Source: Xanthostigma xanthostigma
Lineage: Eukaryota > Arthropoda > Insecta > Raphidioptera > Raphidiidae
NCBI GenBank assembly: GCA_963575645.1
Contig: OY754469.1
Coordinates: 48,566,753 to 48,630,752, forward strand
Length of the DNA: 64,000 nt
Reading direction: 5' to 3'
A program made the translations under genes and the position numbers. Below the pieces are notes generated by a model. That model had not been told where the DNA came from, made no database searches, and worked only from the letters and a program-made list of their open reading frames with translations. This document shows, piece by piece, positions 1 through 64,000 of this stretch; positions within the stretch are counted from its first letter, which is position 1, and the number at the start of each line of letters is the position of its first letter.

Positions 1-292
1 AGAATTATAATTCGCATACCCGTTTATCGTTCACCCCGGAATTGTTTTTTTAAAAACTCCACATTTGCCCCTTCCCGTTTCACTGCGAGACAATTCGCAT
101 ACCCCTTTATCGTTCACCCCAGAATTATAATTCGCATACCCGTTTATCGTTCACCCCGGAATTGTTTTTTTAAAAACTCCACATTTGCCCCTTCCCGTTT
201 CACTGCGAGACAATTCGCATACCCCTTTATCAAAAAAAGCGGTGGTTTTCAATCTTCATGAAAATGTGAGTTTTAAATTTAAAATTCGTTTT
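1..292. repeat. 120-bp tandem repeat (about 2 units) plus flank
   Basis: Two 120-bp units run back to back, with words such as ttcgcatacccctttatc and ttgccccttcccgtttcac, followed by an agcggtggttttcaatcttc flank. The same units and flank recur at about 44,729-44,998, where they sit inside a TIR element. Here the left end lies outside the window, so this is probably the right part of another copy. Confidence 0.85.
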
Positions 293-1115
293 ATAAATTA
301 AAATTTCCAAATACGACTCTGCCCTGAACGTTCAATTGTATTTCATTCCAACCAATTGATATTTCTATCTTTGTTTATCATAGATACAGGTATATATAAC
401 TTTCTCTTTTCTTATCACTATATGAGACAAGATAGCGATCGCTATAGTAAATAATATACTCTAAATCAACTTACTATACCATATTTAATTTTTTAAAATT
501 AATTTTTAAAAATTAATTTTCCGCACTTAAAACGACCAATAACGCTGTTATATGTTATATAAAACAATAATTGTGAATTTCCAGTGAATATTTTGCATAG
601 CAAGTTATCGTACTCTTACCTCAAACCAAATCGGGATCGTGTACCATGAGGTGTTGTAGGAATTTTTATGAGTTGGCACACCTGAGTTTTATTTTACCGT
701 ACTGTACACGAGAGAAACGATTTTCAGAGAGACAAACCTGCCTTATATAAGCACAGCATGTAAATATTTTCACAATGGACTCATTTCTGATGATTATATG
801 GTTGGCAGGTAAAGGCATTGCTATAGGATATACAAACAGCGTATCAACCCATGTAACACTCGTTCATGTATTATTGATAAGTGTAGTAATTAAATTCTGT
901 TTTAGCGCCAATGAATGTTCTCAACAACACCTGTTATCAAATCCCACCAACACACGCGCACGTGTTCATCTATTTATGTGAACTTTTGCATTCATGTCAC
1001 CTGTTGGAACTATGTTCACAATGGCCCGGGACCGCTGAACCCTCGCAATTAAAGCGTGAAAAAATACAGAGCCGCTTATAAACTACCGGGATGCGATTGT
1101 TTCACTGTTTTTTAT
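293..1115. other. No recognised gene or element
   Basis: AT-rich sequence. A 68-codon ORF at 775-981 has no recognisable domain, intron signal or repeat support. I see no RNA gene. Confidence 0.5.
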
Positions 1116-1117
1116 TT

Positions 1118-1300
1118 ATTCAAATCTTTGATTAACGTCTGATTAGAACTCTTCAATAAATAAAATTATCGACCAATTTTTCAGACAATATATTAACAAA
1201 AAAAAATATAATTAATACATTAACGTTTCAATTGGGATTTGGACCTTCTTCAGAACTGATCTATAAAATATAAAAAATAATTAATATTTAAATTCTAATT
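1118..1300 (-). mobile_element. Fragment of hammerhead-module repeat family A
   Basis: Shares the words gattaacgtctgattagaac, aaataaaattatcgacca and ttcagacaatatatta with copies at 3,355, 37,600, 52,735, 59,255 and 63,450. On the minus strand it carries CTGAAGA, an imperfect stem, and GAAACGTT (1,218-1,257). Stem I is only partly paired, so the module looks decayed. Confidence 0.6.
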
Positions 1301-1575
1301 AGCTTTTTATAAAATCTTCTAAAATTATTAATGATTATCAAAATAATAAAAAAATAATAACAAACGATTTTTTATTAAGTAGTCATGGAAATAATTATTG
1401 AGCTTTCATTGTCGTTTAGAATAGTCGATGTGTTAAAATGAAGACACACTAAGAAATTAGAAAAAAATATGCGTGACTCTCATGCGTCAGAAGTGAAACT
1501 TCTTAGTTCTAGCATTTGTTGACGATTTGTTTTACTCATTTTTGTTTTATTGGTATAATCTATTATGATTATATA

Positions 1576-1680
1576 TCTGTACTAATATATAAAGCTGAAG
1601 AGTTTGTTTGTTTTTCAATAAATAAAAATAAAAACGTGTCGGTCCGGATTTGGTTCTTCTTCAGAACTGATCTAAAAAAT
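1576..1680. mobile_element. Helitron 5' end interrupted by a family A fragment
   Basis: The sequence tctgtactaatatataaagc followed by tgaagagtttgtttg matches the 5' end of the Helitron at 16,454. It breaks into aataaataaaaata and a minus-strand hammerhead-like module (about 1,637-1,668), suggesting insertion or a chimeric junction. Confidence 0.5.
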
Positions 1681-1925
1681 GTAAAAATTGATTAATAATT
1701 AATAAGTTTCTAATTGGTTTTTGAAAAATTCGCTTAAGTTTTGAATGATTATTAAAAGCAAAAATATTACTGTTTGCCAATATAAAAATAATTTTAGAAA
1801 AACAGTAAATAGTGTTTAAAAACTTGAAATTGTTGTTTCAAAAAAACTATACTTAAAATTAGAAAAAAAAATTGTTTGGCACACAGTCAAATTTTTATCC
1901 GCAATGTGGCCCGACGATCAAAAGA

Positions 1926-1939
1926 TTTGCCCACCCCTG
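1926..1939. repeat. hAT-like terminal sequence (single end)
   Basis: The sequence tttgcccacccctg is the reverse complement of CAGGGGTGGGCAAA, a common hAT terminal motif. No partner end was found nearby, so only a remnant is supported. Confidence 0.35.
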
Positions 1940-1944
1940 CTTAA

Positions 1945-2795
1945 ACCGCTACTTTTTATTTGATATTTTTAATTTTAGTAATTGCAAACGTTGTTAATTT
2001 ACACAGTAATGACAGTCTTGAAATATTAACGTTTCTGACAGAGAAATCAATCGACAGAAAACTTATTCGCAATTTTGAATTTTTAACTCCTTCCAAAATT
2101 TTTTACACCTTTCAAATTTTAGTTGCCTCCTAAATTTTGCCGTCCCTCAAATTGTGCCGCCCTAGGCCCGGACCTCGCGGGCCTAGGCCTAAATCCGCGA
2201 AGTTGCGGCCAAACCACTAGTATATACAATACTAAAATTCGGTAATACGAAAATCACGTGGTCACAGAACTATAAAACTTGGAAACTGGCCTCATATACA
2301 CGGCGTTATATGGGAGACAGGCAACATCAATGTATAAGAATCTGTTAGAGATTCGTCGGCATTTAGCACAGAAAAGAATCTCTAACGAGATTCTTCGATA
2401 ATAATTACTTGTTGTTCTATCATTGATACCAGTTCTTCCACCACAAACACCCGTCTCTCCACCACGAAAGCTTCAATGTCACAATTCGAACGGAGTTGTA
2501 CACTCCTCCTGCGTTATTTACACATACATTATATGTTCAACGGAGTTAAACAACTACCTCTGTGCTGTAATTATAAAGTGCTAATGTTTACTTGCAACAT
2601 TTACAGCTTCCTTAAATACAGGCTAATTAAGGCGCGGGGCCAAAGTTCTCTTGGCATTTATAATGACTGGGATCAAAATATGTACATTGTATAACTCTCA
2701 TAACATTACTCTATGCAACGGTAAATATGATCTCTCCCAGTAAAGTGAAAATAATAAATTATTATAGCATTTACCCGCAAAACAATCTGACTTTA
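1945..2795. other. No recognised gene; GC-rich palindromic stretch inside
   Basis: Around 2,155-2,205 is a GC-rich self-complementary stretch (gccctaggcccgg ... cgggcctaggc) that could form a hairpin. The 72-codon ORF at 2,476-2,694 has no support as a gene. Confidence 0.4.
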
Positions 2796-2799
2796 TAAA

Positions 2800-3020
2800 T
2801 ATACTACCGGCCCGGCCCGGTTTTACTCGAGTGCGATAAATATAATTCTGCAAAATGTATTTCGTTTGCGGCCCGGCGTCTGAACTAATAGCTTTGAACA
2901 AATTCTACCAGATTTGTTTCTGAGCTAATGGCTTTGAGCGAGTTCTATCAGATGTCGCTACTTGGTGCTAAAACAGATTTTTTTTTGTTTGCTTCTGAAC
3001 TAATAGCTTTGAGCAGATAC
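2800..3020 (-). mobile_element. Dispersed repeat, copy 1 (possible Helitron 3' part)
   Basis: Matches 9,225-9,470: tgcgataaatataattctg, tttgcggcccggcgtctgaa, then two or three copies of a ctgaactaatagctttgag unit. Read on the minus strand, it ends in a GC-rich hairpin with GGTAGT, resembling the 3' ends of Helitrons elsewhere in this window. Confidence 0.55.
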
Positions 3021-3059
3021 ATGTATTATATTTGATATTGTTAGAACACCACCATTTGA

Positions 3060-3200
3060 TCAGCTTCAGGCCCTGAAGATGAAAATAAATTTTTCGAAAC
3101 GTTGGCCACGAGCGTAACATTGGTAAAGCTTATTTATGATCCTCAACCAAAACCTTCCTTCATCGTAACATTCTATTGGATCAACATTACTTTATACTGA
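3060..3200 (+). mobile_element. Hammerhead-module repeat family B, fragment
   Basis: Module at 3069-3107: GGCC, CTGAAGA, hairpin GAAAA-taaa-TTTTC, GAAAC, GTT, GGCC. The two GGCC strands pair as stem I. Downstream words gatcctcaaccaaaacct and cattctattggatcaaca recur at 62,160-62,225 beside another copy of the module. Confidence 0.6.
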
Positions 3201-3354
3201 AGATATTTGCACCTTGAAAGAACATTTCTCTATGCATTTTGCAACCATTGAAAACAAATAATTCAAATTTAATTAATCCAAAAGTTCCAAATCCGTGGAT
3301 AAAGATTCAAGAATCTAGTACTAAATTTAAGAATTATTAATAACGTTTATTCAT

Positions 3355-3545
3355 TATTTTTAAATCTTTGATTACCTAACGTCTGAATAGAACTTTTCAA
3401 ATAAATAAAATTGTCGACCAATTTTTTTCAGACTGTATATTGACACAAAAAATAATATTTTAAATCAATATTACAAAAGATGACGTTTCGATCCGGATTT
3501 GGATCTTCTTCAGAAATAATCTAAGAAATATAAAAATTAATTAGT
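3355..3545 (-). mobile_element. Fragment of hammerhead-module repeat family A
   Basis: Contains taacgtctgaatagaac, aaataaaattgtcgacca and a minus-strand CTGAAGA, GATCC-loop-GGATC, GAAACGTC module at about 3,477-3,520. Stem I pairing is weak. Confidence 0.6.
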
Positions 3546-4095
3546 ATGTATCTACTTATTTTATAACAGAATGAAGTTAATTAATTATCGAAAATTAATC
3601 ATTATATTTAATTTGAAAATACAAAAATAATAAATGCCACATCCATTCACGGGATATGGGATATAAATTGATGTGATTAATTTTCTTTCAAGCAATGCTT
3701 TTAGCGACACCAGTCTATATGGCACACAATATTTTTACATTACCTGAAATAATGTTTCTGTAGTGTTGAGTAGCACTACAGACATATTCATATATTAAAA
3801 TCGTATGTATATTTTATCGCATTTGTGTATATTGTGAAGGTACGTTTTTTTACAAAAAATAATGTAAAACACTTAAAAAATATACACGCGACACAATCGT
3901 ACATTTTCCACAAAACATGGCACATCTCCGGAGAATTCGCAATTTATATAACGCGCAGACAAAAACATAACCGTGAAAAAAATGACCAAGTTCGGTACAA
4001 AGAGAACGAGTGGGTTCGTCGGCTTTGCCGGAAGACAGAATTGAGATCTAGGAGAGTGTCAAGTTTTCAGTCACGGGTCATTTCTTTATCTTGTA

Positions 4096-4400
4096 CTGAC
4101 TTGTGACGTCAATCAGCTACGTAGTTACTAGCTGGATTAATTCAAAACTAGAACCGGGATTATTTTTCGTGCTTGATTCTCTACTGGCCTCGAGCAAGAA
4201 TCAGATTCTAACACGTAGACGATGTGTCATAAACAAACATGGCGTCACAGTGTGCGTTCTGTTCAGAGACAATAAAAGTCCACTTTTGTTTAACACTCGA
4301 ACTGTCACTACGCGCATACGAAAACCATTTACAAATCCAACTTTGTGTGAAGCCAATACAAATCGTTCACAGCATGCTTAGAACCTAGTAGGCGTGGAAA
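4096..4400. mobile_element. Harbinger-like element family, internal fragment
   Basis: Internal sequence (aaacaaacatggcgtcacag, tgcgttctgttcagagac, ttacaaatccaac) is shared with the TIR elements at 41,725-42,163 and 60,647-61,040. No TIR is recognised here, so this is a truncated copy. The ORF at 4,103-4,381 is repeat-derived. Confidence 0.55.
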
Positions 4401-4416
4401 AAGTTGTTACTATGTG

Positions 4417-4540
4417 ATCACAGTGACTGTTATTCTAGTTTCACAAAAATCACAGTGAAAAATCATCGTGACTTTTATCTCTTGTCAGATCACAGTGATC
4501 ATTTTAGACGGCTGGTCACAGTGATTTTTTCATCGTGAAG
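4417..4540. repeat. Cluster of TCACAGTGA-type motifs
   Basis: At least four near-copies of a quasi-palindromic word (gatcacagtgac, aatcacagtgaa, gatcacagtgatc, ggtcacagtgat) occur in about 120 bp, with atcatcgtgac variants between. This may be a subterminal protein-binding array of an element; no element ends were identified. Confidence 0.45.
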
Positions 4541-4647
4541 ATATTTATTACCTAACTCGAAATCAAGCAACGGATTTAGAGGCGATACCAGCTCCGTGTG
4601 CGGCGGGCTTTTACATTCAGGCATTTGACTGTACGAATACATGTATA

Positions 4648-6313
4648 CGGTATGTAAACACGTAAGGTGCACATATAATCCAGTCAACGAAGGAAAAATA
4701 AAAACAATAAATTGTGTAGTCTGGGTTATTATTTCAAATGATAGGGGTGATACCCAGGTATAACATATTAAAAGTCCCCAGCGGGGGGGCACTTGCTTTG
4801 GGCGGTATGGAAGCAAATAGGTCCCATTTTTTGCTTCTTCGTGATTCTCTAAAAAACCATGCGTTTTAGAAAAGAGAACCTTTTATAAAAAATAAAGCTA
4901 ATTAAATTTTCTACAAAATGCTGTATAATTTTTTTTTTTTAGATTTATTAATAAGGGAGATACGGGACCCGTTAAGAAATAGATTGGATGGAGACAAAGT
5001 TGCAAAGCTATTGTTTATTAAATATAATTTGCTACTTCTGGAGTCAATTAATTTGATTTAATTTGCTAACTGTTATAAAAATGTGATTATTTTTATTTGT
5101 GACACCTATATTTATTATTTTTTAATTGAAATTAAAGAGGCTGACTGCTTAATGTTTGTAGTGTTTGTACTATATTATTTTATTGCCTGCCCTTAACACA
5201 TCTTTCTTCTGCCACCATCTCCGACTTCGATTCCGGTTCCAACTCCGAAAAACCAAATTTAAAAACTCCGACTTCGACTTCGGTTCCGATAAAACCACCT
5301 CCGTAACATCCCTAATTTCAACATGAACCAAAAGATAACTAATGGTATATTGGATTGAATGTAAGGAAGAATCTTCATTAATTTATTATAGCTCATCGGA
5401 ATAATAAACATTAATTTTCTAAGGCAATAATACTTTGTTTTCAGTTTGTATCACATTTATATCCCTTGCATTTCCTTTTGTATTTGTCATAAATATACAA
5501 TTAATATATCATTTTGTAAGAAATTTATTAAGCTTCATTACGTTTTAAGGTTTTTTTTTCCTACGACGCTTAGTTTTTGAAATATTTAGGAAAAACTAAA
5601 ATATGGGACATATCCCCCCCCCACTCCGCCTAAAGCAAGCGGCCCCTGGCTGGAGACTTTTGGTATGTTATACCTGGGGGTCAACCCTATTATAAAAAAT
5701 ATTAATCCAGACTACACAATTTTTTGCATTTATTTGCCAATTTCGGGTCTTCGTTAACTGAACTAATAGGGAAATTAACATTGCGAAAAAATGACTGGAT
5801 CAGAGTGAGTCTTGAAATCTTGTTTTTCAATTTGACAGATAATATTCTTTTGCAAAATGAATGTGTATACTATCGAAGAAAATATTCAAATGATTACAAC
5901 ATAATCGGACTTTTTTTATTAATGGGACATTAAATTCCCAAAAATACTTAAATATGGTGCGAGATCAAATATCTGCGCCTATTCGTGTTGAACCTAAAGA
6001 CATTGGGTCACCGATATACCGACGCGAATACGTCATACCAGTCAGACAATTTTTGAATGAAATGTTTCCAAACAGTTGGAGTTGTTTTTTTGTTTCATTT
6101 TTGTACAAAAAAATTAAAATATTGATTTATAAGAGCTTTTTATTATTAAAAAAGCCAAGTAAAATAAAAATAAATCAAAATAAAATAGAAATCCTCAAGA
6201 TTATCACGATAATTCAATAGAAATAACAATTAATGCAGTCATGGCTAACTCTGATCCAAGTATTTTTTCCCAATGCTGATTTCCCTATGTGCACCTTACG
6301 CGTTTACATACTG
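4648..6313. mobile_element. TIR element (TATA-flanked), copy 1, split by a nested element
   Basis: The left end cggtatgtaaacacgtaagg and the right end (reverse complement of ccttacgcgtttacatactg) form TIRs with TATA on both sides. The interior after 5,766 matches the shorter copy at 8,561-9,124. The extra sequence at 4,675-5,765 is a second element inserted just inside the left TIR. The 88-codon ORF at 5,954-6,220 is conserved with copy 2 only as repeat sequence. The TA-rich flank would suit a Tc1/mariner-type MITE, but the family is not certain. Confidence 0.75.
4675..5765. mobile_element. Nested element with imperfect TIRs of about 120 bp
   Basis: The left arm contains gtcaacgaagg, attgtgtagtctgg, tacccaggtataacatatta and aaagtccccagcggg. 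The right arm carries the inverse order (cagactacacaat, tatgttatacctggg). It interrupts the TIR element at 4,648-6,313. A Q/P-type simple stretch of 'tccgacttcgacttcggttc' lies near 5,220-5,300. No coding region was found. Confidence 0.7.
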
Positions 6314-6734
6314 TATATTTTATGTTTTGAATATTTGTGAGCGCCCAAGTGAGAGTGGCTCGACAGAGGACTAGCGTAGTGTTGAAATGATGACGACATT
6401 CTTCTAACGTGAAGTGAAAAGCATTTCTATATGACGTGCCGCCATGTTCATGCGCGACGGGACTTGACGTTATATTTGTTCGTTATTACATAATAAATGA
6501 ACTGTCTGTACCTACTGCTAACAATCTTCTAATTTGAATGTGTCGAATACACTGATCATAGATATTAGTCGAAGATCTCATGTGAAAGAAATATAAACCT
6601 GAAAATATATTATATAAAATTAACAAGATTATATACCTACCAAAAAAATTGTACCCCCTTCAAAAAGAGTTATTGAAAAGCGTAAAATAACAAAGCTTTG
6701 AGGTAGGCGCGTATTTAATTAATATTGTAATAAT

Positions 6735-7830
6735 TAATATTATTAACGTAAGTTTGTAACATGAATATTATTTAATTCAACACATTTATTAACGTAAGTT
6801 TGTAACATGAATATTATTCAATTCAACATATTTATTAAAATAAAAAAATAGAGAATAGTTACTTCTTACCACAAAAAGTTTATTAGTGGATGTACATTTC
6901 GAGAGCTATGCTCTCATCTTCAGCAATACACTCTCGAAATGTACATCCACTAATAAACTTTTTGTGGTAAGAAGTAACTATTCTCTATTTCTTTATTACA
7001 TTCAAACCACAGTGCTCCTAATATATTTTTGTTTATATTTATTAACGTAAGTTTGTAACATGAATATTATTTAATTCAACATATTTATTAACGTAAGTTT
7101 GTAACATGAATATTATTCAATTCAACATATTTATTAACGTAAGTTTGTAACATGAATATTATTTAATTCAACATATTTATTAACGTAAGTTTGTAACATG
7201 AATATTATTCAATTCAACATATTTATTAACGTAAGTTTGTAACATGAATATTATTTAATTCAACATATTTATTAACGTAAGTTTGTAACATGAATATTAT
7301 TCAATTCAACATATTTATTAACGTAAGTTTGTAACATGAATATTATTCAATTCAACATATTTATTAACGTAAGTTTGTAACATGAATATTATTTAATTCA
7401 ACATATTTATTAACGTAAGTTTGTAACATGAATATTATTCAATTCAACATATTTATTAACGTAAGTTTGTAACATGAATATTATTTAATTCAACATATTT
7501 ATTAACGTAAGTTTGTAACATGAATATTATTCAATTCAACATATTTATTAACGTAAGTTTGTAACATGAATATTATTTAATTCAACATATTTATTAACGT
7601 AAGTTTGTAACATGAATATTATTCAATTCAACATATTTATTAACGTAAGTTTGTAACATGAATATTATTTAATTCAACGTATTTATTAACGTAAGTTTGT
7701 AACATGAATATTATTTAATTCAATACATTTATTAATTTAAGATCATACGCTCCGCTGCCATCTTGCCTCTGTTTCTCTACATGACCACCAGGGTACACCA
7801 GTGGCAGCGTGGCTTTTTAAGACGTGGTGT
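6735..7830. repeat. 46-bp tandem array with conserved right flank
   Basis: About 17 units of 46 bp (aacatatttattaacgtaag, then tttgtaacatgaatattatt, then taattc). Many units alternate between a ttaattc and a tcaattc ending, implying a 92-bp dimer period. Two units precede and about 15 follow an inserted palindrome (6,846-6,990). The right flank (tcatacgctccg, gccatcttgcctctgtttct, accagggtacaccagtg) also follows a short array at 40,195-40,440, so array plus flank move as one element. Confidence 0.85.
6846..6990. mobile_element. Palindromic insertion with hammerhead-like module
   Basis: Arms 6,846-6,905 and 6,931-6,990 are near-perfect inverted repeats (60 nt each) around a 25-nt centre. The minus strand of the left half reads CTGAAGA, hairpin GAGAG-catag-CTCTC, GAAAT. 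Stem II pairs perfectly; the conserved C after GAAA is T here. The insertion splits the 46-bp array. Confidence 0.75.
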
Positions 7831-7927
7831 TACAATATCACGTTTTATATATTTATTTTAAATTGGTGCCCAACTCACGGCTTTTACACTTTTTAGTGAC
7901 TTTTTGAAGGAGCTTAAATATTTTATT

Positions 7928-8250
7928 TTCTTCATACCTCGATCGAAAATACATACTTTCGGCATCAATTATAAGACAGAAAGTCTAACATTTACGCATT
8001 GGTGGGATTACACGCACTGATGCGGGAGGTACGTACGTTCGGGCGGCAGTGAAGAAAATAACCTATCAATTGTTGTTTAGATGTCGTTCCCGTAGCAACA
8101 TTTCAGCTTATAGTCGCGAACAGCTGTCATTCGTGTTTTTACGTACAGCCTCAAAGCTGCTTTCTTGAAATTTATCTGTTTTTATGTAATTAATTAATTA
8201 ATGTATTTAATAAGCGTACTTACGACCGAGGTATGAAAAAAAATAGTATA
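7928..8250. mobile_element. Candidate short TIR element
   Basis: ttcatacctcgatcg near 7,930 and cgaccgaggtatgaa near 8,222 are inverted repeats about 315 bp apart. There is no second copy in the window. The family is unknown. Confidence 0.4.
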
Positions 8251-8560
8251 CACCATACCGGCCGAAAGTTTAATATTCTTGCACTGCGCGCCATGATACC
8301 CGAGGCGATAATATCATAACAGGGGACTGTCATTTTCGGGCAACGCCGGGTAAATGTGGATATATAGTTCGTTTTAAATCTGGATACAGTATACACACTC
8401 GAGTCTAGCGGAGATGGTTACGGGATTCGGGAGCCATACGGATGCATTAGTCAGATTGCCTTGCAGTCGCCTACCTCATACCGATGTTTGTAGCACGACC
8501 TGACTGCTAAATAATGTCAACTACTCCTTGAAAAGAGACAAAAACTCACTAGATATTATA
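8251..8560. other. No recognised gene or element
   Basis: Mixed-composition sequence without a convincing ORF, RNA gene or repeat match inside the window. Confidence 0.4.
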
Positions 8561-9124
8561 CAGTATGTAAACACGTAAGGTGCACATAGGGAAATTCACA
8601 TTGGGAAAAAATGACAGGATCAGAGTGAGCCTTGAAATCTTGTTTTTCAATTTGACAGATAATATTCTTTTGCAAAATGAATGTGTATACTACCGAAGAA
8701 AATATTCAAAGGATTACAACATATTTTTATTAATGGGACATTAAATTCCCAAAAATACTTAAATATGGTGCGAGATCAAATATTTCCGCCTATTCGTGTT
8801 GAACCTAAAGACATTGGGTCACTGATTTACCAACGCGCATACGTCATACCAGTCAGACAATTTTTGAATGAAATGTTTCCCAAAATATGGAGTTGTTTTT
8901 TTGTTTTATTTTTGTACAAAATAATTTAAATAATGATTTATAAGAGCTTTTCATTATTAAAAAAGCCAAGTAAAATAAAAATAAATCAAAATAAAATAGA
9001 AATCCTCAAGATTACCACGATAATTCAATAGAAATAACAATTAATGCAGTCATGGCTAACACTGATCCAAGTATTTTTTCCCAATGCTAATTTCCCTATG
9101 TGCACCTTACGCGTTTACATACTG
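8561..9124. mobile_element. TIR element (TATA-flanked), copy 2, intact length
   Basis: Starts cagtatgtaaacacgtaagg and ends with its inverse, with TIRs of about 45 bp and TATA on both flanks. At 564 bp it gives the uninterrupted form of the copy at 4,648-6,313. The 82-codon ORF at 8,681-8,929 differs from that copy and has no recognisable domain. Confidence 0.8.
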
Positions 9125-9224
9125 TATACAACTACACTTCACTATAGACTATAAATATTTTATACATTGTAACATTATAAAATTTCATTAGTAACATAAT
9201 TATTAGATATTTATAAATATTACG

Positions 9225-9480
9225 GTCCGTCCGGTTTCACCCGGGTGCGATAGATATAATTTTGTAAAATGTATTTCGTTTGCGGCCCGGCGTCTGAACT
9301 AATAGCTTTGAGCCGATTCTACTAGATTTGCTTCTGAACTAATAGCTTTGAGCGAATTCTATCAGATATCGCTACTTGGTATACTAAAACAGTTTTTTTT
9401 TTGTTTGCTTCTGAACTAACAGCTTTAAACAATTTTACAGATGTCGCTGCATGCTACTAAAACAGTATTTTTTTCACAAA
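9225..9480 (-). mobile_element. Dispersed repeat, copy 2 (possible Helitron 3' part)
   Basis: Homologous to 2,800-3,020, with the gcggcccggcgtctgaac word and three copies of the ctgaactaatagctttga unit. On the minus strand it contains cacccgggtgaaaccgg, as at the 3' end of the Helitron at 16,454-17,062. Confidence 0.55.
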
Positions 9481-10090
9481 ACACCGTAGTTTTGTACAAA
9501 ATATTTAATAAAGACTATCCTATAGCGTAAGTTGAACCAATCAAGACACATTTACAAAATTTCATTGAAATCGGCTAGGTCAATTATAATTAAAATGAGT
9601 TTATTTGTTTGATTGTTATTTTCTTCGTTATTTCTTTTTAAGAAGTTTGTTTGTGAAAGGATTTTTACTTGTATTGTGTGTGGATTATTCCGTAATATTT
9701 TAAACGTAAAAATTTCAGTTTTTCTTGTAAACATACTCGGTCGTGATATTGACATAAACTTGATTTTAATGCATGAACAGTTGCGTCGTAGAAAGTTGTA
9801 CAACTGACAAACAATTGTTTCGTTGATAAACAACAAAAATGTCAAGGTGAGTCAATAAAAAAAATGAAAAAAACGTATAATTTAGAAACTTTTATTTGCA
9901 TCTCCTACACGTCACTTGGTGTTAAATAAAACAAATTTGAAAATTAATAAAACGCCGGATGTAGTATTCATTATAATACACTGCCATGAATCACGTTCAA
10001 CTTTGTTCTATATTCCATCACTTGTAAATTATCTTTTTTATAATAAAATACAGAAATTATAAATACCTACTATTCATGTAGTCAATATAA
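9481..10090. other. No recognised gene
   Basis: Overlapping ORFs at 9,552-9,845 (minus) and 9,613-9,807 (plus) are low-complexity and lack any known domain or splice context. I do not call a gene. Confidence 0.4.
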
Positions 10091-10096
10091 AAAAGT

Positions 10097-10376
10097 TATT
10101 AGAATATTAAAGGATGAAGCCTGGTGGCATAGGATCAATGAATTTTGAAAATACTGAAGGTTTTTTTATTGCATTTTGTTGTCTGACGTTTCGGCAATCT
10201 TTATGCCATCTTCAGAAAATCAATGCTGTCCGTTTTCTCAGTATTGTTGTTATGTAAAAAAGATGGCATAAAGATTTCCGAAACGTCAGACAATAAAATG
10301 CAATAAAAAAACCTTTAGTATTTGCAAAGTTCATTGATCCTATGCCACCAGGTTTCATCCTTTAATCTTCTAATAT
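10097..10376. mobile_element. Palindromic element with hammerhead-like module
   Basis: Arms of about 115 bp (ggatgaagcctggtggcata ... and its inverse ending ccaggtttcatcc) flank a short centre. The left arm on the minus strand reads CTGAAGA, TGGCA-loop-TGCC, GAAACGTC. The right arm has lost the CTGAAGA core (aaaaaga instead) but keeps the GAAACGTC side. Confidence 0.75.
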
Positions 10377-10514
10377 TTAATCAGGATCATCATCACTCTA
10401 AATTATTAGAGCTATTTTTCATAAAAAAGTTATGAAGCATTTTAATTTATCACCACGTTTTTATAAACTCGCTTTCTTGTATGTCTGTCCGGGTGGAATT
10501 TTGTAACTGATTTT

Positions 10515-10940
10515 AAACTACAATTTCTTGATTAGATAGAGACTTGAAATTTTTAACATAACTCAGAATTAAATTACAATACAAGAAAATGTCGAAATAA
10601 TAAAAGGAACAAAAAAAATGAATATACCACGTTTTTAAAAAGAACTTAAAAGTATAAAATACTTTCTTTACGGAAATTTTTTTGACTTGTATAGGATTTG
10701 AAACGCAAAACGTGGGGCGCATGAGAAGATGTGTAGAGAGTAACTATATCAATGAAAAAATCTGTTTATGTGATAAAACGAATAATGCGCCCCACGTTTT
10801 TCGTTTCAAATCCTAAAGTTAAAAATCTGTGTGTAAAGAAAATATTTTATACTTTTTAGTTCGTTTTAGAAACGTCGTAAGTATATTACAATTTTTTTTA
10901 TTCCTTTTATTGTCTTTAAAATTTTGACGAATTGAACTGG
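10515..10940. mobile_element. Foldback element with CGTGGGGCGC core, copy 1
   Basis: Imperfect inverted arms of 150-170 bp converge on aaaacgtggggcgc and its inverse gcgccccacgtttt, with a centre of about 55 bp. The arms share tataaaatactttc and agttcg-type words. The same core appears in the cleaner palindrome at 36,005-36,307. Confidence 0.7.
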
Positions 10941-11171
10941 AATCCAAACACTATTTTTTTACCCACATTTATAAAATCAAGTCATTTAGAGCTAATTGTT
11001 CAAACAATAACAATGTGCGTAGGTAAAAAGGCTTTGTTGCCAAATTACAGACAACAAAGAAAGAACTATCCAGCGCATATATAATCCACGGCGATAGTTC
11101 AGTAGGCATTCAGTCATACTTTGTGCTTCATAGAGTTAACAATCGACAAACAGTTGTGGCATAATCTTTCA

Positions 11172-11527
11172 TTAACGTCTGAATAGAACTCTTCAAATAA
11201 ATAAAATTGTCGACCAATTTTTTTTTCAGACTATAGTGTATTGTTATATTGATTTATATTTTTATATTATTTTTTGTCATTATATAGTCTAAAAAAAATT
11301 GGTTGTCTGTAAAGTCGGTTTACGGACGATAGTTTTACGTGATAACGTATTCCACTCGAATATCATATTGAATAATCACGCACAGGGTCAGGCGGAACGT
11401 TAGGAACGTTACACTTTTTCGTGCATGCAACCGGTGTTTCATCTTTTTATATTGACGTGATTCATCAATTTATAAGACGTTATCACGTCAAAAAAATTGC
11501 TCGACAATTTTATTTATTTGAAGTTAT
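11172..11527. mobile_element. Family A element enclosing a 190-bp repeat module
   Basis: The left end aacgtctgaatagaactc plus aaataaaattgtcgacca is answered by an inverse right end (tcgacaattttatttatttg), so the ends form TIRs. The interior holds a copy of the 190-bp repeat at 11,303-11,489. Confidence 0.6.
11303..11489 (+). repeat. 190-bp interspersed repeat, copy 1
   Basis: Begins tgtaaagtcggtttacggac, continues gatagttttacgtgataacg and ends gacgttatcacgtc. The internal word acgtgataacgt is the inverse of the terminal acgttatcacgt. Other copies are at 21,448, 30,208 and 63,517 (inverted). Confidence 0.8.
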
Positions 11528-11529
11528 GA

Positions 11530-12584
11530 CATAAATTGACAATCAGTAGGTACCCACATTTATAAAATCGAGTCATTTAGAGCTAATTAAATATATTAAT
11601 TTGAATTGTTAATATACAACCTGCAAATAAAATTAATTTCGCTCACTTCGTCTTTTTACTACGTCACTTAAAAACCTTCTTATATAGCATTCAGCGTACA
11701 ATTTCATTTGCTAAATAGATTTTGGAGATAATCACTTCCTTTAATCTCTCGAATCTTCCCACAAATAACATCCCTTTAAATGAAACGTTTTCGTTATATA
11801 TTTTCAAATTTTCAAAGCTTCAAATTGTTTGCAAAATTAACTTTTTATGACTTTGTTTCGTTTATCATTATAATCCATGAAACATGTTTATTTAAAGCAG
11901 TATAGGTGACTCTGACTACACATAAATATACAGCCAAACAAACAGATTCGCGTACACAAACACTTAGTACCGCATAATTGCGTCATTTACTTGATTGACT
12001 GTTTCATCCGTTTTGCACATTACCTGCTCACCCATTCCTCCCCACGTCTAAAATAATACCGTGTGTTTATACACTTTGCAGTAATAATTTTTTGTTTTTT
12101 TTACTATTAGCTGTCAAAAATAATAAGATAAAACTGTTTATAAAAATTAAACTACTAAACACATTTTAGTTAATTTAAGTAGGGTTCTGGTCTGACAGTA
12201 AACAAAGTGAATAAAATATAACCCAAGGCAATCCGACCAAAATTGCGATCTGTAGAGTCGTGACGTACGTAACATACGTACAGACCAACCGACAACTGCT
12301 GTTCGTGATTTTCAATTACAATTTTAGTAGTAATTATGAACTCGAACCGATCTAAAAATGGTTCTGTTTTATAGAACAGAATCTCCTCTATTCAAAAAGC
12401 TATACAACTTGAATGGATTTCGTGTGAAATTAACCCAGATATAACTTCTTTTATGAATGAAATTCAGCTCTGACGCACAAAGCGATAAAATAGAGCACAT
12501 ACCGCAGTTCAGCGGTATGTGCAAAAGTATAAAACAAATTTAAAGAAAATGGTGTATATAAAGCATATGTTTAATAAGAAAGAC
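11530..12584. other. No recognised gene or element
   Basis: AT-rich unique sequence. A short stretch near 10,985-11,050, just upstream of the preceding element, resembles part of the ORF at 15,588-16,031. Confidence 0.4.
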
Positions 12585-13174
12585 AGAGTGACCTGTGCGA
12601 ATTATTCGCACTAAACAAGTATAATAATTATCACTTTACAAAATTATTTTTTAAATATGATTGCAGGTATTCAATTCGTTTCTAATTTTGCACACTGCTT
12701 ATGACGTTCTTCTTTTTGTTGAATTACAATATGAAGCTCAGATGACAGGTCGAAGAAATATTTTACTAAAATTGTCATATAGAGACGCAAGTAGCAAAAG
12801 CGTTGAGCTAAGCCGTCAGATGGCATCATGCAGCATTGCTGTGACGTTGTTCAGCGTTGCTCGCTGTTTCAAAATTAAAGCCGTCAGATGGCACTATGCA
12901 GCATTGTGTCTGTTGTATTACAATATGAAGGTCAGATGACAGATCGAAGTGTTGACGTTGTTTCAAAATTAAAGCCATCAGATGGCAGACGGTGTTCAGC
13001 GTTGCTGAATTTTAATTAATTTACAAAAACAAAAGCAATAATAAATTTTTTAGTTGTCGATGTCAATAGAGCAAGCAATTATCTGTAAAATGATATATAA
13101 TTTATGTGGAGAAATTGTGATTTTTCTAAAAAGGGAGGCAAACATCTTAAAACTTAGCGTATTAATATATATGA
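12585..13174 (-). mobile_element. Non-autonomous Helitron family H1, copy 1
   Basis: Read on the minus strand, it starts TCATATATATTAATACGC and ends with hairpin GTGCGAAT-ATTCGCAC and ggtcactctg. Copies at 15,041 and 33,671 end in CTAG before T, the Helitron 3' signature; here the last bases have drifted to CTCTG. The inside contains repeated gtcagatggca words. The ORF at 12,661-12,939 is repeat-derived. Confidence 0.7.
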
Positions 13175-13620
13175 TACAAATCAATCTTCATTTGTTGCAT
13201 TAATTATTTGGTATTTTTGTCGAGAAAATGGCCGTTTCGAAAATTGCCTTTTCTGTTAGTAATAACAAAATGTTCGATGTTATCATACTTCGGTTTCGGT
13301 ATAAAGTAGAAATCCTTTTACAATTCAAGTAGCATTCAGTGTTTCAATATTAAATTGATCTTAAACCATATCTCGAAATAGTGTGTTTATTAAGTTTAGA
13401 CCATAGTATATCTGTGCATGTTCATTTAGCAATGATATACTTGAAACGTGGTGCTAATGGTACATAACACAGATAGTTCCTTATTGTTTATCACATGACA
13501 TGTCATACAACAATGCCAACAGCGCTCTATACAATACTCGTTACTCCGTATGTCTGTAAACACTGCAGGCACTGAATACAATATACAGTGTATCATCGGC
13601 AATTGAGACATCAAAATATA
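13175..13620. other. No recognised gene or element
   Basis: No supported coding or RNA feature. The 62-codon minus ORF at 13,426-13,614 has no recognisable content. Confidence 0.4.
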
Positions 13621-13945
13621 TAATACGCGCCACGGATCTAAAAGGTTCGGAAGTTAGTCACAAACAGCGTCGCAAAGACATATTTTAGAGCCGTTGAGGC
13701 TCCCACCACCTCCCAGCTACCTGCACGGAACGTGCGCTCGTCGGTGATTGGCCGTGATCGCTCGTTGCCTTTGTCACTTGTCGCTTTCCTGCTTTAAAGT
13801 ACAGTCGAGTACGCTATTGTCGAGTTGTTATTGTTATTTTAGCTTTGTTGAGTTGCGAGTTTGTGGTTTTTCAACAGACTGTACAAGCGCAAGCCCGCAT
13901 TCGCATCTAACTTCCGAGCCTTTTAGATTCGTGGCGCGTATTATA
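13621..13945. mobile_element. TACGCGCC MITE, copy 1
   Basis: The ends taatacgcgccacggatcta and tagattcgtggcgcgtatta form TIRs of about 35 bp. The interior (ctttcctgctttaaagtaca, caacagactgtacaagcgc) recurs at 18,386, 27,495 and 28,133. The open frame inside is a consequence of the repeat and is not conserved as a protein. Confidence 0.85.
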
Positions 13946-14169
13946 ACATGGAACAATACCAGTGGCCAAATTATACGATAGTTTAAAATTTAAGAAGGTG
14001 CCTATTTTTGATACCAAATTTCAGTATTTTTTTCTGGGAAAAGTAAGGTAAACAGATATAGATTATATAGGCGAAGTCAGGAGTTGGGATTTTTTTTTGA
14101 GGTTTTTACTTTTTTTTGCCAGAGCGCCAATCTAGAGACCCCTCCACCCCGCTTAAAAGGTCGCTGAAC

Positions 14170-14587
14170 ACGAATATATTTTTATTTTTTTTTATTTTCT
14201 ACATTACTTTCTTACATTAAAATTTATTTTAATTTTATTTACGACTAATTGAAATTAAATAAATCTAATTAATAGCTCATTTGAAAACTGTTATAACTAT
14301 AGGTACTTACCTATATAAAAATAATTTTCCTACAGTGTTTAAAATTAAATATTTATTATATTTTATTAATTCCAGTAATTATTGATATAAAATAAATTTA
14401 TTATCTATACTTATAAAAAGTATAAATACTGCTTTTTATCGACAAAAACTTTTGAACGGTAACTCCGATCAACATGAAATTTGGACACAACATTCATCTC
14501 GGTAAACTAAGATGAATGCGCGTACTCATGTCTCTCCTTTCCCCATTCGTTCTTTTACACTCGGGTGAAACCGGGCGGGACCGGTAG
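14170..14587 (+). mobile_element. Helitron family H2, 3' fragment
   Basis: Shares tactgctttttatcgacaaa, aacttttgaacggtaactcc, ttggacacaacattcatctc and the 3' hairpin region (gggtgaaaccgggcgggacc, ggtag before T) with the full copy at 16,454-17,062. The 5' part is missing. Confidence 0.75.
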
Positions 14588-14589
14588 TT

Positions 14590-15040
14590 AAATAGAAGGA
14601 GCTCCTGTTAACTCAGCTTTTGCTTTGCCACATAAATGCTGTCTATTAATAAAAGTCTACTATATTGTACCGGAACATTTTGGATCACTTATTTGTATAC
14701 CTTTTTATAATCAATGAGCCCCATTTTGAGATAATATACGTGCGTAAATAAATTTGAAGGAAGTGCGTCGAAACATCATTTTATTTCATGTCTATCGTTT
14801 TTCACGTGTGAATAATGGCGGGCCATTTCTCATCTCGTCGCACGCCACTGAAACACTGTACCCTGTTCTATTCATGCATCTGTTGTATCTAATCTTTCAC
14901 TGAAGTGTCATACATGAGAGATATTATCCATCGCACTGTGCATACATTATTACTTTATTGTAACAGCTAGCAAATACGGGTGATGAGAAGGGTTGGAATA
15001 AAAAAATGCCATGTTTTATTTCAAATTTTTATTATTATCA
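14590..15040. other. No recognised gene or element
   Basis: No ORF or repeat family could be assigned. Confidence 0.4.
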
Positions 15041-15619
15041 TCATAATATATATTAATACATTAAGGTTAAGATGTTTGCCTCCCTTTTTAGAAAAAACCA
15101 CACAATTTCTCCACATAAATTATATATCATTTTACAGATAATTGCTTGCTCTACTGACATCGACAACTTAAAAATTTATTATTGCTTTTGTTTTTGTAAA
15201 TTAATTAATTAACAGCAACGCTGAACAACGTCTGCCATCTGACAGCTTAAATTTTGAAACAACGTCAACCCTTCGATCTGTCATCTGACCTTCATATTGT
15301 AAATACTGCATACTGCCATCTGACGGTGAAACAGCGAGCAACGCTGAACAACGTCACAGCAATACTGCATGATGCCATCTGACGGCTTAGCTCAACGCTT
15401 TTGCTACTTGCGCCTCTATATGACAATTTTAGTAAAATATTTCTTCGATCTGTCATCTGAGCTTCATATTGTAATACCTACAACAAAAAGAAGAACGTTA
15501 TAAGCAGTGTGCAAAAGTAGAAACGAATTGAATACCTGCAATCATATTTAAAAAATAATTTTGTAAAGTGATAATTATTATACTTATTTAGTGCGAATAA
15601 TTCGCACAGGTCACTCTAG
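15041..15619 (+). mobile_element. Non-autonomous Helitron family H1, copy 2
   Basis: Begins TC after A (tcataatatatattaatac) and ends with perfect hairpin gtgcgaat-a-attcgcac, then aggtcactCTAG followed by T. TC start, terminal hairpin, CTRR end and A/T insertion flanks fit the Helitron signature. The interior carries several gccatctgacgg words; there is no Rep/helicase coding. Confidence 0.8.
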
Positions 15620-16031
15620 TAATCATATAGTCTAAGATCCCGATTTGGCTCGATCTACGCCCATCGAGTTTTCTAATGAAATTTAAATGTGAATGTATTG
15701 TTACACGCTCCCCGTTAGGAATACAAATAATTTCGTGAGACAACAATCGGCTCGCCATTCTAACAATGACACGCGGATTGTTGTGGAACAATAAACGGCT
15801 TGATTGTTCAAATATGCGTAGGTAAAAATGATTTGATGCCAAATTACAGACAACAAAACTTGAGTCTCCACGGGTGCCTATATATTCGTTAATTGCCACA
15901 AAACAGTCGTTTTTTGATAAGCTTGCAACTTTGGATATCGGGACTTTCAGACCCAAGTTGTATTGGAAACTTTTTTCAGCATCAAATGACTGATTCATTC
16001 CCCCCTCCCCCCCAGCTAGAAAGAATTTCAC
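15588..16031 (-). CDS. Unrecognised 147-codon ORF, partly repetitive
   Basis: The reading frame gives 147 residues starting MKFFLAGGEGG, with no signal peptide or domain that I recognise. Its last residues run into the 3' end of the Helitron at 15,041-15,619, so the C-terminus is probably not original. A segment reading SSFVVCNLASNHFYLRIFEQ resembles a translation of the minus strand near 10,985-11,050 (FVVCNLATKPFYLR). The peptide is therefore shared between two dispersed loci and may be a decayed element-encoded or duplicated exon. No flanking introns or promoter are evident. It could equally be a chance ORF in a repeat. Confidence 0.25.
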   Translation of the reverse strand: MKFFLAGGEGGMNQSFDAEKSFQYNLGLKVPISKVASLSKNDCFVAINEYIGTRGDSSFVVCNLASNHFYLRIFEQSSRLLFHNNPRVIVRMASRLLSHEIICIPNGERVTIHSHLNFIRKLDGRRSSQIGILDYMITRVTCANYSH

Positions 16032-16450
16032 CGAAAGCCATTTTCCCCCGTATTTGGTGCGGAGTTCTTTAATAAAATATCCATTATAAAACTGAGAATA
16101 CTTTTTGTCCGGCTAAGTTTAGAGTAAAATAAGTTTCCCGTGAACATTAATGCGTGTAAAGTTTCACGTTAAAGTTAATAAACATTAAAATAAAACATAG
16201 GTCCTCAATAAAAAAAAACGATATAATAAAATGTATCGCTGTATTTTTTTTTATAGGTAATAGTGGCTTGTTGATGATTTTTTCTGAAAAAGTACTCAGC
16301 GGCTGTATAGCTTTATACACCAATGTATCTGATGAATACATTTCTATTTGGTTTTGTTGTAAACAAAAAAAGTTATGCTTATTATATAAAATATTCTCTA
16401 CATAAGAATCAGTCAAGTATGAATATACAAAGTAAAAATAATGAAAATAG
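16032..16450. other. No recognised gene
   Basis: AT-rich. The 126-codon minus ORF at 16,147-16,527 runs into the Helitron 5' end and is not supported. Confidence 0.4.
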
Positions 16451-16453
16451 TAA

Positions 16454-17062
16454 TCTATACTAATATATAGAGCTGAAGAGTTTGTTTGTTTGTTTGAACG
16501 CGCTAATCTCAGGAACTGCTGGTTCAAATTGAAAAAAAATTTTTATTGGATAGCCCATTTATCGAGGAAGGCTATAGGCTATATAATATCACGCTACGAC
16601 CATTAGGAGCGGAGCAATGAAAAATGTTGCAAAATGTATCTCAAAAATAAGATTCTATTCAGGTGAAATGCACTAACTAAATATACTCATATTAGCGTAG
16701 TGAGTAAACAACTCCGGCTGGCTCAATCGGTAGAACATGCGACAGTCAATATCAGGGTCGTGGGTTTGAGCCCCACGTTGGGCGAATATATTTTTATTTT
16801 TTTTTTTTTATTTTCTACATTGCTTTCTTCTAAGGCTTACATTTAAATTTATTTTAATTTTAATTAATTAATTAAAAAAAAATTATTAGTTAAAAAAAGT
16901 AGAAATACTGCTTTTTATCGACAAAAACTTTTGAACGGTAACTCATGAAATTTGGACACAACATTCATCTAGGTAAACTAAGATGAATCTGTGTAGATCC
17001 TCATGTTCCTCCCTTCCCCATTCGTTCTTTTACATCCGGGTGAAACCGGACGGGACCGCTAG
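16454..17062 (+). mobile_element. Non-autonomous Helitron family H2, full length, with tRNA-like insert
   Basis: The 5' end TCtatactaatatatagagc lies after A. The 3' end is hairpin-forming (gggtgaaaccggacgggacc) with gCTAG before T. Fragments of the same family are at 1,576, 14,170, 19,380 and 63,741. The copy carries a tRNA-Lys-like sequence at 16,711-16,785 in mid-element. No transposase coding is present. Confidence 0.8.
16711..16785 (+). tRNA. tRNA-Lys-like sequence (probably pseudo)
   Basis: The order of D arm (ggctcaatcggtagaacat), anticodon arm, variable bases cagggtc and T arm (gtgggtttgagccccac) and the acceptor remnant gttgggc match tRNA-Lys layout. The acceptor stem is only partly paired. 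The loop reads cagtcaa, so U33 is lost and the triplet at 34-36 is not a lysine anticodon. A functional tRNA is unlikely; a SINE-like or captured tRNA is more plausible. Confidence 0.6.
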
Positions 17063-17065
17063 TAA

Positions 17066-17487
17066 ATAATAATAAAAATAATGCGTCTAACGTCCGTTGC
17101 TCGACTTTATGTCATAACAGACGCAATCCGTACCATTACTATTTTCCATCTGTCACACTTTATTATCTACATTTTTAAACTTCTACTTAAATAATAGTAA
17201 TGGTCGAATGCAGGAATTTTAGGACATTAGGATAAGGTGGGCAAATTTTGAGCATAGAAGTTTGACAGGTAATACTCGGCCATGGCTTTGAATATGGAAC
17301 CATCTCGATATTTATCTGGAATTATTGAGAAAAACCAACAAGATGGCCGGTACAAGAATTACCGTTTCTCGGCGAGAGGCAGTAGGCAAAAGTCCCAGCC
17401 ACATCTGCCCCCGCCGGGATTCGAACCCAGTACCTTCCGAATGCGAGTCTAGAGCTCTCACCACTCACTCCATCCCGCTCGATCGGT
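17066..17487 (-). mobile_element. tRNA-derived SINE family S1, copy 1
   Basis: On the minus strand: a tRNA-like head (box B around gggttcgaatcccgg), then body words tttctcggcgagagg, ataaatatcgagatgg, gaatcctccat-like tail and an (ATT)n-type end. Four more copies lie at 40,490, 48,703, 51,510 and 62,573. The (AAT)n tract on the plus strand marks the 3' end. Confidence 0.8.
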
Positions 17488-17489
17488 AA

Positions 17490-17985
17490 TAAATATGTCA
17501 ACATCAAATTTTATATAGTACAAGTATAGATTTTTAATTATGGAACTAACTAAAAGCAGGTTAAAGGGTCAACTATATGCTGTCGACACAAACGCCAGAG
17601 CAAATGTAAATTAATTGGTTTTCACCGTGAAGTGTATAATATAAAAATTCAATTTATTTTAACATTCAATTAACGTCCATTGAACAGAGTTTCTCGTTTA
17701 AATAATTTACAGCACAAAACTGCCCACGCAGCTAGTCATCATCATTCAGATTCAATAGATTGTTATCTCAGGACCGTAAAACACAGCAGCAGCGCACCAC
17801 TCGTCATTCACTTCAACCAACATAACTTATTCACTTTATTAAAATCGAGTGCCATCAGCGTCATAGTTGTTTTTCTCCGCTTTATCCTGTAATTCAGTCA
17901 ACTACAAACGACGACCTATTGTACTCGACAATGACTATGTACCAGAGAGTATTATAAACCATGTACGAAGAATCAGGGTCTACGA
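17490..17985. other. No recognised gene
   Basis: A 70-codon ORF at 17,680-17,892 lacks any known motif. No repeat match. Confidence 0.4.
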
Positions 17986-17989
17986 ATTT

Positions 17990-18378
17990 GTTCATTAATA
18001 GACGATCGAATTTGGTACGGGCCGGGCACGGACATGGTACGGCGGATCAAGTTCGCTGGTTGCAACAGACGACCGAATCTGCCAGTCTCCTTGTGTCCAA
18101 GAACTTCGCGTTCTGTCAAAAATTTATACCATGTTGCACAACGTTTTGAATTTTGATCATGACTAATGACGTCGTTATAATATGTACCAAGTTCAATCGT
18201 CTGTTAATACTCTACTACACATGCGCGGATTTAGTACGAAGCGGACCAAGTACGATATGCAAACCATCGAACCGAGCGGACGCGCAGATTACTGTCTAGA
18301 CGAACAGATTTGGTACGGAGCGAACCATATTCGTTGTACGGTCCGTACCAAGTTCGATCGTCTATTAATGGTATAATA
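17990..18378. mobile_element. TIR element rich in GTACGG/CGATCG words
   Basis: attaatagacgatcgaattt with ggtacgg at 17,995-18,020 is inverted at 18,345-18,372 (ccgtaccaagttcgatcg, tctattaat). The interior repeats tttggtacgg-like words. It is a single copy here; the family is unknown. Confidence 0.6.
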
Positions 18379-18385
18379 AAGGCTA

Positions 18386-18555
18386 GTATAGTACGCGCCA
18401 CGAATCTAAAAGGCTCGAAAGTTAGATGCGAATGCAGGCTTGCGCTTGTACAGTTTGTTGAAAAACTACAAACTTGCAACTCAACAAAACTAAAATAATA
18501 ATAACAACTTGACAATAGCGTACTCGAGTGTACTTTAAAGCAGGAAAGCGACAAT
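18386..18555. mobile_element. TACGCGCC MITE, truncated copy 2
   Basis: Starts tatagtacgcgccacgaatc and follows the family interior up to gcaggaaagcgacaa. There it is cut by tctaaaatctcgctaaacat, a Helitron-type 5' end also seen at 42,187. Confidence 0.8.
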
Positions 18556-18960
18556 ATCTAAAATCTCGCTAAACATATCTGTAATTAGGTTATTAGGTTT
18601 CTTAGTGACCTTTAAACTATAAAATAAAACCATATGCAATCAATTTAACCGTGAATCAAAATCCCGTAAAGTTTGTGCGGTGTCCTTTGATAAAAATCGA
18701 GATTAATCATCGCATACACTGGTTTAATTCCGAATATTCTAAACAGCATTTTGTCTATCGAACTCTCTATGGTCTGCAACTTGCAGATCGTCTGTATGCT
18801 CTACTGTACAAGCTCCAGTGTTTTTCATTACGCAGCAGAGATCATGAGACAAGCTGTACTCGTTAATTGCGGTGTTCTGATTGTGTCTGCACCTTCTAAT
18901 TCTATCTGTCCTTATCCGTGTGGCGTGACTACCGGCTGGACTTGAAGCCTGTTCAGGACG
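18556..18960 (+). mobile_element. Helitron-type 5' fragment, family H3
   Basis: aaatctcgctaaacatatct, tagtgacctttaaactataa and aatttaaccgtgaatcaaaa match 42,187-42,390. The start tctaaaatctcgc resembles a Helitron 5' end. Interior ORFs (18,651-18,945) have no known domain. Confidence 0.5.
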
Positions 18961-18986
18961 GAAAATACGTCATCCCAATTTTTATA

Positions 18987-19250
18987 TCTATATATATAAA
19001 AATCTCGTGTCACAGTGTTTGTTATCGAACTCTTCCGAAACGGCTTGACCGATTTTTATGAAATTTTTTGTGTATACTTGGTAGGTCTGAGAATAACTCG
19101 TAGGCTATTTTTTATACCCCTAGGTGATAATGCTCCTCTCCAGAATTTTTTTTTATTTTTTGGACAATTTTTTTAAAATTTTTTTATGATTTGCCATTAA
19201 AAAATACTTATAACCCTAAATTTTCACCGTTCTGTCACCGACCCCTGCTT
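18987..19250 (+). mobile_element. Helitron-type 5' fragment, family H4
   Basis: Starts TCtatatatataaaaatctc after A and continues cgtgtcacagtgtttgttat, cgaactcttccgaaacggct, tgaccgatttttatgaaatt. The layout is that of animal non-autonomous Helitron 5' ends. No 3' end was found. Confidence 0.55.
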
Positions 19251-19379
19251 GCAGTATACATCTCTTTTCATTTATATTTATTCGACACTAGATGACACAT
19301 ACATGTAAATATTTTCATCAAAAATAAAGGTTTGAGTTTAAAATAAGTAACAAAGCAGGGAACTGCCGAAAACTGCAAA

Positions 19380-19435
19380 AAATTTGGACACAACATTCAT
19401 CTCGGTAAACTAAGATGAATGTGTGTAGGTACTCA
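19380..19435 (+). mobile_element. Helitron family H2 fragment
   Basis: ttggacacaacattcatctc followed by ggtaaactaagatgaatg matches the 3' part of the Helitron at 16,454-17,062; both ends are lost. Confidence 0.7.
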
Positions 19436-19439
19436 TTTC

Positions 19440-20360
19440 CCAAGTTAATATAAACGTGATAATAATACCCAGGGGGAGGCCCCTGAGTATTATTTCTGCC
19501 TTGCGAACAGAAAAGGGCATTTCGATCGAATTTCTTCCGATAGCTCCCCGCTAACAGCTCACCTTATTTCTTCCATTACAGGCGTCGTATTTGAATTTTT
19601 TTGCGACCGAAAATTTGTATTTCAATTTACTTCGAATAATCTAGATGCAGCTTTTGTAATAAAATTAATATTGGTTTGTGAAAAGCATTAGCGAAGAAAC
19701 ATTTTACTGGCAGTAAAATTTTTCTTCGGGGAAATTACAAAAATATGAGGTTATGTTTACAGAAGCATATTAGAGCTGTAGTCGTTACCCCATATAGTTG
19801 GCAATGGCGGCCGTATAAACCCGACCATGTAGAAAGACACATTACACGGCAGTGCGATGGAAAGAGGGGGTGCGGGGGCGGATAAATATATCGTCGTGCG
19901 GCGAGTGATTTAGATCGTGTGAATTATAGTGGCACGGAAAAATAATATCGTGTCAGCTTTTCCGCTAGTTGGGCTGTTTGCCTCTCTGCTGTTACGTATA
20001 TCACTGAATGATAGGTTCTATATTACAGACTTGATCTTTTAACAGCTATTGATAGTCTGCTAAGGATGTGATGTAGTAAGAATAACATTTTTATCCTTCG
20101 ACAGTCGATTATTAAATACAGCCATTCTTCCCAATATATTCTCTTTTGACATAGTTATGGCATAAAGTTATTTATTTTTTTAGTGTCTGACCGAAACAAC
20201 ATTTTACAGATGACATCGAATTTCGACATCAAAATCTCGACCAAAATTGAAACTATTGTTCGAAGATATTTTTGATCACTAATATCTTTTTTTTTGTAAA
20301 TTTTACGTATAATGTCCATCTTAATTTGTAACTGAAACTTCCGCATAATGTAATTTTTAT
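19440..20360. other. No recognised gene or element
   Basis: Locally GC-richer stretches near 19,790-19,880, but no ORF with recognisable content. Confidence 0.4.
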
Positions 20361-20366
20361 AGAAAA

Positions 20367-20429
20367 CTAGCGGCCCTGTACGTGCTTCGCTACGTATAAA
20401 GTGAAATAATAAAACAATTTAATTGGAAC

Positions 20430-20467
<38 letters not shown>

Positions 20468-21001
20468 TTTATTAATTGCTAGCTATTTTAAAATATACAT
20501 AGGCGTATATGTGTGTATGTCGAGCACTCCGGCTGCGCCGTCGTGCCGAGCAGTTTTAAACGATATTCAGTTTTTTTACATCCTTGATCTAGATATATGG
20601 TTGTTAAGTTCGTTGCGCCATCTATTGAATATTCACTCAATCCAGTCAACAGATATGGTTGTTAAGTTCGTTGCGCCATCTATTGAATATTCACTCAATC
20701 CAGTCAACAGATCTTATATGGTTGTTAAGTTCGTTGCGCCATCTATTGAATATTCACTCAATCCAGTCAACAGGTACGCCATTTTATATGGTTGTATTAT
20801 GACTGTCAAGGAATAGACAAATAATTTGCAATAAAATAATATTGCGACTATAAATTGAAATGTAAGCTATCCTATCTTTCAAGTTGGGTCGAATTGCACA
20901 CGGTGTGCAAATCAAATTTAAAATCGGTTCAGTAGTTTAGGAGTTCATCGCGGACAAACAATCGGACAAACAACGTGACACGTAATTTTGATATATAAAG
21001 A
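20367..21001 (-). mobile_element. Non-autonomous Helitron family H5, full length
   Basis: On the minus strand it starts TCtttatatatcaaaattac after A and ends cgtacagggccgCTAG before T. It contains a (TCTA)n tract (20,427-20,466) and three copies of a repeat of about 60 bp (20,596-20,772; ttgttaagttcgttgcgcca, tctattgaatattcactcaa). The ORF at 20,511-20,816 is a product of these repeats. Confidence 0.8.
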
Positions 21002-21349
21002 TTATGGTAGCTACTTGGATTAAAAATAGGTGTCTATGATATGCTAAATATTTGTGATTTCAAAAATAACCAGTGGGAGTATATGCTCAAGTAATTCAAG
21101 AATTACAAGGCGCGAAATTTTACGTCCTAAACCCCTGTGTTTTGTTTGAAAATCGGTGTATATATAATTATTTAACGACACTTGGAGAATAATATAGTAT
21201 AACTTAATTTACTTATTCTAAGAAAAAAATAACAGTTGAAAATAATGAAACACAGAAAGGAAAATATAATTTTAATAATTTCATGGTTCTCTATGTAATA
21301 TGTTATTGTGTCATGCAAAAATTAAACCTAACTAACATCTTCAGAACAA

Positions 21350-21447
21350 AAGAACAACAGATTTTTTTTCAAAATATTTCTGAAATTATGAGTTTAGAAA
21401 AAAAATTTCATAACTTTCTTGTACACCATTATTATATAAAAAAATTG
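21350..21447. mobile_element. Left part of a repeat also found at 51,090
   Basis: ttcaaaatatttctgaaatt, gtttagaaaaaaaatttc and ccattattatataaaaaaa match 51,105-51,235. At 51 kb this is followed directly by the sequence that here appears only after the satellite (25,245-25,400). Confidence 0.6.
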
Positions 21448-21628
21448 GATGTCTGTAAAGTCGGTTTACGGACGATAGTTTTACGTGATAACGTATTCCG
21501 CTTGAATATCATATTTAATAATACATTACTGCGCTCTCGCTTGCGCGCACAGGGTCAGGCGGAACGTTACACTTTTTCGTGCGTGCAGCTGGTGTTTCAT
21601 CAATTTATAAGACGTTATCACGACGTCA
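21448..21628 (+). repeat. 190-bp interspersed repeat, copy 2
   Basis: gtctgtaaagtcggtttacg through ataagacgttatcacg. Its last bases run directly into the first satellite unit. Confidence 0.85.
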
Positions 21629-21629
21629 A

Positions 21630-24600
21630 AAACTTAGTCCACCATCTTTAGAAGTCCGCCATATTGGATTTAGAGTGACGTCACTTTATTTTTCGAGTTA
21701 TTCTCAGCAAGCCCTTTCATTTGATACCCATATTGTAGGAAAGCATAATAAAATTAGTCCGCCATCTTTAGAAGTCCGCCATATTGGATTTAGAGTGACG
21801 TCACTTTATTTTTCGAGTTATTCTCAGCAAGCCCTTTCATTTGATACCCATATTGTAGGAAAGCATAATAAAATAAGTCCGCCATCTTTAGAAGTCCGCC
21901 ATATTGGATTTAAAGTGACGTTACTTTATTTTTCGAGTTATTCTCAGCAAGCCCTTTCATTTGATACCCATATTGTAGGAAAGCATAATAAAATTAGTCC
22001 GCCATCTTTAGAAGTCCGCCATATTGGATTTAGAGTGACGTCACTTTATTTTTCGAGTTATTCTCAGCAAGCCCTTTCATTTGATACCCATATTGTAGGA
22101 AAGCATAATAAAATTAGTCCGCCATCTTTAGAAGTCCGCCATATTGGATTTAGAGTGACGTCACTTTATTTTCGAGTTATTCTCAGCAAGTCCTTTCATT
22201 TGATACCTATATTGTAGGAAAGCATAATAAAATTAGTCCGCCATCTTTAGAAGTCCGCCATATTGGATTTAGAGTGACGTCACTATATTTTTCGAGTTAT
22301 TCTCAGCAAGCCCTTTCATTTGATACCCATATTGTTGGAAAGCATAATAAAATTAGTCCGCCATCTTTAGAAGTCCGCCATATTGGATTTAGAGTGACGT
22401 CACTTTATTTTTCGAGTTATTCTCAGCAAGCTCTTTCATTTGATACCCATATTGTAGGAAAGCATAATAAAATTAGTCCGCCATCTTTAGAAGTCCGCCA
22501 TGTTGGATTTAGAGTGACGTCACTTCATTTTTCGAGTTATTCTCAGCAAGCCCTTTCATTTGATACCCATATTGTAGGAAAGCATAATAACATTAGTCCG
22601 CCATCTTTAGAAGTCCGCCATGTTGGATTTAGAGTGACGTCACTTCATTTTTCGAGTTATTCTCAGCAAGCCCTTTCATTTGATACCCATATTGTAGGAA
22701 AGCATAATAAAATTAGTCCGCCATCTTTAGAAGTCCGCAATAATGGATTTATAGTGACGAAACTTTATTTTTCGAGTTATTCTCAGCAAGCCCTTTCATT
22801 TGATACCCATATTGTAGAAAAGCATAATAAAATTAGTCCGCCATCTTTAGAAGTCCGCCATATTTGATTTAGAGTGACGTTACTTTATTTTTCGAGTTAT
22901 TCTCAGCAAGCCCTTTCATTTGATACCCATATTGTAGGAAAGCATAATAAAATTAGTCCGCCATCTTTAGAAGTCCGCCATATTGAAATTAGAGTGACGT
23001 CACTATATTTTTCGAGTTATTCCCAGCAAGCCCTTTCATTTGATACCCATATTGTAAGAAAGCATAATAAAAATAGTCCGCCATCTTTAGAAGTCCGCCA
23101 TATTGGATTTAGAGTGACGTCACTTTATTTTTCGAGTTATTCTCAGCAAGCCCTTTCATTTGATACCCATATTGTAGGAAAGCATAATAAAATTAGTCCG
23201 CCATCTTTAGAAGTCCGCCATATTGGATTTAGAGTGACGTCACTTTATTTTCGAGTTATTCTCAGCAAGCCCTTTCATTTGATACCCATATTGTAGGAAA
23301 GCATAATAAAATTAGTCCGCCATCTTTAGAAGTCCGCCATATTGGAATTAGAGTGACGTCACTATATTTTTCGAGTTATTCCCAGCAAGCCCTTTCATTT
23401 GATACCCATATTGTAAGAAAGCATAATAAAATTAGTCCGCCATCTTTAGAAGTCCGCCATATTGGATTTAGAGTGACGTCACTTTATTTTTCGAGTTATT
23501 CTCAGCAAGCCCTTTCATTTGATACCCATATTGTAGGAAAGCATAATAAAATTAGTCCGCCATCTTTAGAAGTCCGCCATATTGGATTTAGAGTGACGTC
23601 ACTTTATTTTCGAGTTATTCTCAGCAAGTCCTTTCATTTGATACCTATATTGTAGGAAAGCATAATAAAATTAGTCCGCCATCTTTAGAAGTCCGCCATA
23701 TTGGATTAAGAGTGACGTCACTATATTTTTCGAGTTATTCTCAGCAAGCCCTTTCATTTGATACCCATATTGTTGGAAAGCATAATAAAATTAGTCCGCC
23801 ATCTTTAGAAGTCCGCCATATTGGATTTAGAGTGACGTCACTTTATTTTTCGAGTTATTCTCAGCAAGCTCTTTCATTTGATACCCATATTGTAGGAAAG
23901 CATAATAAAATTAGTCCGCCATCTTTAGAAGTCCGCCATGTTGGATTTAGAGTGACGTCACTTCATTTTTCGAGTTATTCTCAGCAAGTCCTTTCATTTG
24001 ATACCCATATTGTAGAAAAGCATAATAAAATTAGTCCGCCATCTTTAGAAGTCCGCAATAATGGATTTATAGTGACGAAACTTTATTTTTCGAGTTATTC
24101 TCAGCAAGCCCTTTCATTTGATACCCATATTGTTGGAAAGCATAATAAAATTAGTCCGCCATCTTTAGAAGTCCGCCTTATTGGATTTAGAGTGACGTCA
24201 CTTTATTTTTCGAGTTATTCTCAGCAAGCCCTTTCATTTGATACCCATATTGTAGGAAAGCATAATAAAATAAGTCCGCCATCTTTAGAAGTCCGCCATA
24301 TTGGATTTAAAGTGACGTTACTTTATTTTTCGAGTTATTCTCAGCAAGCCCTTTCATTTGATACCCATATTGTAGGAAAGCATAATAAAATTAGTCCGCC
24401 ATCTTTAGAAGTCCGCCATATTGGATTTAGAGTGACGTCACTTCATTTTTCGAGTTATTCTCAGCAAGCCCTTTCATTTGATACCCATATTGTTGGAAAG
24501 CATAATAAAATTAGTCCGCCATCTTTAGAAGTCCGCCATATTGGATTTAGAGTGACGTAACTTTATTTTTCGAGTTATTCTCAGCAAGCCCTTTCATTTG

Positions 24601-25162
24601 ATACCCATATTGTAGGAAAGCATAATAAAATTAGTCCGCCATCTTTAGAAGTCCGCCATATTTGATTTAGAGTGACGTCACTTTATTTTTCAAGTTATTT
24701 TCAGCAAGCCCTTTCATTTGATACCCATATTGTAGGAAAGCATAAAAAACTTAGTCCGCTATCTTTAAAAGTCCGCCATATTGGTTTTAGACTGACGTCA
24801 CTTTATTTTTCGAGTTAATCTCAGCAAGCCCTTTCATTTGATACCCATATTGTAGGAAAGCATAATAACATTAGTCCGCCATCTTTAGAAGTCCGCCATA
24901 TTGAATTTAGAGTGACGTAACTTTATTTTTCGAGTTATTCTCAGCAAGCCCTTTCATTTGATACCCATATTGTTGGAAAGCATAATAAAATTAGTCCGCC
25001 ATCTTTAGAAGTCCGCCATATTGGATTTAGAGTGACGTCACTTCACTTTTCGAGTTATTCTCAGCAAGCCCTTTCATTTGATACCCATATTGTTGGAAAG
25101 CATAATAAAATTAGTCCGCCATCTTTAGAAGTCCGCCATATTGGATTTAGAGTGACGTCACC
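21630..25162. repeat. 120-bp satellite array, about 29 units, higher-order
   Basis: The unit contains agtccgccatctttagaagt, ccgccatattggatttagag, tgacgtcactttatttttcg, agttattctcagcaagccct, ttcatttgatacccatattg and taggaaagcataataaaatt. Single-base variants recur in order: a 1-bp-deleted unit, then ctatat/gttgg, agctct, cttcat and gacgaaac variants, at 22,141-22,860 and again at 23,581-24,180 (12 units apart). A 3-unit block at 22,981 is repeated at 23,341. Because 120 is divisible by 3 and one frame lacks stops, long ORFs (up to 282 codons) arise. The 1-bp deletions break them, so they are not genes. Confidence 0.95.
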
Positions 25163-25239
25163 GATTTTCCCCAAAAAAATAACAAAAATTTCTAGTAAAA
25201 ATAGATAGAGTAAAAACCGTCTTAAAAACTATATTATTA

Positions 25240-25400
25240 TTATATAAAACAACATTATAAGAGATATATTCTTTTACGCATGCGCCGATGTTCCCCAAAA
25301 ACAATAGGCCACTTCATATTTGCATATCAAACATCCTCCCAAAATTTGGTTTCAATCCGCTCATCCTTGGTGTCGGAATGATAAGAAATGTCAAAAGTGA
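25240..25400. mobile_element. Right part of the repeat also found at 51,220
   Basis: gagatatattcttttacgca, tgcgccgatgttcccc, aaaaacaataggcc, atttgcatatcaaacatcct, cccaaaatttggtttcaatc recur at 51,240-51,345. No coding sequence. Confidence 0.65.
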
Positions 25401-25689
25401 CGTTTGCTTCTGTCAAAGTATTAAGTTCTAATAATTAGTTATTCAAATTGTTAACTTAGAAGGCGTTGGATTTCAGAAATATTCGAAACGGCATCCGTTT
25501 TTGAACAAATGCTATCTTTTAATTTCATTATTGTCATAAATAAAATTATCAACCAATTTTATTTTAAGACTGAACATACGCAATAATTATATTACCATGT
25601 TATACCGTGCAACAGAGAGAGATAACCGAAAGATGTTTGCTATCGGTTATATCAGATTGAATTTATTTCTATATAAATGTGTATAAAAA

Positions 25690-26040
25690 AACTGATTGGG
25701 CGAATTCTGTTGTACGAAATTTATGTAAAATTTTCTCCTCTTTCGTTTAAGACAGGTTTCGAACCGATCTGATTTAAATTGAGCGAGTTATAAGCGAAAA
25801 ACTTCGTTTTTTCTAAATTGCTCCCCTCTGGAGCAAAAATTCAAAAATCGGGCGACGTTAGGATCTAAGTTACCCGGAGACAAATCGAACAAAAAAAAGT
25901 TTTTTAAAATCGGTTAAGTCGTTTGGGCTGTACGCTGGATACAAAAAGCGTGACTCACAGATTCACAGATTCACAGATTCACAGATTCACAGACAAAGCG
26001 AGTACATATAGGCGCTTTAGCTTACGCTATTCGCGCCTAA
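25690..26040. mobile_element. Unclassified element tail with 8-bp tandem repeat
   Basis: About five copies of attcacag (25,955-25,993) lie between tacgctggatacaaaaagcg and gcgagtacatataggcgctt. Simple tandem repeats in this position are typical of LINE or Helitron tails. The type is not resolved. Confidence 0.4.
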
Positions 26041-26610
26041 AAACGTGTCATTATTTGAGAAAAAAGTGCTTTTCCCATTAATGTTTTATTTTTTATAAAA
26101 ATATAGTTATTAGAATTCGGACGTAGAAAAAATACCTATATACCAGAAGTTTTCAATATTGACAATACGTTTTTATAAAAGTTGTGATTTTATATAAAAT
26201 CCATTTATATGTTTCCATTAAAAAAAAAACTACTAGGTATCTATAGCGAATATATTATACAGTTAAAGGATGAGCGTGGTTTAATGGATGTTGATAAAAT
26301 GTTTTTATTTTATTGTTTTGTTTTTTGCAACTGTTTATTTTGAAAGCAACAACAAACCTACACAACAATATACCTTTTTTACAAACGTTATATCGGTCTA
26401 TTCTATTAATCTAATCTATAGAATAGTTTACAATATTATTAACACAAAACAATATCATTCTTATTCAATTTTAAAAACACTTAGTAGTATATTCATAGTT
26501 TGATATGATTAAATCGATTGTTTTCTAATCTGTACCAAACCGTGTTCTCAATGGACTCAAATTTATTTTTGTTAATTCATAAAATTTTAAAAACCAAATA
26601 AAAAATATGG
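26041..26610. other. No recognised gene
   Basis: AT-rich. A 71-codon ORF at 26,288-26,503 is hydrophobic at its start but has no recognisable family. Confidence 0.35.
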
Positions 26611-26612
26611 TA

Positions 26613-26868
26613 TGATGAAATTAACGGGATACAAGGCTAAATATAAAAACAATTTTTATTCACTAGAACTTCATTTAATAGTCAACGTTTCGGCAGAAAA
26701 TTTTGACTTCTTCAGGACCTTAAAAATGTTTAGTAAAAGTTTAAAGTCCTGAAGAAGGAAATATTTTCTGCCGAAACGTTGACTTTTAAATGAAGCTCTA
26801 GTGAATAAAAATTGTTTTTATATTTAGCCGTGTATCCCGTTAATTTCATCATACCATAATACCACGGT
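26613..26868. mobile_element. Palindromic element with two hammerhead-like modules
   Basis: Arms of about 105 bp (tgatgaaattaacgggatac ... and its inverse) face each other. Left-arm module (minus, 26,680-26,719): stem I GGUC/GACU. Right-arm module (plus, 26,743-26,786): stem I AAAGUC/GACUUU, core CTGAAGA, then GAAACGTT. Stem II is poorly paired in both. Confidence 0.8.
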
Positions 26869-26984
26869 GTCTTATTTTATTTTATAAAAAATATGAAATG
26901 TGTTCATATAATTATTATAAATACGTATTGCTATAAATCGAGAGTTCTGGCATTTTCAGATGCTACCCTTGAAAAAACTTCTTA

Positions 26985-27215
26985 GCGATAGAAACTTTTC
27001 ACCTTTATACCGGAGAAAATCAAAGGACTTTCCTTTAAATATTTAAAAAAAATCACTAAGCAATTTTTTATTTTAGAACCCCATTTTACAGCTTTGACGA
27101 ATATTATATGTGCAATATGACACTAAGTTTTAAATTTATTGTAAGTTCTGTAACATTTTTCTTTTTATTGACATTGTTTCTACAAATGTCTTGGCAAATA
27201 AAGTTTGAACAATAT
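26985..27215 (+). pseudogene. LINE 3' fragment (RT C-terminal end)
   Basis: The translation resembles the C-terminus encoded at 38,301-38,816: PEKIKGLSFKYLKKITKQF, then after a frameshift FYSFDEYYMCNMTLSF. The preserved tail words (attgacattgtttctaca, ataaagtttgaac) match the 3' UTR of that copy. It is 5' truncated and frameshifted, so it is dead. Confidence 0.75.
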
Positions 27216-27494
27216 TGACAGAACGGGGCCTCTACCCAACTGTTGGCAGGGCAAATTAAAAAAAAATTATCGATAAAAAATATTTTTGGTTTTAATATCT
27301 GAAAATGCCAAAACTGTTCTCATATGTAAATAGTCCCTTTGAGAAAGGTATCCCTTGCCGTGCCGGGATAATAGAGTGAGCGTTTCCTGTATAACAGAAC
27401 CAGTGGTCTCTGACTACTCTTTTTTACGTCTCTTCAAATCCATATACCAAAAATCCATTGCAAGCTCCTGAATCTAATACATTTGTATAACAGT

Positions 27495-27814
27495 TATAGT
27501 ACGCGCCACGGATCTAAGAGGTTCGGAAGCTAGTCACAAACAGCGTCGCAAAGGCACATTTTAGAGCCGTTGATACTCCCACCAGCTACCTGCACGGAAC
27601 GTGCGCTCGTCAGTGATTGGCCGTGATCGCTCGTTGCCTTTGTCACTTGTCGCTTTCCTGCTTTAAAGTACAGTCGAGTACGCTATTGTCAAGTTGTTAT
27701 TGTTATTTTCGTTTTGTTGATGTGCGAGTTTGTAGTTTTTCAACAGACTGTACAAGCGCAAGCCTGCATTCGCATCTAACTTCCGAGCCTTTTAGATTCG
27801 TGGCGCGTACTATA
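27495..27814. mobile_element. TACGCGCC MITE, copy 3
   Basis: The ends tatagtacgcgccacggatc and gattcgtggcgcgtactata are near-perfect TIRs; length 320 bp. The interior is almost identical to copy 1. Confidence 0.9.
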
Positions 27815-28132
27815 GCTATCTTTCTTAAATAACATGATATCTCAGTCGTAGAATGATGTCTTGACTGGCATACCGCGCTTCAACAAAACTAACATGCAAA
27901 ACCGTCATCTTATTTCTTCAAATGGATATAAATATTTTTAAGAATGCAATACATATAAGCGAGACATAAGAACATTCTTTGCGCTGTTCCAAATACTCAA
28001 ATAAATAATATTATACACACTAGGTTATCCGCTTGAAGTTCGTAGTTTGAATTGAACATAATATCGAACGAGAAAGAAAATAGACCAAATCCAATAACGT
28101 AAAAATAAATATTTTAATCGACTATAATACGC
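27815..28132. other. No recognised gene; spacer between two MITE copies
   Basis: About 320 bp of sequence between two copies of the same MITE in opposite orientation. No feature seen. Confidence 0.4.
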
Positions 28133-28427
28133 ACCACGAATCTAAAAAGCTCGGAAGTTACATGCAAATGCGGGCAGTCTGTTGAAAAACTACAAACTCG
28201 CAACTCGACAAAACTAAAATAGTAATAACAATTTGATAATAGCGTACTCGACTGTACTTTAAAGCAGGAAAGCGACAAGTGACAAAGGCAACGAGCGATC
28301 ACCGATGAGCGCACGTTCCATGCAGGTAGCTGGGAGGCGGTGGGAGTTTCAACGGTTCTAAAATGTTCCTTTGCGACGCTGTTTGTGACTAACTTTCGAA
28401 GCTTTTAGATCCGTGGCGCGTATTATA
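28133..28427. mobile_element. TACGCGCC MITE, copy 4 (opposite orientation)
   Basis: tataatacgcaccacgaatc to gatccgtggcgcgtattata, with the interior inverted relative to copy 3. The 66-codon ORF on the minus strand is repeat sequence. Confidence 0.85.
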
Positions 28428-28599
28428 AAAACATCGCAGCAGCGCGTGGATTTTGTGAAGAGAAGTGATCTTTCTTGGCTATTGCGTCAGAAAAATTAAC
28501 TAGTTTTAGATCAACTTAGGGTATTATTCAACAATAATTCGATTACTAAATTATAATGTTTTATTAAAATTGCAGATGCTTTACACCTGAACGCGTTTG

Positions 28600-29031
28600 T
28601 TATAAAATTACACATCTAATGCAATCTAAAACAGATGTCTGCTTGTATTTAGTATCTTCGTTTATTGTTATTGGTTCATATTTGTGTTGGTTTAAGTGTA
28701 CTTTGATTTTTTGAGCTCTTTCCAAATACAGAATACACTTCGCACGAATTGCATTTCTAGCTTTATCCCCGAGTATTTGATCTACAACACAAATTTTTAT
28801 TTCTTATTCAGTCTGTCTCTTGTTCACCACATCCTGAAATATGATTTTATAATTACATTTAAGTGTGTGTAAAAACATGTTCACTCCATCCTCATAATAT
28901 GTCACTGCTTCTTCGTAATTATGATTACGGTCTTCTTCTGTGGCTTTCGTAACTAACTTCAAAGCATTGTCAAGGTGATCCACAGTTGATGGTGAACTAC
29001 ATGTTAAATAATAATAAGAATTATCTACCAA
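28600..29031 (-). CDS. MIT-domain-only gene, paralogue 2 (two exons)
   Basis: Exon 1 runs from about 29,031 to 28,857 and exon 2 from 28,781 to the stop at 28,600. They are separated by a 75-nt intron (28,782-28,856) with donor GTAATT and acceptor TTTGTGTTGTAG. Spliced, the product of about 118 residues is almost entirely one three-helix MIT domain. Helix 1 reads [20 protein letters not shown], helix 2 [20 protein letters not shown] and helix 3 [20 protein letters not shown], as in the N-terminus of VPS4-type ESCRT ATPases. MIT domains bind ESCRT-III tails; that role is inferred from the family. No AAA ATPase domain follows before the stop. The open frame starts at TTG, not ATG; an upstream AG (aacatgtag before TTCACC) may be a splice acceptor, so the true first exon is not located. 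The intron carries a stop in frame. Confidence 0.65.
28782..28856 (-). other. 75-nt spliceosomal intron in MIT paralogue 2
   Basis: Donor GTAATT, acceptor TTTGTGTTGTAG. Removing it restores LKY in the MIT domain where paralogue 1 and VPS4-type proteins have a tyrosine followed by a short acidic-glycine turn and DK. Length and site equal those in paralogue 1. Confidence 0.75.
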
Positions 29032-29089
29032 TTAAAATGATTGAAAAAATATCGGCCAATTAGACAACAGGATCGTTCTAACTTCAAAA

Positions 29090-29530
29090 ATATTGACACT
29101 TGACTTATACAGGGTGACACATTAAGAATGGGATATAGAACAACCGCAGATTCTCCAATTCAAAATAAAACGATTAAGCGAAATATGCTTAGATAAAATG
29201 TTACTCGCTCTACCAGTGGCGTACGGCAGGAGTAAGTAATGCTTGTACCCCTTCTAAATGTTACGCCGCTGTCTAAATTTTAATTTTGACTATAATTTGA
29301 ATTTTTTTGATATTTTCTAAGTCAATAATGTACTCTTGTTAGTTTGTTGTAAAGTCATTGGTTTTCGAGATGTTCGCAGCTTTTTTAAGACAAAATTGTA
29401 AAAATGAATATTTTTAATAATAATACAAATAAAAAGTACATGTCTATCTATTTTTAACTGCGAATATCTCGAAAACCAATGACTTTACAACAAACTAACA
29501 AGTGGTATCAAGCATTTTTGGGTATGTATT
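29090..29530. mobile_element. Element with inverted repeats between the MIT genes
   Basis: ttgttagtttgttgtaaagt, cattggttttcgagatgttc at 29,337-29,380 is inverted at 29,458-29,500. A tatacagggtgacacattaa start at about 29,108 resembles the end of the element at 40,021. It fills most of the spacer between the two MIT genes. Confidence 0.55.
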
Positions 29531-29564
29531 TGAGGCAGCGTTAAAATTAGTGTTACTCAAATTT

Positions 29565-29957
29565 TCACGCTGCCCCAAAAATGTTTGATAGCTCTTGAAC
29601 TATAATGAAATCTAAAAATGGCGGTAATACTAATACGTACTCGTAGTTTTTCTTTTCCAAGTATACTTTAAGATCGTAAGCTCGCTCCAAGTACTCCATA
29701 CACTTCGTACGAATAGCATCTTTGCCTTTGTCTCCCGTCGCCTCATCTACAACACAAAGATGAATTGATTTCCGACCATAGAACAAAACGTGTCGTTCGA
29801 AATACGATTTGCGATAATTACATATTATTGCGTATAAAAAATACTCAATTCCATCTTCGTAGAACCTCAGTGCTTCGGCGTAGTTTCTTTTGTTATCTTC
29901 TTCGACAGCTCTTCTAAACAATTCGACAGCCTGCGTAAGGTTGCACAAAGGGAGCAT
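29565..29957 (-). CDS. MIT-domain-only gene, paralogue 1 (two exons)
   Basis: Exon 1 is 29,957-29,822 from an ATG and exon 2 is 29,746-29,565. The 75-nt intron (29,747-29,821) has donor GTAATT and acceptor TTTGTGTTGTAG and happens to be open in frame. The spliced protein of about 105 residues is an MIT domain: LTQAVELFRRAVEEDNKRNY, AEALRFYEDGIEYFLYAIIY, then EATGDKGKDAIRTKCMEYLE and RAYDLKVYLEKK. The exact YEATGDK junction produced by splicing matches VPS4-type proteins and supports the intron. The last 25 or so residues (from NYEYV) are not MIT-like; the stop lies in a hairpin (29,533-29,573). There is no AAA ATPase domain. It is a tandem paralogue of the gene at 28,600-29,031, about 0.55 kb away, on the same strand. 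It may be a short ESCRT-III binder, or a detached part of a larger gene with long introns. Confidence 0.7.
   Translation of the reverse strand: MLPLCNLTQAVELFRRAVEEDNKRNYAEALRFYEDGIEYFLYAIICNYRKSYFERHVLFYGRKSIHLCVVDEATGDKGKDAIRTKCMEYLERAYDLKVYLEKKNYEYVLVLPPFLDFIIVQELSNIFGAA
29747..29821 (-). other. 75-nt spliceosomal intron in MIT paralogue 1
   Basis: Donor GTAATT and acceptor TTTGTGTTGTAG. The 25-codon translation of the intron (starting CNYRKSYFERH) interrupts the MIT domain between helix 2 and helix 3; its removal restores the family sequence. Confidence 0.8.
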
Positions 29958-30019
29958 GTTTGGAGTAATACAAGCAATAGCCGCAATGCCAGCAAACCCT
30001 GTCGACCAATTAATAAATT

Positions 30020-30745
30020 AGTGGGAAAAAATTTCCATATTTCTAGGTGATTTTCAACAGGCTGTAAAATGATCGTACAGCAAATTTAAAAAAAAGGAAA
30101 TTGTAGCTCCAAGTATCTAGTTGTTTGATCTGAACTTCGATTTTTTTTGGCGTCAACGGTTTTCGAGTAATCTTAAGAAAATCACCAACAAAAATAAAAA
30201 TTTGCTTGTCTGTAAAGTCGGTTTACGGACGATAGTTTTACGTGATAACGTATTCCGTAATACATAACCTAAATTTTAGTAGCTGTCAAACTTAGGCCGA
30301 AGCATACTGCGCTCTCGCTTGCACGCACAGGGTCAGGCGGAACGTTACACTTTTTCGTGCGTGCAGCTGGTGTTTCATCAATTTATAAGACGTTATCACG
30401 TCAAAAATTTTTTTGGTGGTCTAAGGACACGGAAAAAAATTGTTTTGACTTAACCATCACATGGACCAGATAATTGGTTCATTCAGTTTCAACTTCTTTT
30501 TTTAAAGACCTCGATATGACCACTTCTCGCCGAGATATCGGTAAAATTTTTATTTGTCGGTGATTTTCTTAGATTACTCGAAAATCGCTGACGCTGAAAG
30601 AATTCGATGTTCAGATCCAAAAACTAGATACTTGGAGCTACAATTTCGTTTTTTAAAATTTGCTGTACGACCATTTTTCTCCAAGTTACAGTCTGTTGAA
30701 AATCACCTAAAAATTTTGATTATTTTTTTATGCTTTAAATTTTGC
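30020..30745. mobile_element. Long-TIR element with an inserted 190-bp repeat
   Basis: Left arm about 30,040-30,200 (taggtgattttcaacaggct, tagctccaagtatctag) is inverted at 30,545-30,715. Between the arms is a 190-bp repeat copy (30,208-30,400). The ORF at 30,554-30,751 lies in the right arm and is not a gene. Confidence 0.75.
30208..30400 (+). repeat. 190-bp interspersed repeat, copy 3
   Basis: tgtctgtaaagtcggtttac to agacgttatcacgtcaaaaa. It includes an atacataacctaaattttag segment shared only with the copy at 63,517. Confidence 0.85.
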
Positions 30746-31007
30746 CACTAATGTATAATATTTAAATACCATTTAAAAATTTTAAACCCGTTAACACAAC
30801 TCTTAAAATAATTATATGGTGTACACAGAAAATTATTTTCACGTATTTATTATTTATGACAATGAGCTGGGCCATGTGCAGCCCCCATTAGAGGGACATT
30901 GATCTAAGGGGTCAAGTTTCGAATTTCATAATTTTTTTTGGCTGTGCTTCAATTTTTTTTTAATCTCTACATACAGCCGTTAAAGCGATTCTAATAATAA
31001 TAATAAT

Positions 31008-31252
31008 ATTTATTTACTCCATTTAACATCATAGATGAGAGTTTGTCAAAGCAAAATACAAAATTTACAGATATCTATAATATAATTTTTTTTTAAAAGT
31101 TATGTTAAAATATTCCTCGACTGAATACAATTTAAAAGCGATCAGTATCGATTTTACTTTATCATTAAAAGTGTTAGGATTTGTCATTTTTTTACATTTT
31201 CGGGCAAGTGATTGTATAACCTTACACAACTGTGGTCGCGATCATTTTAAAT
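31008..31252 (-). pseudogene. LINE 3' fragment, second lineage
   Basis: On the minus strand, codons 31,226-31,065 read KSILIAFKLYSVEEYFNITF and end at a stop, typical of the extreme C-terminus of CR1/Jockey-type ORF2. The 3' tail is (ATT)n, seen as taataataataatattt at 31,008. Only the last 50 or so codons remain. It differs from the fragments at 26,985 and 38,301. Confidence 0.6.
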
Positions 31253-31254
31253 AA

Positions 31255-31825
31255 ATGAGCAGCGATAGAACTCAATAATATGTGAACCAAATACGCGCAT
31301 AATACAGGGAGTCGCCCGAGTTAAGATTAGGCCACTTTAACACACCTATAAAGTAATTCAATTTATTAAATCAAGTATAACTACAATTAGTACTGCATGG
31401 ATTGCATTTAGTAAAGCGCTAAATCGTAACAATTCCTGTGTTTACTTGAACTAGTGGCCTCTGTCACTTCTATTTCGCAGAAACTAAACGCCAAATAAAC
31501 AATATAGACAGGTTAGGTTAGTACAGTTTATTAGTAAATAAACACAAACACTTTTTAGCTGCTTGATTTAGTAACTTTCTTTAGCTACTTTTCAAGGGTA
31601 TCTAAATGCGATTGAAATTCCGACGACAATACTATATTGTAAAAGCAAAAATATACATTAATATTAAAAAATAGTTACGTACCAAACGTCAAGCATTCGA
31701 TTAGTATAAGACTGTATGTTCATGCAGCGTGCCACTTTCCTGTCAAAAGTACAATAATATGGCCTTGGCGTTTTGTCCCCTCCACCACTCTACATTCCGC
31801 TTATTCAGTATAATCCATATACTTT
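31255..31825. other. No recognised gene or element
   Basis: Unique-looking sequence with no supported ORF. Confidence 0.4.
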
Positions 31826-31831
31826 TATTCT

Positions 31832-32215
31832 ATACTGAGCATACGAATAAAATCGCAATCGAACTATTAGGGTGCAAACATATACTTCTGTCTTTTTTTA
31901 CGCCGTAAGAACTGGCGTATCAAGGAGGGCAAAACAAGCACGGGGGACCCGGGTTAAGAATTTTCTAATTTGCCCCCTCCTGGGCCAAAAGCTGGGTACG
32001 CCCATGTTAACGTCATAGAAAAGACAATGTTTTTGAAACAGAGATACTTTATTCAGATTGATAGCAAGTACATCAACCAATCGTGTCATCTTAGAAATCA
32101 GGGAACTACATCGAAGAAAGAGACGCAGATATATTTACAATACGCTTTGTTGCGTTCTCTCACCGCACATTGAGTAGATAGGCAATGATTCATATAGTTA
32201 ATTAATAGATATATG
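31832..32215. repeat. Long inverted repeat, left arm (partner 36,637-37,000)
   Basis: tatactgagcatacgaataa at the outer end and ttgagtagataggcaatg at the inner end match the inverse of 36,637-37,000 with many substitutions. Between them are acgcccatgttaacgtcat, gacaatgtttttgaaacag and ccaatcgtgtcatcttag. The arms may be the ends of a 5.2-kb element or two separate inverted insertions. Confidence 0.75.
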
Positions 32216-33670
32216 AATCAGTATCAAATGAACAAAACCAAGTAATATTAATTACTTACCATTTTCCTTGTTGTGACCGGGCTACGTGATCTTAGACACC
32301 ACATTTCTGATAACAATTATAATGATAATACCAACAGTGCATTCAAATGAACAAAAAAAGAGCTAACAACCCTGCATTTTGAATAGACAACAATTCGTTG
32401 TTTAGAATTCATAGGAGGCAGTGCCGGATTAATCATTAGGCAGAGTAGGCAACTGCCTAGGGGCCCCGCATCGACTAGGGGCCCGTGCACGCACCAAGAA
32501 AAAAACTTTTCATTGAACGAAAAATTTATTTGAAAATTTGTGCGAAATTTCCCAACAACAATATTATTTTCTTTCGTTGTTTATTGTTATTTATTGCATT
32601 TAACAAGATAAAATTTAAAATAACTACGTCACGTCGCATTTCTCTTTCCTGACCCATCAAAAAACCTGGATCATCAATTATCCATAACCTATTCATTAAG
32701 ACCATTTCAATAAAGCTAACGAGTCAGGTAAGGCGATGCTGCAGAATCTAATCAAAGTAATCATGTTACAAATATCACATAAGACATTGAAGTGACAGGA
32801 TGCCTGGAGCCGATCATCTGGAAGTTACATCCCTTCATCAGCTTGAAAAGACCTTATTGTATTGCCTAGGAGCCCGGATAGATGTTTAGGAATCAGTTTA
32901 TGCAAAAAAATCGATTTTTTCACATGGGGTGACTCCCTTAAGCTTCAATCACAGCAAATGGTTTTGCCGATTTGTTAACCTTTTCACAAATTCAATAGGA
33001 AAGATCATTATTGTTCCTGTACAGTTTTATAAATCGGAGAGACGTTTAGTTCTGATGATAAACGACGTGTCCTTTAATAATAATAATTCCGAATCACACA
33101 CACTGTCTGTATTTATAGATGGCAACTCTTAAGTGCTTTCTGGCAACAGAAAGAAAGCCTGTGTTTGTGTATTATATCTGCAGTGCAGAGCGAACAGATA
33201 ACTACTTTATCGTCGATTAATCTTAGTCTCCGAGTAATATTACCGGGCAGTATATAAATCATGTGAGTTTTGAGTGATTTCTCTGTGACACATATAAAGA
33301 AACAAAACTATATACATAATATATATAACCTTTTTTATTCATTCTTTTCACAGAAAGAGAGTGAAAAATATCGTCTGCCTTAGGCCCAAGCCTTTGCTAA
33401 CAAATTGTTCTTTATGTCGGAAAAGCGGGAGAAAATGAATAATAAAAATTTGTTCTCAAGCAGCTTGTCTGATGTGTAGGCAAGCAGCCGGCAAAAAATA
33501 AATATACAGCGTGTTTGCCTTGACGTTATTTTATTGTTCGGTTGTAATGTAATTAATTTTATTTAGTAGTATTCGAATTTTTTTTTCGACACTAAACAGC
33601 ACTGTTTATAGAGAGGAAACAAAACCGGATTTACGAAATTGTAACAAAATTTATTTCTCCAATGTCGTCT
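32216..33670. other. Mostly unassigned; hAT-like end near 32,411
   Basis: gcagtgccggattaatcatt with aggcaactgcctaggggccc (32,410-32,470) resembles a hAT terminus (CAGTGCCGG). No convincing opposite end was found. ORFs at 32,929-33,132 and others lack known domains. Confidence 0.4.
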
Positions 33671-34079
33671 TCAAACCAGATATATTAATACGCTAAAGTT
33701 AAAGATGTTTGCCTCCCTTTTTAGAAAAAACCACACAATTTCTCCACATAAATTATATATCATTTTACAGATAATTGCTTGTTCTACTGACATCGGCAAC
33801 TAAAAAATTTATTATTGCTTTTGTTTTTGTAAATTAATTAAAATACAGCAACGCTGAACAACGTTTGCCATCTGACGGCTTTAATTTTGAAACAACGTCA
33901 ACACTTCGATCTGTCATCTGACCTTCATATTGCTATACAACAAAAAGAAGAACGTTATAAGCAGTGTGCAAAATCAGAAACGAATTGAATACCTGCAATC
34001 ATATTTAAAAAATAATTTTGTACAGTGATAATTATTATACTAATTATTTAGTGTGAATAATTCGCACAGGTCACTCTAG
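33671..34079 (+). mobile_element. Non-autonomous Helitron family H1, copy 3 (shorter)
   Basis: gatatattaatacgctaaag start region, shared interior (aaagatgtttgcctcccttt, cgttataagcagtgtgcaaa) and the 3' end gtgtgaataattcgcacagg, tcactCTAG before T. An internal section of about 170 bp present in copies 1 and 2 is missing. Confidence 0.8.
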
Positions 34080-34760
34080 TATTTTATATTACGTACACAG
34101 AAAAACGTGTTTTTAGATTTTTTTCTGTCTGTTTTTACCAGCATCATTCAAAAACGGCTGATAACATTTGGTAGACTATTATCATAGAGATATTAGACTA
34201 GAGTACGCGAGTGAGCCGTGAAAGTATCTGCAATTCAGAGAGAGAAAAGTTCCCTATCTCTATGGTAACTAATGATACAAAACAATACTGATTTGAGTAA
34301 ACAAATATCTGGTTTTCTGGATTTTCTGCAGCGTTCTTTCTCTCAGGACAGTGAACTCTAGTTACTTCTATCTCTATGATTATTATTTAGTATTAGTGGT
34401 ACTTTTTATTCGGCTATATTCGAGTAAAACTTTATTTTTGAATTTCAATTGCATACATTTTACACCTTCTTCAAAACGACATTTTTCTAGATATTTTAGT
34501 CAAAAAGGTAGAAAAGAGATTTTTTTTGTATAAATCAATACAATAAACGGCTTGAGAGGACACTTCCCACGTGTAGAAAATCTAAAGATTACAATCTAAA
34601 GTCAGTATCAATCCTAAATTTTCTGGTGAAAGTGACACCTTGTATACGTCACAAAATAATACACATTTGTATTATCTAAGAGTGTATGTGTTTGGTAGGA
34701 AATAAAAGCTAGAAGATACTCGGTTCAGTATTACTGTATTCTTTATATAGTACAGACTGT
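34080..34760. other. No recognised gene
   Basis: AT-rich, ORF at 34,351-34,533 unsupported. Confidence 0.4.
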
Positions 34761-34766
34761 ATTCAT

Positions 34767-35308
34767 TAGTGATGTGCCGGATATCTGTATCCGTATCCGC
34801 GGATATCCGAGGGAGAAGAAAGGATCCGTATCCGTATCCGCTAGTTTTTGGCGGATCTGTTACGCATCTTTTACCTTTTAATTTTCAATTCATAGATGAA
34901 ATTATAGATATATAGGTGATTAGGTAATAATGAAAAACTGTATAATTCCATTCACATTTTTTTTATTTTTTAAAATAGTATTTGGCACCTTTATATTGCA
35001 AACATTTATCGTAGTGAGTACCATACCAATAGTATATAACTCAAAGGTACTAAAAAACTATCTTTATAATGAGATATTGCACATCGATCTTTGGAAAGAG
35101 ACAATCTGCTATGAGAGTTAACTCTTAAAGAGGTCAATAACTTTTTCCCATAACAGATAGTCTCTTTCCAAAAGTCGATGCAATATTTACCGCCGCGTAC
35201 TCTAAGAAAGTTAAGATCCGTATCCGTATCCGCGGATCTTGAAACCAAATATCCGTATTCAGATTCGTATCCGCGGATATACATTTTTAACGATCCGGCA
35301 CATCACTA
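34767..35308. mobile_element. hAT-type MITE rich in TATCCG repeats
   Basis: The ends TAGTGATGTGCCGGAT and its inverse are flanked by ATTCAT on both sides (6 bp exact; hAT elements usually duplicate 8). Subterminal (TATCCG)n stretches such as ctgtatccgtatccgcggat occur at both ends. The interior holds a second inverted repeat (cacatcgatctttggaaaga and inverse). ORFs here are products of the repeats. Confidence 0.75.
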
Positions 35309-35855
35309 ATTCATATACACACAGCCGACTTACAACACACACATAAAACATACGCAAACAAAGAGAGAAGTAGCGTTAGGTGTGAGTGGAGTCCTGGTCG
35401 ACTGGCCGACTGCAGGACCTCAAAGCATTTGTCCTGCTGCCTGCAAGCAAGCAGTCACAGCAGACTGTAACTGTATAACGACTGGCCTGCCCTGCACGTC
35501 TTACAGCCGAACTTCAGAGCGGCGTATCCATAGACAACAGGCGAATGCATGACCGCGTTTTCAGGATTCAGTGTCCAACGGGGGTCCTATTAATGTCTAT
35601 CCGTCCGTCCGTCAACGGCTTCTGACACAAACGGAATGCAATTTTTTAACCCAAAATTATTTCTCCAAGCGAAACAAACTAATAAATCTGACAGTAAAAA
35701 AGCGCACATTATATAATATTTTTTATTTTATTACACGCTTTATATTAGTTTCACTTGTAAGTTTGTATGTATGTATGCATGTTTGTTTGTTTGTAACCTC
35801 GTTTGGACTACAGCAAGTGGTTTATTACTGTTAGTATGTTATGCCACTACTGCAA
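35309..35855. other. No recognised gene
   Basis: Unassigned sequence with a short simple repeat (gtatgtatgtatgcatgttt, gtttgtttg) at 35,763-35,795. The ORF at 35,571-35,834 is not supported. Confidence 0.4.
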
Positions 35856-35856
35856 G

Positions 35857-35945
35857 AGCAATCGTTGACCGAGCGGTCTAAGGCGCTAGTCTTCGCTGAC
35901 AACTCTCGGATTCACCGGTCGTGGGTTCTAATCCCGTCCACGACG
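35857..35945 (+). tRNA. tRNA-like sequence with long variable arm (probably pseudo)
   Basis: Box A-like accgagcggtctaaggcg and box B ggttctaatcc, with a long variable arm (actctcggattcaccggtcg), resemble class II (Leu/Ser) tRNAs. The acceptor pairs as tcgttg with ccacga, with one mismatch. The anticodon stem does not pair cleanly, so I cannot give an anticodon and favour a tRNA-derived repeat head. Confidence 0.5.
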
Positions 35946-36004
35946 AAATAAAAAAGTTGTTTTTTTTCGGAAAATTTTTGACAATAAATCGAACTAAAAA
36001 GTGG

Positions 36005-36307
36005 AAAATAAATATAGTTTAAAAAAAACTAAAAAACACGCTTTATATCGAACTAAAAAGTAAAAAATATTTTTTTTAAAATAAGCTTAAAACAATTATG
36101 AATAAAAAATAGTATTATTGTGAAAAAAGCGTGGGGCGCTCGATGTACGAAAATGTGGAACAAAGCGCCCCACACTTTTTTCACAATAATGTATACTAGT
36201 ATTTTTTATTCATTATTGTTTTAAGCTTATTTTAAAAAAAATATTGTTTACTTTTTAGTTCGATATAAAGCGTGTTTTTTAGTTTTTTTTTAAACTATAT
36301 TTATTTT
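36005..36307. mobile_element. Foldback element with CGTGGGGCGC core, copy 2
   Basis: Arms of about 140 bp (36,005-36,140; 36,164-36,307) are almost perfectly inverted and meet at gcgtggggcgct / agcgccccacac with a 23-nt centre. Arm words tttagttcgatataaagcgt and ttattgttttaagcttattt occur in both. It is directly preceded by the tRNA-like sequence. Confidence 0.85.
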
Positions 36308-36636
36308 ATAGTTGTAATGCAATGATCTTTAGCCACTAGACAGAACAACATATCTAGCAAGGCACGCTTTGTCCATGGATGTATATATGTATGTGTATAT
36401 AATATATTTCAAATGTTAGTTTTGTGAAAATCTGCAACTCTGCTAACACAATGTAGGTACTTTTACATGTCTCGCGACTTTTCTTTTGAAAACAAGAAAA
36501 AGAAAAATTTTATATACTCATTTTCATGATATATGTGCATAGCGTCAGAAAACTAAAATAATTTCAAACTATATTTTTAGAATTGCACACCAAACAATTC
36601 AATTTTCAACGATGCAATTTTTACGATCTATATTAG

Positions 36637-37000
36637 GCATATATATATTTAATAATTTACTATATGAAACATTGTCTATCTACTCAATGTGTGGTGAGTG
36701 AACGCAACAAAGCGCATCGAAAACATCACTGCGTCTCTTTCTTCGATGTAATTCCCTCATTTCTCCGATGATAGGATTGGTTGATGTACTTGCATTCAAT
36801 CTGAATGAAGTATCGCTGTTTCAAAAACATTGTCTTTTTCTGACATTAACATGGGCGTACCCAGATTTTCGCCCGTGCTTGTTTGCCCTCCTGGATACGC
36901 AAGTGCTTACAGCTTAAAAAAAGACAGAAGTATATGTTTGCATCTTAATGGTTCGATTGCGATTTTATTCCTATATGCTCAGTATAGAAATCTAGTCGTG
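36637..37000. repeat. Long inverted repeat, right arm (partner 31,832-32,215)
   Basis: tctatctactcaatgtgtgg, tctttcttcgatgtaattcc, ggttgatgtacttgcattc, aacatgggcgtacccagatt and tatatgctcagtatag are the inverse of the left arm. Confidence 0.75.
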
Positions 37001-37009
37001 AAATAATTA

Positions 37010-37590
37010 ATACTTTAAAGCCGTTTTTGCACTCTTCACAGATCTATAACATTAATATCCTTCGTAATCTTCTGTGAGTCAGTTTTATCAAAAAAATCTA
37101 ATTTGTAAATTTTCTTTATTAACATGATTTTCCGGAAGTATCGTCGAGTTTTTATGAAATATTGAAATTTATTAATGTTCCATTATGAAATATATATTCT
37201 GCACTTTCTCTCGTTAAAACGATGTATGTTTCACTACAATGTGAACGAATTAACACACTCAAATCGGTATCACAACTTTTTTCCTTTCAATATTTATAAA
37301 TGCTTTTCACAGTGTCATGTGATTATTGGGTTAAATCTGTTGCGAACAGAGTTCATATACGAATTGAGCTTGATCAGTTTGATGTAGCGGAGTTGTATGT
37401 ATGCGTCACATGTTCCGAATCGAACCCGTGACCATCGATGTATCGTTTCCGTAATATTGGCCCGTCGCTTTCCAACATCGCACATATATATCAAAATGTG
37501 AAGCGTATGAATTATGTATGTAGGAGGTTTCGGTTGGCCACTGTACCCATCTACACGCGAAAAAATTTCGCGCCATCAACAACAAGATAT
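37010..37590. other. No recognised gene
   Basis: ORFs at 37,175-37,387 and 37,406-37,672 have no recognisable domain; the second runs into a repeat. Confidence 0.4.
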
Positions 37591-37597
37591 TTGTATT

Positions 37598-37950
37598 TTT
37601 CAAATCTTTGATTAACGTCTGATTAGAATTAAATAAAATTATCGACCAATTTTTCAGACAATATATTAACAAAATATAATTAATACATTAACGTTTCGAT
37701 CCCGATTTGGATCTTCTTCAGAATGGATCTAAAAATATAAAAAAAATAATTAATACTTATTTAGTTTCTATTTATTTTTAACGAAATTCGTGAATAAATA
37801 GAAACTAAATAAGTAGTAATTATTTTTTTATATTTTTAGATCCATTCTGAAGAAGATCCAAATCGGGATCGAAACGTTAATGTATTAATTATATTTTGTT
37901 AATATATTGTCTGAAAAATTGGTCGATAATTTTATTTATTGAAAAAGTAT
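37598..37950. mobile_element. Palindromic family A element with paired hammerhead-like modules
   Basis: Arms of about 150 bp are inverted around about 37,793. The minus module (37,686-37,725) and plus module (37,843-37,882) each read CATT, CTGAAGA, GATCC-loop-GGATC, GAAAC, GTT, AATG, so both stems are paired. The ends carry aaataaaattatcgaccaat and its inverse. This is the best-preserved copy of the family. Confidence 0.85.
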
Positions 37951-38204
37951 TTGTATTTTTGTTTATGACAATTCAATTGGCCATTTTAATCACTTTTTTA
38001 CAGACTTTTATTTAGTTTGGTGTTTGTATGTCTGAAATCAAATCTTGCTGGTTTTTGACTCACTTCCCGGTTTCCGATTGAGCTGAAATTTTGCATACGT
38101 GTGTAGTTACGATGACAATACACTATTATAATATCTAACTGAACGGTCCGGCTTTCGCCCGATTGCAAATCGCCCTTTTAATAAAGCACACTAAAAAAAT
38201 AAAA

Positions 38205-38818
38205 ACAATTCAAATTCAAACTTTATTAGTCAAAAACACAATTAAAATTGTACAGACATTGTCAATAAAAAAGTGATACAGAAATAGAAAAGATACAGAA
38301 TTACAGTAAATTTGGATATATTTTTTTAAAACTTTGTGTCATATTGCACATATAATATTCGTCGAAACTGTAAAATGGTTCTAAGATCAAAAATTGCTTT
38401 GTGAATTTTTTGAAATATTTAAAAGAAAGTCCTTTTATTTTCTCCGGTAAAAGGTTAAAAAGTTTATGTCCCATAAAGTCTGGGCTTTGCTGACAAATTT
38501 CTAAGCGGTGATACATCACAAGAACTTCATTTTTGCTTCTGGTATCATAGTTATGATGATCGGCACCGGTTGATAAATTATCAATATTTGCTTTAAAGTA
38601 ACACAACACGTTGAAGATATACAAGTTAAAAACAGTCATAATACACCTTATCGCCTTTTTTTGTAGTAAGAGAATTTTATCTACATCTGAGGCGCAGCCC
38701 CAAAGCAATATTCCATAAGAGATGTTAGAATGGAAAAAAGCAAAATAGATTAATCTTAGTGTCTCAGGGGACACTATTTTTTTTAGTTTATACAAGGAGT
38801 ATATTGCCTTGGCTACTT
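38205..38818 (-). pseudogene. 5'-truncated non-LTR retrotransposon, RT C-terminal part
   Basis: Coding 38,816-38,301: begins in frame with AKAIYSLYKLKKIVSPETLR and includes LIYFAFFHSNISYGILLWG, the region after the RT palm and thumb in CR1/Jockey-type ORF2. It ends FDEYYMCNMTQSF then a short tail and stop. The catalytic FADD motif is upstream and missing, so the copy is dead on arrival. The 3' UTR (38,205-38,300) has ttcaaactttattag on the plus strand and matches the fragment at 26,985-27,215. Open over 172 codons, it may be a fairly young insertion. Confidence 0.85.
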
Positions 38819-38842
38819 AAATAAACGAAAAAAAAAAGTAAA

Positions 38843-39393
38843 CAAGTTTTTATTAGTTGTTAATAAAATTATTTTATTCAACACGCGTGAGTAATGTGTA
38901 ATTTCGGGGCCCTGCTAAACGTGGGAGAAATAATATATTACTTCACTAGTGTAATAATGAATTTTCTGGACCAATAGAAACTCAGTAGCAAGCCCAAGCG
39001 CTAAATAATGAAAAAAAACTGCAAGCAGCTTCTGGACCAATAGGAACGTGGTAGGCGGTATTGTATACCTACTTATATGAAAACAGCATCGCAATTCAGC
39101 GAAGTCATGGCAAACTTGTGTATACACTGACGGTGGTACGTCAATCAATGAAGTGATTTATTATTTTTCCCTCTTTTATCAGGGCCCCGATTACATATTA
39201 CTCCTGCTAGTTGAATAAAGTATTATGTGCGACTATTGATCGAAGGAGAATATTCCATTCGCGTGCGTTTTACCGCACTCGCTGCGCTCGTGCGGCAAAT
39301 TTCACGCTCATGGAATCTTCTCCTTCTCTCACTAGTCGCACAATATACTATTAACTCCTTAGTTTTTTTTATTAACAACTAATAAAAGCTTGT
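38843..39393. mobile_element. Composite TIR element, copy 1
   Basis: Outer TIRs: aaacaagtttttattagttg, ttaataaaa and inverse at 39,365-39,393. Inside are two blocks. Block one, 38,878-39,230, has its own inverted ends (ttattcaacacgcgtgagta ... tactcctgctagttgaataa). Block two, 39,228-39,355, is a 120-bp quasi-palindrome (tgtgcgactattgatcgaag ... ctagtcgcaca) with ctcgctgcgctcg at its centre. Both blocks recur adjacent to each other at 55,020-55,590. It contains ttctggaccaatag (inverse ATTGG) twice. Confidence 0.75.
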
Positions 39394-39580
39394 TTAAAAA
39401 AAGGTTTATTTATTCATATTCGTTTCTTAAAGCCGCTGCACGAAGAGCTGGTTTTACCGTCGTATTCAATGCACTAGATTGCAAGCGTATTATGGCGCCG
39501 CTGACTTTTGTGACGGTTTGTAAGTATGTTGGCTTTTAATTCTGAAATCCAGCCTGTGACCTAGCAGCGGAACCCGCAGT

Positions 39581-39768
39581 CAGGGGCGGATTTAGAGGAC
39601 GGCAAAACTTAGTGAGATTTTTTTTTCTACTACTTTTTAATATCCAATGGCAACCAGCTACAACAAACGAAAAAAGACTTTTGTTGTGGAAATAAAAGGA
39701 TCTTTTTTTTGCTCTCCTATTTTGTGCCGACACACGATAAAATTTGCCAAGAATCAAATCCGCCCCTG
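39581..39768. mobile_element. hAT MITE, 188 bp, exact 8-bp target duplication
   Basis: The ends CAGGGGCGGATTTAG and its inverse are flanked on both sides by CCCGCAGT (39,573-39,580 and 39,769-39,776). TIR type and 8-bp duplication are hAT signatures. It has no coding; the ORF at 39,536-39,808 crosses its ends. Confidence 0.9.
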
Positions 39769-39799
39769 CCCGCAGTGCTAGTACGACATCAAGCACAAG

Positions 39800-39852
39800 C
39801 CCCAGCAACGATTCTAGCGGAAAAACCAGCCTCGTGTGCAGTGGCCTTTTAG
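39800..39852. mobile_element. Harbinger-like element, terminal fragment
   Basis: ttctagcggaaaaaccagcc followed by tcgtgtgcagtggcctttta matches the right end of the elements at 41,725-42,163 and 60,647-61,040. Confidence 0.6.
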
Positions 39853-40194
39853 TCTTTATATATTCAAAGATGTTAATGAATTCTGTAACACCTTCGAGGA
39901 ATGGTGCTCATTTTTTTATGTGTCGAGTGTATACAAGGCAACATTGCACGAGACTGCAAGGCTTCTATGTAATGTTTCCTGCACTCTACCGCTCCATGTA
40001 CGTCCTATATGTAGATAATATACAGGGTGTCAGAAAAAATCAGCTGAAATTTCAGGAGTGTATTCCTAAAAAAAGTTATATCATCATATATGTTCGATTC
40101 GGATAGGTTAGCTAGTTATCTTGTTGAAGGAAAAAAATCAGACATAATACTTTTTATTGATCAAAAATTAAATTTGCAACAATTATTATCTATT

Positions 40195-40440
40195 ATTTTA
40201 TTCAACATATTTATTAACGTAAGTTTGTAACATGAATATTATTTAATTCAACATATTTATTAATGTAAGTTTGTAGCATGAATATTATTTAATTCAATAC
40301 ATTTATTAATTTAAGTTTTTTAACATGAACTCCCTAGTTCATACGCTCCGCAGCCATCTTGCCTCTGTTTCTTTACATTACCACCAGGGTACACCAGTGT
40401 CGGCGTGGCTTTTTAAGACGTGGTCTTACACATTCAAAGT
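40195..40440 (+). repeat. 46-bp tandem repeat (2-3 units) with conserved flank
   Basis: aacatatttattaacgtaag units are followed by tcatacgctccgcagccatc, ttgcctctgtttct and accagggtacaccagtg. Same unit and flank as 6,735-7,830. Confidence 0.85.
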
Positions 40441-40489
40441 ATTAATCACATTTTATTAACACGATTAAATATGGAGTTTGTCGCATTCT

Positions 40490-40918
40490 GCGGTAATAAT
40501 AATAATGCGCATAACGTCCGTTTCTCGACTTTATGTCATAACAGAAACCATTCACACCATTACTATTTTCTATCTCTCACATTTCCTGTTATTTTCCACA
40601 GTTTTAAACTTCCGTTAATTAATAGCAATGGGCGAATGAAGGAATTTTTAGGAAATTATGGTAAGGTAGGCAAATTTTGAGCCATAGGCGTTTGACAGGT
40701 AATCGGCCATGGCCTTGAATAAGGGACCATCTCGATATTTATCTGGAATTATTGAGGGAAACCATGGAAAACCTCAACAAGATCGCCGGTACAGGAATTA
40801 CCGTTTCTCGGCGAGAGGCAGCAGGAGAAAGTCCCAGCCATATCTGCTCCCGCCGGGATTCAAACCCGGTACCTCCCGACTGCGAGTCTAGTTCTCTCAC
40901 CACTACACCACCCCGCTT
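40490..40918 (-). mobile_element. tRNA-derived SINE family S1, copy 2
   Basis: Minus-strand head with box B (ggtttgaatcccggcggg), body and (ATT)n tail. Target-site duplications were not resolved. The ORFs at 40,709-40,961 are SINE sequence. Confidence 0.85.
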
Positions 40919-41149
40919 GGTATTTGAGGATGAAACCGAATTTTCTCTGCAGCATTCTTAAAGGTTATAATCCAGTGGAGTTAAGTCTGAAGATCGTGGT
41001 GGCCAAGAAATTGTTTTCAAAGTCTAACTCCTTACAGTTTTGAACAGTTGGTTGTTTTCTTCAACAAGTTATAGCTTGCTCACCTTTTCGAATCTAACCT
41101 GAGGAATACATTCCTGAATTTCGGCAAATTCCTCACGGGACACTCTGTA

Positions 41150-41724
41150 TTATGTTGTAGGTGGATACTTCTCGCAGTCTTCGCGTACCTCCAGTAAAAC
41201 TGTTTCATCTGTTGATTTATAAAATAGCTTTACGTCGACTTTACCGTTTTTCCGATGATATATTTTTACACCTTTCCATAAAATACTATTCACTTTGATG
41301 AACATATTTGTTCTTATACCTACACTTTAACGGAATTTGGCTTAGTTCTAAGAAATGTATGACATGAAATTGTAAATATTTATGGCTAACGTTTTGAATC
41401 TACTACCGATCAGATCGAAAAGGACGTATACTTTCTCAAAAATGAGGAAAATCCATTTGAAGAATACTGAATATCGTTTAGTAGTTATAATTTTTTATTT
41501 ACGTTTGTTTTCTGGTTGTTGCAGGTCAATCGATAGAGATCCACCATCTATCATTGCGCAATCTTCTTCCAGAAACAGATCACTTCATGACTTACGAAGG
41601 CTCCACTACGCATCCAGGCTGCTGGGAGACGACTGTCTGGATAATAATGAACAGGCCTATTTATATTAGCAATCAAATGGTAACTATAAGTATTTATATA
41701 TATTAGTGGTTTAAAATTAAGTTA
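41150..41724. other. No recognised gene
   Basis: The 95-codon ORF at 41,382-41,669 contains a stretch RSIDRDPPSIIAQSSSRNRS with a cag just before (ttgcaggtcaatcg), which could be a splice acceptor. There is no recognisable domain, so I leave it uncalled. Confidence 0.3.
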
Positions 41725-42163
41725 AGGACGCTGCACACGAGGCTAGAAACGCTGCTAGAAATTCTGCTAGCCGGTAGGCTGGGTACGAAGCTAGAAATTA
41801 CGTCACTGCGGGCTGGCCTGCTAGCTCACAAGATAGGTTTCAAAATTAGAACAAGGGCTATTTTCCCTGCGAGATTTGCTGCTATGAGCAAGAACCAATC
41901 AGGAAGGAGTCTCTTGTCACGTGGGCACTTGAACAAACACCCACAAACCAACATGGTGTCGCATTCTGTTCAGAGTCAAACAACAGACACGTTTTGCTCT
42001 GTGTTTATATTCGAACTGTCACTGCGCGCGTACCAGATCTATCCACAAATAGTCTCGTGTGAAGCGAGCACTTAACAGCAATCAAGAAAACCAGCGCTAG
42101 AAAACTAGTAGGCAAATCTAGCAAGGAATCTAGCAGCGTTTCTAGCGTCGTGTGCAGCGGCCT
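41725..42163. mobile_element. PIF/Harbinger-like MITE with TTA target duplication
   Basis: TIRs of about 40 bp (aggacgctgcacacgaggct, agaaacgctgctaga and inverse), flanked by TTA on both sides (41,722-41,724; 42,164-42,166). A 3-bp TTA/TWA duplication is the PIF/Harbinger signature. 439 bp; no transposase. Confidence 0.85.
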
Positions 42164-42186
42164 TTATAAACAATTCGATAGATATT

Positions 42187-42400
42187 ACTATATATAAAAT
42201 CTCGCTAAACATATCTGTAGCTGAAAATCTATTGGTTTTTGGGCTATGCGCCCGTGGACATTTTTCTTAGTGACCTTTAAACTATAAAATAAAACCATTT
42301 TCGATCAATTTAATCGAGAACCAAATCCCATAAGGTTCGTGCGGGGTCCTTTAACAGAATTGCAGCACTGGTTCTATTTTTGTTAATTATAATAAAAGCT
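42187..42400 (+). mobile_element. Helitron-type 5' fragment, family H3
   Basis: atatataaaatctcgctaaa, catatctgtagctgaaaat, tagtgacctttaaactataa as at 18,556. No 3' end. Confidence 0.5.
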
Positions 42401-42621
42401 TACCGGGTCTATATAGGTGTTTATTTTCGTTGCAGCTGTATGCTTTACGAAAGCTAATGCAGGGTTCGGAGGATGCCCCCAAAGCGCCGTTGGGGAATAA
42501 TGCACGTCCTTTGCAGCCCATCCATCATCGCACAGTGCGAACCAACATTGACTTCCATAATAAACAGGTTAGTAACTCTTCTTTTGTTAAAGTGTAACGC
42601 GACATTATGGACCTTGTTATA

Positions 42622-44171
42622 CATACAGATTGTATCAAATCAAAACAGTCCATAGAACATTCTGTGTGTAAGACAGAGACGATATTATAGATAGATAGAT
42701 AGAGATCTTTATTTTGTTGGTACAATTAATGTACATAAATAGCGTCAACACAAAAACAATTAATTATAAAAACTCGTTCAATCTGTAGTGAGCCTTACTT
42801 AATAAATATTTTTTTAAATTCTTCCTAAACTTTTGTTTAGAATTTGTTAGAGTTATTTCAGTAGGTATCTTATTGTGTATTCGTATCATAGCGTTGCGGA
42901 CACCTTTATGAGCCACTGCTAATGTACAATTAGTAGTTTTTAAATTATTCTTATTTCTTGTGGTATATTCATGTTTATTATGATTTTCATTAAACAAAGA
43001 TGGATAGTTTTGTACAAAATTTGCACAATTTAGAATATAAAGATCTACTAGTGTTAGTATGTTATACTGAATAAATAAATTTTTACAATGTTCTCTAGGT
43101 GCCACACCCGCTATGATACGAATACACTTTTTTTGGATTAAAAAAACTTTTTCTGCCCATACCGAATTGCCCCAAAAGATTATTCCATACTGGATAATAG
43201 ATTGGAAATATGCATGATAGACATTAAGCAGAATGTCGGTACTAGTATATTTTTTTAAATAAGTAAGAACGAATTTAGCTTTATTTAACTTAGGCAAAAT
43301 GTAGTCAATATGTTGTTTCCAGTCGAGATTATTGTCTATGTATAGACCGAGAAATTTAACTGAATCTTTAATATATGAGAATATGTCTAAGTTTAGTAAT
43401 TGTGGGATGTTAAAGTAATTTCCAAGCTTAATTATTTCTGTTTTAGTGTCGTTTACTTTAAGGCTGTTATTTGCAAACCATTTGCTTAAATCTATCATGC
43501 ATTTTTCCAATCTATTTTTTAAAAGCGCCTGATCTCTTCCCTCACATATGACAGCAGTGTCATCAGCAAACAAGAAGATTTTATTGTTAGTAGCCAACGG
43601 AAGATCGTTTATAAATAATATGAAGAGCAGAGGTCCTAAGATACTACCTTGAGGTACCCCTCTCGTAATTAGTTGCCAGTCTGACATACTTTCATTAATA
43701 CCGGAGCTAGTATTTATTTTAACTTTTACGCTTTGTTTTCTGTCTATAAAGCACTACAGCAGTAAGTAAGATTGAGATAAATAATCGCTAATAGTTACTA
43801 TGGTTATTCAATCTGATAGTGTCGTCTTTGTTTTCTACAGTAAAAATCACAATTTTATCAAATGTCAGTATTCACTAGTGAAATTATTGATAAAATGGCT
43901 ATTTATACTGTTCGGGAAAAAAATCCAAATAATTAAATGGTTTTATGGTGGTAATTCAACCGCCAACATAATAAATTTATTTGTAGTTGTTTTAATTGAT
44001 AAATTGGTAAAAGGATTTACAGTGTACGTAATTATTTATTTACGTAACTACAGTAACTATATTAGCGATCATTTATCTCATTCTTACTTACTGCTTTAGA
44101 TCTTTATATATCGTCTCTGTCTTACACACAGAATGTCCTATGAACCGTTTTGATTTGATACAATCTGTATA
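42622..44171. mobile_element. TIR element T1, copy 1, with nested LINE
   Basis: Ends tacagattgtatcaaatcaa, aacagtccatagaacattct, gtgtgtaagacagagacgat and the inverse at 44,108-44,168. A second copy spans 45,179-48,417. The interior after the LINE (tattgataaaatggctattt, acagtgtacgtaattat) matches 48,050-48,230 inverted. The LINE fragment at 42,684-43,755 was inserted near the left TIR. Confidence 0.75.
42684..43755 (-). pseudogene. 5'-truncated CR1/Jockey-type LINE with RT catalytic core
   Basis: The minus-strand coding runs from about 43,752 to a stop at 42,764 without interruption, over about 330 codons. It starts inside the RT domain (FIDRKQSVKVKINTSSG). It contains the B motif GVPQGSILGPLLFILFINDL and the catalytic C motif FADDTAVIC, followed by LSKWFANNSLKVNDTKTEII and SIIQYGIIFWGNS of the thumb and C-terminal region. 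The endonuclease and 5' RT motifs are absent, so it cannot act alone. The 3' tail is (TCTA)n, seen as tagatagatagatagaga at 42,688. The reading frame is intact, which suggests a recent insertion. It lies inside TIR element T1 copy 1. Confidence 0.92.
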
Positions 44172-44596
44172 TAGAGTGTACATTATAAAAGTATAGTCGC
44201 TTATTATTAATAATAATCGCAGGATTGTGGACAAAAAGTTATTTGTTTAGTGTACGACGTTTCGTCTATAGATTTAGACTTTTTCAAGTACAAATGTGAA
44301 AATTTAAATTTACATTCAATAAAGGCTGCATCTATTCGTACAGTTACCGTACGAATAATATATACTTATTCGTACAGCTATTAAAAATTATTATTCGTAC
44401 GGGTACTGTAAAAATTTTATTTCAAGAAAAAAAATTGTACAAACGCCTGAAATTAACTAAATTCACATACAAACGTCAAAATAACTAACATTTAGGCACC
44501 ATATTGTATTGCACTAAACAGTAACACCACACTTATAATGTTTTATTACACTGTGACGTAGAAATACAATTATTTTTACGACGTTTGATTTTAGTT

Positions 44597-45045
44597 TGAT
44601 TTTAGTTTTTGTTTTTTATTTTTTTTTCACTTTGAGACTGATTTTCTAAAAAATATTTATTTAATTGACTGTCAATTAAATATACATTTTTTAGAAAACG
44701 CAGTTCTATTTAAACAATTAACTATCTAATTCGCATACCCCGTTATCGTTCACCACGGAATTGTTTTTTTTTTAACTCAACATTTGCCCCTTCCCGTTTC
44801 ACTGCGAGACAATTCGCATACCCCTTTATCGTTCACCCCGGAATTACAATTCGCATACCCGTTTATCGTTCACCCCGGAATTGTTTTTTTAAAAACTCCA
44901 CATTTGCCCCTTCCCGTTTCACTGCGAGACAATTCGCATACCCCTTTATCAAAAAAAGCGGTGGTTTTCAATCTTCATGAAAACGTGAGTTTTAAGTTGT
45001 AGTCTCAAAGTGAAAAAAAAATAAAAAGTAAAAACAAAACTCATT
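44597..45045. mobile_element. TIR element carrying the 120-bp tandem repeat
   Basis: ttttttttcactttgagact (44,618-44,638) is inverted at 45,001-45,025 (agtctcaaagtgaaaaaaaa), giving TIRs of about 40 bp. Inside are a perfect AT hairpin (44,647-44,699) and two units of the repeat seen at 1-234. The ORF at 44,784-45,002 is tandem-repeat sequence. Confidence 0.75.
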
Positions 45046-45049
45046 CCGG

Positions 45050-45120
45050 TACCGGGATCGAACCCGGGCCTCTTGGGTAAGAGCAAGGCACGCTACTTAC
45101 TAGACCATAACTGATTATGT
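45050..45120 (-). tRNA. tRNA-like sequence, minus strand (probably pseudo)
   Basis: Box A-like tatggtctagtaagtagcg and a perfect T arm (ccgggttcgatcccgg). The anticodon stem (cttg/caag) is short with loop ctcttac. The acceptor ends do not pair, so it is more likely tRNA-derived repeat than a working tRNA. Confidence 0.45.
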
Positions 45121-45178
45121 CAAGATAGCTTTGTAATTATAAATTATTCATACAATAGCTGTACGAATACGGAATAAG

Positions 45179-48100
45179 TATACAGATTGTATCAAATCAA
45201 AACGGTCCATAGGACATTCTGTGTGTAAGACAGAGACGATATATAAAGATCTAAAGCAGTAAGTAAGAATGAGATAAATGATCGCTAATATAGTTACTGT
45301 GGTTACATAAATAAATAATAGGTCATATGCATGAGACTCCAAATTTTGAAATATATTTTAGTTGCTGATCATATCGTAATGGTTATTTTATTAATCTACT
45401 CGCTGAAAAAAATACAAATAATAAAATAGAAACGTAGAAAATACGCGCTATTTTCGAATTTTCAAAACGCAGCGTGACGTCAGAGTATATATCAATAACA
45501 GTTTCCATGGCGACTGGGTCGTCTCACAGTAAGATTACGTCAGTATTTAGAGAAAACAACAAATAAACTTCATTTAGAACTATTCATTATTAACGTCCAA
45601 TATTATTCAATTATAAGATTTATTACGGGTATGTGGACAAATTTAACACGTTAAATGATTGTAAATTTGCAACGTTTCGTATTTTTATTAATACATCATC
45701 AGGCAACTGAAACAATTACAATGAAACATAGTATATTATTATGAATAATTATAAAATTAAAATCTGTAACAAACCTTTACAGTTTTAACGATATGTCAAA
45801 ACAATATACTAATCCCCACATGTTGATTGAAACTTATTTCTTGAAAGAAAATTATCACATCAGTTTACTGACAAATTAAAAATTTTGAATTATAAATCAT
45901 AAAATTCCAATATCCCTTTTTTTTCTTATATATATATTAACACTACTGCAGTAGTCATGGCACCAAAACAGCTGATAAGTGCTGGAACTAGATCAAAACG
46001 CATCAGCGTCTGTCAGTAAACATGTCACTGCAGCTAGCGGTGAATTTAATTATTAACAGTAAAGGGTATAGCCGGATAGATATGGCGAGTTGGCCCCCAA
46101 ATGGCAACCTATATCGAAACTTATGTTTTAATATCTACTTGATGTACGAACTCTTTTTATATATGTGTTACCCCCGCACTCCCCTTTGACCTTGAGTTAT
46201 AGACCAAAAACCAGCCTACCTACGACTATCGTTCAAAGAGACATATATCGAAAACTAATTGAGCTAAAGAGGTAAAACCAACGCGAGCATTTAGGTAACC
46301 TTTAAGAGCACATTTTATATTTTTTTTGGATTTTTGCGAATAATTACACACAATATTAAAAAATAAATAAAAATATAATTTTCAATTTTTCAGTGTTCTC
46401 TGTGACTTACAATCACTGAAATAATATATATTGTGGCACTTGATATGCACTACTACACATACAAATTGCGTTAGAAAAAAGTTGGTGCAACACTTCGAAA
46501 AAAAATTTTTTTGACGCGCATCACATCATATAAGGATACAAACTTGACATAGTACACACATATATAAATATTTTATTAATTAAAATTATTGTTAGAATGG
46601 ATTGAATGAAAATATAAACAATTTTCAGGAAAATATGGATTTCATACGGCGCGGTGCCGGGAATTATACGAGCGACAGCGAGTTCGTACTTGTTATTGCA
46701 CTGCTTGTTATTTACATAAAGTCTTAACTCTTAAGTACGTTAAGTTCGAACTCGATGTCGCTCGTATAATTCCCGGCACCGCGCCGTATGAAATCAATAT
46801 TTTCCTGAAAATTGTTTATATTTTCATTCAATCCATTCTAACAATAATTTTAATTAATAAAATATTTATATATGTGTGTACTATGTCAAGTTTGTATCCT
46901 TATATGATGTGATGCGCGTCAAAAAAATTTTTTTTCGAAGTGTTGCACCAACTTTTTTCTAACGCAATTTGTATGTGTAGTAGTGCATATCAAGTGCCAC
47001 AATATATATTATTTCAGTGATTGTAAGTCACAGAGAACACTGAAAAATTGAAAATTATATTTTTATTTATTTTTTAATATTGTGTGTAATTATTCGCAAA
47101 AATCCAAAAAAAATATAAAATGTGCTCTTAAAGGTTACCTAAATGCTCGCGTTGGTTTTACCTCTTTAGCTCAATTAGTTTTCGAGATATGTCTCTTTGA
47201 ACGATAGTCGTAGGTAGGCTGGTTTTTGGTCTATAACTCAAGGTCAAAGGGGAGTGCGGGGGTAACACATATATAAAAAGAGTTCGTACATCAAGTAGAT
47301 ATTAAAACATAAGTTTCGATATAGGTTGCCATTTGGGGGCCAACTCGCCATATCTATCCGGCTATACCCTTTACTGTTAATAATTAAATTCACCGCTAGC
47401 TGCAGTGTACATGTTTACTGACAGACGCTGATGCGTTTTGATCTAGTTCCAGCACTTATCAGCTGTTTTGGTGCCATGACTACTGCAGTAGTGTTAATAT
47501 ATATATAAAAAAAAAAGGGATATTGGAATTTTATGATTTATAATTCAAAATTTTTAATTTGTCAGTAAACTGATGTGATAATTTTCTTTCAAGAAATAAG
47601 TTTCAATCAACATGTGGGGATTAGTATATTGTTTTGACATATCGTTAAAGCTGTAAAGGTTTGTTACAGATTTTAATTTTATAATTATTCATAATAATAT
47701 ACTATGTTTCATTGTAATTGTTTCAGTTGCCTGATGATGTATTAATAAAAATACGAAACGTTGCAAATTTACAATCATTTAACGTGTTAAATTTGTCCAC
47801 ATACCCGTAATAAATCTTATAATTCATTTAGAACATTGACAATTTGACATCAAAGTTGACATGCATCATATATCGTGACGTCACATAAGCCCGCCAACAT
47901 GGCCGATTGTTTAAACTGTCTATTTTTGAATGTGAAATTTAATATTTTTTTTCTTATGATAATATTACATTTTTAAATGATTATCAATTTTTTTCGTATT
48001 ATGGTTGACTAAATAATTTTTTAAAAATATAAAAAAAATACATGCATATGACCTATTACGTACACTGTAAATATTTTTACCAATTTATCAATTAAAACAA

Positions 48101-48417
48101 CTACAAATACATTTATTATGTTGGCGGTTGAATTACCACCATAAAACCATTTAATTATTTGGATTTTTTCCCGAACAGTATAAATAGCCATTTTATCAAT
48201 AATTTCACTAGTGAATACTGACATTTGATAAAATTGTGATTTTTACTGCAGAAAACAAAGACGATACTATCAGGTTGTATAACCACAGTAACTATTAACG
48301 ATCATTTATCTCATTCTTACTTACTGCTTTAGTGCTTTATATAATATCGTCTCTGTCTTACACACAGAATGTTCTATGGACTGTTTTGATTTGATACAAT
48401 CTGTATATTATTCATAC
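45179..48417. mobile_element. TIR element T1, copy 2, split by a giant palindrome
   Basis: The ends tatacagattgtatcaaatc, gtgtgtaagacagagacgat, gcagtaagtaagaatgagat and the inverse at 48,290-48,417 match copy 1 at 42,622-44,171. Removing the insertion at 45,581-47,822 leaves an element of about 1 kb. The ORF at 48,021-48,224 corresponds to sequence also present in copy 1 (IQIIKWFYGGNSTANIIN in both), so it is shared repeat sequence. Confidence 0.8.
45581..47822. mobile_element. 2.24-kb near-perfect palindromic (foldback) element
   Basis: Arms 45,609-46,686 and 46,747-47,822 are inverted repeats of about 1.08 kb with only scattered differences and a 60-nt centre. A 12-bp direct repeat TTCATTTAGAAC lies at 45,569-45,580 and 47,823-47,834, the expected form of a target duplication. 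Each arm has a hammerhead-like module near its outer end (45,667-45,706 minus; 47,727-47,766 plus): TTGC, CTGATGA, GTATT-loop-AATAC, GAAAC, GTT, GCAA. No coding sequence of note. Confidence 0.92.
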
Positions 48418-48699
48418 GGTAACCGTACGAATAGTCACTTCGTTCAATAAATTACTTTTTGTCCACAATCCTGCAATTTTTATTAATAATTATCTCGATG
48501 GACACGATATCTAATATGTAGTATAGACGCTATTTACCGCAACCAGTGTTGCCAGATCTCTCGTTTTAGCGATAGAACTACCTTTTTTTAATACGTCTCC
48601 ACATCTTCCGTTTTTTTCTTAATTTAACGTTTTTTTTTAATTTTTCGAATCATCAAAAAAATGTGTGGATTTATTTTTTTCATTTCTCATTTTAATTAC

Positions 48700-48702
<3 letters not shown>

Positions 48703-48733
<31 letters not shown>

Positions 48734-49083
48734 CGTTTAACATCCGTTTGTCGACTTTATATCATAACAGACGCCATTCGCACCATTACTATTTTCCATC
48801 TATCACACTTCCCGTTATATTTCTACATTTTTTCAACTTCGACTAATTAATAGCAATCGGCGAATGAAGAAATTGTAGGACATTAGGATAAAGAAGGCAA
48901 TTTTGAGCATAGGAGTTGGACAGGTAGTCCCGGCCATTGCCTTTAATAAGGAACCATCTCGATATTTATCTGGAATTATTGAGGGAAACCATGGAAAACC
49001 TCAACAAGATGGCCCGGTACAGGAATTACCGTTTCTCGGCGAGAGGCAGCAGGAAAAAGTCGCAGCCACATCTGCCCCCGCCT
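48703..49083 (-). mobile_element. tRNA-derived SINE family S1, copy 3 (head truncated)
   Basis: Body and an (AAT)n tail (about ten AAT units at 48,703-48,732) match the family, but the tRNA head is lost after catctgcccccgcctgc. ORFs 48,903-49,145 are SINE-derived. Confidence 0.85.
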
Positions 49084-49860
49084 GCAAAAAATGTAGTTTT
49101 GGAAGTAATGCTTTCATGGCTCGTGTGACTATTGGTCGCACATAAAATCTTGAAATATAATCTATACACATTATTAATAGCTAAAGGACTATTGTTTTTT
49201 TTTATGAAAGATTGCTTTTGAGTGATAGAAAAGTGACTGCAAACGATTTCTGTACAAGCGCAAATATTTATAGAAATTCATTAGAAGAGAAAACTTATTA
49301 TACTCAAATCGTTTTTTCTTTTTAATTCTTCAGACTGGTATCAGATTTTCTCTTTTATATTATTAAACAGAAACAAAACAAAGTCACAAATTTATTTTCC
49401 TTATTTGAACAAAAAAAAATTAATAAGAGAGTTGTTTACATCATTATTTTTAATAAGATATATCATTATAAGTTTTACAGTAAAACTTCGAATAACTGCG
49501 TCTGTGTAGGCCCCGGGCTGGTGCTGAATGTTGAGCTATGCGGTATATTGCGTTTCAAATATGTCTTAGAAAAGTGCCTTTAAGAAGTAAGCATCCGGAC
49601 TAATGATGTTTTATATAAAATATTATATTTCATATCCCTGGATGTGTAACTCAATCAACTAAAATTATTATTTAATCATTGATCCTTGTAAATGAATTGC
49701 CTATGTGCAGGGAGGCGGAGTTACAAATTTATCGATGCAAGCGTTTGTGGTGAGCACTAGGGGAACTTCAAACTCAAATTTTCCGTACCTATGTCAGTGA
49801 GCAATGTTTTATTAAAAATGAAAATAGTTACAGTTATATGAAGTTTTTTAATTACAAAGA
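49084..49860. other. No recognised gene; precedes a THAP remnant
   Basis: AT-rich sequence. No repeat family recognised. Confidence 0.4.
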
Positions 49861-49864
49861 AAAC

Positions 49865-49960
49865 ATGGGCAAAACTAAGCGATCTGGAAATGCTTGTTGT
49901 GTTCCGAGCTGTTGCGCTGATGGCGATTTAAGTAAAATAAAGACCATTGGCGCCATAATT
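49865..49960 (+). pseudogene. THAP domain start, broken
   Basis: From ATG at 49,865 the frame reads MGKTKRSGNACCVPSCCADG and continues DLSKIKTIGAII before a stop. CCVPSC is the first zinc-binding pair of the C2CH THAP finger, a DNA-binding domain of animal transcription factors and P-element-type transposases. The following FHRFP, W and C-x2-H parts are missing, so this is a remnant or a first exon whose splice site I cannot identify. It resembles the more complete exon at 58,076. Confidence 0.5.
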
Positions 49961-49964
49961 TGAC

Positions 49965-51090
49965 GTTCCGCTGTCAGCGTAAAAAAAATAATTATTTATA
50001 TATCGTACGTCATAATTGATAAATAAATAATTCTCACATACCTTTTATGTTATGCTATTTATATAATGGTTTACAATCTGAATTTTATGGTATATAAAAA
50101 AGTTTTCCTTATTACATTTTTTGACACATCATGGCCAACTAAAATTTTTGACTTATCAGCATAGAAACATGTGATTTCCATAAAAAGTGAGTTCAATACT
50201 TCTCTATTACCCACTAGCGGCGCTAGTAGACTTCGTGCACACAGCCTATACCTATACCTAGTAAAATATAATCACAATTTTTTCAGCTTTTTATCTAATT
50301 ACAATTTTAGTTTATTTTTAGTTAAATAAAAACTTCAGCGAAAACAAGGCAATAAAATATTTTTATTGTTCATAAAATCGCCTTAGTACGTATAAATTAA
50401 GCGTAAATAGACCGCCATTCAATTTATTAATAACTTTAAAATACGAGTAGTAAACTGTAAATAAAATTACGTCAATAAAAGCTGGAAAACGTGTTTGAAG
50501 ATAATATATTATCAACGCTTTTTATTTACTATCAGGCCATTGTTCCATTATTCATCATTTCTCAAATAGTAAGTATTCGTTTAAGGATTTTTATATCACA
50601 ATAAACTCGATACTAAAATTCTTATCCATTATTTATTTTTAACTTTGATATCATTTTATATTAATGAAATAAGGGAGTTGCTCAACATCTATCTATCCGG
50701 ATTTTCTGCTTAATGAATTTTAATACATTCGAGCGTCACTTAAATTACACAATTTTCATGTTTTTTTTTAACAATTGTTGATAGAATATAGAATAGAATA
50801 CCTAGTTCTTTATTTGTAGAGCCAAGTTGTGATACAGTCGTCGAAACAATTAGAAAAAAAATTCCAGCCAATTGAGCGACGGGACCATTCCAACTTCAAA
50901 AATGTTAGCATTTGATTATAAGAAAATAAAATTTTTGATATCGTGTGATGTGACGCGGGTAATGGCTAGTATTCAATATGATATTTGCTATTCGTTACCA
51001 TTGTTACCTACATAATATGTCCCACGTCATGTAAAAATAAATCAAAGCATGCCGAACTAGTTTATTTCTGACAGATCCGTAAAACATAAG
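49965..51090. other. No recognised gene or element
   Basis: AT-rich, unique in this window. I see no supported feature. Confidence 0.4.
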
Positions 51091-51400
51091 ACCGGCTGAT
51101 TTTTTTTTTATTTTCAAAATATTTCCGAAACTATAAGGTTTAGAAAAAAAATTTCTAACGAAACTTTCTTGAAAAAATTAATAGAATATTAAGTCGTTTT
51201 GAAAAGTATATATACCATTATTATATAAAAAAAGACCGTTATAGCATATATCTCTTCTGCGCATGCGCCGATTTTCCCCAAAAACAATAGGGCTTTTCAT
51301 ATTTGCATACCAAACATCCTCCCAAAATTTGGTTTCAATCCGCTCGTCCGTTTGACCTGGATCGTGTTCACAGACTAACAGACGCACAGAGTTTTTCCAA
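51090..51400. mobile_element. Repeat matching both flanks of the 21.6-25.2 kb satellite
   Basis: 51,105-51,235 resembles 21,360-21,440 and 51,240-51,345 resembles 25,245-25,400 (gcatgcgccgattttcccca, cccaaaatttggtttcaatc). There is no satellite between them, so this looks like an array-free version of the element in which the satellite sits. The ORF at 51,178-51,387 is repeat. Confidence 0.6.
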
Positions 51401-51509
51401 AAATATGTTTTTTGGCACGCAGTTCCTACAAGATTAATTTTTTTTAAACCGATTGTCTTTGAGACATTTTATTTCTTGCGGTAAGGAATGAAAAAATATA
51501 ATAACAATA

Positions 51510-52004
51510 TTGACCGAACAGTGAAGCGTAGTGGTGAGAGCACTAGACTCGCATTCGAGAGGTACCGGGTTCGAATCCCGGCAGGGGCAGACGTGGCGGA
51601 AACTTTTTCCTGCTGCCTCTCGCCGAGAAACGGTAATTCCTGTACCGGGCCGTCTTGTTGAGGTTTTCCATGGTTTCCCTCAATAATTCCAGATAAATAT
51701 CGAGATGGTTCCTTATTCAAGGCCATGGCCGGACTACAACTCTTAGGCCTAGTTTATATGAGAGGCGTTCAACGCGCGTTGAGCGCTCTTCATGTGTGCT
51801 AGGCCTTATGCTCAAAATTGCTTTCCTTATCCTAATGTTCTAAAATTCCTTCATTCACCCATTGCTATTTATTAAGTGGAAGTTTAAAAATGTAGAAAAT
51901 AACGGGAAGTGTGTGCTAGATGGAAAATAGTAATGGTGCGAATGGCGTCTGATATGACATAGAATCGAGAAACGGACGTTAAACGCATTATTATTATTAT
52001 TATC
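51510..52004 (+). mobile_element. tRNA-derived SINE family S1, copy 4 (with MITE insertion)
   Basis: Plus-strand head gaagcgtagtggtgagagca with box B gggttcgaatcccgg (51,568-51,582), body, and tail ttattattattat at 51,988-52,004. A 60-bp MITE is inserted at 51,746-51,805. This is the best copy for defining the head. Confidence 0.9.
51746..51805. mobile_element. 60-bp Harbinger-type micro-MITE
   Basis: Only two facing TIRs of about 29 bp (GGCCTAG...GTTCAACGCG and inverse) with TTA on both sides (51,743-51,745; 51,806-51,808). The other SINE copies lack this segment, so the insertion is confirmed by comparison. The TTA duplication suits PIF/Harbinger. Confidence 0.88.
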
Positions 52005-52730
52005 GACAATAAGAACGAAATAAATATTTTTATAAAATAATATATCAATGAAACACTTTTTATTGTATATGGGACTTGGGACAGATCCTAACGAATCCGG
52101 ATTTTCGTTTTTTCCCCCGGAACCGATTTAGGACAGTTTTTTGAAAAAAATTTGTAGAAGTTAGAATAAATAAAAGTTTCTGCGCAGAATAAAGGGTTCG
52201 TTTTTGTGTTATATTTCAATTGTTATAGCACTCAATGTTACAGAATAATGTCAGATAGATGAAACCTAATATCATTTATCATGTATGTTTACAATGTTGT
52301 GTTTGTTTACTTGTAAATGTGTATATAAAATTAATTCAAAATATTTGTTTGGATTCAAAATCGAGTCATAATTCATTTATAAAAACAATTTATTTTCATA
52401 TTTTATTTTACTTTTTAAAATGACTCAGTGACAAATGTTTGAAAATTTAACAACGATAAATTACAACACCAACATGTTATTTCGTTTTTGAGAGGAATCT
52501 GCTATTTGATTCAATAGAAAATATAAATACTTAAAACTTAAAACTTAAAAATAACTTAATAATACTGTTTTCAAACTGATTGACTTTTATAAGTTAAGAC
52601 AAGAAAAAAAAATAATTGCGACTGCTGTCGTTCATATTATGTATTTCAGTTATTAATAATTTTAGATTTCAGATCGGTTTAAAGTAAAAAGAAAGTTTTT
52701 TATCAATAATTGTATTATTGTGTTCATTAA
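52005..52730. other. No recognised gene or element
   Basis: AT-rich unique sequence. Confidence 0.4.
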
Positions 52731-52734
52731 AAAT

Positions 52735-53015
52735 TTTAAATAAATAAAATTATCGACCAATTTTTTCAGACAGTATATTGACAAAAAATTATAAAATTAT
52801 AATTCAATAAATGACGTTTTAGTCCGGATTTGGACCTTCTTCAGAAATAATCTAAAAAATATAAAAATGAATTAGTATCTACTTATTTTCTAATGGATTT
52901 AAGATTGAATTATTGAATTATAATTTTTGTCAATATACAGTCTGAAAAAATTGATCGATAATTTTATTTATTTGAAGAGTTCTATTCAGACGTTAATCTA
53001 AGATTTGAATTACAA
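52735..53015. mobile_element. Family A palindromic element
   Basis: aaataaaattatcgaccaat near 52,742 is inverted at 52,955-52,975. Minus-strand module near 52,813-52,850: CTGAAGA, GGTCC-loop-GGACT, then AAAACG (one base off GAAAC). Confidence 0.7.
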
Positions 53016-53915
53016 ATTTTAATTTTTTTTTGTATTGTTTCAGAATAACAACTGTCCGAGTATGTATAAAGAGATGTATTATAAAGGTATGTAAAACTTA
53101 TTTTCCCTTTTTTTAAATTTTGTTATAATATTATTTTTTCATCATATATAGAATATCCCACAAATAACGTCAATGATTTTAAGATCATATTCATTGTGAA
53201 AAGCTTTAATAATTTATTAAAGTGAAATTGCTACCTCTTAACTATCAATCCAGTAGAAAAAGCATAACATTTTATCTAAGTGACAATTTTTTAAATAGTG
53301 GCAGCATTGACGTAATATTACGTAAGACACTAATCTAGCCTTTATTTTTCTATTAATTGTTCTAGCAAACAAGTGGAGTACGGATATATCAAAAGATACA
53401 TCTTCCTATTTCCAGTCTCTTCATTGAGTTCTGCTTTATTAGTGCTAAATTAGTGCTCTGTGTTTTGTAAGTGCTTTTAATTTTTTTTATATAAAATGAA
53501 TATAACGAAAATCAAATATTCATACAGAATTTTACAAAAATACAAACGATATTCAAAAATCAGTAGATGAGTAAATACAAGCATTTTTTTTTTATAAATT
53601 TTTAAATCAGTTTCAAAATATGTTTTTTTAATTTTTTAACTTAATTTTGGATTTTGAACCTATTCGCTTAATACTTTTTTGTGGTTATAAACTATTTTTA
53701 GTATAAGAAAGTATCGAACAATTAGTAACGGCCAAATTGATATAGCATCGACGTCGCTAAACAAATTTTTAGTTGCATTTTATTGAATAAATAATCGCAA
53801 AATATTAATTTAATACGGTAAAGTAGGATAACTTAATTTTCTTATAAAATAAAATTTGTTATATGAAGTAAATATATAATCTTAGTATTGATTAAAGAAA
53901 AAATTAAATAATTCA
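53016..53915. other. No recognised gene
   Basis: AT-rich. 'ttgtattgtttcagaataac' at 53,030-53,050 looks like a splice acceptor, but no coding exon follows it. Confidence 0.35.
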
Positions 53916-53916
53916 T

Positions 53917-54530
53917 AAAGCATTTGGTTTAGAGTACGATAACTCGATGTGCAAAATATTGATTTTTAAAAATGATTTTTTTTGCGCAATCAAACGGGAA
54001 AGGCGTCTGGGGGAGTTCTTTAAAAAAACAATTACGGGGTCGTGTCGATGCGATGGCATTTTTTTGCGCAGTGAAAAGAGAAGGGCGTTTGGGGGGAGTT
54101 CTTTAAGAAACAATCACGGGGTCGTGTCGATGCGAAGGCGTTTTTTTTCTGCTCAGTGAACAGGGAAGGGCTTTTAGAGGGAGTTCTTTAAGAAACAATT
54201 ACGGGGTCGTGTCGATGCGATGGCCTTTTTTTGCGCAGTGAAAAGGAGATGGCGTTTGGGGGGAGTTTTTAAAAAAACAATTACGGGGTCGTGAATACAA
54301 AGTGATATAGTAATACAGTAATTCTACACCAGTTGTTATGACGTTTAAATGTGATTTTTGATTGGTTAGAGTCAAAAAATAACAGTGAAAGACGAAAAGT
54401 TTTTTACGTATTTTTGAGGAAATTTGTAAGTAATCTACAAAGCGTTTTTTGGAACGTGACAATTTAAAAAAAAAATGTCAAAATTTGAACACATCGAGTT
54501 ATCGTACTAGACCCAAGCATTTGCTTAAAA
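53917..54530. mobile_element. TIR element with a tandem repeat of about 82 bp
   Basis: agtacgataactcgatgtg at 53,933 is inverted at 54,494-54,512 (cacatcgagttatcgtact), with aagcatttggttt / agcaaatgctt outside. Inside are four units of about 82 bp (cagtgaaaagagaagggcgt, gggagttctttaagaaacaa, cacggggtcgtgtcgatgcg). The units are diverged relatives of the inverse of the 120-bp repeat at 1-234 and 44,729. The ORFs here are repeat. Confidence 0.8.
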
Positions 54531-55018
54531 TAGTTCCTAATGCATATGTTTTAGAGTCTAGCGGATAAATCTTCTTGTATTTTTGTAAGAATCTGTATGT
54601 ATAATATAAAGACTAATGAACCTATATACATAATTAATAAAAAAATAATTGACGAAATTTCGGCAATAATGACCAAAAAGTGAACTGAGTGGAATGATGT
54701 TTAAATGATAAAGCTAGTCTTTGTTAAACTAAAAAAAACAAACATTATTAGCAAATTGATTAATTAACATGGTATATTAAAATAATAATACATAATTGAG
54801 TCCATACACGTTATTATAAAATGTAGTTTTATAATAAAATAATAAATATTAGTAAAACGGTCGCTTATTGCATATTTTGAACGAAATTTGTTATCGAATC
54901 TGAACGATTGAAAATGTAATAATTTGCGAAGTACCAATATTAATTATAGAAACTTTTGGCCAATTTGTGGTAGCATATTATTTAACCCCTTCGGACCCGA
55001 CTTTTATTCTTTTGAAAG
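54531..55018. other. No recognised gene
   Basis: AT-rich, no supported feature. Confidence 0.4.
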
Positions 55019-55019
55019 A

Positions 55020-55590
55020 ATAGTATATTGTGCGACTAGTGAGAGAAGGAGAAGATTCCATGAGCGTGAAATTTGCCGCACGAGCGTAGCGAGTGCGGTA
55101 ACACGCGAGTGGAATATTCTCCTTCGATCAATGGTCGCACATAATACTTTATTCAACTATCACGAGTAATATGTAATCGGGGTCCTGATAAAAGAGGGAA
55201 AAATAATAAATTACTTCACTGATTGACGTACCCACCGCCTCGATGCATACAAGATGGCCCTGACTTTCGCTGAATTGCGATGCTGTTTTCGTATATACTA
55301 ATCGCTACCGCGTTCCTATTGGTCCAGAAACTATGCAGTAATAATTCAATACCGTACAGTTTCGGCTCGCTACCGCGTTGCTATTGGTCCAGAAACTATG
55401 CAGTAATACATTATCGTACAGTTTCGGCTCGCTACCGCGTTTCTATTGGTCCAGAAACTATGCAGTAATACATTATCGTACAGTTTCGGCTCATTATTAG
55501 CACTCTACGCGTCACATGAAGTAATTTATATTATTTCTCCCGAATTTAGCAGAGCCCCGAAATTATATATTACTCACGCGTGTTAAATAA
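55020..55590. mobile_element. Composite TIR element, copy 2, with CCAAT-type tandem repeats
   Basis: 120-bp quasi-palindrome (tgtgcgactagtgagagaag ... ttctccttcgatcaatggtc) at 55,030-55,145, then a block with inverted ends (ctttattcaactatcacgag ... tactcacgcgtgttaaataa) at 55,148-55,590. Inside the block are three units of about 62 bp containing ctattggtccagaaactatg and tacagtttcggctcgctacc. Relative to copy 1 (38,843-39,393) the order is inverted. Confidence 0.75.
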
Positions 55591-56265
55591 AACATATTTT
55601 TTAGAGTGTTGGGCTATTTTGGATTGTAATTAAGGTATATTATAAAAAAGTTACTAAAATCAAAAATAATGACTTGAGATACATTTAGTAATCGTTTTTT
55701 GAGTATTGATATATTTTTTTCAAAAAAATGTCCTTTAGCCAAATATTTGAATGAATCTAAAGAAAGAATGTATTCAATTTTCCAAAATACATTTTGCGAT
55801 AAGGTATTGATTATTTTAACTAGATTGTATTTTTTTATTACAAATGGATGACACATTTTAAAACGTTAATTTAAAAAAAAGTACCGAGACCTCGTTAAAA
55901 ATATGCAGACACTGAAAGAATACTTAAATTCTTGTTTTAATCACAGTTTTGTCAGCTTGAAAAGAAGCATTAAGATTGGTTGGCGTACAAATGAATAGCG
56001 ACTTGTAAGTCAGAAGAAATAATTGACACGTCAGCTGATTTTTAATTAAACTAATGTTTTAGACTGCTAGCGAAAAGTTTCCCTCCTTGATTTTTGTTAT
56101 TTTGTTACAGAAGTCGTTACTCCAGAATCGCATCCCTGCGTTTTTAATAACTACGAATACCGGTTAATAAATAAATTAACTTGGTTAATAAATTTACACT
56201 TGTCAATTAATCTCCCTTCATCTGGAAAAAGTGTAAACATGCTGACTGTTTAAAAATATAGTTGC
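55591..56265. other. No recognised gene
   Basis: The 80-codon minus ORF at 55,614-55,856 has no recognisable domain. Confidence 0.4.
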
Positions 56266-56266
56266 A

Positions 56267-56434
56267 GTGGATTTCATTTATAACGAACTCGGTTTTAACG
56301 ACTTTTCGGTTATAGCGCCGTAACACTTTTTAAAATTTTCTTTCTATATAGCGACTTCCGAATATATCGACCTCCTGATATAGCGACGCAGTTATGCGGT
56401 CCCCCTTCATCGTCGCTATAACCGAAATCCACTG
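56267..56434. mobile_element. pogo/Tigger-like MITE
   Basis: CAGTGGATTTCATTTATAACG at the left, shortened and inverted at the right (gctataaccgaaatccactg followed by TA). TIR type and length (about 168 bp) suit a Tc1/pogo-type MITE. The left TA flank is degraded. Confidence 0.65.
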
Positions 56435-56496
56435 TATTTATAATTAAATTTGATTAAATTATGAAACTTAAATGATTTTTGTTCGTATGCAGTACG

Positions 56497-56792
56497 AGTT
56501 GCCCCTAGTCCAGGCGGTATAGAGTTTGGGCTGGACACACTTTACCTCGCTGAATTTTTGCATACGCTTTTAGACACCTTTCAGTGTTCCAAAAGTCTAC
56601 AATTTTTGCGTTACGGGGGGCAGGGTGGGCTGAAAGGTGCTACATTATTTTTCTAATCTTCCCGGCTTGTATTACAGCTACTAAAAAATAATTATACCAA
56701 TGTAGAGGGCGCTCCAAGCACTACAAGTTTGCCCCTCATGGCTTTCATCGTAACTACGAATTCAAAAGTATTGTAGCAAGTGTTATTACATT

Positions 56793-56833
<41 letters not shown>

Positions 56834-57530
56834 ATGTAATATTGTCAAAATTACTTTTCCTAAAATGATCTTCAATTTTTTCACATTAAGGGGCGGTTTA
56901 CGGGTAAAATATTGCAGATAGGGGAAAGAGGATAGATTACTTTTTTTTAGCAAATATAAAAATCTACAATATTTTGTAAAAACCTTTTTTCATATATCTC
57001 ATAGTTTGTGCAATAATTAGATAACAAAGTTTAAAGGGTGGTTTCTGCTCTAACTGCAAATCGGAGCACATTTTTTCATAGTCAGAATAGTTTCTTGTAA
57101 CCCTAAGAACGATCACTCAAATTTTTAGCCGTTTGAGATTTTAGGTATTTCACGAAGATCGTTCTTGGACTATTAGCTACGCAGGAAAATTGAATGTTGT
57201 TATTCTGAAAATATCGTTCGAAATGTCTGATATAAATCGGTAACCGTTGCAGTTACGACGAAAATCTTAGGGGACAAACTTGTAGTGCTTAAAGCGCCCT
57301 CTACATTGGTGTAATTATTTTTGTCGTAGCTGTACTACAAGCCGGGAAAATTGGAAAACAAATTTTGCTTCTTTCAGTCTTCTCCCTGCCCCAGGTAACG
57401 CAAAAATTGCAGACTTTTGTGCATTTGGGACATTGAGAGGGATCTAAAAGTGTGTGAAAAAATTCAGCGAGGGTATGTTTCCACAACACCCCACCGCCTG
57501 GACTACCTAATCCAGGTCCAGCGTACGCTT
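56497..57530. mobile_element. Long-TIR foldback element
   Basis: Arms of about 240 bp (56,500-56,745 and 57,275-57,525) share gtccaggcggt, tcgctgaatttttgcata-like, gtagagggcgctccaagcac and aagccgggaa words in inverted order. The centre contains a (CT)n tract (56,793-56,831) and a smaller inverted repeat near 57,100-57,175 (aagaacgatcactc...cgaagatcgttctt). The 110-codon ORF at 57,301-57,633 is in the right arm. Confidence 0.8.
56793..56831. repeat. (CT)n microsatellite
   Basis: About 18 consecutive CT units. Confidence 0.95.
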
Positions 57531-58075
57531 TTGTTTTATTTAGAGTAATTTTGATAGCTAAATAGTCTGGAGTAACGACGGTAAAACATGTTGTAGATAT
57601 GTTATCAATATACAAAACTTGTCGATCATTCACTAACGAAAATTAAGAAATGTCGAATAAAAACGATATCATACTGATATGGTAAACAAAGTAGGGCTGA
57701 CAACTCGACAGAAATCCGATTAATTAATTAAAAAAAATATGTTTCATAGTTCTTGTTATAAATAAATGCCATGAAAATTTATTAGAAAGATTTTCTTGAG
57801 CACACGATTTTCTTCAACTAAAGATATGTATATTTTTACATGGCTACAATATTGTGACTGGTGAATACGTAAAGAAATGTTATGTTGTATTAAACTTTAT
57901 ATACTTGAATCCAATGTTTTAAAAGTAAGTCAATTATTTGTGTTATGTGACAAGATGTTATTATAAAAAATTGTACACTAGGAAAGTATCTTTTGACAGG
58001 CGACTTTTGCGCCCTTTCGTGGTTTTTTTTTTTTAAATCTGGTTCAGTAAAAGTCTTAGTGTCATTTTAATAAGG
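57531..58075. other. No recognised gene; upstream of the THAP exon
   Basis: AT-rich. It may include a promoter or 5' UTR of the THAP gene, but no element is recognisable. Confidence 0.35.
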
Positions 58076-58242
58076 ATGAATTGTCGAATAAAATGGGGAA
58101 AAAAGCTATCAAATCGGAAGTGCTGTGTTGTTGATTGTAAAGATACACCAACTCAACATCCAGAATTACAATTCCACCGTTTTCCTGGATTTTTTTATGA
58201 ATTAGAGGGGAAAAAATGGACTGCGGCAGTACGTCGTCAAGG
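58076..58242 (+). CDS. THAP-domain gene, first coding exon
   Basis: From ATG at 58,076 the frame reads MNCRIKWGKKLSNRKCCVVD, then CKDTPTQHPELQFHRFPGFF, then YELEGKKWTAAVRRQG, and ends at a splice donor CAAGG/GTAATT (58,243). CCVVDC is the first metal pair of the C2CH THAP zinc finger. FHRFP and the conserved W with AxxR follow at the family spacing. The second metal pair (C-x2-H), expected about 25 residues later, must be on a downstream exon that I could not find with certainty up to the window end. THAP proteins are sequence-specific DNA binders and include domesticated P-element transposases. The exon is intact and unrelated to neighbouring repeats, so it is probably a real host or transposase gene part. 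A second, broken THAP start lies at 49,865. Confidence 0.65.
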
Positions 58243-59250
58243 GTAATTAAATTTTATTTTACGTCTGTAATCATTATTAAATACCTGAAAAATATCATAA
58301 TTGTTATTTTGTTAACAAAAATAAGATTTAAAACATTTAGAAATTAAAAATGTATATCATTTATGTAGTTTTTTTTACTGGCATTGTGCGTAAATATTTT
58401 TTTATAATTAAGAATAACGCTGGTTTCCATATGTTTGTAAGTTTTGGGTGAACCACTTTTGAAAAATCAAACAGGAGATGGTGCGAAGGTCGCGTGTCAA
58501 AGATACTGACTGAATATGAGATGATAAAAAATAGTTTGAATTTGGGGAATATTGCGTTTTTAATTGAACCACATGATGATCTATTTAAGATTTATTCCAA
58601 AACTCACTTATGTACAAATCGAAAAAAATTTAATCAAAAATGTACATTTTTTAAGATCTATCGTTTATTTTGAGAGCAATAGATTAATTTAAAAGTATAA
58701 AAAAGCTTATTTTATGCTTTGTTATGTTTTTTCTTAATTCCATAGTTTGATGATTTTGTTGTAGTTTAAAGAATATTATTTTTGGTTAATAAATAAAATT
58801 GACTCGTATTTATAAAAGAAATGAAAGTAGTATTAGCAATTACCGTCCTTTTATAAAAAAACATAATAAAGTTGAGTGTATTAACTTTTGTTATTGCATA
58901 AAAATATATAAAATTCAAGTGTCAACCATTTAAACATAATCATTGAAACAGACTTCAGTATTTTCATTTAATTTGTATTTTAATAACAGGAATTTGTATT
59001 GTTTTTCCTTCAAGTATTTTTTAATATTCGAGCCTAAACAATATCACTTAATGCACTTTTCAAAAAAATACAGAAAAGAAGCTTCAAGGTACTTGCAATT
59101 TTTTATTTATTCTCTTTTTGTATCTTCTTCCTTTGTTACATAAAACAGTATTCTTGTTAACCACTGGGACACAAAGTGCAAAGCACATAAATTAATATTA
59201 AAGTTATTTTATACGTTTTGCAGATTATATATTTTTGAGTCAGATGTATT
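58243..59250. other. Putative THAP intron and unassigned sequence
   Basis: AT-rich sequence after the splice donor. I looked for the C-x2-H half of the finger and did not find it. The stretch at 58,470-58,530 (aaacaggagatggtgcgaag) has an AG acceptor but no matching residues. Confidence 0.4.
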
Positions 59251-59254
59251 ATTT

Positions 59255-59850
59255 AATAAATAAAATTGTCGACCAATTTTTCAGACAAATATATTAACAA
59301 AAAATAATAATACATTAACGTTTCGGCCCGGATTTGAATTTTCTTCAGAACTGATCTAAAAAATACCCCCTGCACCCTTCATCTCAAATCTATTCCCCTC
59401 GCCTAAAAACGGTTTGCGCTCTCCCGACGCTATTTTTAAAGCTAGAGGGTTCTGGTAAACGCCAAATGAAAGACAAAGAATCAGACTACAGATCCTTCAG
59501 GCGAATTTTTTGAAAAAAAATTCCTGAAAAAACTTACAACCTTTTGAAAAAAATAATAAGTTACGTAATATTTCACACGTAGGCGAAACTGTTTTGCAAA
59601 AAATTCGCCTGAAGGATCTGTAGTCTGATTCTTTGTCTTTCATTTGGCGTTTACCAGAACCCTCTAGCTTTAAAAATAGCGTCGGGAGAGCGCGAACCGT
59701 TTTTAGGCGAGGGGAAAAGTTTTGAGATGAAGGGTGCAGAGGATTTTGCAGGGACGAATACTCTTAAGTTTTGAATTATCAAAATTGAAAAAATAATTTT
59801 ATTTATTGAAGAATTCTAATCAGACGTTAATAAAAGATTTAGATATATTA
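59255..59850. mobile_element. Family A element with a nested foldback
   Basis: The left end (aaataaaattgtcgaccaat, minus-strand CTGAAGA ... GAAACGTT module near 59,312-59,350 with a broken stem II) and inverse right end (ttttatttattgaagaattc, taatcagacgttaat) enclose the palindrome at 59,362-59,755. Confidence 0.7.
59362..59755. mobile_element. Foldback element with 145-bp arms
   Basis: ctgcacccttcatctcaaat, tcgcctaaaaacggtttgcg, ctagagggttctggtaaacg, gattctt-type words in the left arm are inverted almost exactly in the right arm (to gatgaagggtgcag). The centre is about 100 bp and AT-rich. Confidence 0.85.
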
Positions 59851-60645
59851 TTTGTTACAAAACCAATTACATTTATTATAATGATCTAAATTTATGTTTG
59901 AGAAAATGAACTTATAGTTAAACGTTTTTTATATTTGAGAAAACGTGTTGTGACAAATGTGGCAAGTATGTCATTAAAAAGAAAATGTCAGTTTCCGTGA
60001 AATTGCGAACTTATTAGTGGATATATGGTTAGACAGGATGCATGAGCGTACATGTGCGACTGAGAGGAACGCACACGAACGTCTGTAAATTCGTGTTTCT
60101 GATTTAAGTACCGTAGATTTAGCATTCATACGCGGCTATTTGGAAAGAAAACGCTGCGAAGGTTGTTTTTTTAAAATATACTGGCACTTAACCTCACTCT
60201 AGAGTCGAAGTTCAGTATTTTCTAGGCAATGTTTATTTGTCAAATGAAATAAAAGGGATTATTATTATTTATTATTATTATAGTTGCTTGGCCAAAACGG
60301 AACTTCGTTTTCCACCTGCGACCGAAGCAAAAGTCAGTGTATTTTAAATATGCTAAAAAAGGCGCGGAAAAATACTTATTCTTGGAAGCCGAACGAAATT
60401 GGGTTGATCAATAATTCTTATTTAAAATAAATTTTTGTTTGCGCATGTCTGATTTAAATAAAACAATACTCAGTCAATTATTCAGCACATCCGCCTATGG
60501 CACAACTTTCGGCCGGTTTTGCCCAAATGTTTTGTCGAGGGTTCAATTATTCGCCGGAAATGACCGAAGACAAAACTTCGGTCGGACTTACCTATATATT
60601 AGTTAAAACAGTAAGACGCAGGTATAGAAACGCCGACTCACTGTA
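59851..60645. other. No recognised gene
   Basis: Contains a short ATT/ATTA tract near 60,260-60,285. No gene. Confidence 0.4.
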
Positions 60646-60646
60646 A

Positions 60647-61040
60647 AGCTGGCTGCACACGACGCTGATTTTGTCGCTAGATTTAGCTGCTCACGCGCTG
60701 GCTACGAGACTGGAAATGACGTCACTGCGGGCTTGCGTGCAAGGTCACAAGCTGGATTTCAAAATTAGAACAGGGGCTAGTTTGTCCGCGAACCAATCAT
60801 AAAACAGTATCTTGTGACGGACAAACGCCCACAAACAAACATGGCGTCATAGTGTGTGTTCTGTTCAGGGACAATTAACGTCCACTTTTGTTAACATTCG
60901 AACGCACCAAACCGGTCTACAAAGCAAGCATCGTGTGAAGCGAACACGTAAATATCGTCACCATAACCAGCACTATAGCATGCTTGAAACCTAGCAAGAT
61001 GCATATCTAGCGGCAAATCCAGCCTCGTGTGCAGCGGCCT
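60647..61040. mobile_element. Harbinger-like MITE, relative of 41,725-42,163
   Basis: TIRs agctggctgcacacgacgct and the inverse agcctcgtgtgcagcggcct; interior words cacaaacaaacatggcgtca and tgtgttctgttcaggg are shared with the other copies. The flanking triplets (TAA/GAA) do not match exactly. The minus ORF at 60,891-61,109 is not a gene. Confidence 0.75.
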
Positions 61041-61166
61041 GAAGGCTACGGCCCTTGTCACAAGACATTCGTGTGCGACTGTTACGAGCTTAAAAGATCC
61101 AAGCTTCAAGGAAATTTAAATTTATTTACCCCTTCTGTTTAGAACTCTCATAAATAGCATTAATAA

Positions 61167-61499
61167 TAGAGCTGTAACAAACCGTATGTATTCGTTACTG
61201 AGTAAAGGGTACATCGTCTGACTCGAAGTAACGAATCGTTACTTACAAATTCATTTCGTTACTCGCGTTTGTCGTATCCATGTCAGTTCGACTCGTTTGA
61301 TGCGGTTATACGTTATACGAACGAAGTCATACCGTATCACGTATGCGACGCGACTCGATGCGATGATACATGCTCGATTCTGTTAGTACACGATTGTATG
61401 TCGTATGAAAAGTAACGAGTAACGTAACGATACGAAAGTAACGGGTATTGGTAACGAATACATACGGGTACACAATTTCTCGTTACTTTTACAGCCCTA
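61167..61499. mobile_element. hAT MITE, 333 bp, exact 8-bp target duplication
   Basis: Ends TAGAGCTGTAAC and the inverse of TAGGGCTGTAAAAG, flanked by ATTAATAA at 61,159-61,166 and 61,500-61,507. At least eight gtaacga/tcgttac words lie near both ends. Confidence 0.92.
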
Positions 61500-61920
61500 A
61501 TTAATAATTCGTTGAAGAATATAATTAATAATTAATAAACATTGGATTGCAAGTGTGGTAAATCTAAATAAAACATAAATTTATTGTGTACAAAACGCTT
61601 GTAATGTAGAAATTTAAAATGTATATGTATATTGCCAAATATTGTACATTAGATAACAAAATAATTACTTATATATTAATTAATAATACATCATATTCTT
61701 ATGCATAATAATTATTTAGAGATTCCTTTTTGTATACAAATGCCCTTACATTTGTCTTCGTAATAATAAAGCTACTGTGTAAATAAATTAATATTATATT
61801 TTAAAAGGTCGCTTTTTTAATATTGTATGTTCCTAATATACTTAGCAGATCCTGAAGAAAAAGGTAAGTGACAGCCAAGATAATTATTATACCTCCAGCC
61901 CTCGATTTACAGGGTTCTAT
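61500..61920. other. No recognised gene or element
   Basis: AT-rich, no ORF. Confidence 0.4.
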
Positions 61921-61924
61921 AAAA

Positions 61925-62230
61925 TGTTCGGAAGAAATATTTATGTACGAAAAATAAGCTTTACCAATGTTTCACTAGTGGCCAACGTTTCGAAAAATGT
62001 ATCTTCATCTTCAGGGCCTATGAACACGTATATATGTATATAATTTAGAACATATTGTATCTTACAATTTTAGTATACAAAGAACCATGCTTAAACGATA
62101 AGTTTTAGTTAAAGCTACTACATTGGCCACTAGCGAAACATTGTTAAAGCTTATTTTATGATCCTCAACCAAAACCTTCCTTCATCTTAACATTCTATTG
62201 GATCAACACTACTTTATACTGAAAAAATAA
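61925..62230 (-). mobile_element. Hammerhead-module repeat family B, palindromic copy
   Basis: Minus-strand module at 61,980-62,018: GGCC, CTGAAGA, GAA...TTTTC hairpin, GAAAC, GTT, GGCC. The right half (62,130-62,225) has lost the core but keeps attggccactagcgaaacat and the tail gatcctcaaccaaaacctt seen at 3,128. Confidence 0.7.
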
Positions 62231-62572
62231 TAAAGGTTTTTTTTTATAAATATGAAACTAAATTAATATAATTTAATTCTTTTCAGTACATTTTCATAAA
62301 GTCTTGTTATTTAAAAAAATAATTATCTATATTTTTTTTAATTGTAATTTTTACTCATTATTTGTAGAGAAAAAGACATAAGACACGTTATCCCACCACC
62401 AACACCGGAACTCCCACCATTTTATTTGTTTAAAATTAGCGATGTCGTGCCTTGTGGGATATTTTTGCTATCATGTTTTATTTTTTACTTTTTTCATCGG
62501 CACACAAATAATCCAGAGTCTACTGTACTTTATACATATTGTTAATAATAATCCTTATGAGTATTATACTTG

Positions 62573-62989
62573 ATAATAATAATGCGTTTAACGTCCGTTT
62601 CTCGACTTTATGTCATAACAGACGCCATCCGCACCATTACTATTTTCCATCTATCACACTTCTTGTTATTTTCTACATTTTTTTAACTTCCACTTAATTA
62701 ATATCAATGGGCGAATGAAGAAATTTTAGGACATTAGGATAAGGTAGGCAAATGTCGAGCATAGGGGTTTGACACGATGGCCTTGAATAAGGAATCATCT
62801 CGATATTTATCTGGAATTATTGAGAGAAACCATAGAAAACCTCAACAAGATAGCCGGTACAGGAATTACCGTTTCTCGGCGAGAGGCAGCAGGAAAAAGT
62901 CCTAGCTACATCTGCCCTTGCCGGGATTTTAATCCGGTACCTCCCGAATGCGAGTCTAGTGCTCTTACCACTACGCTACACCGCTCGGT
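62573..62989 (-). mobile_element. tRNA-derived SINE family S1, copy 5
   Basis: Tail ataataataatgcgtttaac at 62,573; body; head ending ccactacgctacaccgctcg at 62,989. Box B (gggatttta) is mutated. The ORF at 62,820-63,020 is SINE. Confidence 0.85.
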
Positions 62990-63445
62990 TATGAGTTTTA
63001 TTCTTTGTAAATTGCTGTAAAAGCATTAAAAATACAAAATACAAATGAAATATTGCCCTATACGAAATAAAACTTAGATTAGTTAATTTATAAGAGTCAA
63101 CAGGTCGAAACGACTGGAAAAATCTCTGAAGCAATCCGTTAATACACACTGACAGGCGATCTATCATTCGTAACCGACCAGCCGATACGACAAAACTTGG
63201 AAACAAGTTTCCCTGATGCTAGCTCCCAGCGGATACAATAAATACACAACATATATACACGTACGTCGAACATCCTAGGCAGTCTAAATATTACAGATGA
63301 CTAGTGTCAAACTTAAACTCAGAATTCTCTATTGATAATAGTTAATTTCTCTTAGGAATAAAATTTGCTTATACAAGGTGTTGAACATACGATCGACAAA
63401 CTTCGCGGGCTGATGAATTTATATCTTTTTATAGGTCATTAATGA
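62990..63445. other. No recognised gene
   Basis: Unassigned; the ORF at 62,976-63,206 overlaps the SINE end. Confidence 0.4.
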
Positions 63446-63449
63446 TAAT

Positions 63450-63730
63450 AAACTATCTAATCTTTGATTAACGTCTGATTAGAACTCTTCAATAAATAAA
63501 ACTATCAACCAATTTTGACGTGATAACGTCTTAGCAATTGATGAAACACGCACGAAAAAGTGTAACGTTCCTAACGTTCCGCCTGACCCTGTGCGTGCAA
63601 GCGAGAGCGCAGTATGCTTCGGCCCAAGTTTGACAGCTACTAAAATTTAGGTTATGTATTACGGAATACGTTATCACGTAAAACTATCGTCCGTAAACCG
63701 ACTTTACAGACAACCAATTTTTTTTTAGAC
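63450..63730 (-). mobile_element. Family A end followed by 190-bp repeat, copy 4
   Basis: tctttgattaacgtctgatt, agaactcttcaataaataaa then ccaattttgacgtgataacg. The 190-bp repeat (63,517-63,710) is inverted relative to the other copies and ends aaccgactttacagacaacc. The same pairing of family A end and 190-bp repeat is seen at 11,172-11,527. Confidence 0.75.
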
Positions 63731-63740
63731 AAATATATAT

Positions 63741-64000
63741 ATTCACTCGGGTGAAAAAGAACGAATGTCGGGAGGGACATGAGTACTCACATTCATGTTA
63801 GTTTATCGAGATGAATGCTGTGTCCAAATTTCATGATGATCGGAGTTACCGTTCAAAAGTTTTTGTAGGACGGAAAAATTTTGGGATACATTTTGCAATA
63901 TTTTTCATTGATGCTCCGCTCCTATTGCTTGTAGCGTAATATTATATAGCCTATAGCCTTCCTCGATAAATGGGCTATCCAACAAAAAAATTTTTTTTTC
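63741..64000 (-). mobile_element. Helitron family H2, minus strand, cut by window end
   Basis: Inverse of 16,500-17,040: ttcactcgggtgaaaaagaa, atgaatgctgtgtccaaatt, gttaccgttcaaaagttttt, atagcctatagccttcctcg. The 3' end is degraded and the 5' end lies beyond position 64,000. Confidence 0.8.

Follow-up and report, generated by a model that had tools for sequence, protein, structure and literature searches.

Probable minimal hammerhead ribozymes in Penelope-like retroelement insertions of Xanthostigma xanthostigma

Hammerhead-like modules in the window

The window, a 64-kb stretch of the Xanthostigma xanthostigma genome, contains multiple copies of a 40-nt module carrying the letters of a hammerhead core (Table 1). 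A search for CTGANGA..GAAACGTH returned 12 sites in the window as compared to a mean of 0.02 and a maximum of 1 in 200 dinucleotide shuffles, and when a stem II of at least 4 bp was also required, 8 window sites and no shuffled sites were found. The core positions C3-A9, G12-A14, A15.1-U16.1, and H17 are present at the 12 exact sites and at F1, and the core is changed in A2, A6, and the 44252 site. At position 17, the 15 tabulated window sites have U, C, or A and never G. Stem III is a loopless two-pair helix, ACGU in 14/15 of these sites and AUGU at F1, in agreement with the minimal stem III of Penelope-like elements (PLEs) that the original prediction had invoked.

Table 1. Predicted hammerhead modules and putative PLE insertions (window positions).
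Feature	Position	Strand	Description
C1	3073..3103	+	predicted minimal hammerhead; stem I GGCC/GGCC, stem II GAAAA/UUUUC, H17=U
C2	61984..62014	-	C1 family; inverted partner arm 62120-62223, starts ~5 nt before predicted cut; without clear TSD
D1	10185..10215	-	predicted hammerhead; stem II GGCA/UGCC, H17=C
B1	26684..26715	-	predicted hammerhead; stem I good, stem II weak
B2	26749..26780	+	predicted hammerhead; stem I good (AAGUC/GACUU), stem II weak
A4	37690..37721	-	predicted hammerhead; stem I CAUU/AAUG, stem II GAUCC/GGAUC
A5	37847..37878	+	A4 module on opposite arm
E1	45671..45702	-	predicted hammerhead; stem I UUGC/GCAA, stem II GUAUU/AAUAC
E2	47731..47762	+	E1 module on opposite arm
F1	6893..6923	-	predicted hammerhead; stem II GAGAG/CUCUC, AUGU for ACGU, position 17 = A
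A1	1222..1253	-	decayed family A copy; stem II 3/5 pairs
A2	1633..1664	-	decayed family A copy; GACA for GAAA, stem I mostly gone
A3	3482..3513	-	family A copy; intact stem II, weak stem I, H17=C
A6	52813..52844	-	family A copy; stem II paired via two-sided change, AAAA for GAAA, weak stem I
A7	59317..59348	-	family A copy; stem II 3/5 pairs
G1 (44252 site)	44246..44297	-	related module, catalytic core broken; stem I GUAC/GUAC, stem II GUCUA/UAGAC
Insertion D	10100..10420	.	PLE-like; head-to-head inverted arms; 13-bp TSD ATAAAAAAGTTAT at 10087-10099 and 10421-10433
Insertion B	26610..26883	.	PLE-like; inverted arms 75 and 103 nt, tail right; 12-bp TSD ATAAAAAATATG
Insertion A4/A5	37601..37947	.	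PLE-like; inverted arms 90 and 69 nt, tail left; 13-bp TSD TATTTGTATTTTT
Insertion E	45581..47824	.	PLE-like; 2.2-kb near-palindrome; TSD CATTTAGAAC at 45571-45580 and 47825-47834
Insertion F	6839..7034	.	putative PLE; sits in a 46-bp tandem array; flanking copies (6828-6838, 7035-7045) of repeated target ATATTTATTAA; boundaries by eye

The original prediction had placed the module at nine coordinates. It was found at all nine, with the stem I pairs as quoted, but at 44252 the core is broken: CTGANGA is missing and the sequence reads CTTGAAAAA, although a covariance model finds this site at 33.6 bits outside its training set. The predicted layout omitted an extra A/T between CTGANGA (A9) and stem II, which is seen at 15/15 tabulated sites. 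Further sites, absent from that list, lie at 1223, 1634, 3483, 6894, 10186, 52814, and 59318. Several window copies of the ribozyme have decayed.

A covariance-model search, proposed with the prediction, gave a split outcome. None of the Rfam hammerhead families matched the window at the gathering threshold or at E<=10, and RF00008 had no match in the whole host genome, with 14 control genomes equally silent; the model trained on the window sites produced 16 window matches above 30 bits. No Rfam family thus flags the window copies as hammerheads, which constitutes an annotation gap. RNAfold formed stems I and II together in 3/7 sequences (A4, C1, and C2), pairing the extra U with G12 in C1 and C2, and cofolding of the window modules did not return a clear double hammerhead.

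Across families, the conserved letters are those of the hammerhead core and the paired letters shift in step. In the six window families, 48/54 stem I and stem II pairs are formed, and only the true one of 720 pairings scores so well; for twelve families, 90/96 pairs are formed and 0/200,000 permutations equal this. Pairs changed on both sides were not unusual (8 versus 6.8 expected, 137/500 permutations). The predicted stem II covariation holds across families, with the exception of family B, where stem II is weak (3/5 pairs each at 26685 and 26749). The assignment as a hammerhead was borne out, as CUGANGA, GAAA, and A15.1-U16.1 match the core and both stems covary. Since this covariation goes far beyond permutation, it argues for the RNA-level selection that had been proposed, and the compensatory pairing seen in 12 families whose cores are intact is best explained by purifying selection on the parent elements.

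Insertion anatomy and copies across the genome

The clear window cases are very probably PLE pLTR pieces, with head-to-head inverted repeats, a 10-14 bp TSD, and a tail of ~21-47 nt on one end. Head-to-head pLTRs, a single tail, and a TSD occur together in insertions A4/A5, B, D, and E. Measured from the cut, the arms of insertion D are 86 and 133 nt long, the right arm being truncated within the ribozyme, and those of insertion E are 91 and 62 nt long, with the tail on the left. No clear TSD was found at C2, A6, or A7. Among the genome loci examined, a TSD was present in 15/19 distinct inverted elements versus 27/300 random pairs, and 11/12 elements with a TSD of at least 10 bp were one-tailed. 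The motif lies 60-130 nt inside the element ends. The window copies have no ORF left. Several palindromes in the window resemble microRNA precursors below family thresholds; the matches at 10161-10311, 26669-26795, and 59474-59634 were rejected as palindrome artefacts.

A core pattern that required an ACGU stem III and A/T then G after A9 has 14,727 exact matches in the 623-Mb host genome, as compared to 1 match for the reversed pattern. Replacing this A/T after A9 by C/G left 258 matches (5 for its reversed control), with slightly different gap ranges in the two patterns. In 76 of the 100 genome places among the matches listed, stem II is fully paired. Neighboring motifs less than 2 kb apart among the 100 listed places are oriented -+ in 19 cases, ++ in 2, and +- in 0. 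A subfamily of family A with H17=C accounts for 18/100 places among the matches listed, and many of its copies may be inactive, because stem I is mostly a single contiguous pair in the tabulated copies. At least 14,727 copies, belonging to a dozen or more families, are present in this genome. Insertion ends record how each copy arose, and the sequence in which cutting, splicing, and reverse transcription occur can therefore be tested by counting.

Association with an RT and GIY-YIG family

The window ORFs scanned contained no PLE RT or EN. A genome search for GIY-YIG gave 37 matches, of which 30 were fetched. In the main PLE family, the F ribozyme was present in 18/18 fetched loci (some of which overlap), on the same strand and downstream of the domain, and both main-family loci scanned contained RVT_1 together with GIY-YIG. 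The ribozyme of F1 (6894) is thus that of an RT and GIY-YIG PLE family of the host genome. Other ribozyme families lie downstream of GIY-YIG at L135, L141, L142, and L144/L146, with an RVT_1 domain also seen at L141, and seven fetched loci (L136-L140, L143, and L145) had no ribozyme under the strict pattern. Among window families A-F, the direct tie to an RT and EN ORF is found for family F only. The original prediction described the elements as unrelated. This part is rejected because all of those that can be placed are of one retroelement kind; on present sequence evidence, they are PLE families, one of which is tied to an RT and GIY-YIG ORF.

Proposed mechanism, alternatives, and known systems

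Based on these findings, the modules are very probably minimal hammerhead ribozymes of type I that several PLE families carry in their pLTRs. The self-complementary ACGU would allow a double hammerhead to form between two copies of a single transcript or between two separate transcripts, with cleavage on the 3' side of position 17, in line with what has been published for PLE hammerheads. The PLE protein would nick and prime reverse transcription on both target strands, which would explain the palindromic copies, with reverse transcription starting from two internal sites on mostly uncut RNA as template. The window copies would be dead insertions, selection having acted on the parent elements.

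No cleavage footprint was seen at the ends of copies, in small samples. In the F loci chosen for their GIY-YIG domain, 0/24 post-cut segments (22 distinct places) begin at the predicted cut. At other loci, asymmetric partner arms start at -297 or beyond, -331 or beyond, -19, +18, +19, and +41 from the cut, and in the window at ~-26 for D, ~-13 for F, and, near the cut, ~-5 for C2. In families C, D, E, and F, stem II opens with an ATG that lies ~25-26 nt upstream of the cut. We considered and rejected a long ORF with its start within the ribozyme, as the frames close early in C and E (read from sequence) and in F. A splice-acceptor-like YAG is present 3-7 nt before C3 in 8/12 families, and none of the candidate 5' splice sites for the supposed pLTR intron was convincing. 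We tentatively offer, as a possibility somewhat on the doubtful side, that stem I starts at the 3' splice site of a pLTR intron, so that the ribozyme survives splicing as part of a leader exon and stays uncut in the template RNA, and that each of the two internal RT start sites is used once, one per target strand, which would account for the one-tailed palindromes. If so, the ribozyme would act on translated or tandem transcripts and not on the transposition template.

The inverted repeats around the clear window cases, together with the lack of PLE RT or EN in the scanned window ORFs, would also suit a DNA-level signal, such as the terminal binding site or hairpin of a foldback (MITE-like) DNA transposon. 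However, the invariant letters are those of the hammerhead core, the paired letters covary by family, and the motif sits well inside ends that are one-tailed and lack the symmetric TIRs of a MITE. Because family F is linked to RT and GIY-YIG, its motif following the GIY-YIG domain in 18/18 loci, we regard this explanation as highly improbable. An equally slim chance is given to canonical type I hammerheads of retrozymes (small circular-RNA elements), which would share the hammerhead core, the short non-coding elements, and the two same-strand neighbors among the 100 listed genome places, but stem III here has no loop and close neighbors are inverted in 19/21 cases among the listed places. PMC7229834 describes metazoan retrozymes as tandem repeats of ~170-400 nt that carry canonical type I motifs, and short direct tandem repeats of this kind were not found in the window or among the listed places.

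The motif could instead be a fossil that was a ribozyme in PLE ancestors and is now kept, without cutting, only as part of an RT start or protein-binding region or as start codon context. Ribozyme mutants of the anole PLE do insert and its RNA reads lack ends at the cut (PMC11167929), post-cut segments in the F loci do not begin at the cut, and stem I is weak in the common family A subfamily. Compensatory pairing in 12 families, with cores intact, speaks against such a loss of function, and we consider it unlikely.

Minimal PLE hammerheads have been published (Cervera & de la Pena 2014; Lunse, Weinberg & Breaker 2017; as excerpted in PMC6155905, PMC7761336, and PMC6466107), so the copies here are an addition of members to a known kind. 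As excerpted, the published type I forms share the core, a stem III without its own loop, the pLTR location, and many dispersed copies, whereas in nearly all copies counted here an extra A/U separates A9 from stem II, and the published consensus may have it too. The role of the hammerhead for Penelope elements is stated as unknown in the excerpted text of PMC7761336.

Another close system is Poseidon, a PLE of Anolis carolinensis with two-strand cutting and priming and a PLE hammerhead (PMC11167929). Its ribozyme likewise lies at the pLTR-ORF junction, with a tail between two RT start sites, and, like families C, D, E, and F, it has an ATG opening stem II ~25-26 nt before the cut. Poseidon differs in that the family F ribozyme ATG opens only MRA*, the first Met of the long ORF being 118 nt further down in the one tandem pair read. 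The pLTR, tail, and TSD anatomy has been published for Adineta vaga Penelope elements, with head-to-head inverted pLTRs, a 31-bp tail on one, and an 8-10 bp TSD; by contrast, the word hammerhead does not occur in that source (PMC3846280), and the window copies lack an ORF. An unpaired residue directly after A9 is also described, in the excerpt of PMC3705267, for the plus-strand hammerhead of chrysanthemum chlorotic mottle viroid, where the host molecule is a viroid and the residue is A only. Finally, hammerheads on viral contigs (L040, L048, L052, L057, L059, and others) match the pattern with CUGAUGA-U-stem II-GAAAC and differ, by eye, in having a true stem III and a stem I closed by CCCGU/ACGGG.

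Hammerhead modules and their stems

A read-out of the window sequence located the 40-nt hammerhead-ribozyme-like module of the original prediction in its proposed places, except that the core is broken at 44252, which is not an intact module. The pattern CTGANGA..GAAACGTH, which spans C3-A9 (CTGANGA), G12-A14 (the start of GAAA), and the predicted cut position H17, has 12 exact window sites vs 0.02 per shuffle (200 dinucleotide shuffles, maximum 1). Stem II reaches at least 4 bp in eight of these 12 sites and in none of the shuffles. The covariance-model search that had been suggested, using a model built on 12 window modules, returned 16 sites above 30 bits, of which two (44246 and 1623) are absent from the training rows and another two duplicate them.

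The claim that stems I and II covary was borne out. With one representative of our choosing per window family (A4, B2, C1, D1, E1, and F1), 48 of 54 pairs form, a count reached by the true strand pairing alone among all 720 reassignments of the 3' strands; the corresponding values are 1/720 for stem I by itself and 3/720 for stem II by itself. In the 12-row alignment, 83.3% of stem cells are paired vs 54.8% in shuffles (0/500 equally high), and shifting the partners by 1-3 columns drops the paired share to 29-54%. Eight pairs in this alignment are altered on both sides, which is not unusual (137/500 shuffles). When six more families from the genome were added, again with one author-chosen representative each, 90 of 96 stem pairs form (0/200,000 permutations). 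That the hammerhead module is real is strongly supported; this kind of module is already known and the present set of copies is a new addition to it.

Module copies decay. The 49 tabulated rows have 151 of 196 stem I cells and 188 of 196 stem II cells paired, and every stem II pair forms in 76 of the first 100 genome places listed. Family A copies with H17=C, a common subfamily, have scant contiguous stem I and an intact stem II.

A single extra A or T lies between A9 and stem II in 15/15 tabulated window sites. Genome-wide, the pattern with A/T at this position and then G gave 14,727 matches (control 1), and that with C/G gave 258 (control 5), many of which resemble, by eye, copies of the same families with point mutations. 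Two of seven predicted folds show a base pair between G12 and the extra U. In a viroid hammerhead, A9 is known to be followed by an unpaired A (PMC3705267). Viral-contig hammerheads likewise have U after A9, but the search pattern itself required U there; stem II is at least 4 bp in 23 of the 106 matches of that search. By eye, these viral contigs seem to carry hammerheads of the ordinary type, in which stem III forms; L099 has two.

A candidate splice acceptor, YAG ending 3-7 nt before C3, is present in 8 of 12 families, compared with a rate of 11% at positions drawn at random from the window (binomial 7e-6, a value that flatters because the range was picked post hoc, after the data were seen, and families B and K were represented by genome copies, L111 and L142, respectively). 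Spliceosomal introns are said to occur in the terminal repeats (pLTRs) of Penelope-like elements (PLEs) (PMC11722881), and no convincing 5' splice site was found for a putative pLTR intron. Among the titles and abstract openings searched, none reports a ribozyme, an extra nucleotide, and a splice acceptor occurring together.

Anatomy of the insertions

The clear window copies are located within inverted repeats arranged head to head. Exact target-site duplications (TSDs) of 10-13 bp flank four insertions, whose arms are unequal; as a control, 27 of 400 random position pairs share words of at least 10 bp. No clear TSD was found for window copies C2, A6, and A7. Insertion F splits a 46-bp tandem array, so its empty target site is visible.

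Features of the window and loci beyond it
Feature	Window position	Loci	Details
Insertion A4/A5	37601-37947		arms 90/69 nt, cut site to end; exact TSD
Insertion B	26610-26883		arms 75/103 nt, cut site to end; exact TSD
Insertion D	10100-10420		arms 86/133 nt, cut site to end; exact TSD
Insertion E	45581-47824		arms 91/62 nt, cut site to end; exact TSD
Insertion F	6839-7034
46-bp tandem array	6740-6838, 7035-7735; again 40191-40329
Palindrome in PLE copy A7	59362-59522, 59587-59747		between ribozyme arm and tail arm
Palindrome inside insertion E	45925-47508		666-nt arms, 99%
Family A copies, H17=C	3483, 52814	L105, L108, L110, L116, L117
Viral-contig hammerheads		L040, L048, L052, L056, L057, L059, L065, L084, L089, L091, L093, L099
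120-bp satellite	21630-25161		29.5 copies; open frames spanning units
Different 120-bp unit	1-231, 44728-44950
tRNA-derived SINE-like repeats	51522-51583, 62919-62980, 40709-40921
RVT_1 frame	42764-43753		LINE reverse transcriptase by appearance
Separate frame	29565-30017		MIT domain; possibly host gene

Of 34 ribozyme places in the sampled genome loci, 22 have an inverted partner, corresponding to 19 distinct elements. Fifteen of the 19 have a TSD of at least 8 bp vs 27 of 300 random pairs, under a rule that caps one offset at 6 nt and the other at 60. Eleven of the 12 elements with a TSD of at least 10 bp are one-tailed, with 25-47 nt at one end and no more than 2 nt at the opposite end, the exception being L126, with a palindromic word; of three 8-bp cases, one, the low-complexity L106, is without a tail. 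Inverted copies of the PLE family with reverse transcriptase (RT, RVT_1) and endonuclease (EN, GIY-YIG) domains pair a short arm with a tailed arm in 4/4 cases (L157, L159, L161/L162, and L164). The same anatomy is published for Penelope insertions (PMC3846280), in which the two RT start sites bound the tail (PMC11167929). For motifs less than 2 kb apart among the first 100 genome places listed, the orientations are -+ 19, ++ 2, and +- 0. Further palindromes were seen within PLE copy A7, as a second one, and, near-perfect, inside insertion E; three short frames scanned in the E interior gave no Pfam match above the cut-off.

Association with RT and GIY-YIG elements

Searching the genome for GIY-YIG returned 37 matches, and 30 were retrieved. 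L147-L164 constitute a family of 18 loci, some overlapping, and both copies scanned (n=2) encode RVT_1 and GIY-YIG in one frame. The window F ribozyme lies downstream on the same strand in 18/18 of these loci, letter-for-letter identical in 15 and with 1-3 changes in three; in a tandem pair, the first Met of the next ORF is 118 nt past the ribozyme ATG. Other ribozyme families are found downstream on the same strand at four more GIY-YIG places (L135, L141, L142, and L144, which overlaps L146), and the strict pattern found no ribozyme at L136-L140, L143, and L145. The eight window ORFs scanned contain no PLE RT or EN.

Proposed mechanism

Based on this anatomy and PMC11167929, a PLE protein may cut and extend both target strands, and such two-strand priming would generate palindromes with one start site at each end. 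Stem III is a loopless ACGU, which calls for either a double hammerhead (PMC6466107, PMC7761336) or the help of a protein (PMC11167929). The template RNA would be mostly uncut, since 0/24 post-cut segments at F loci (22 distinct places) begin at the predicted cut, in a sample biased toward long copies because the loci were picked by their GIY-YIG domain. The arm of window copy C2 starts ∼5 nt before the predicted cut.

Satellites, a LINE-like frame, and tRNA-derived repeats were seen alongside; one of these repeats has a tRNA match above the Rfam cut-off and the others fall below it.
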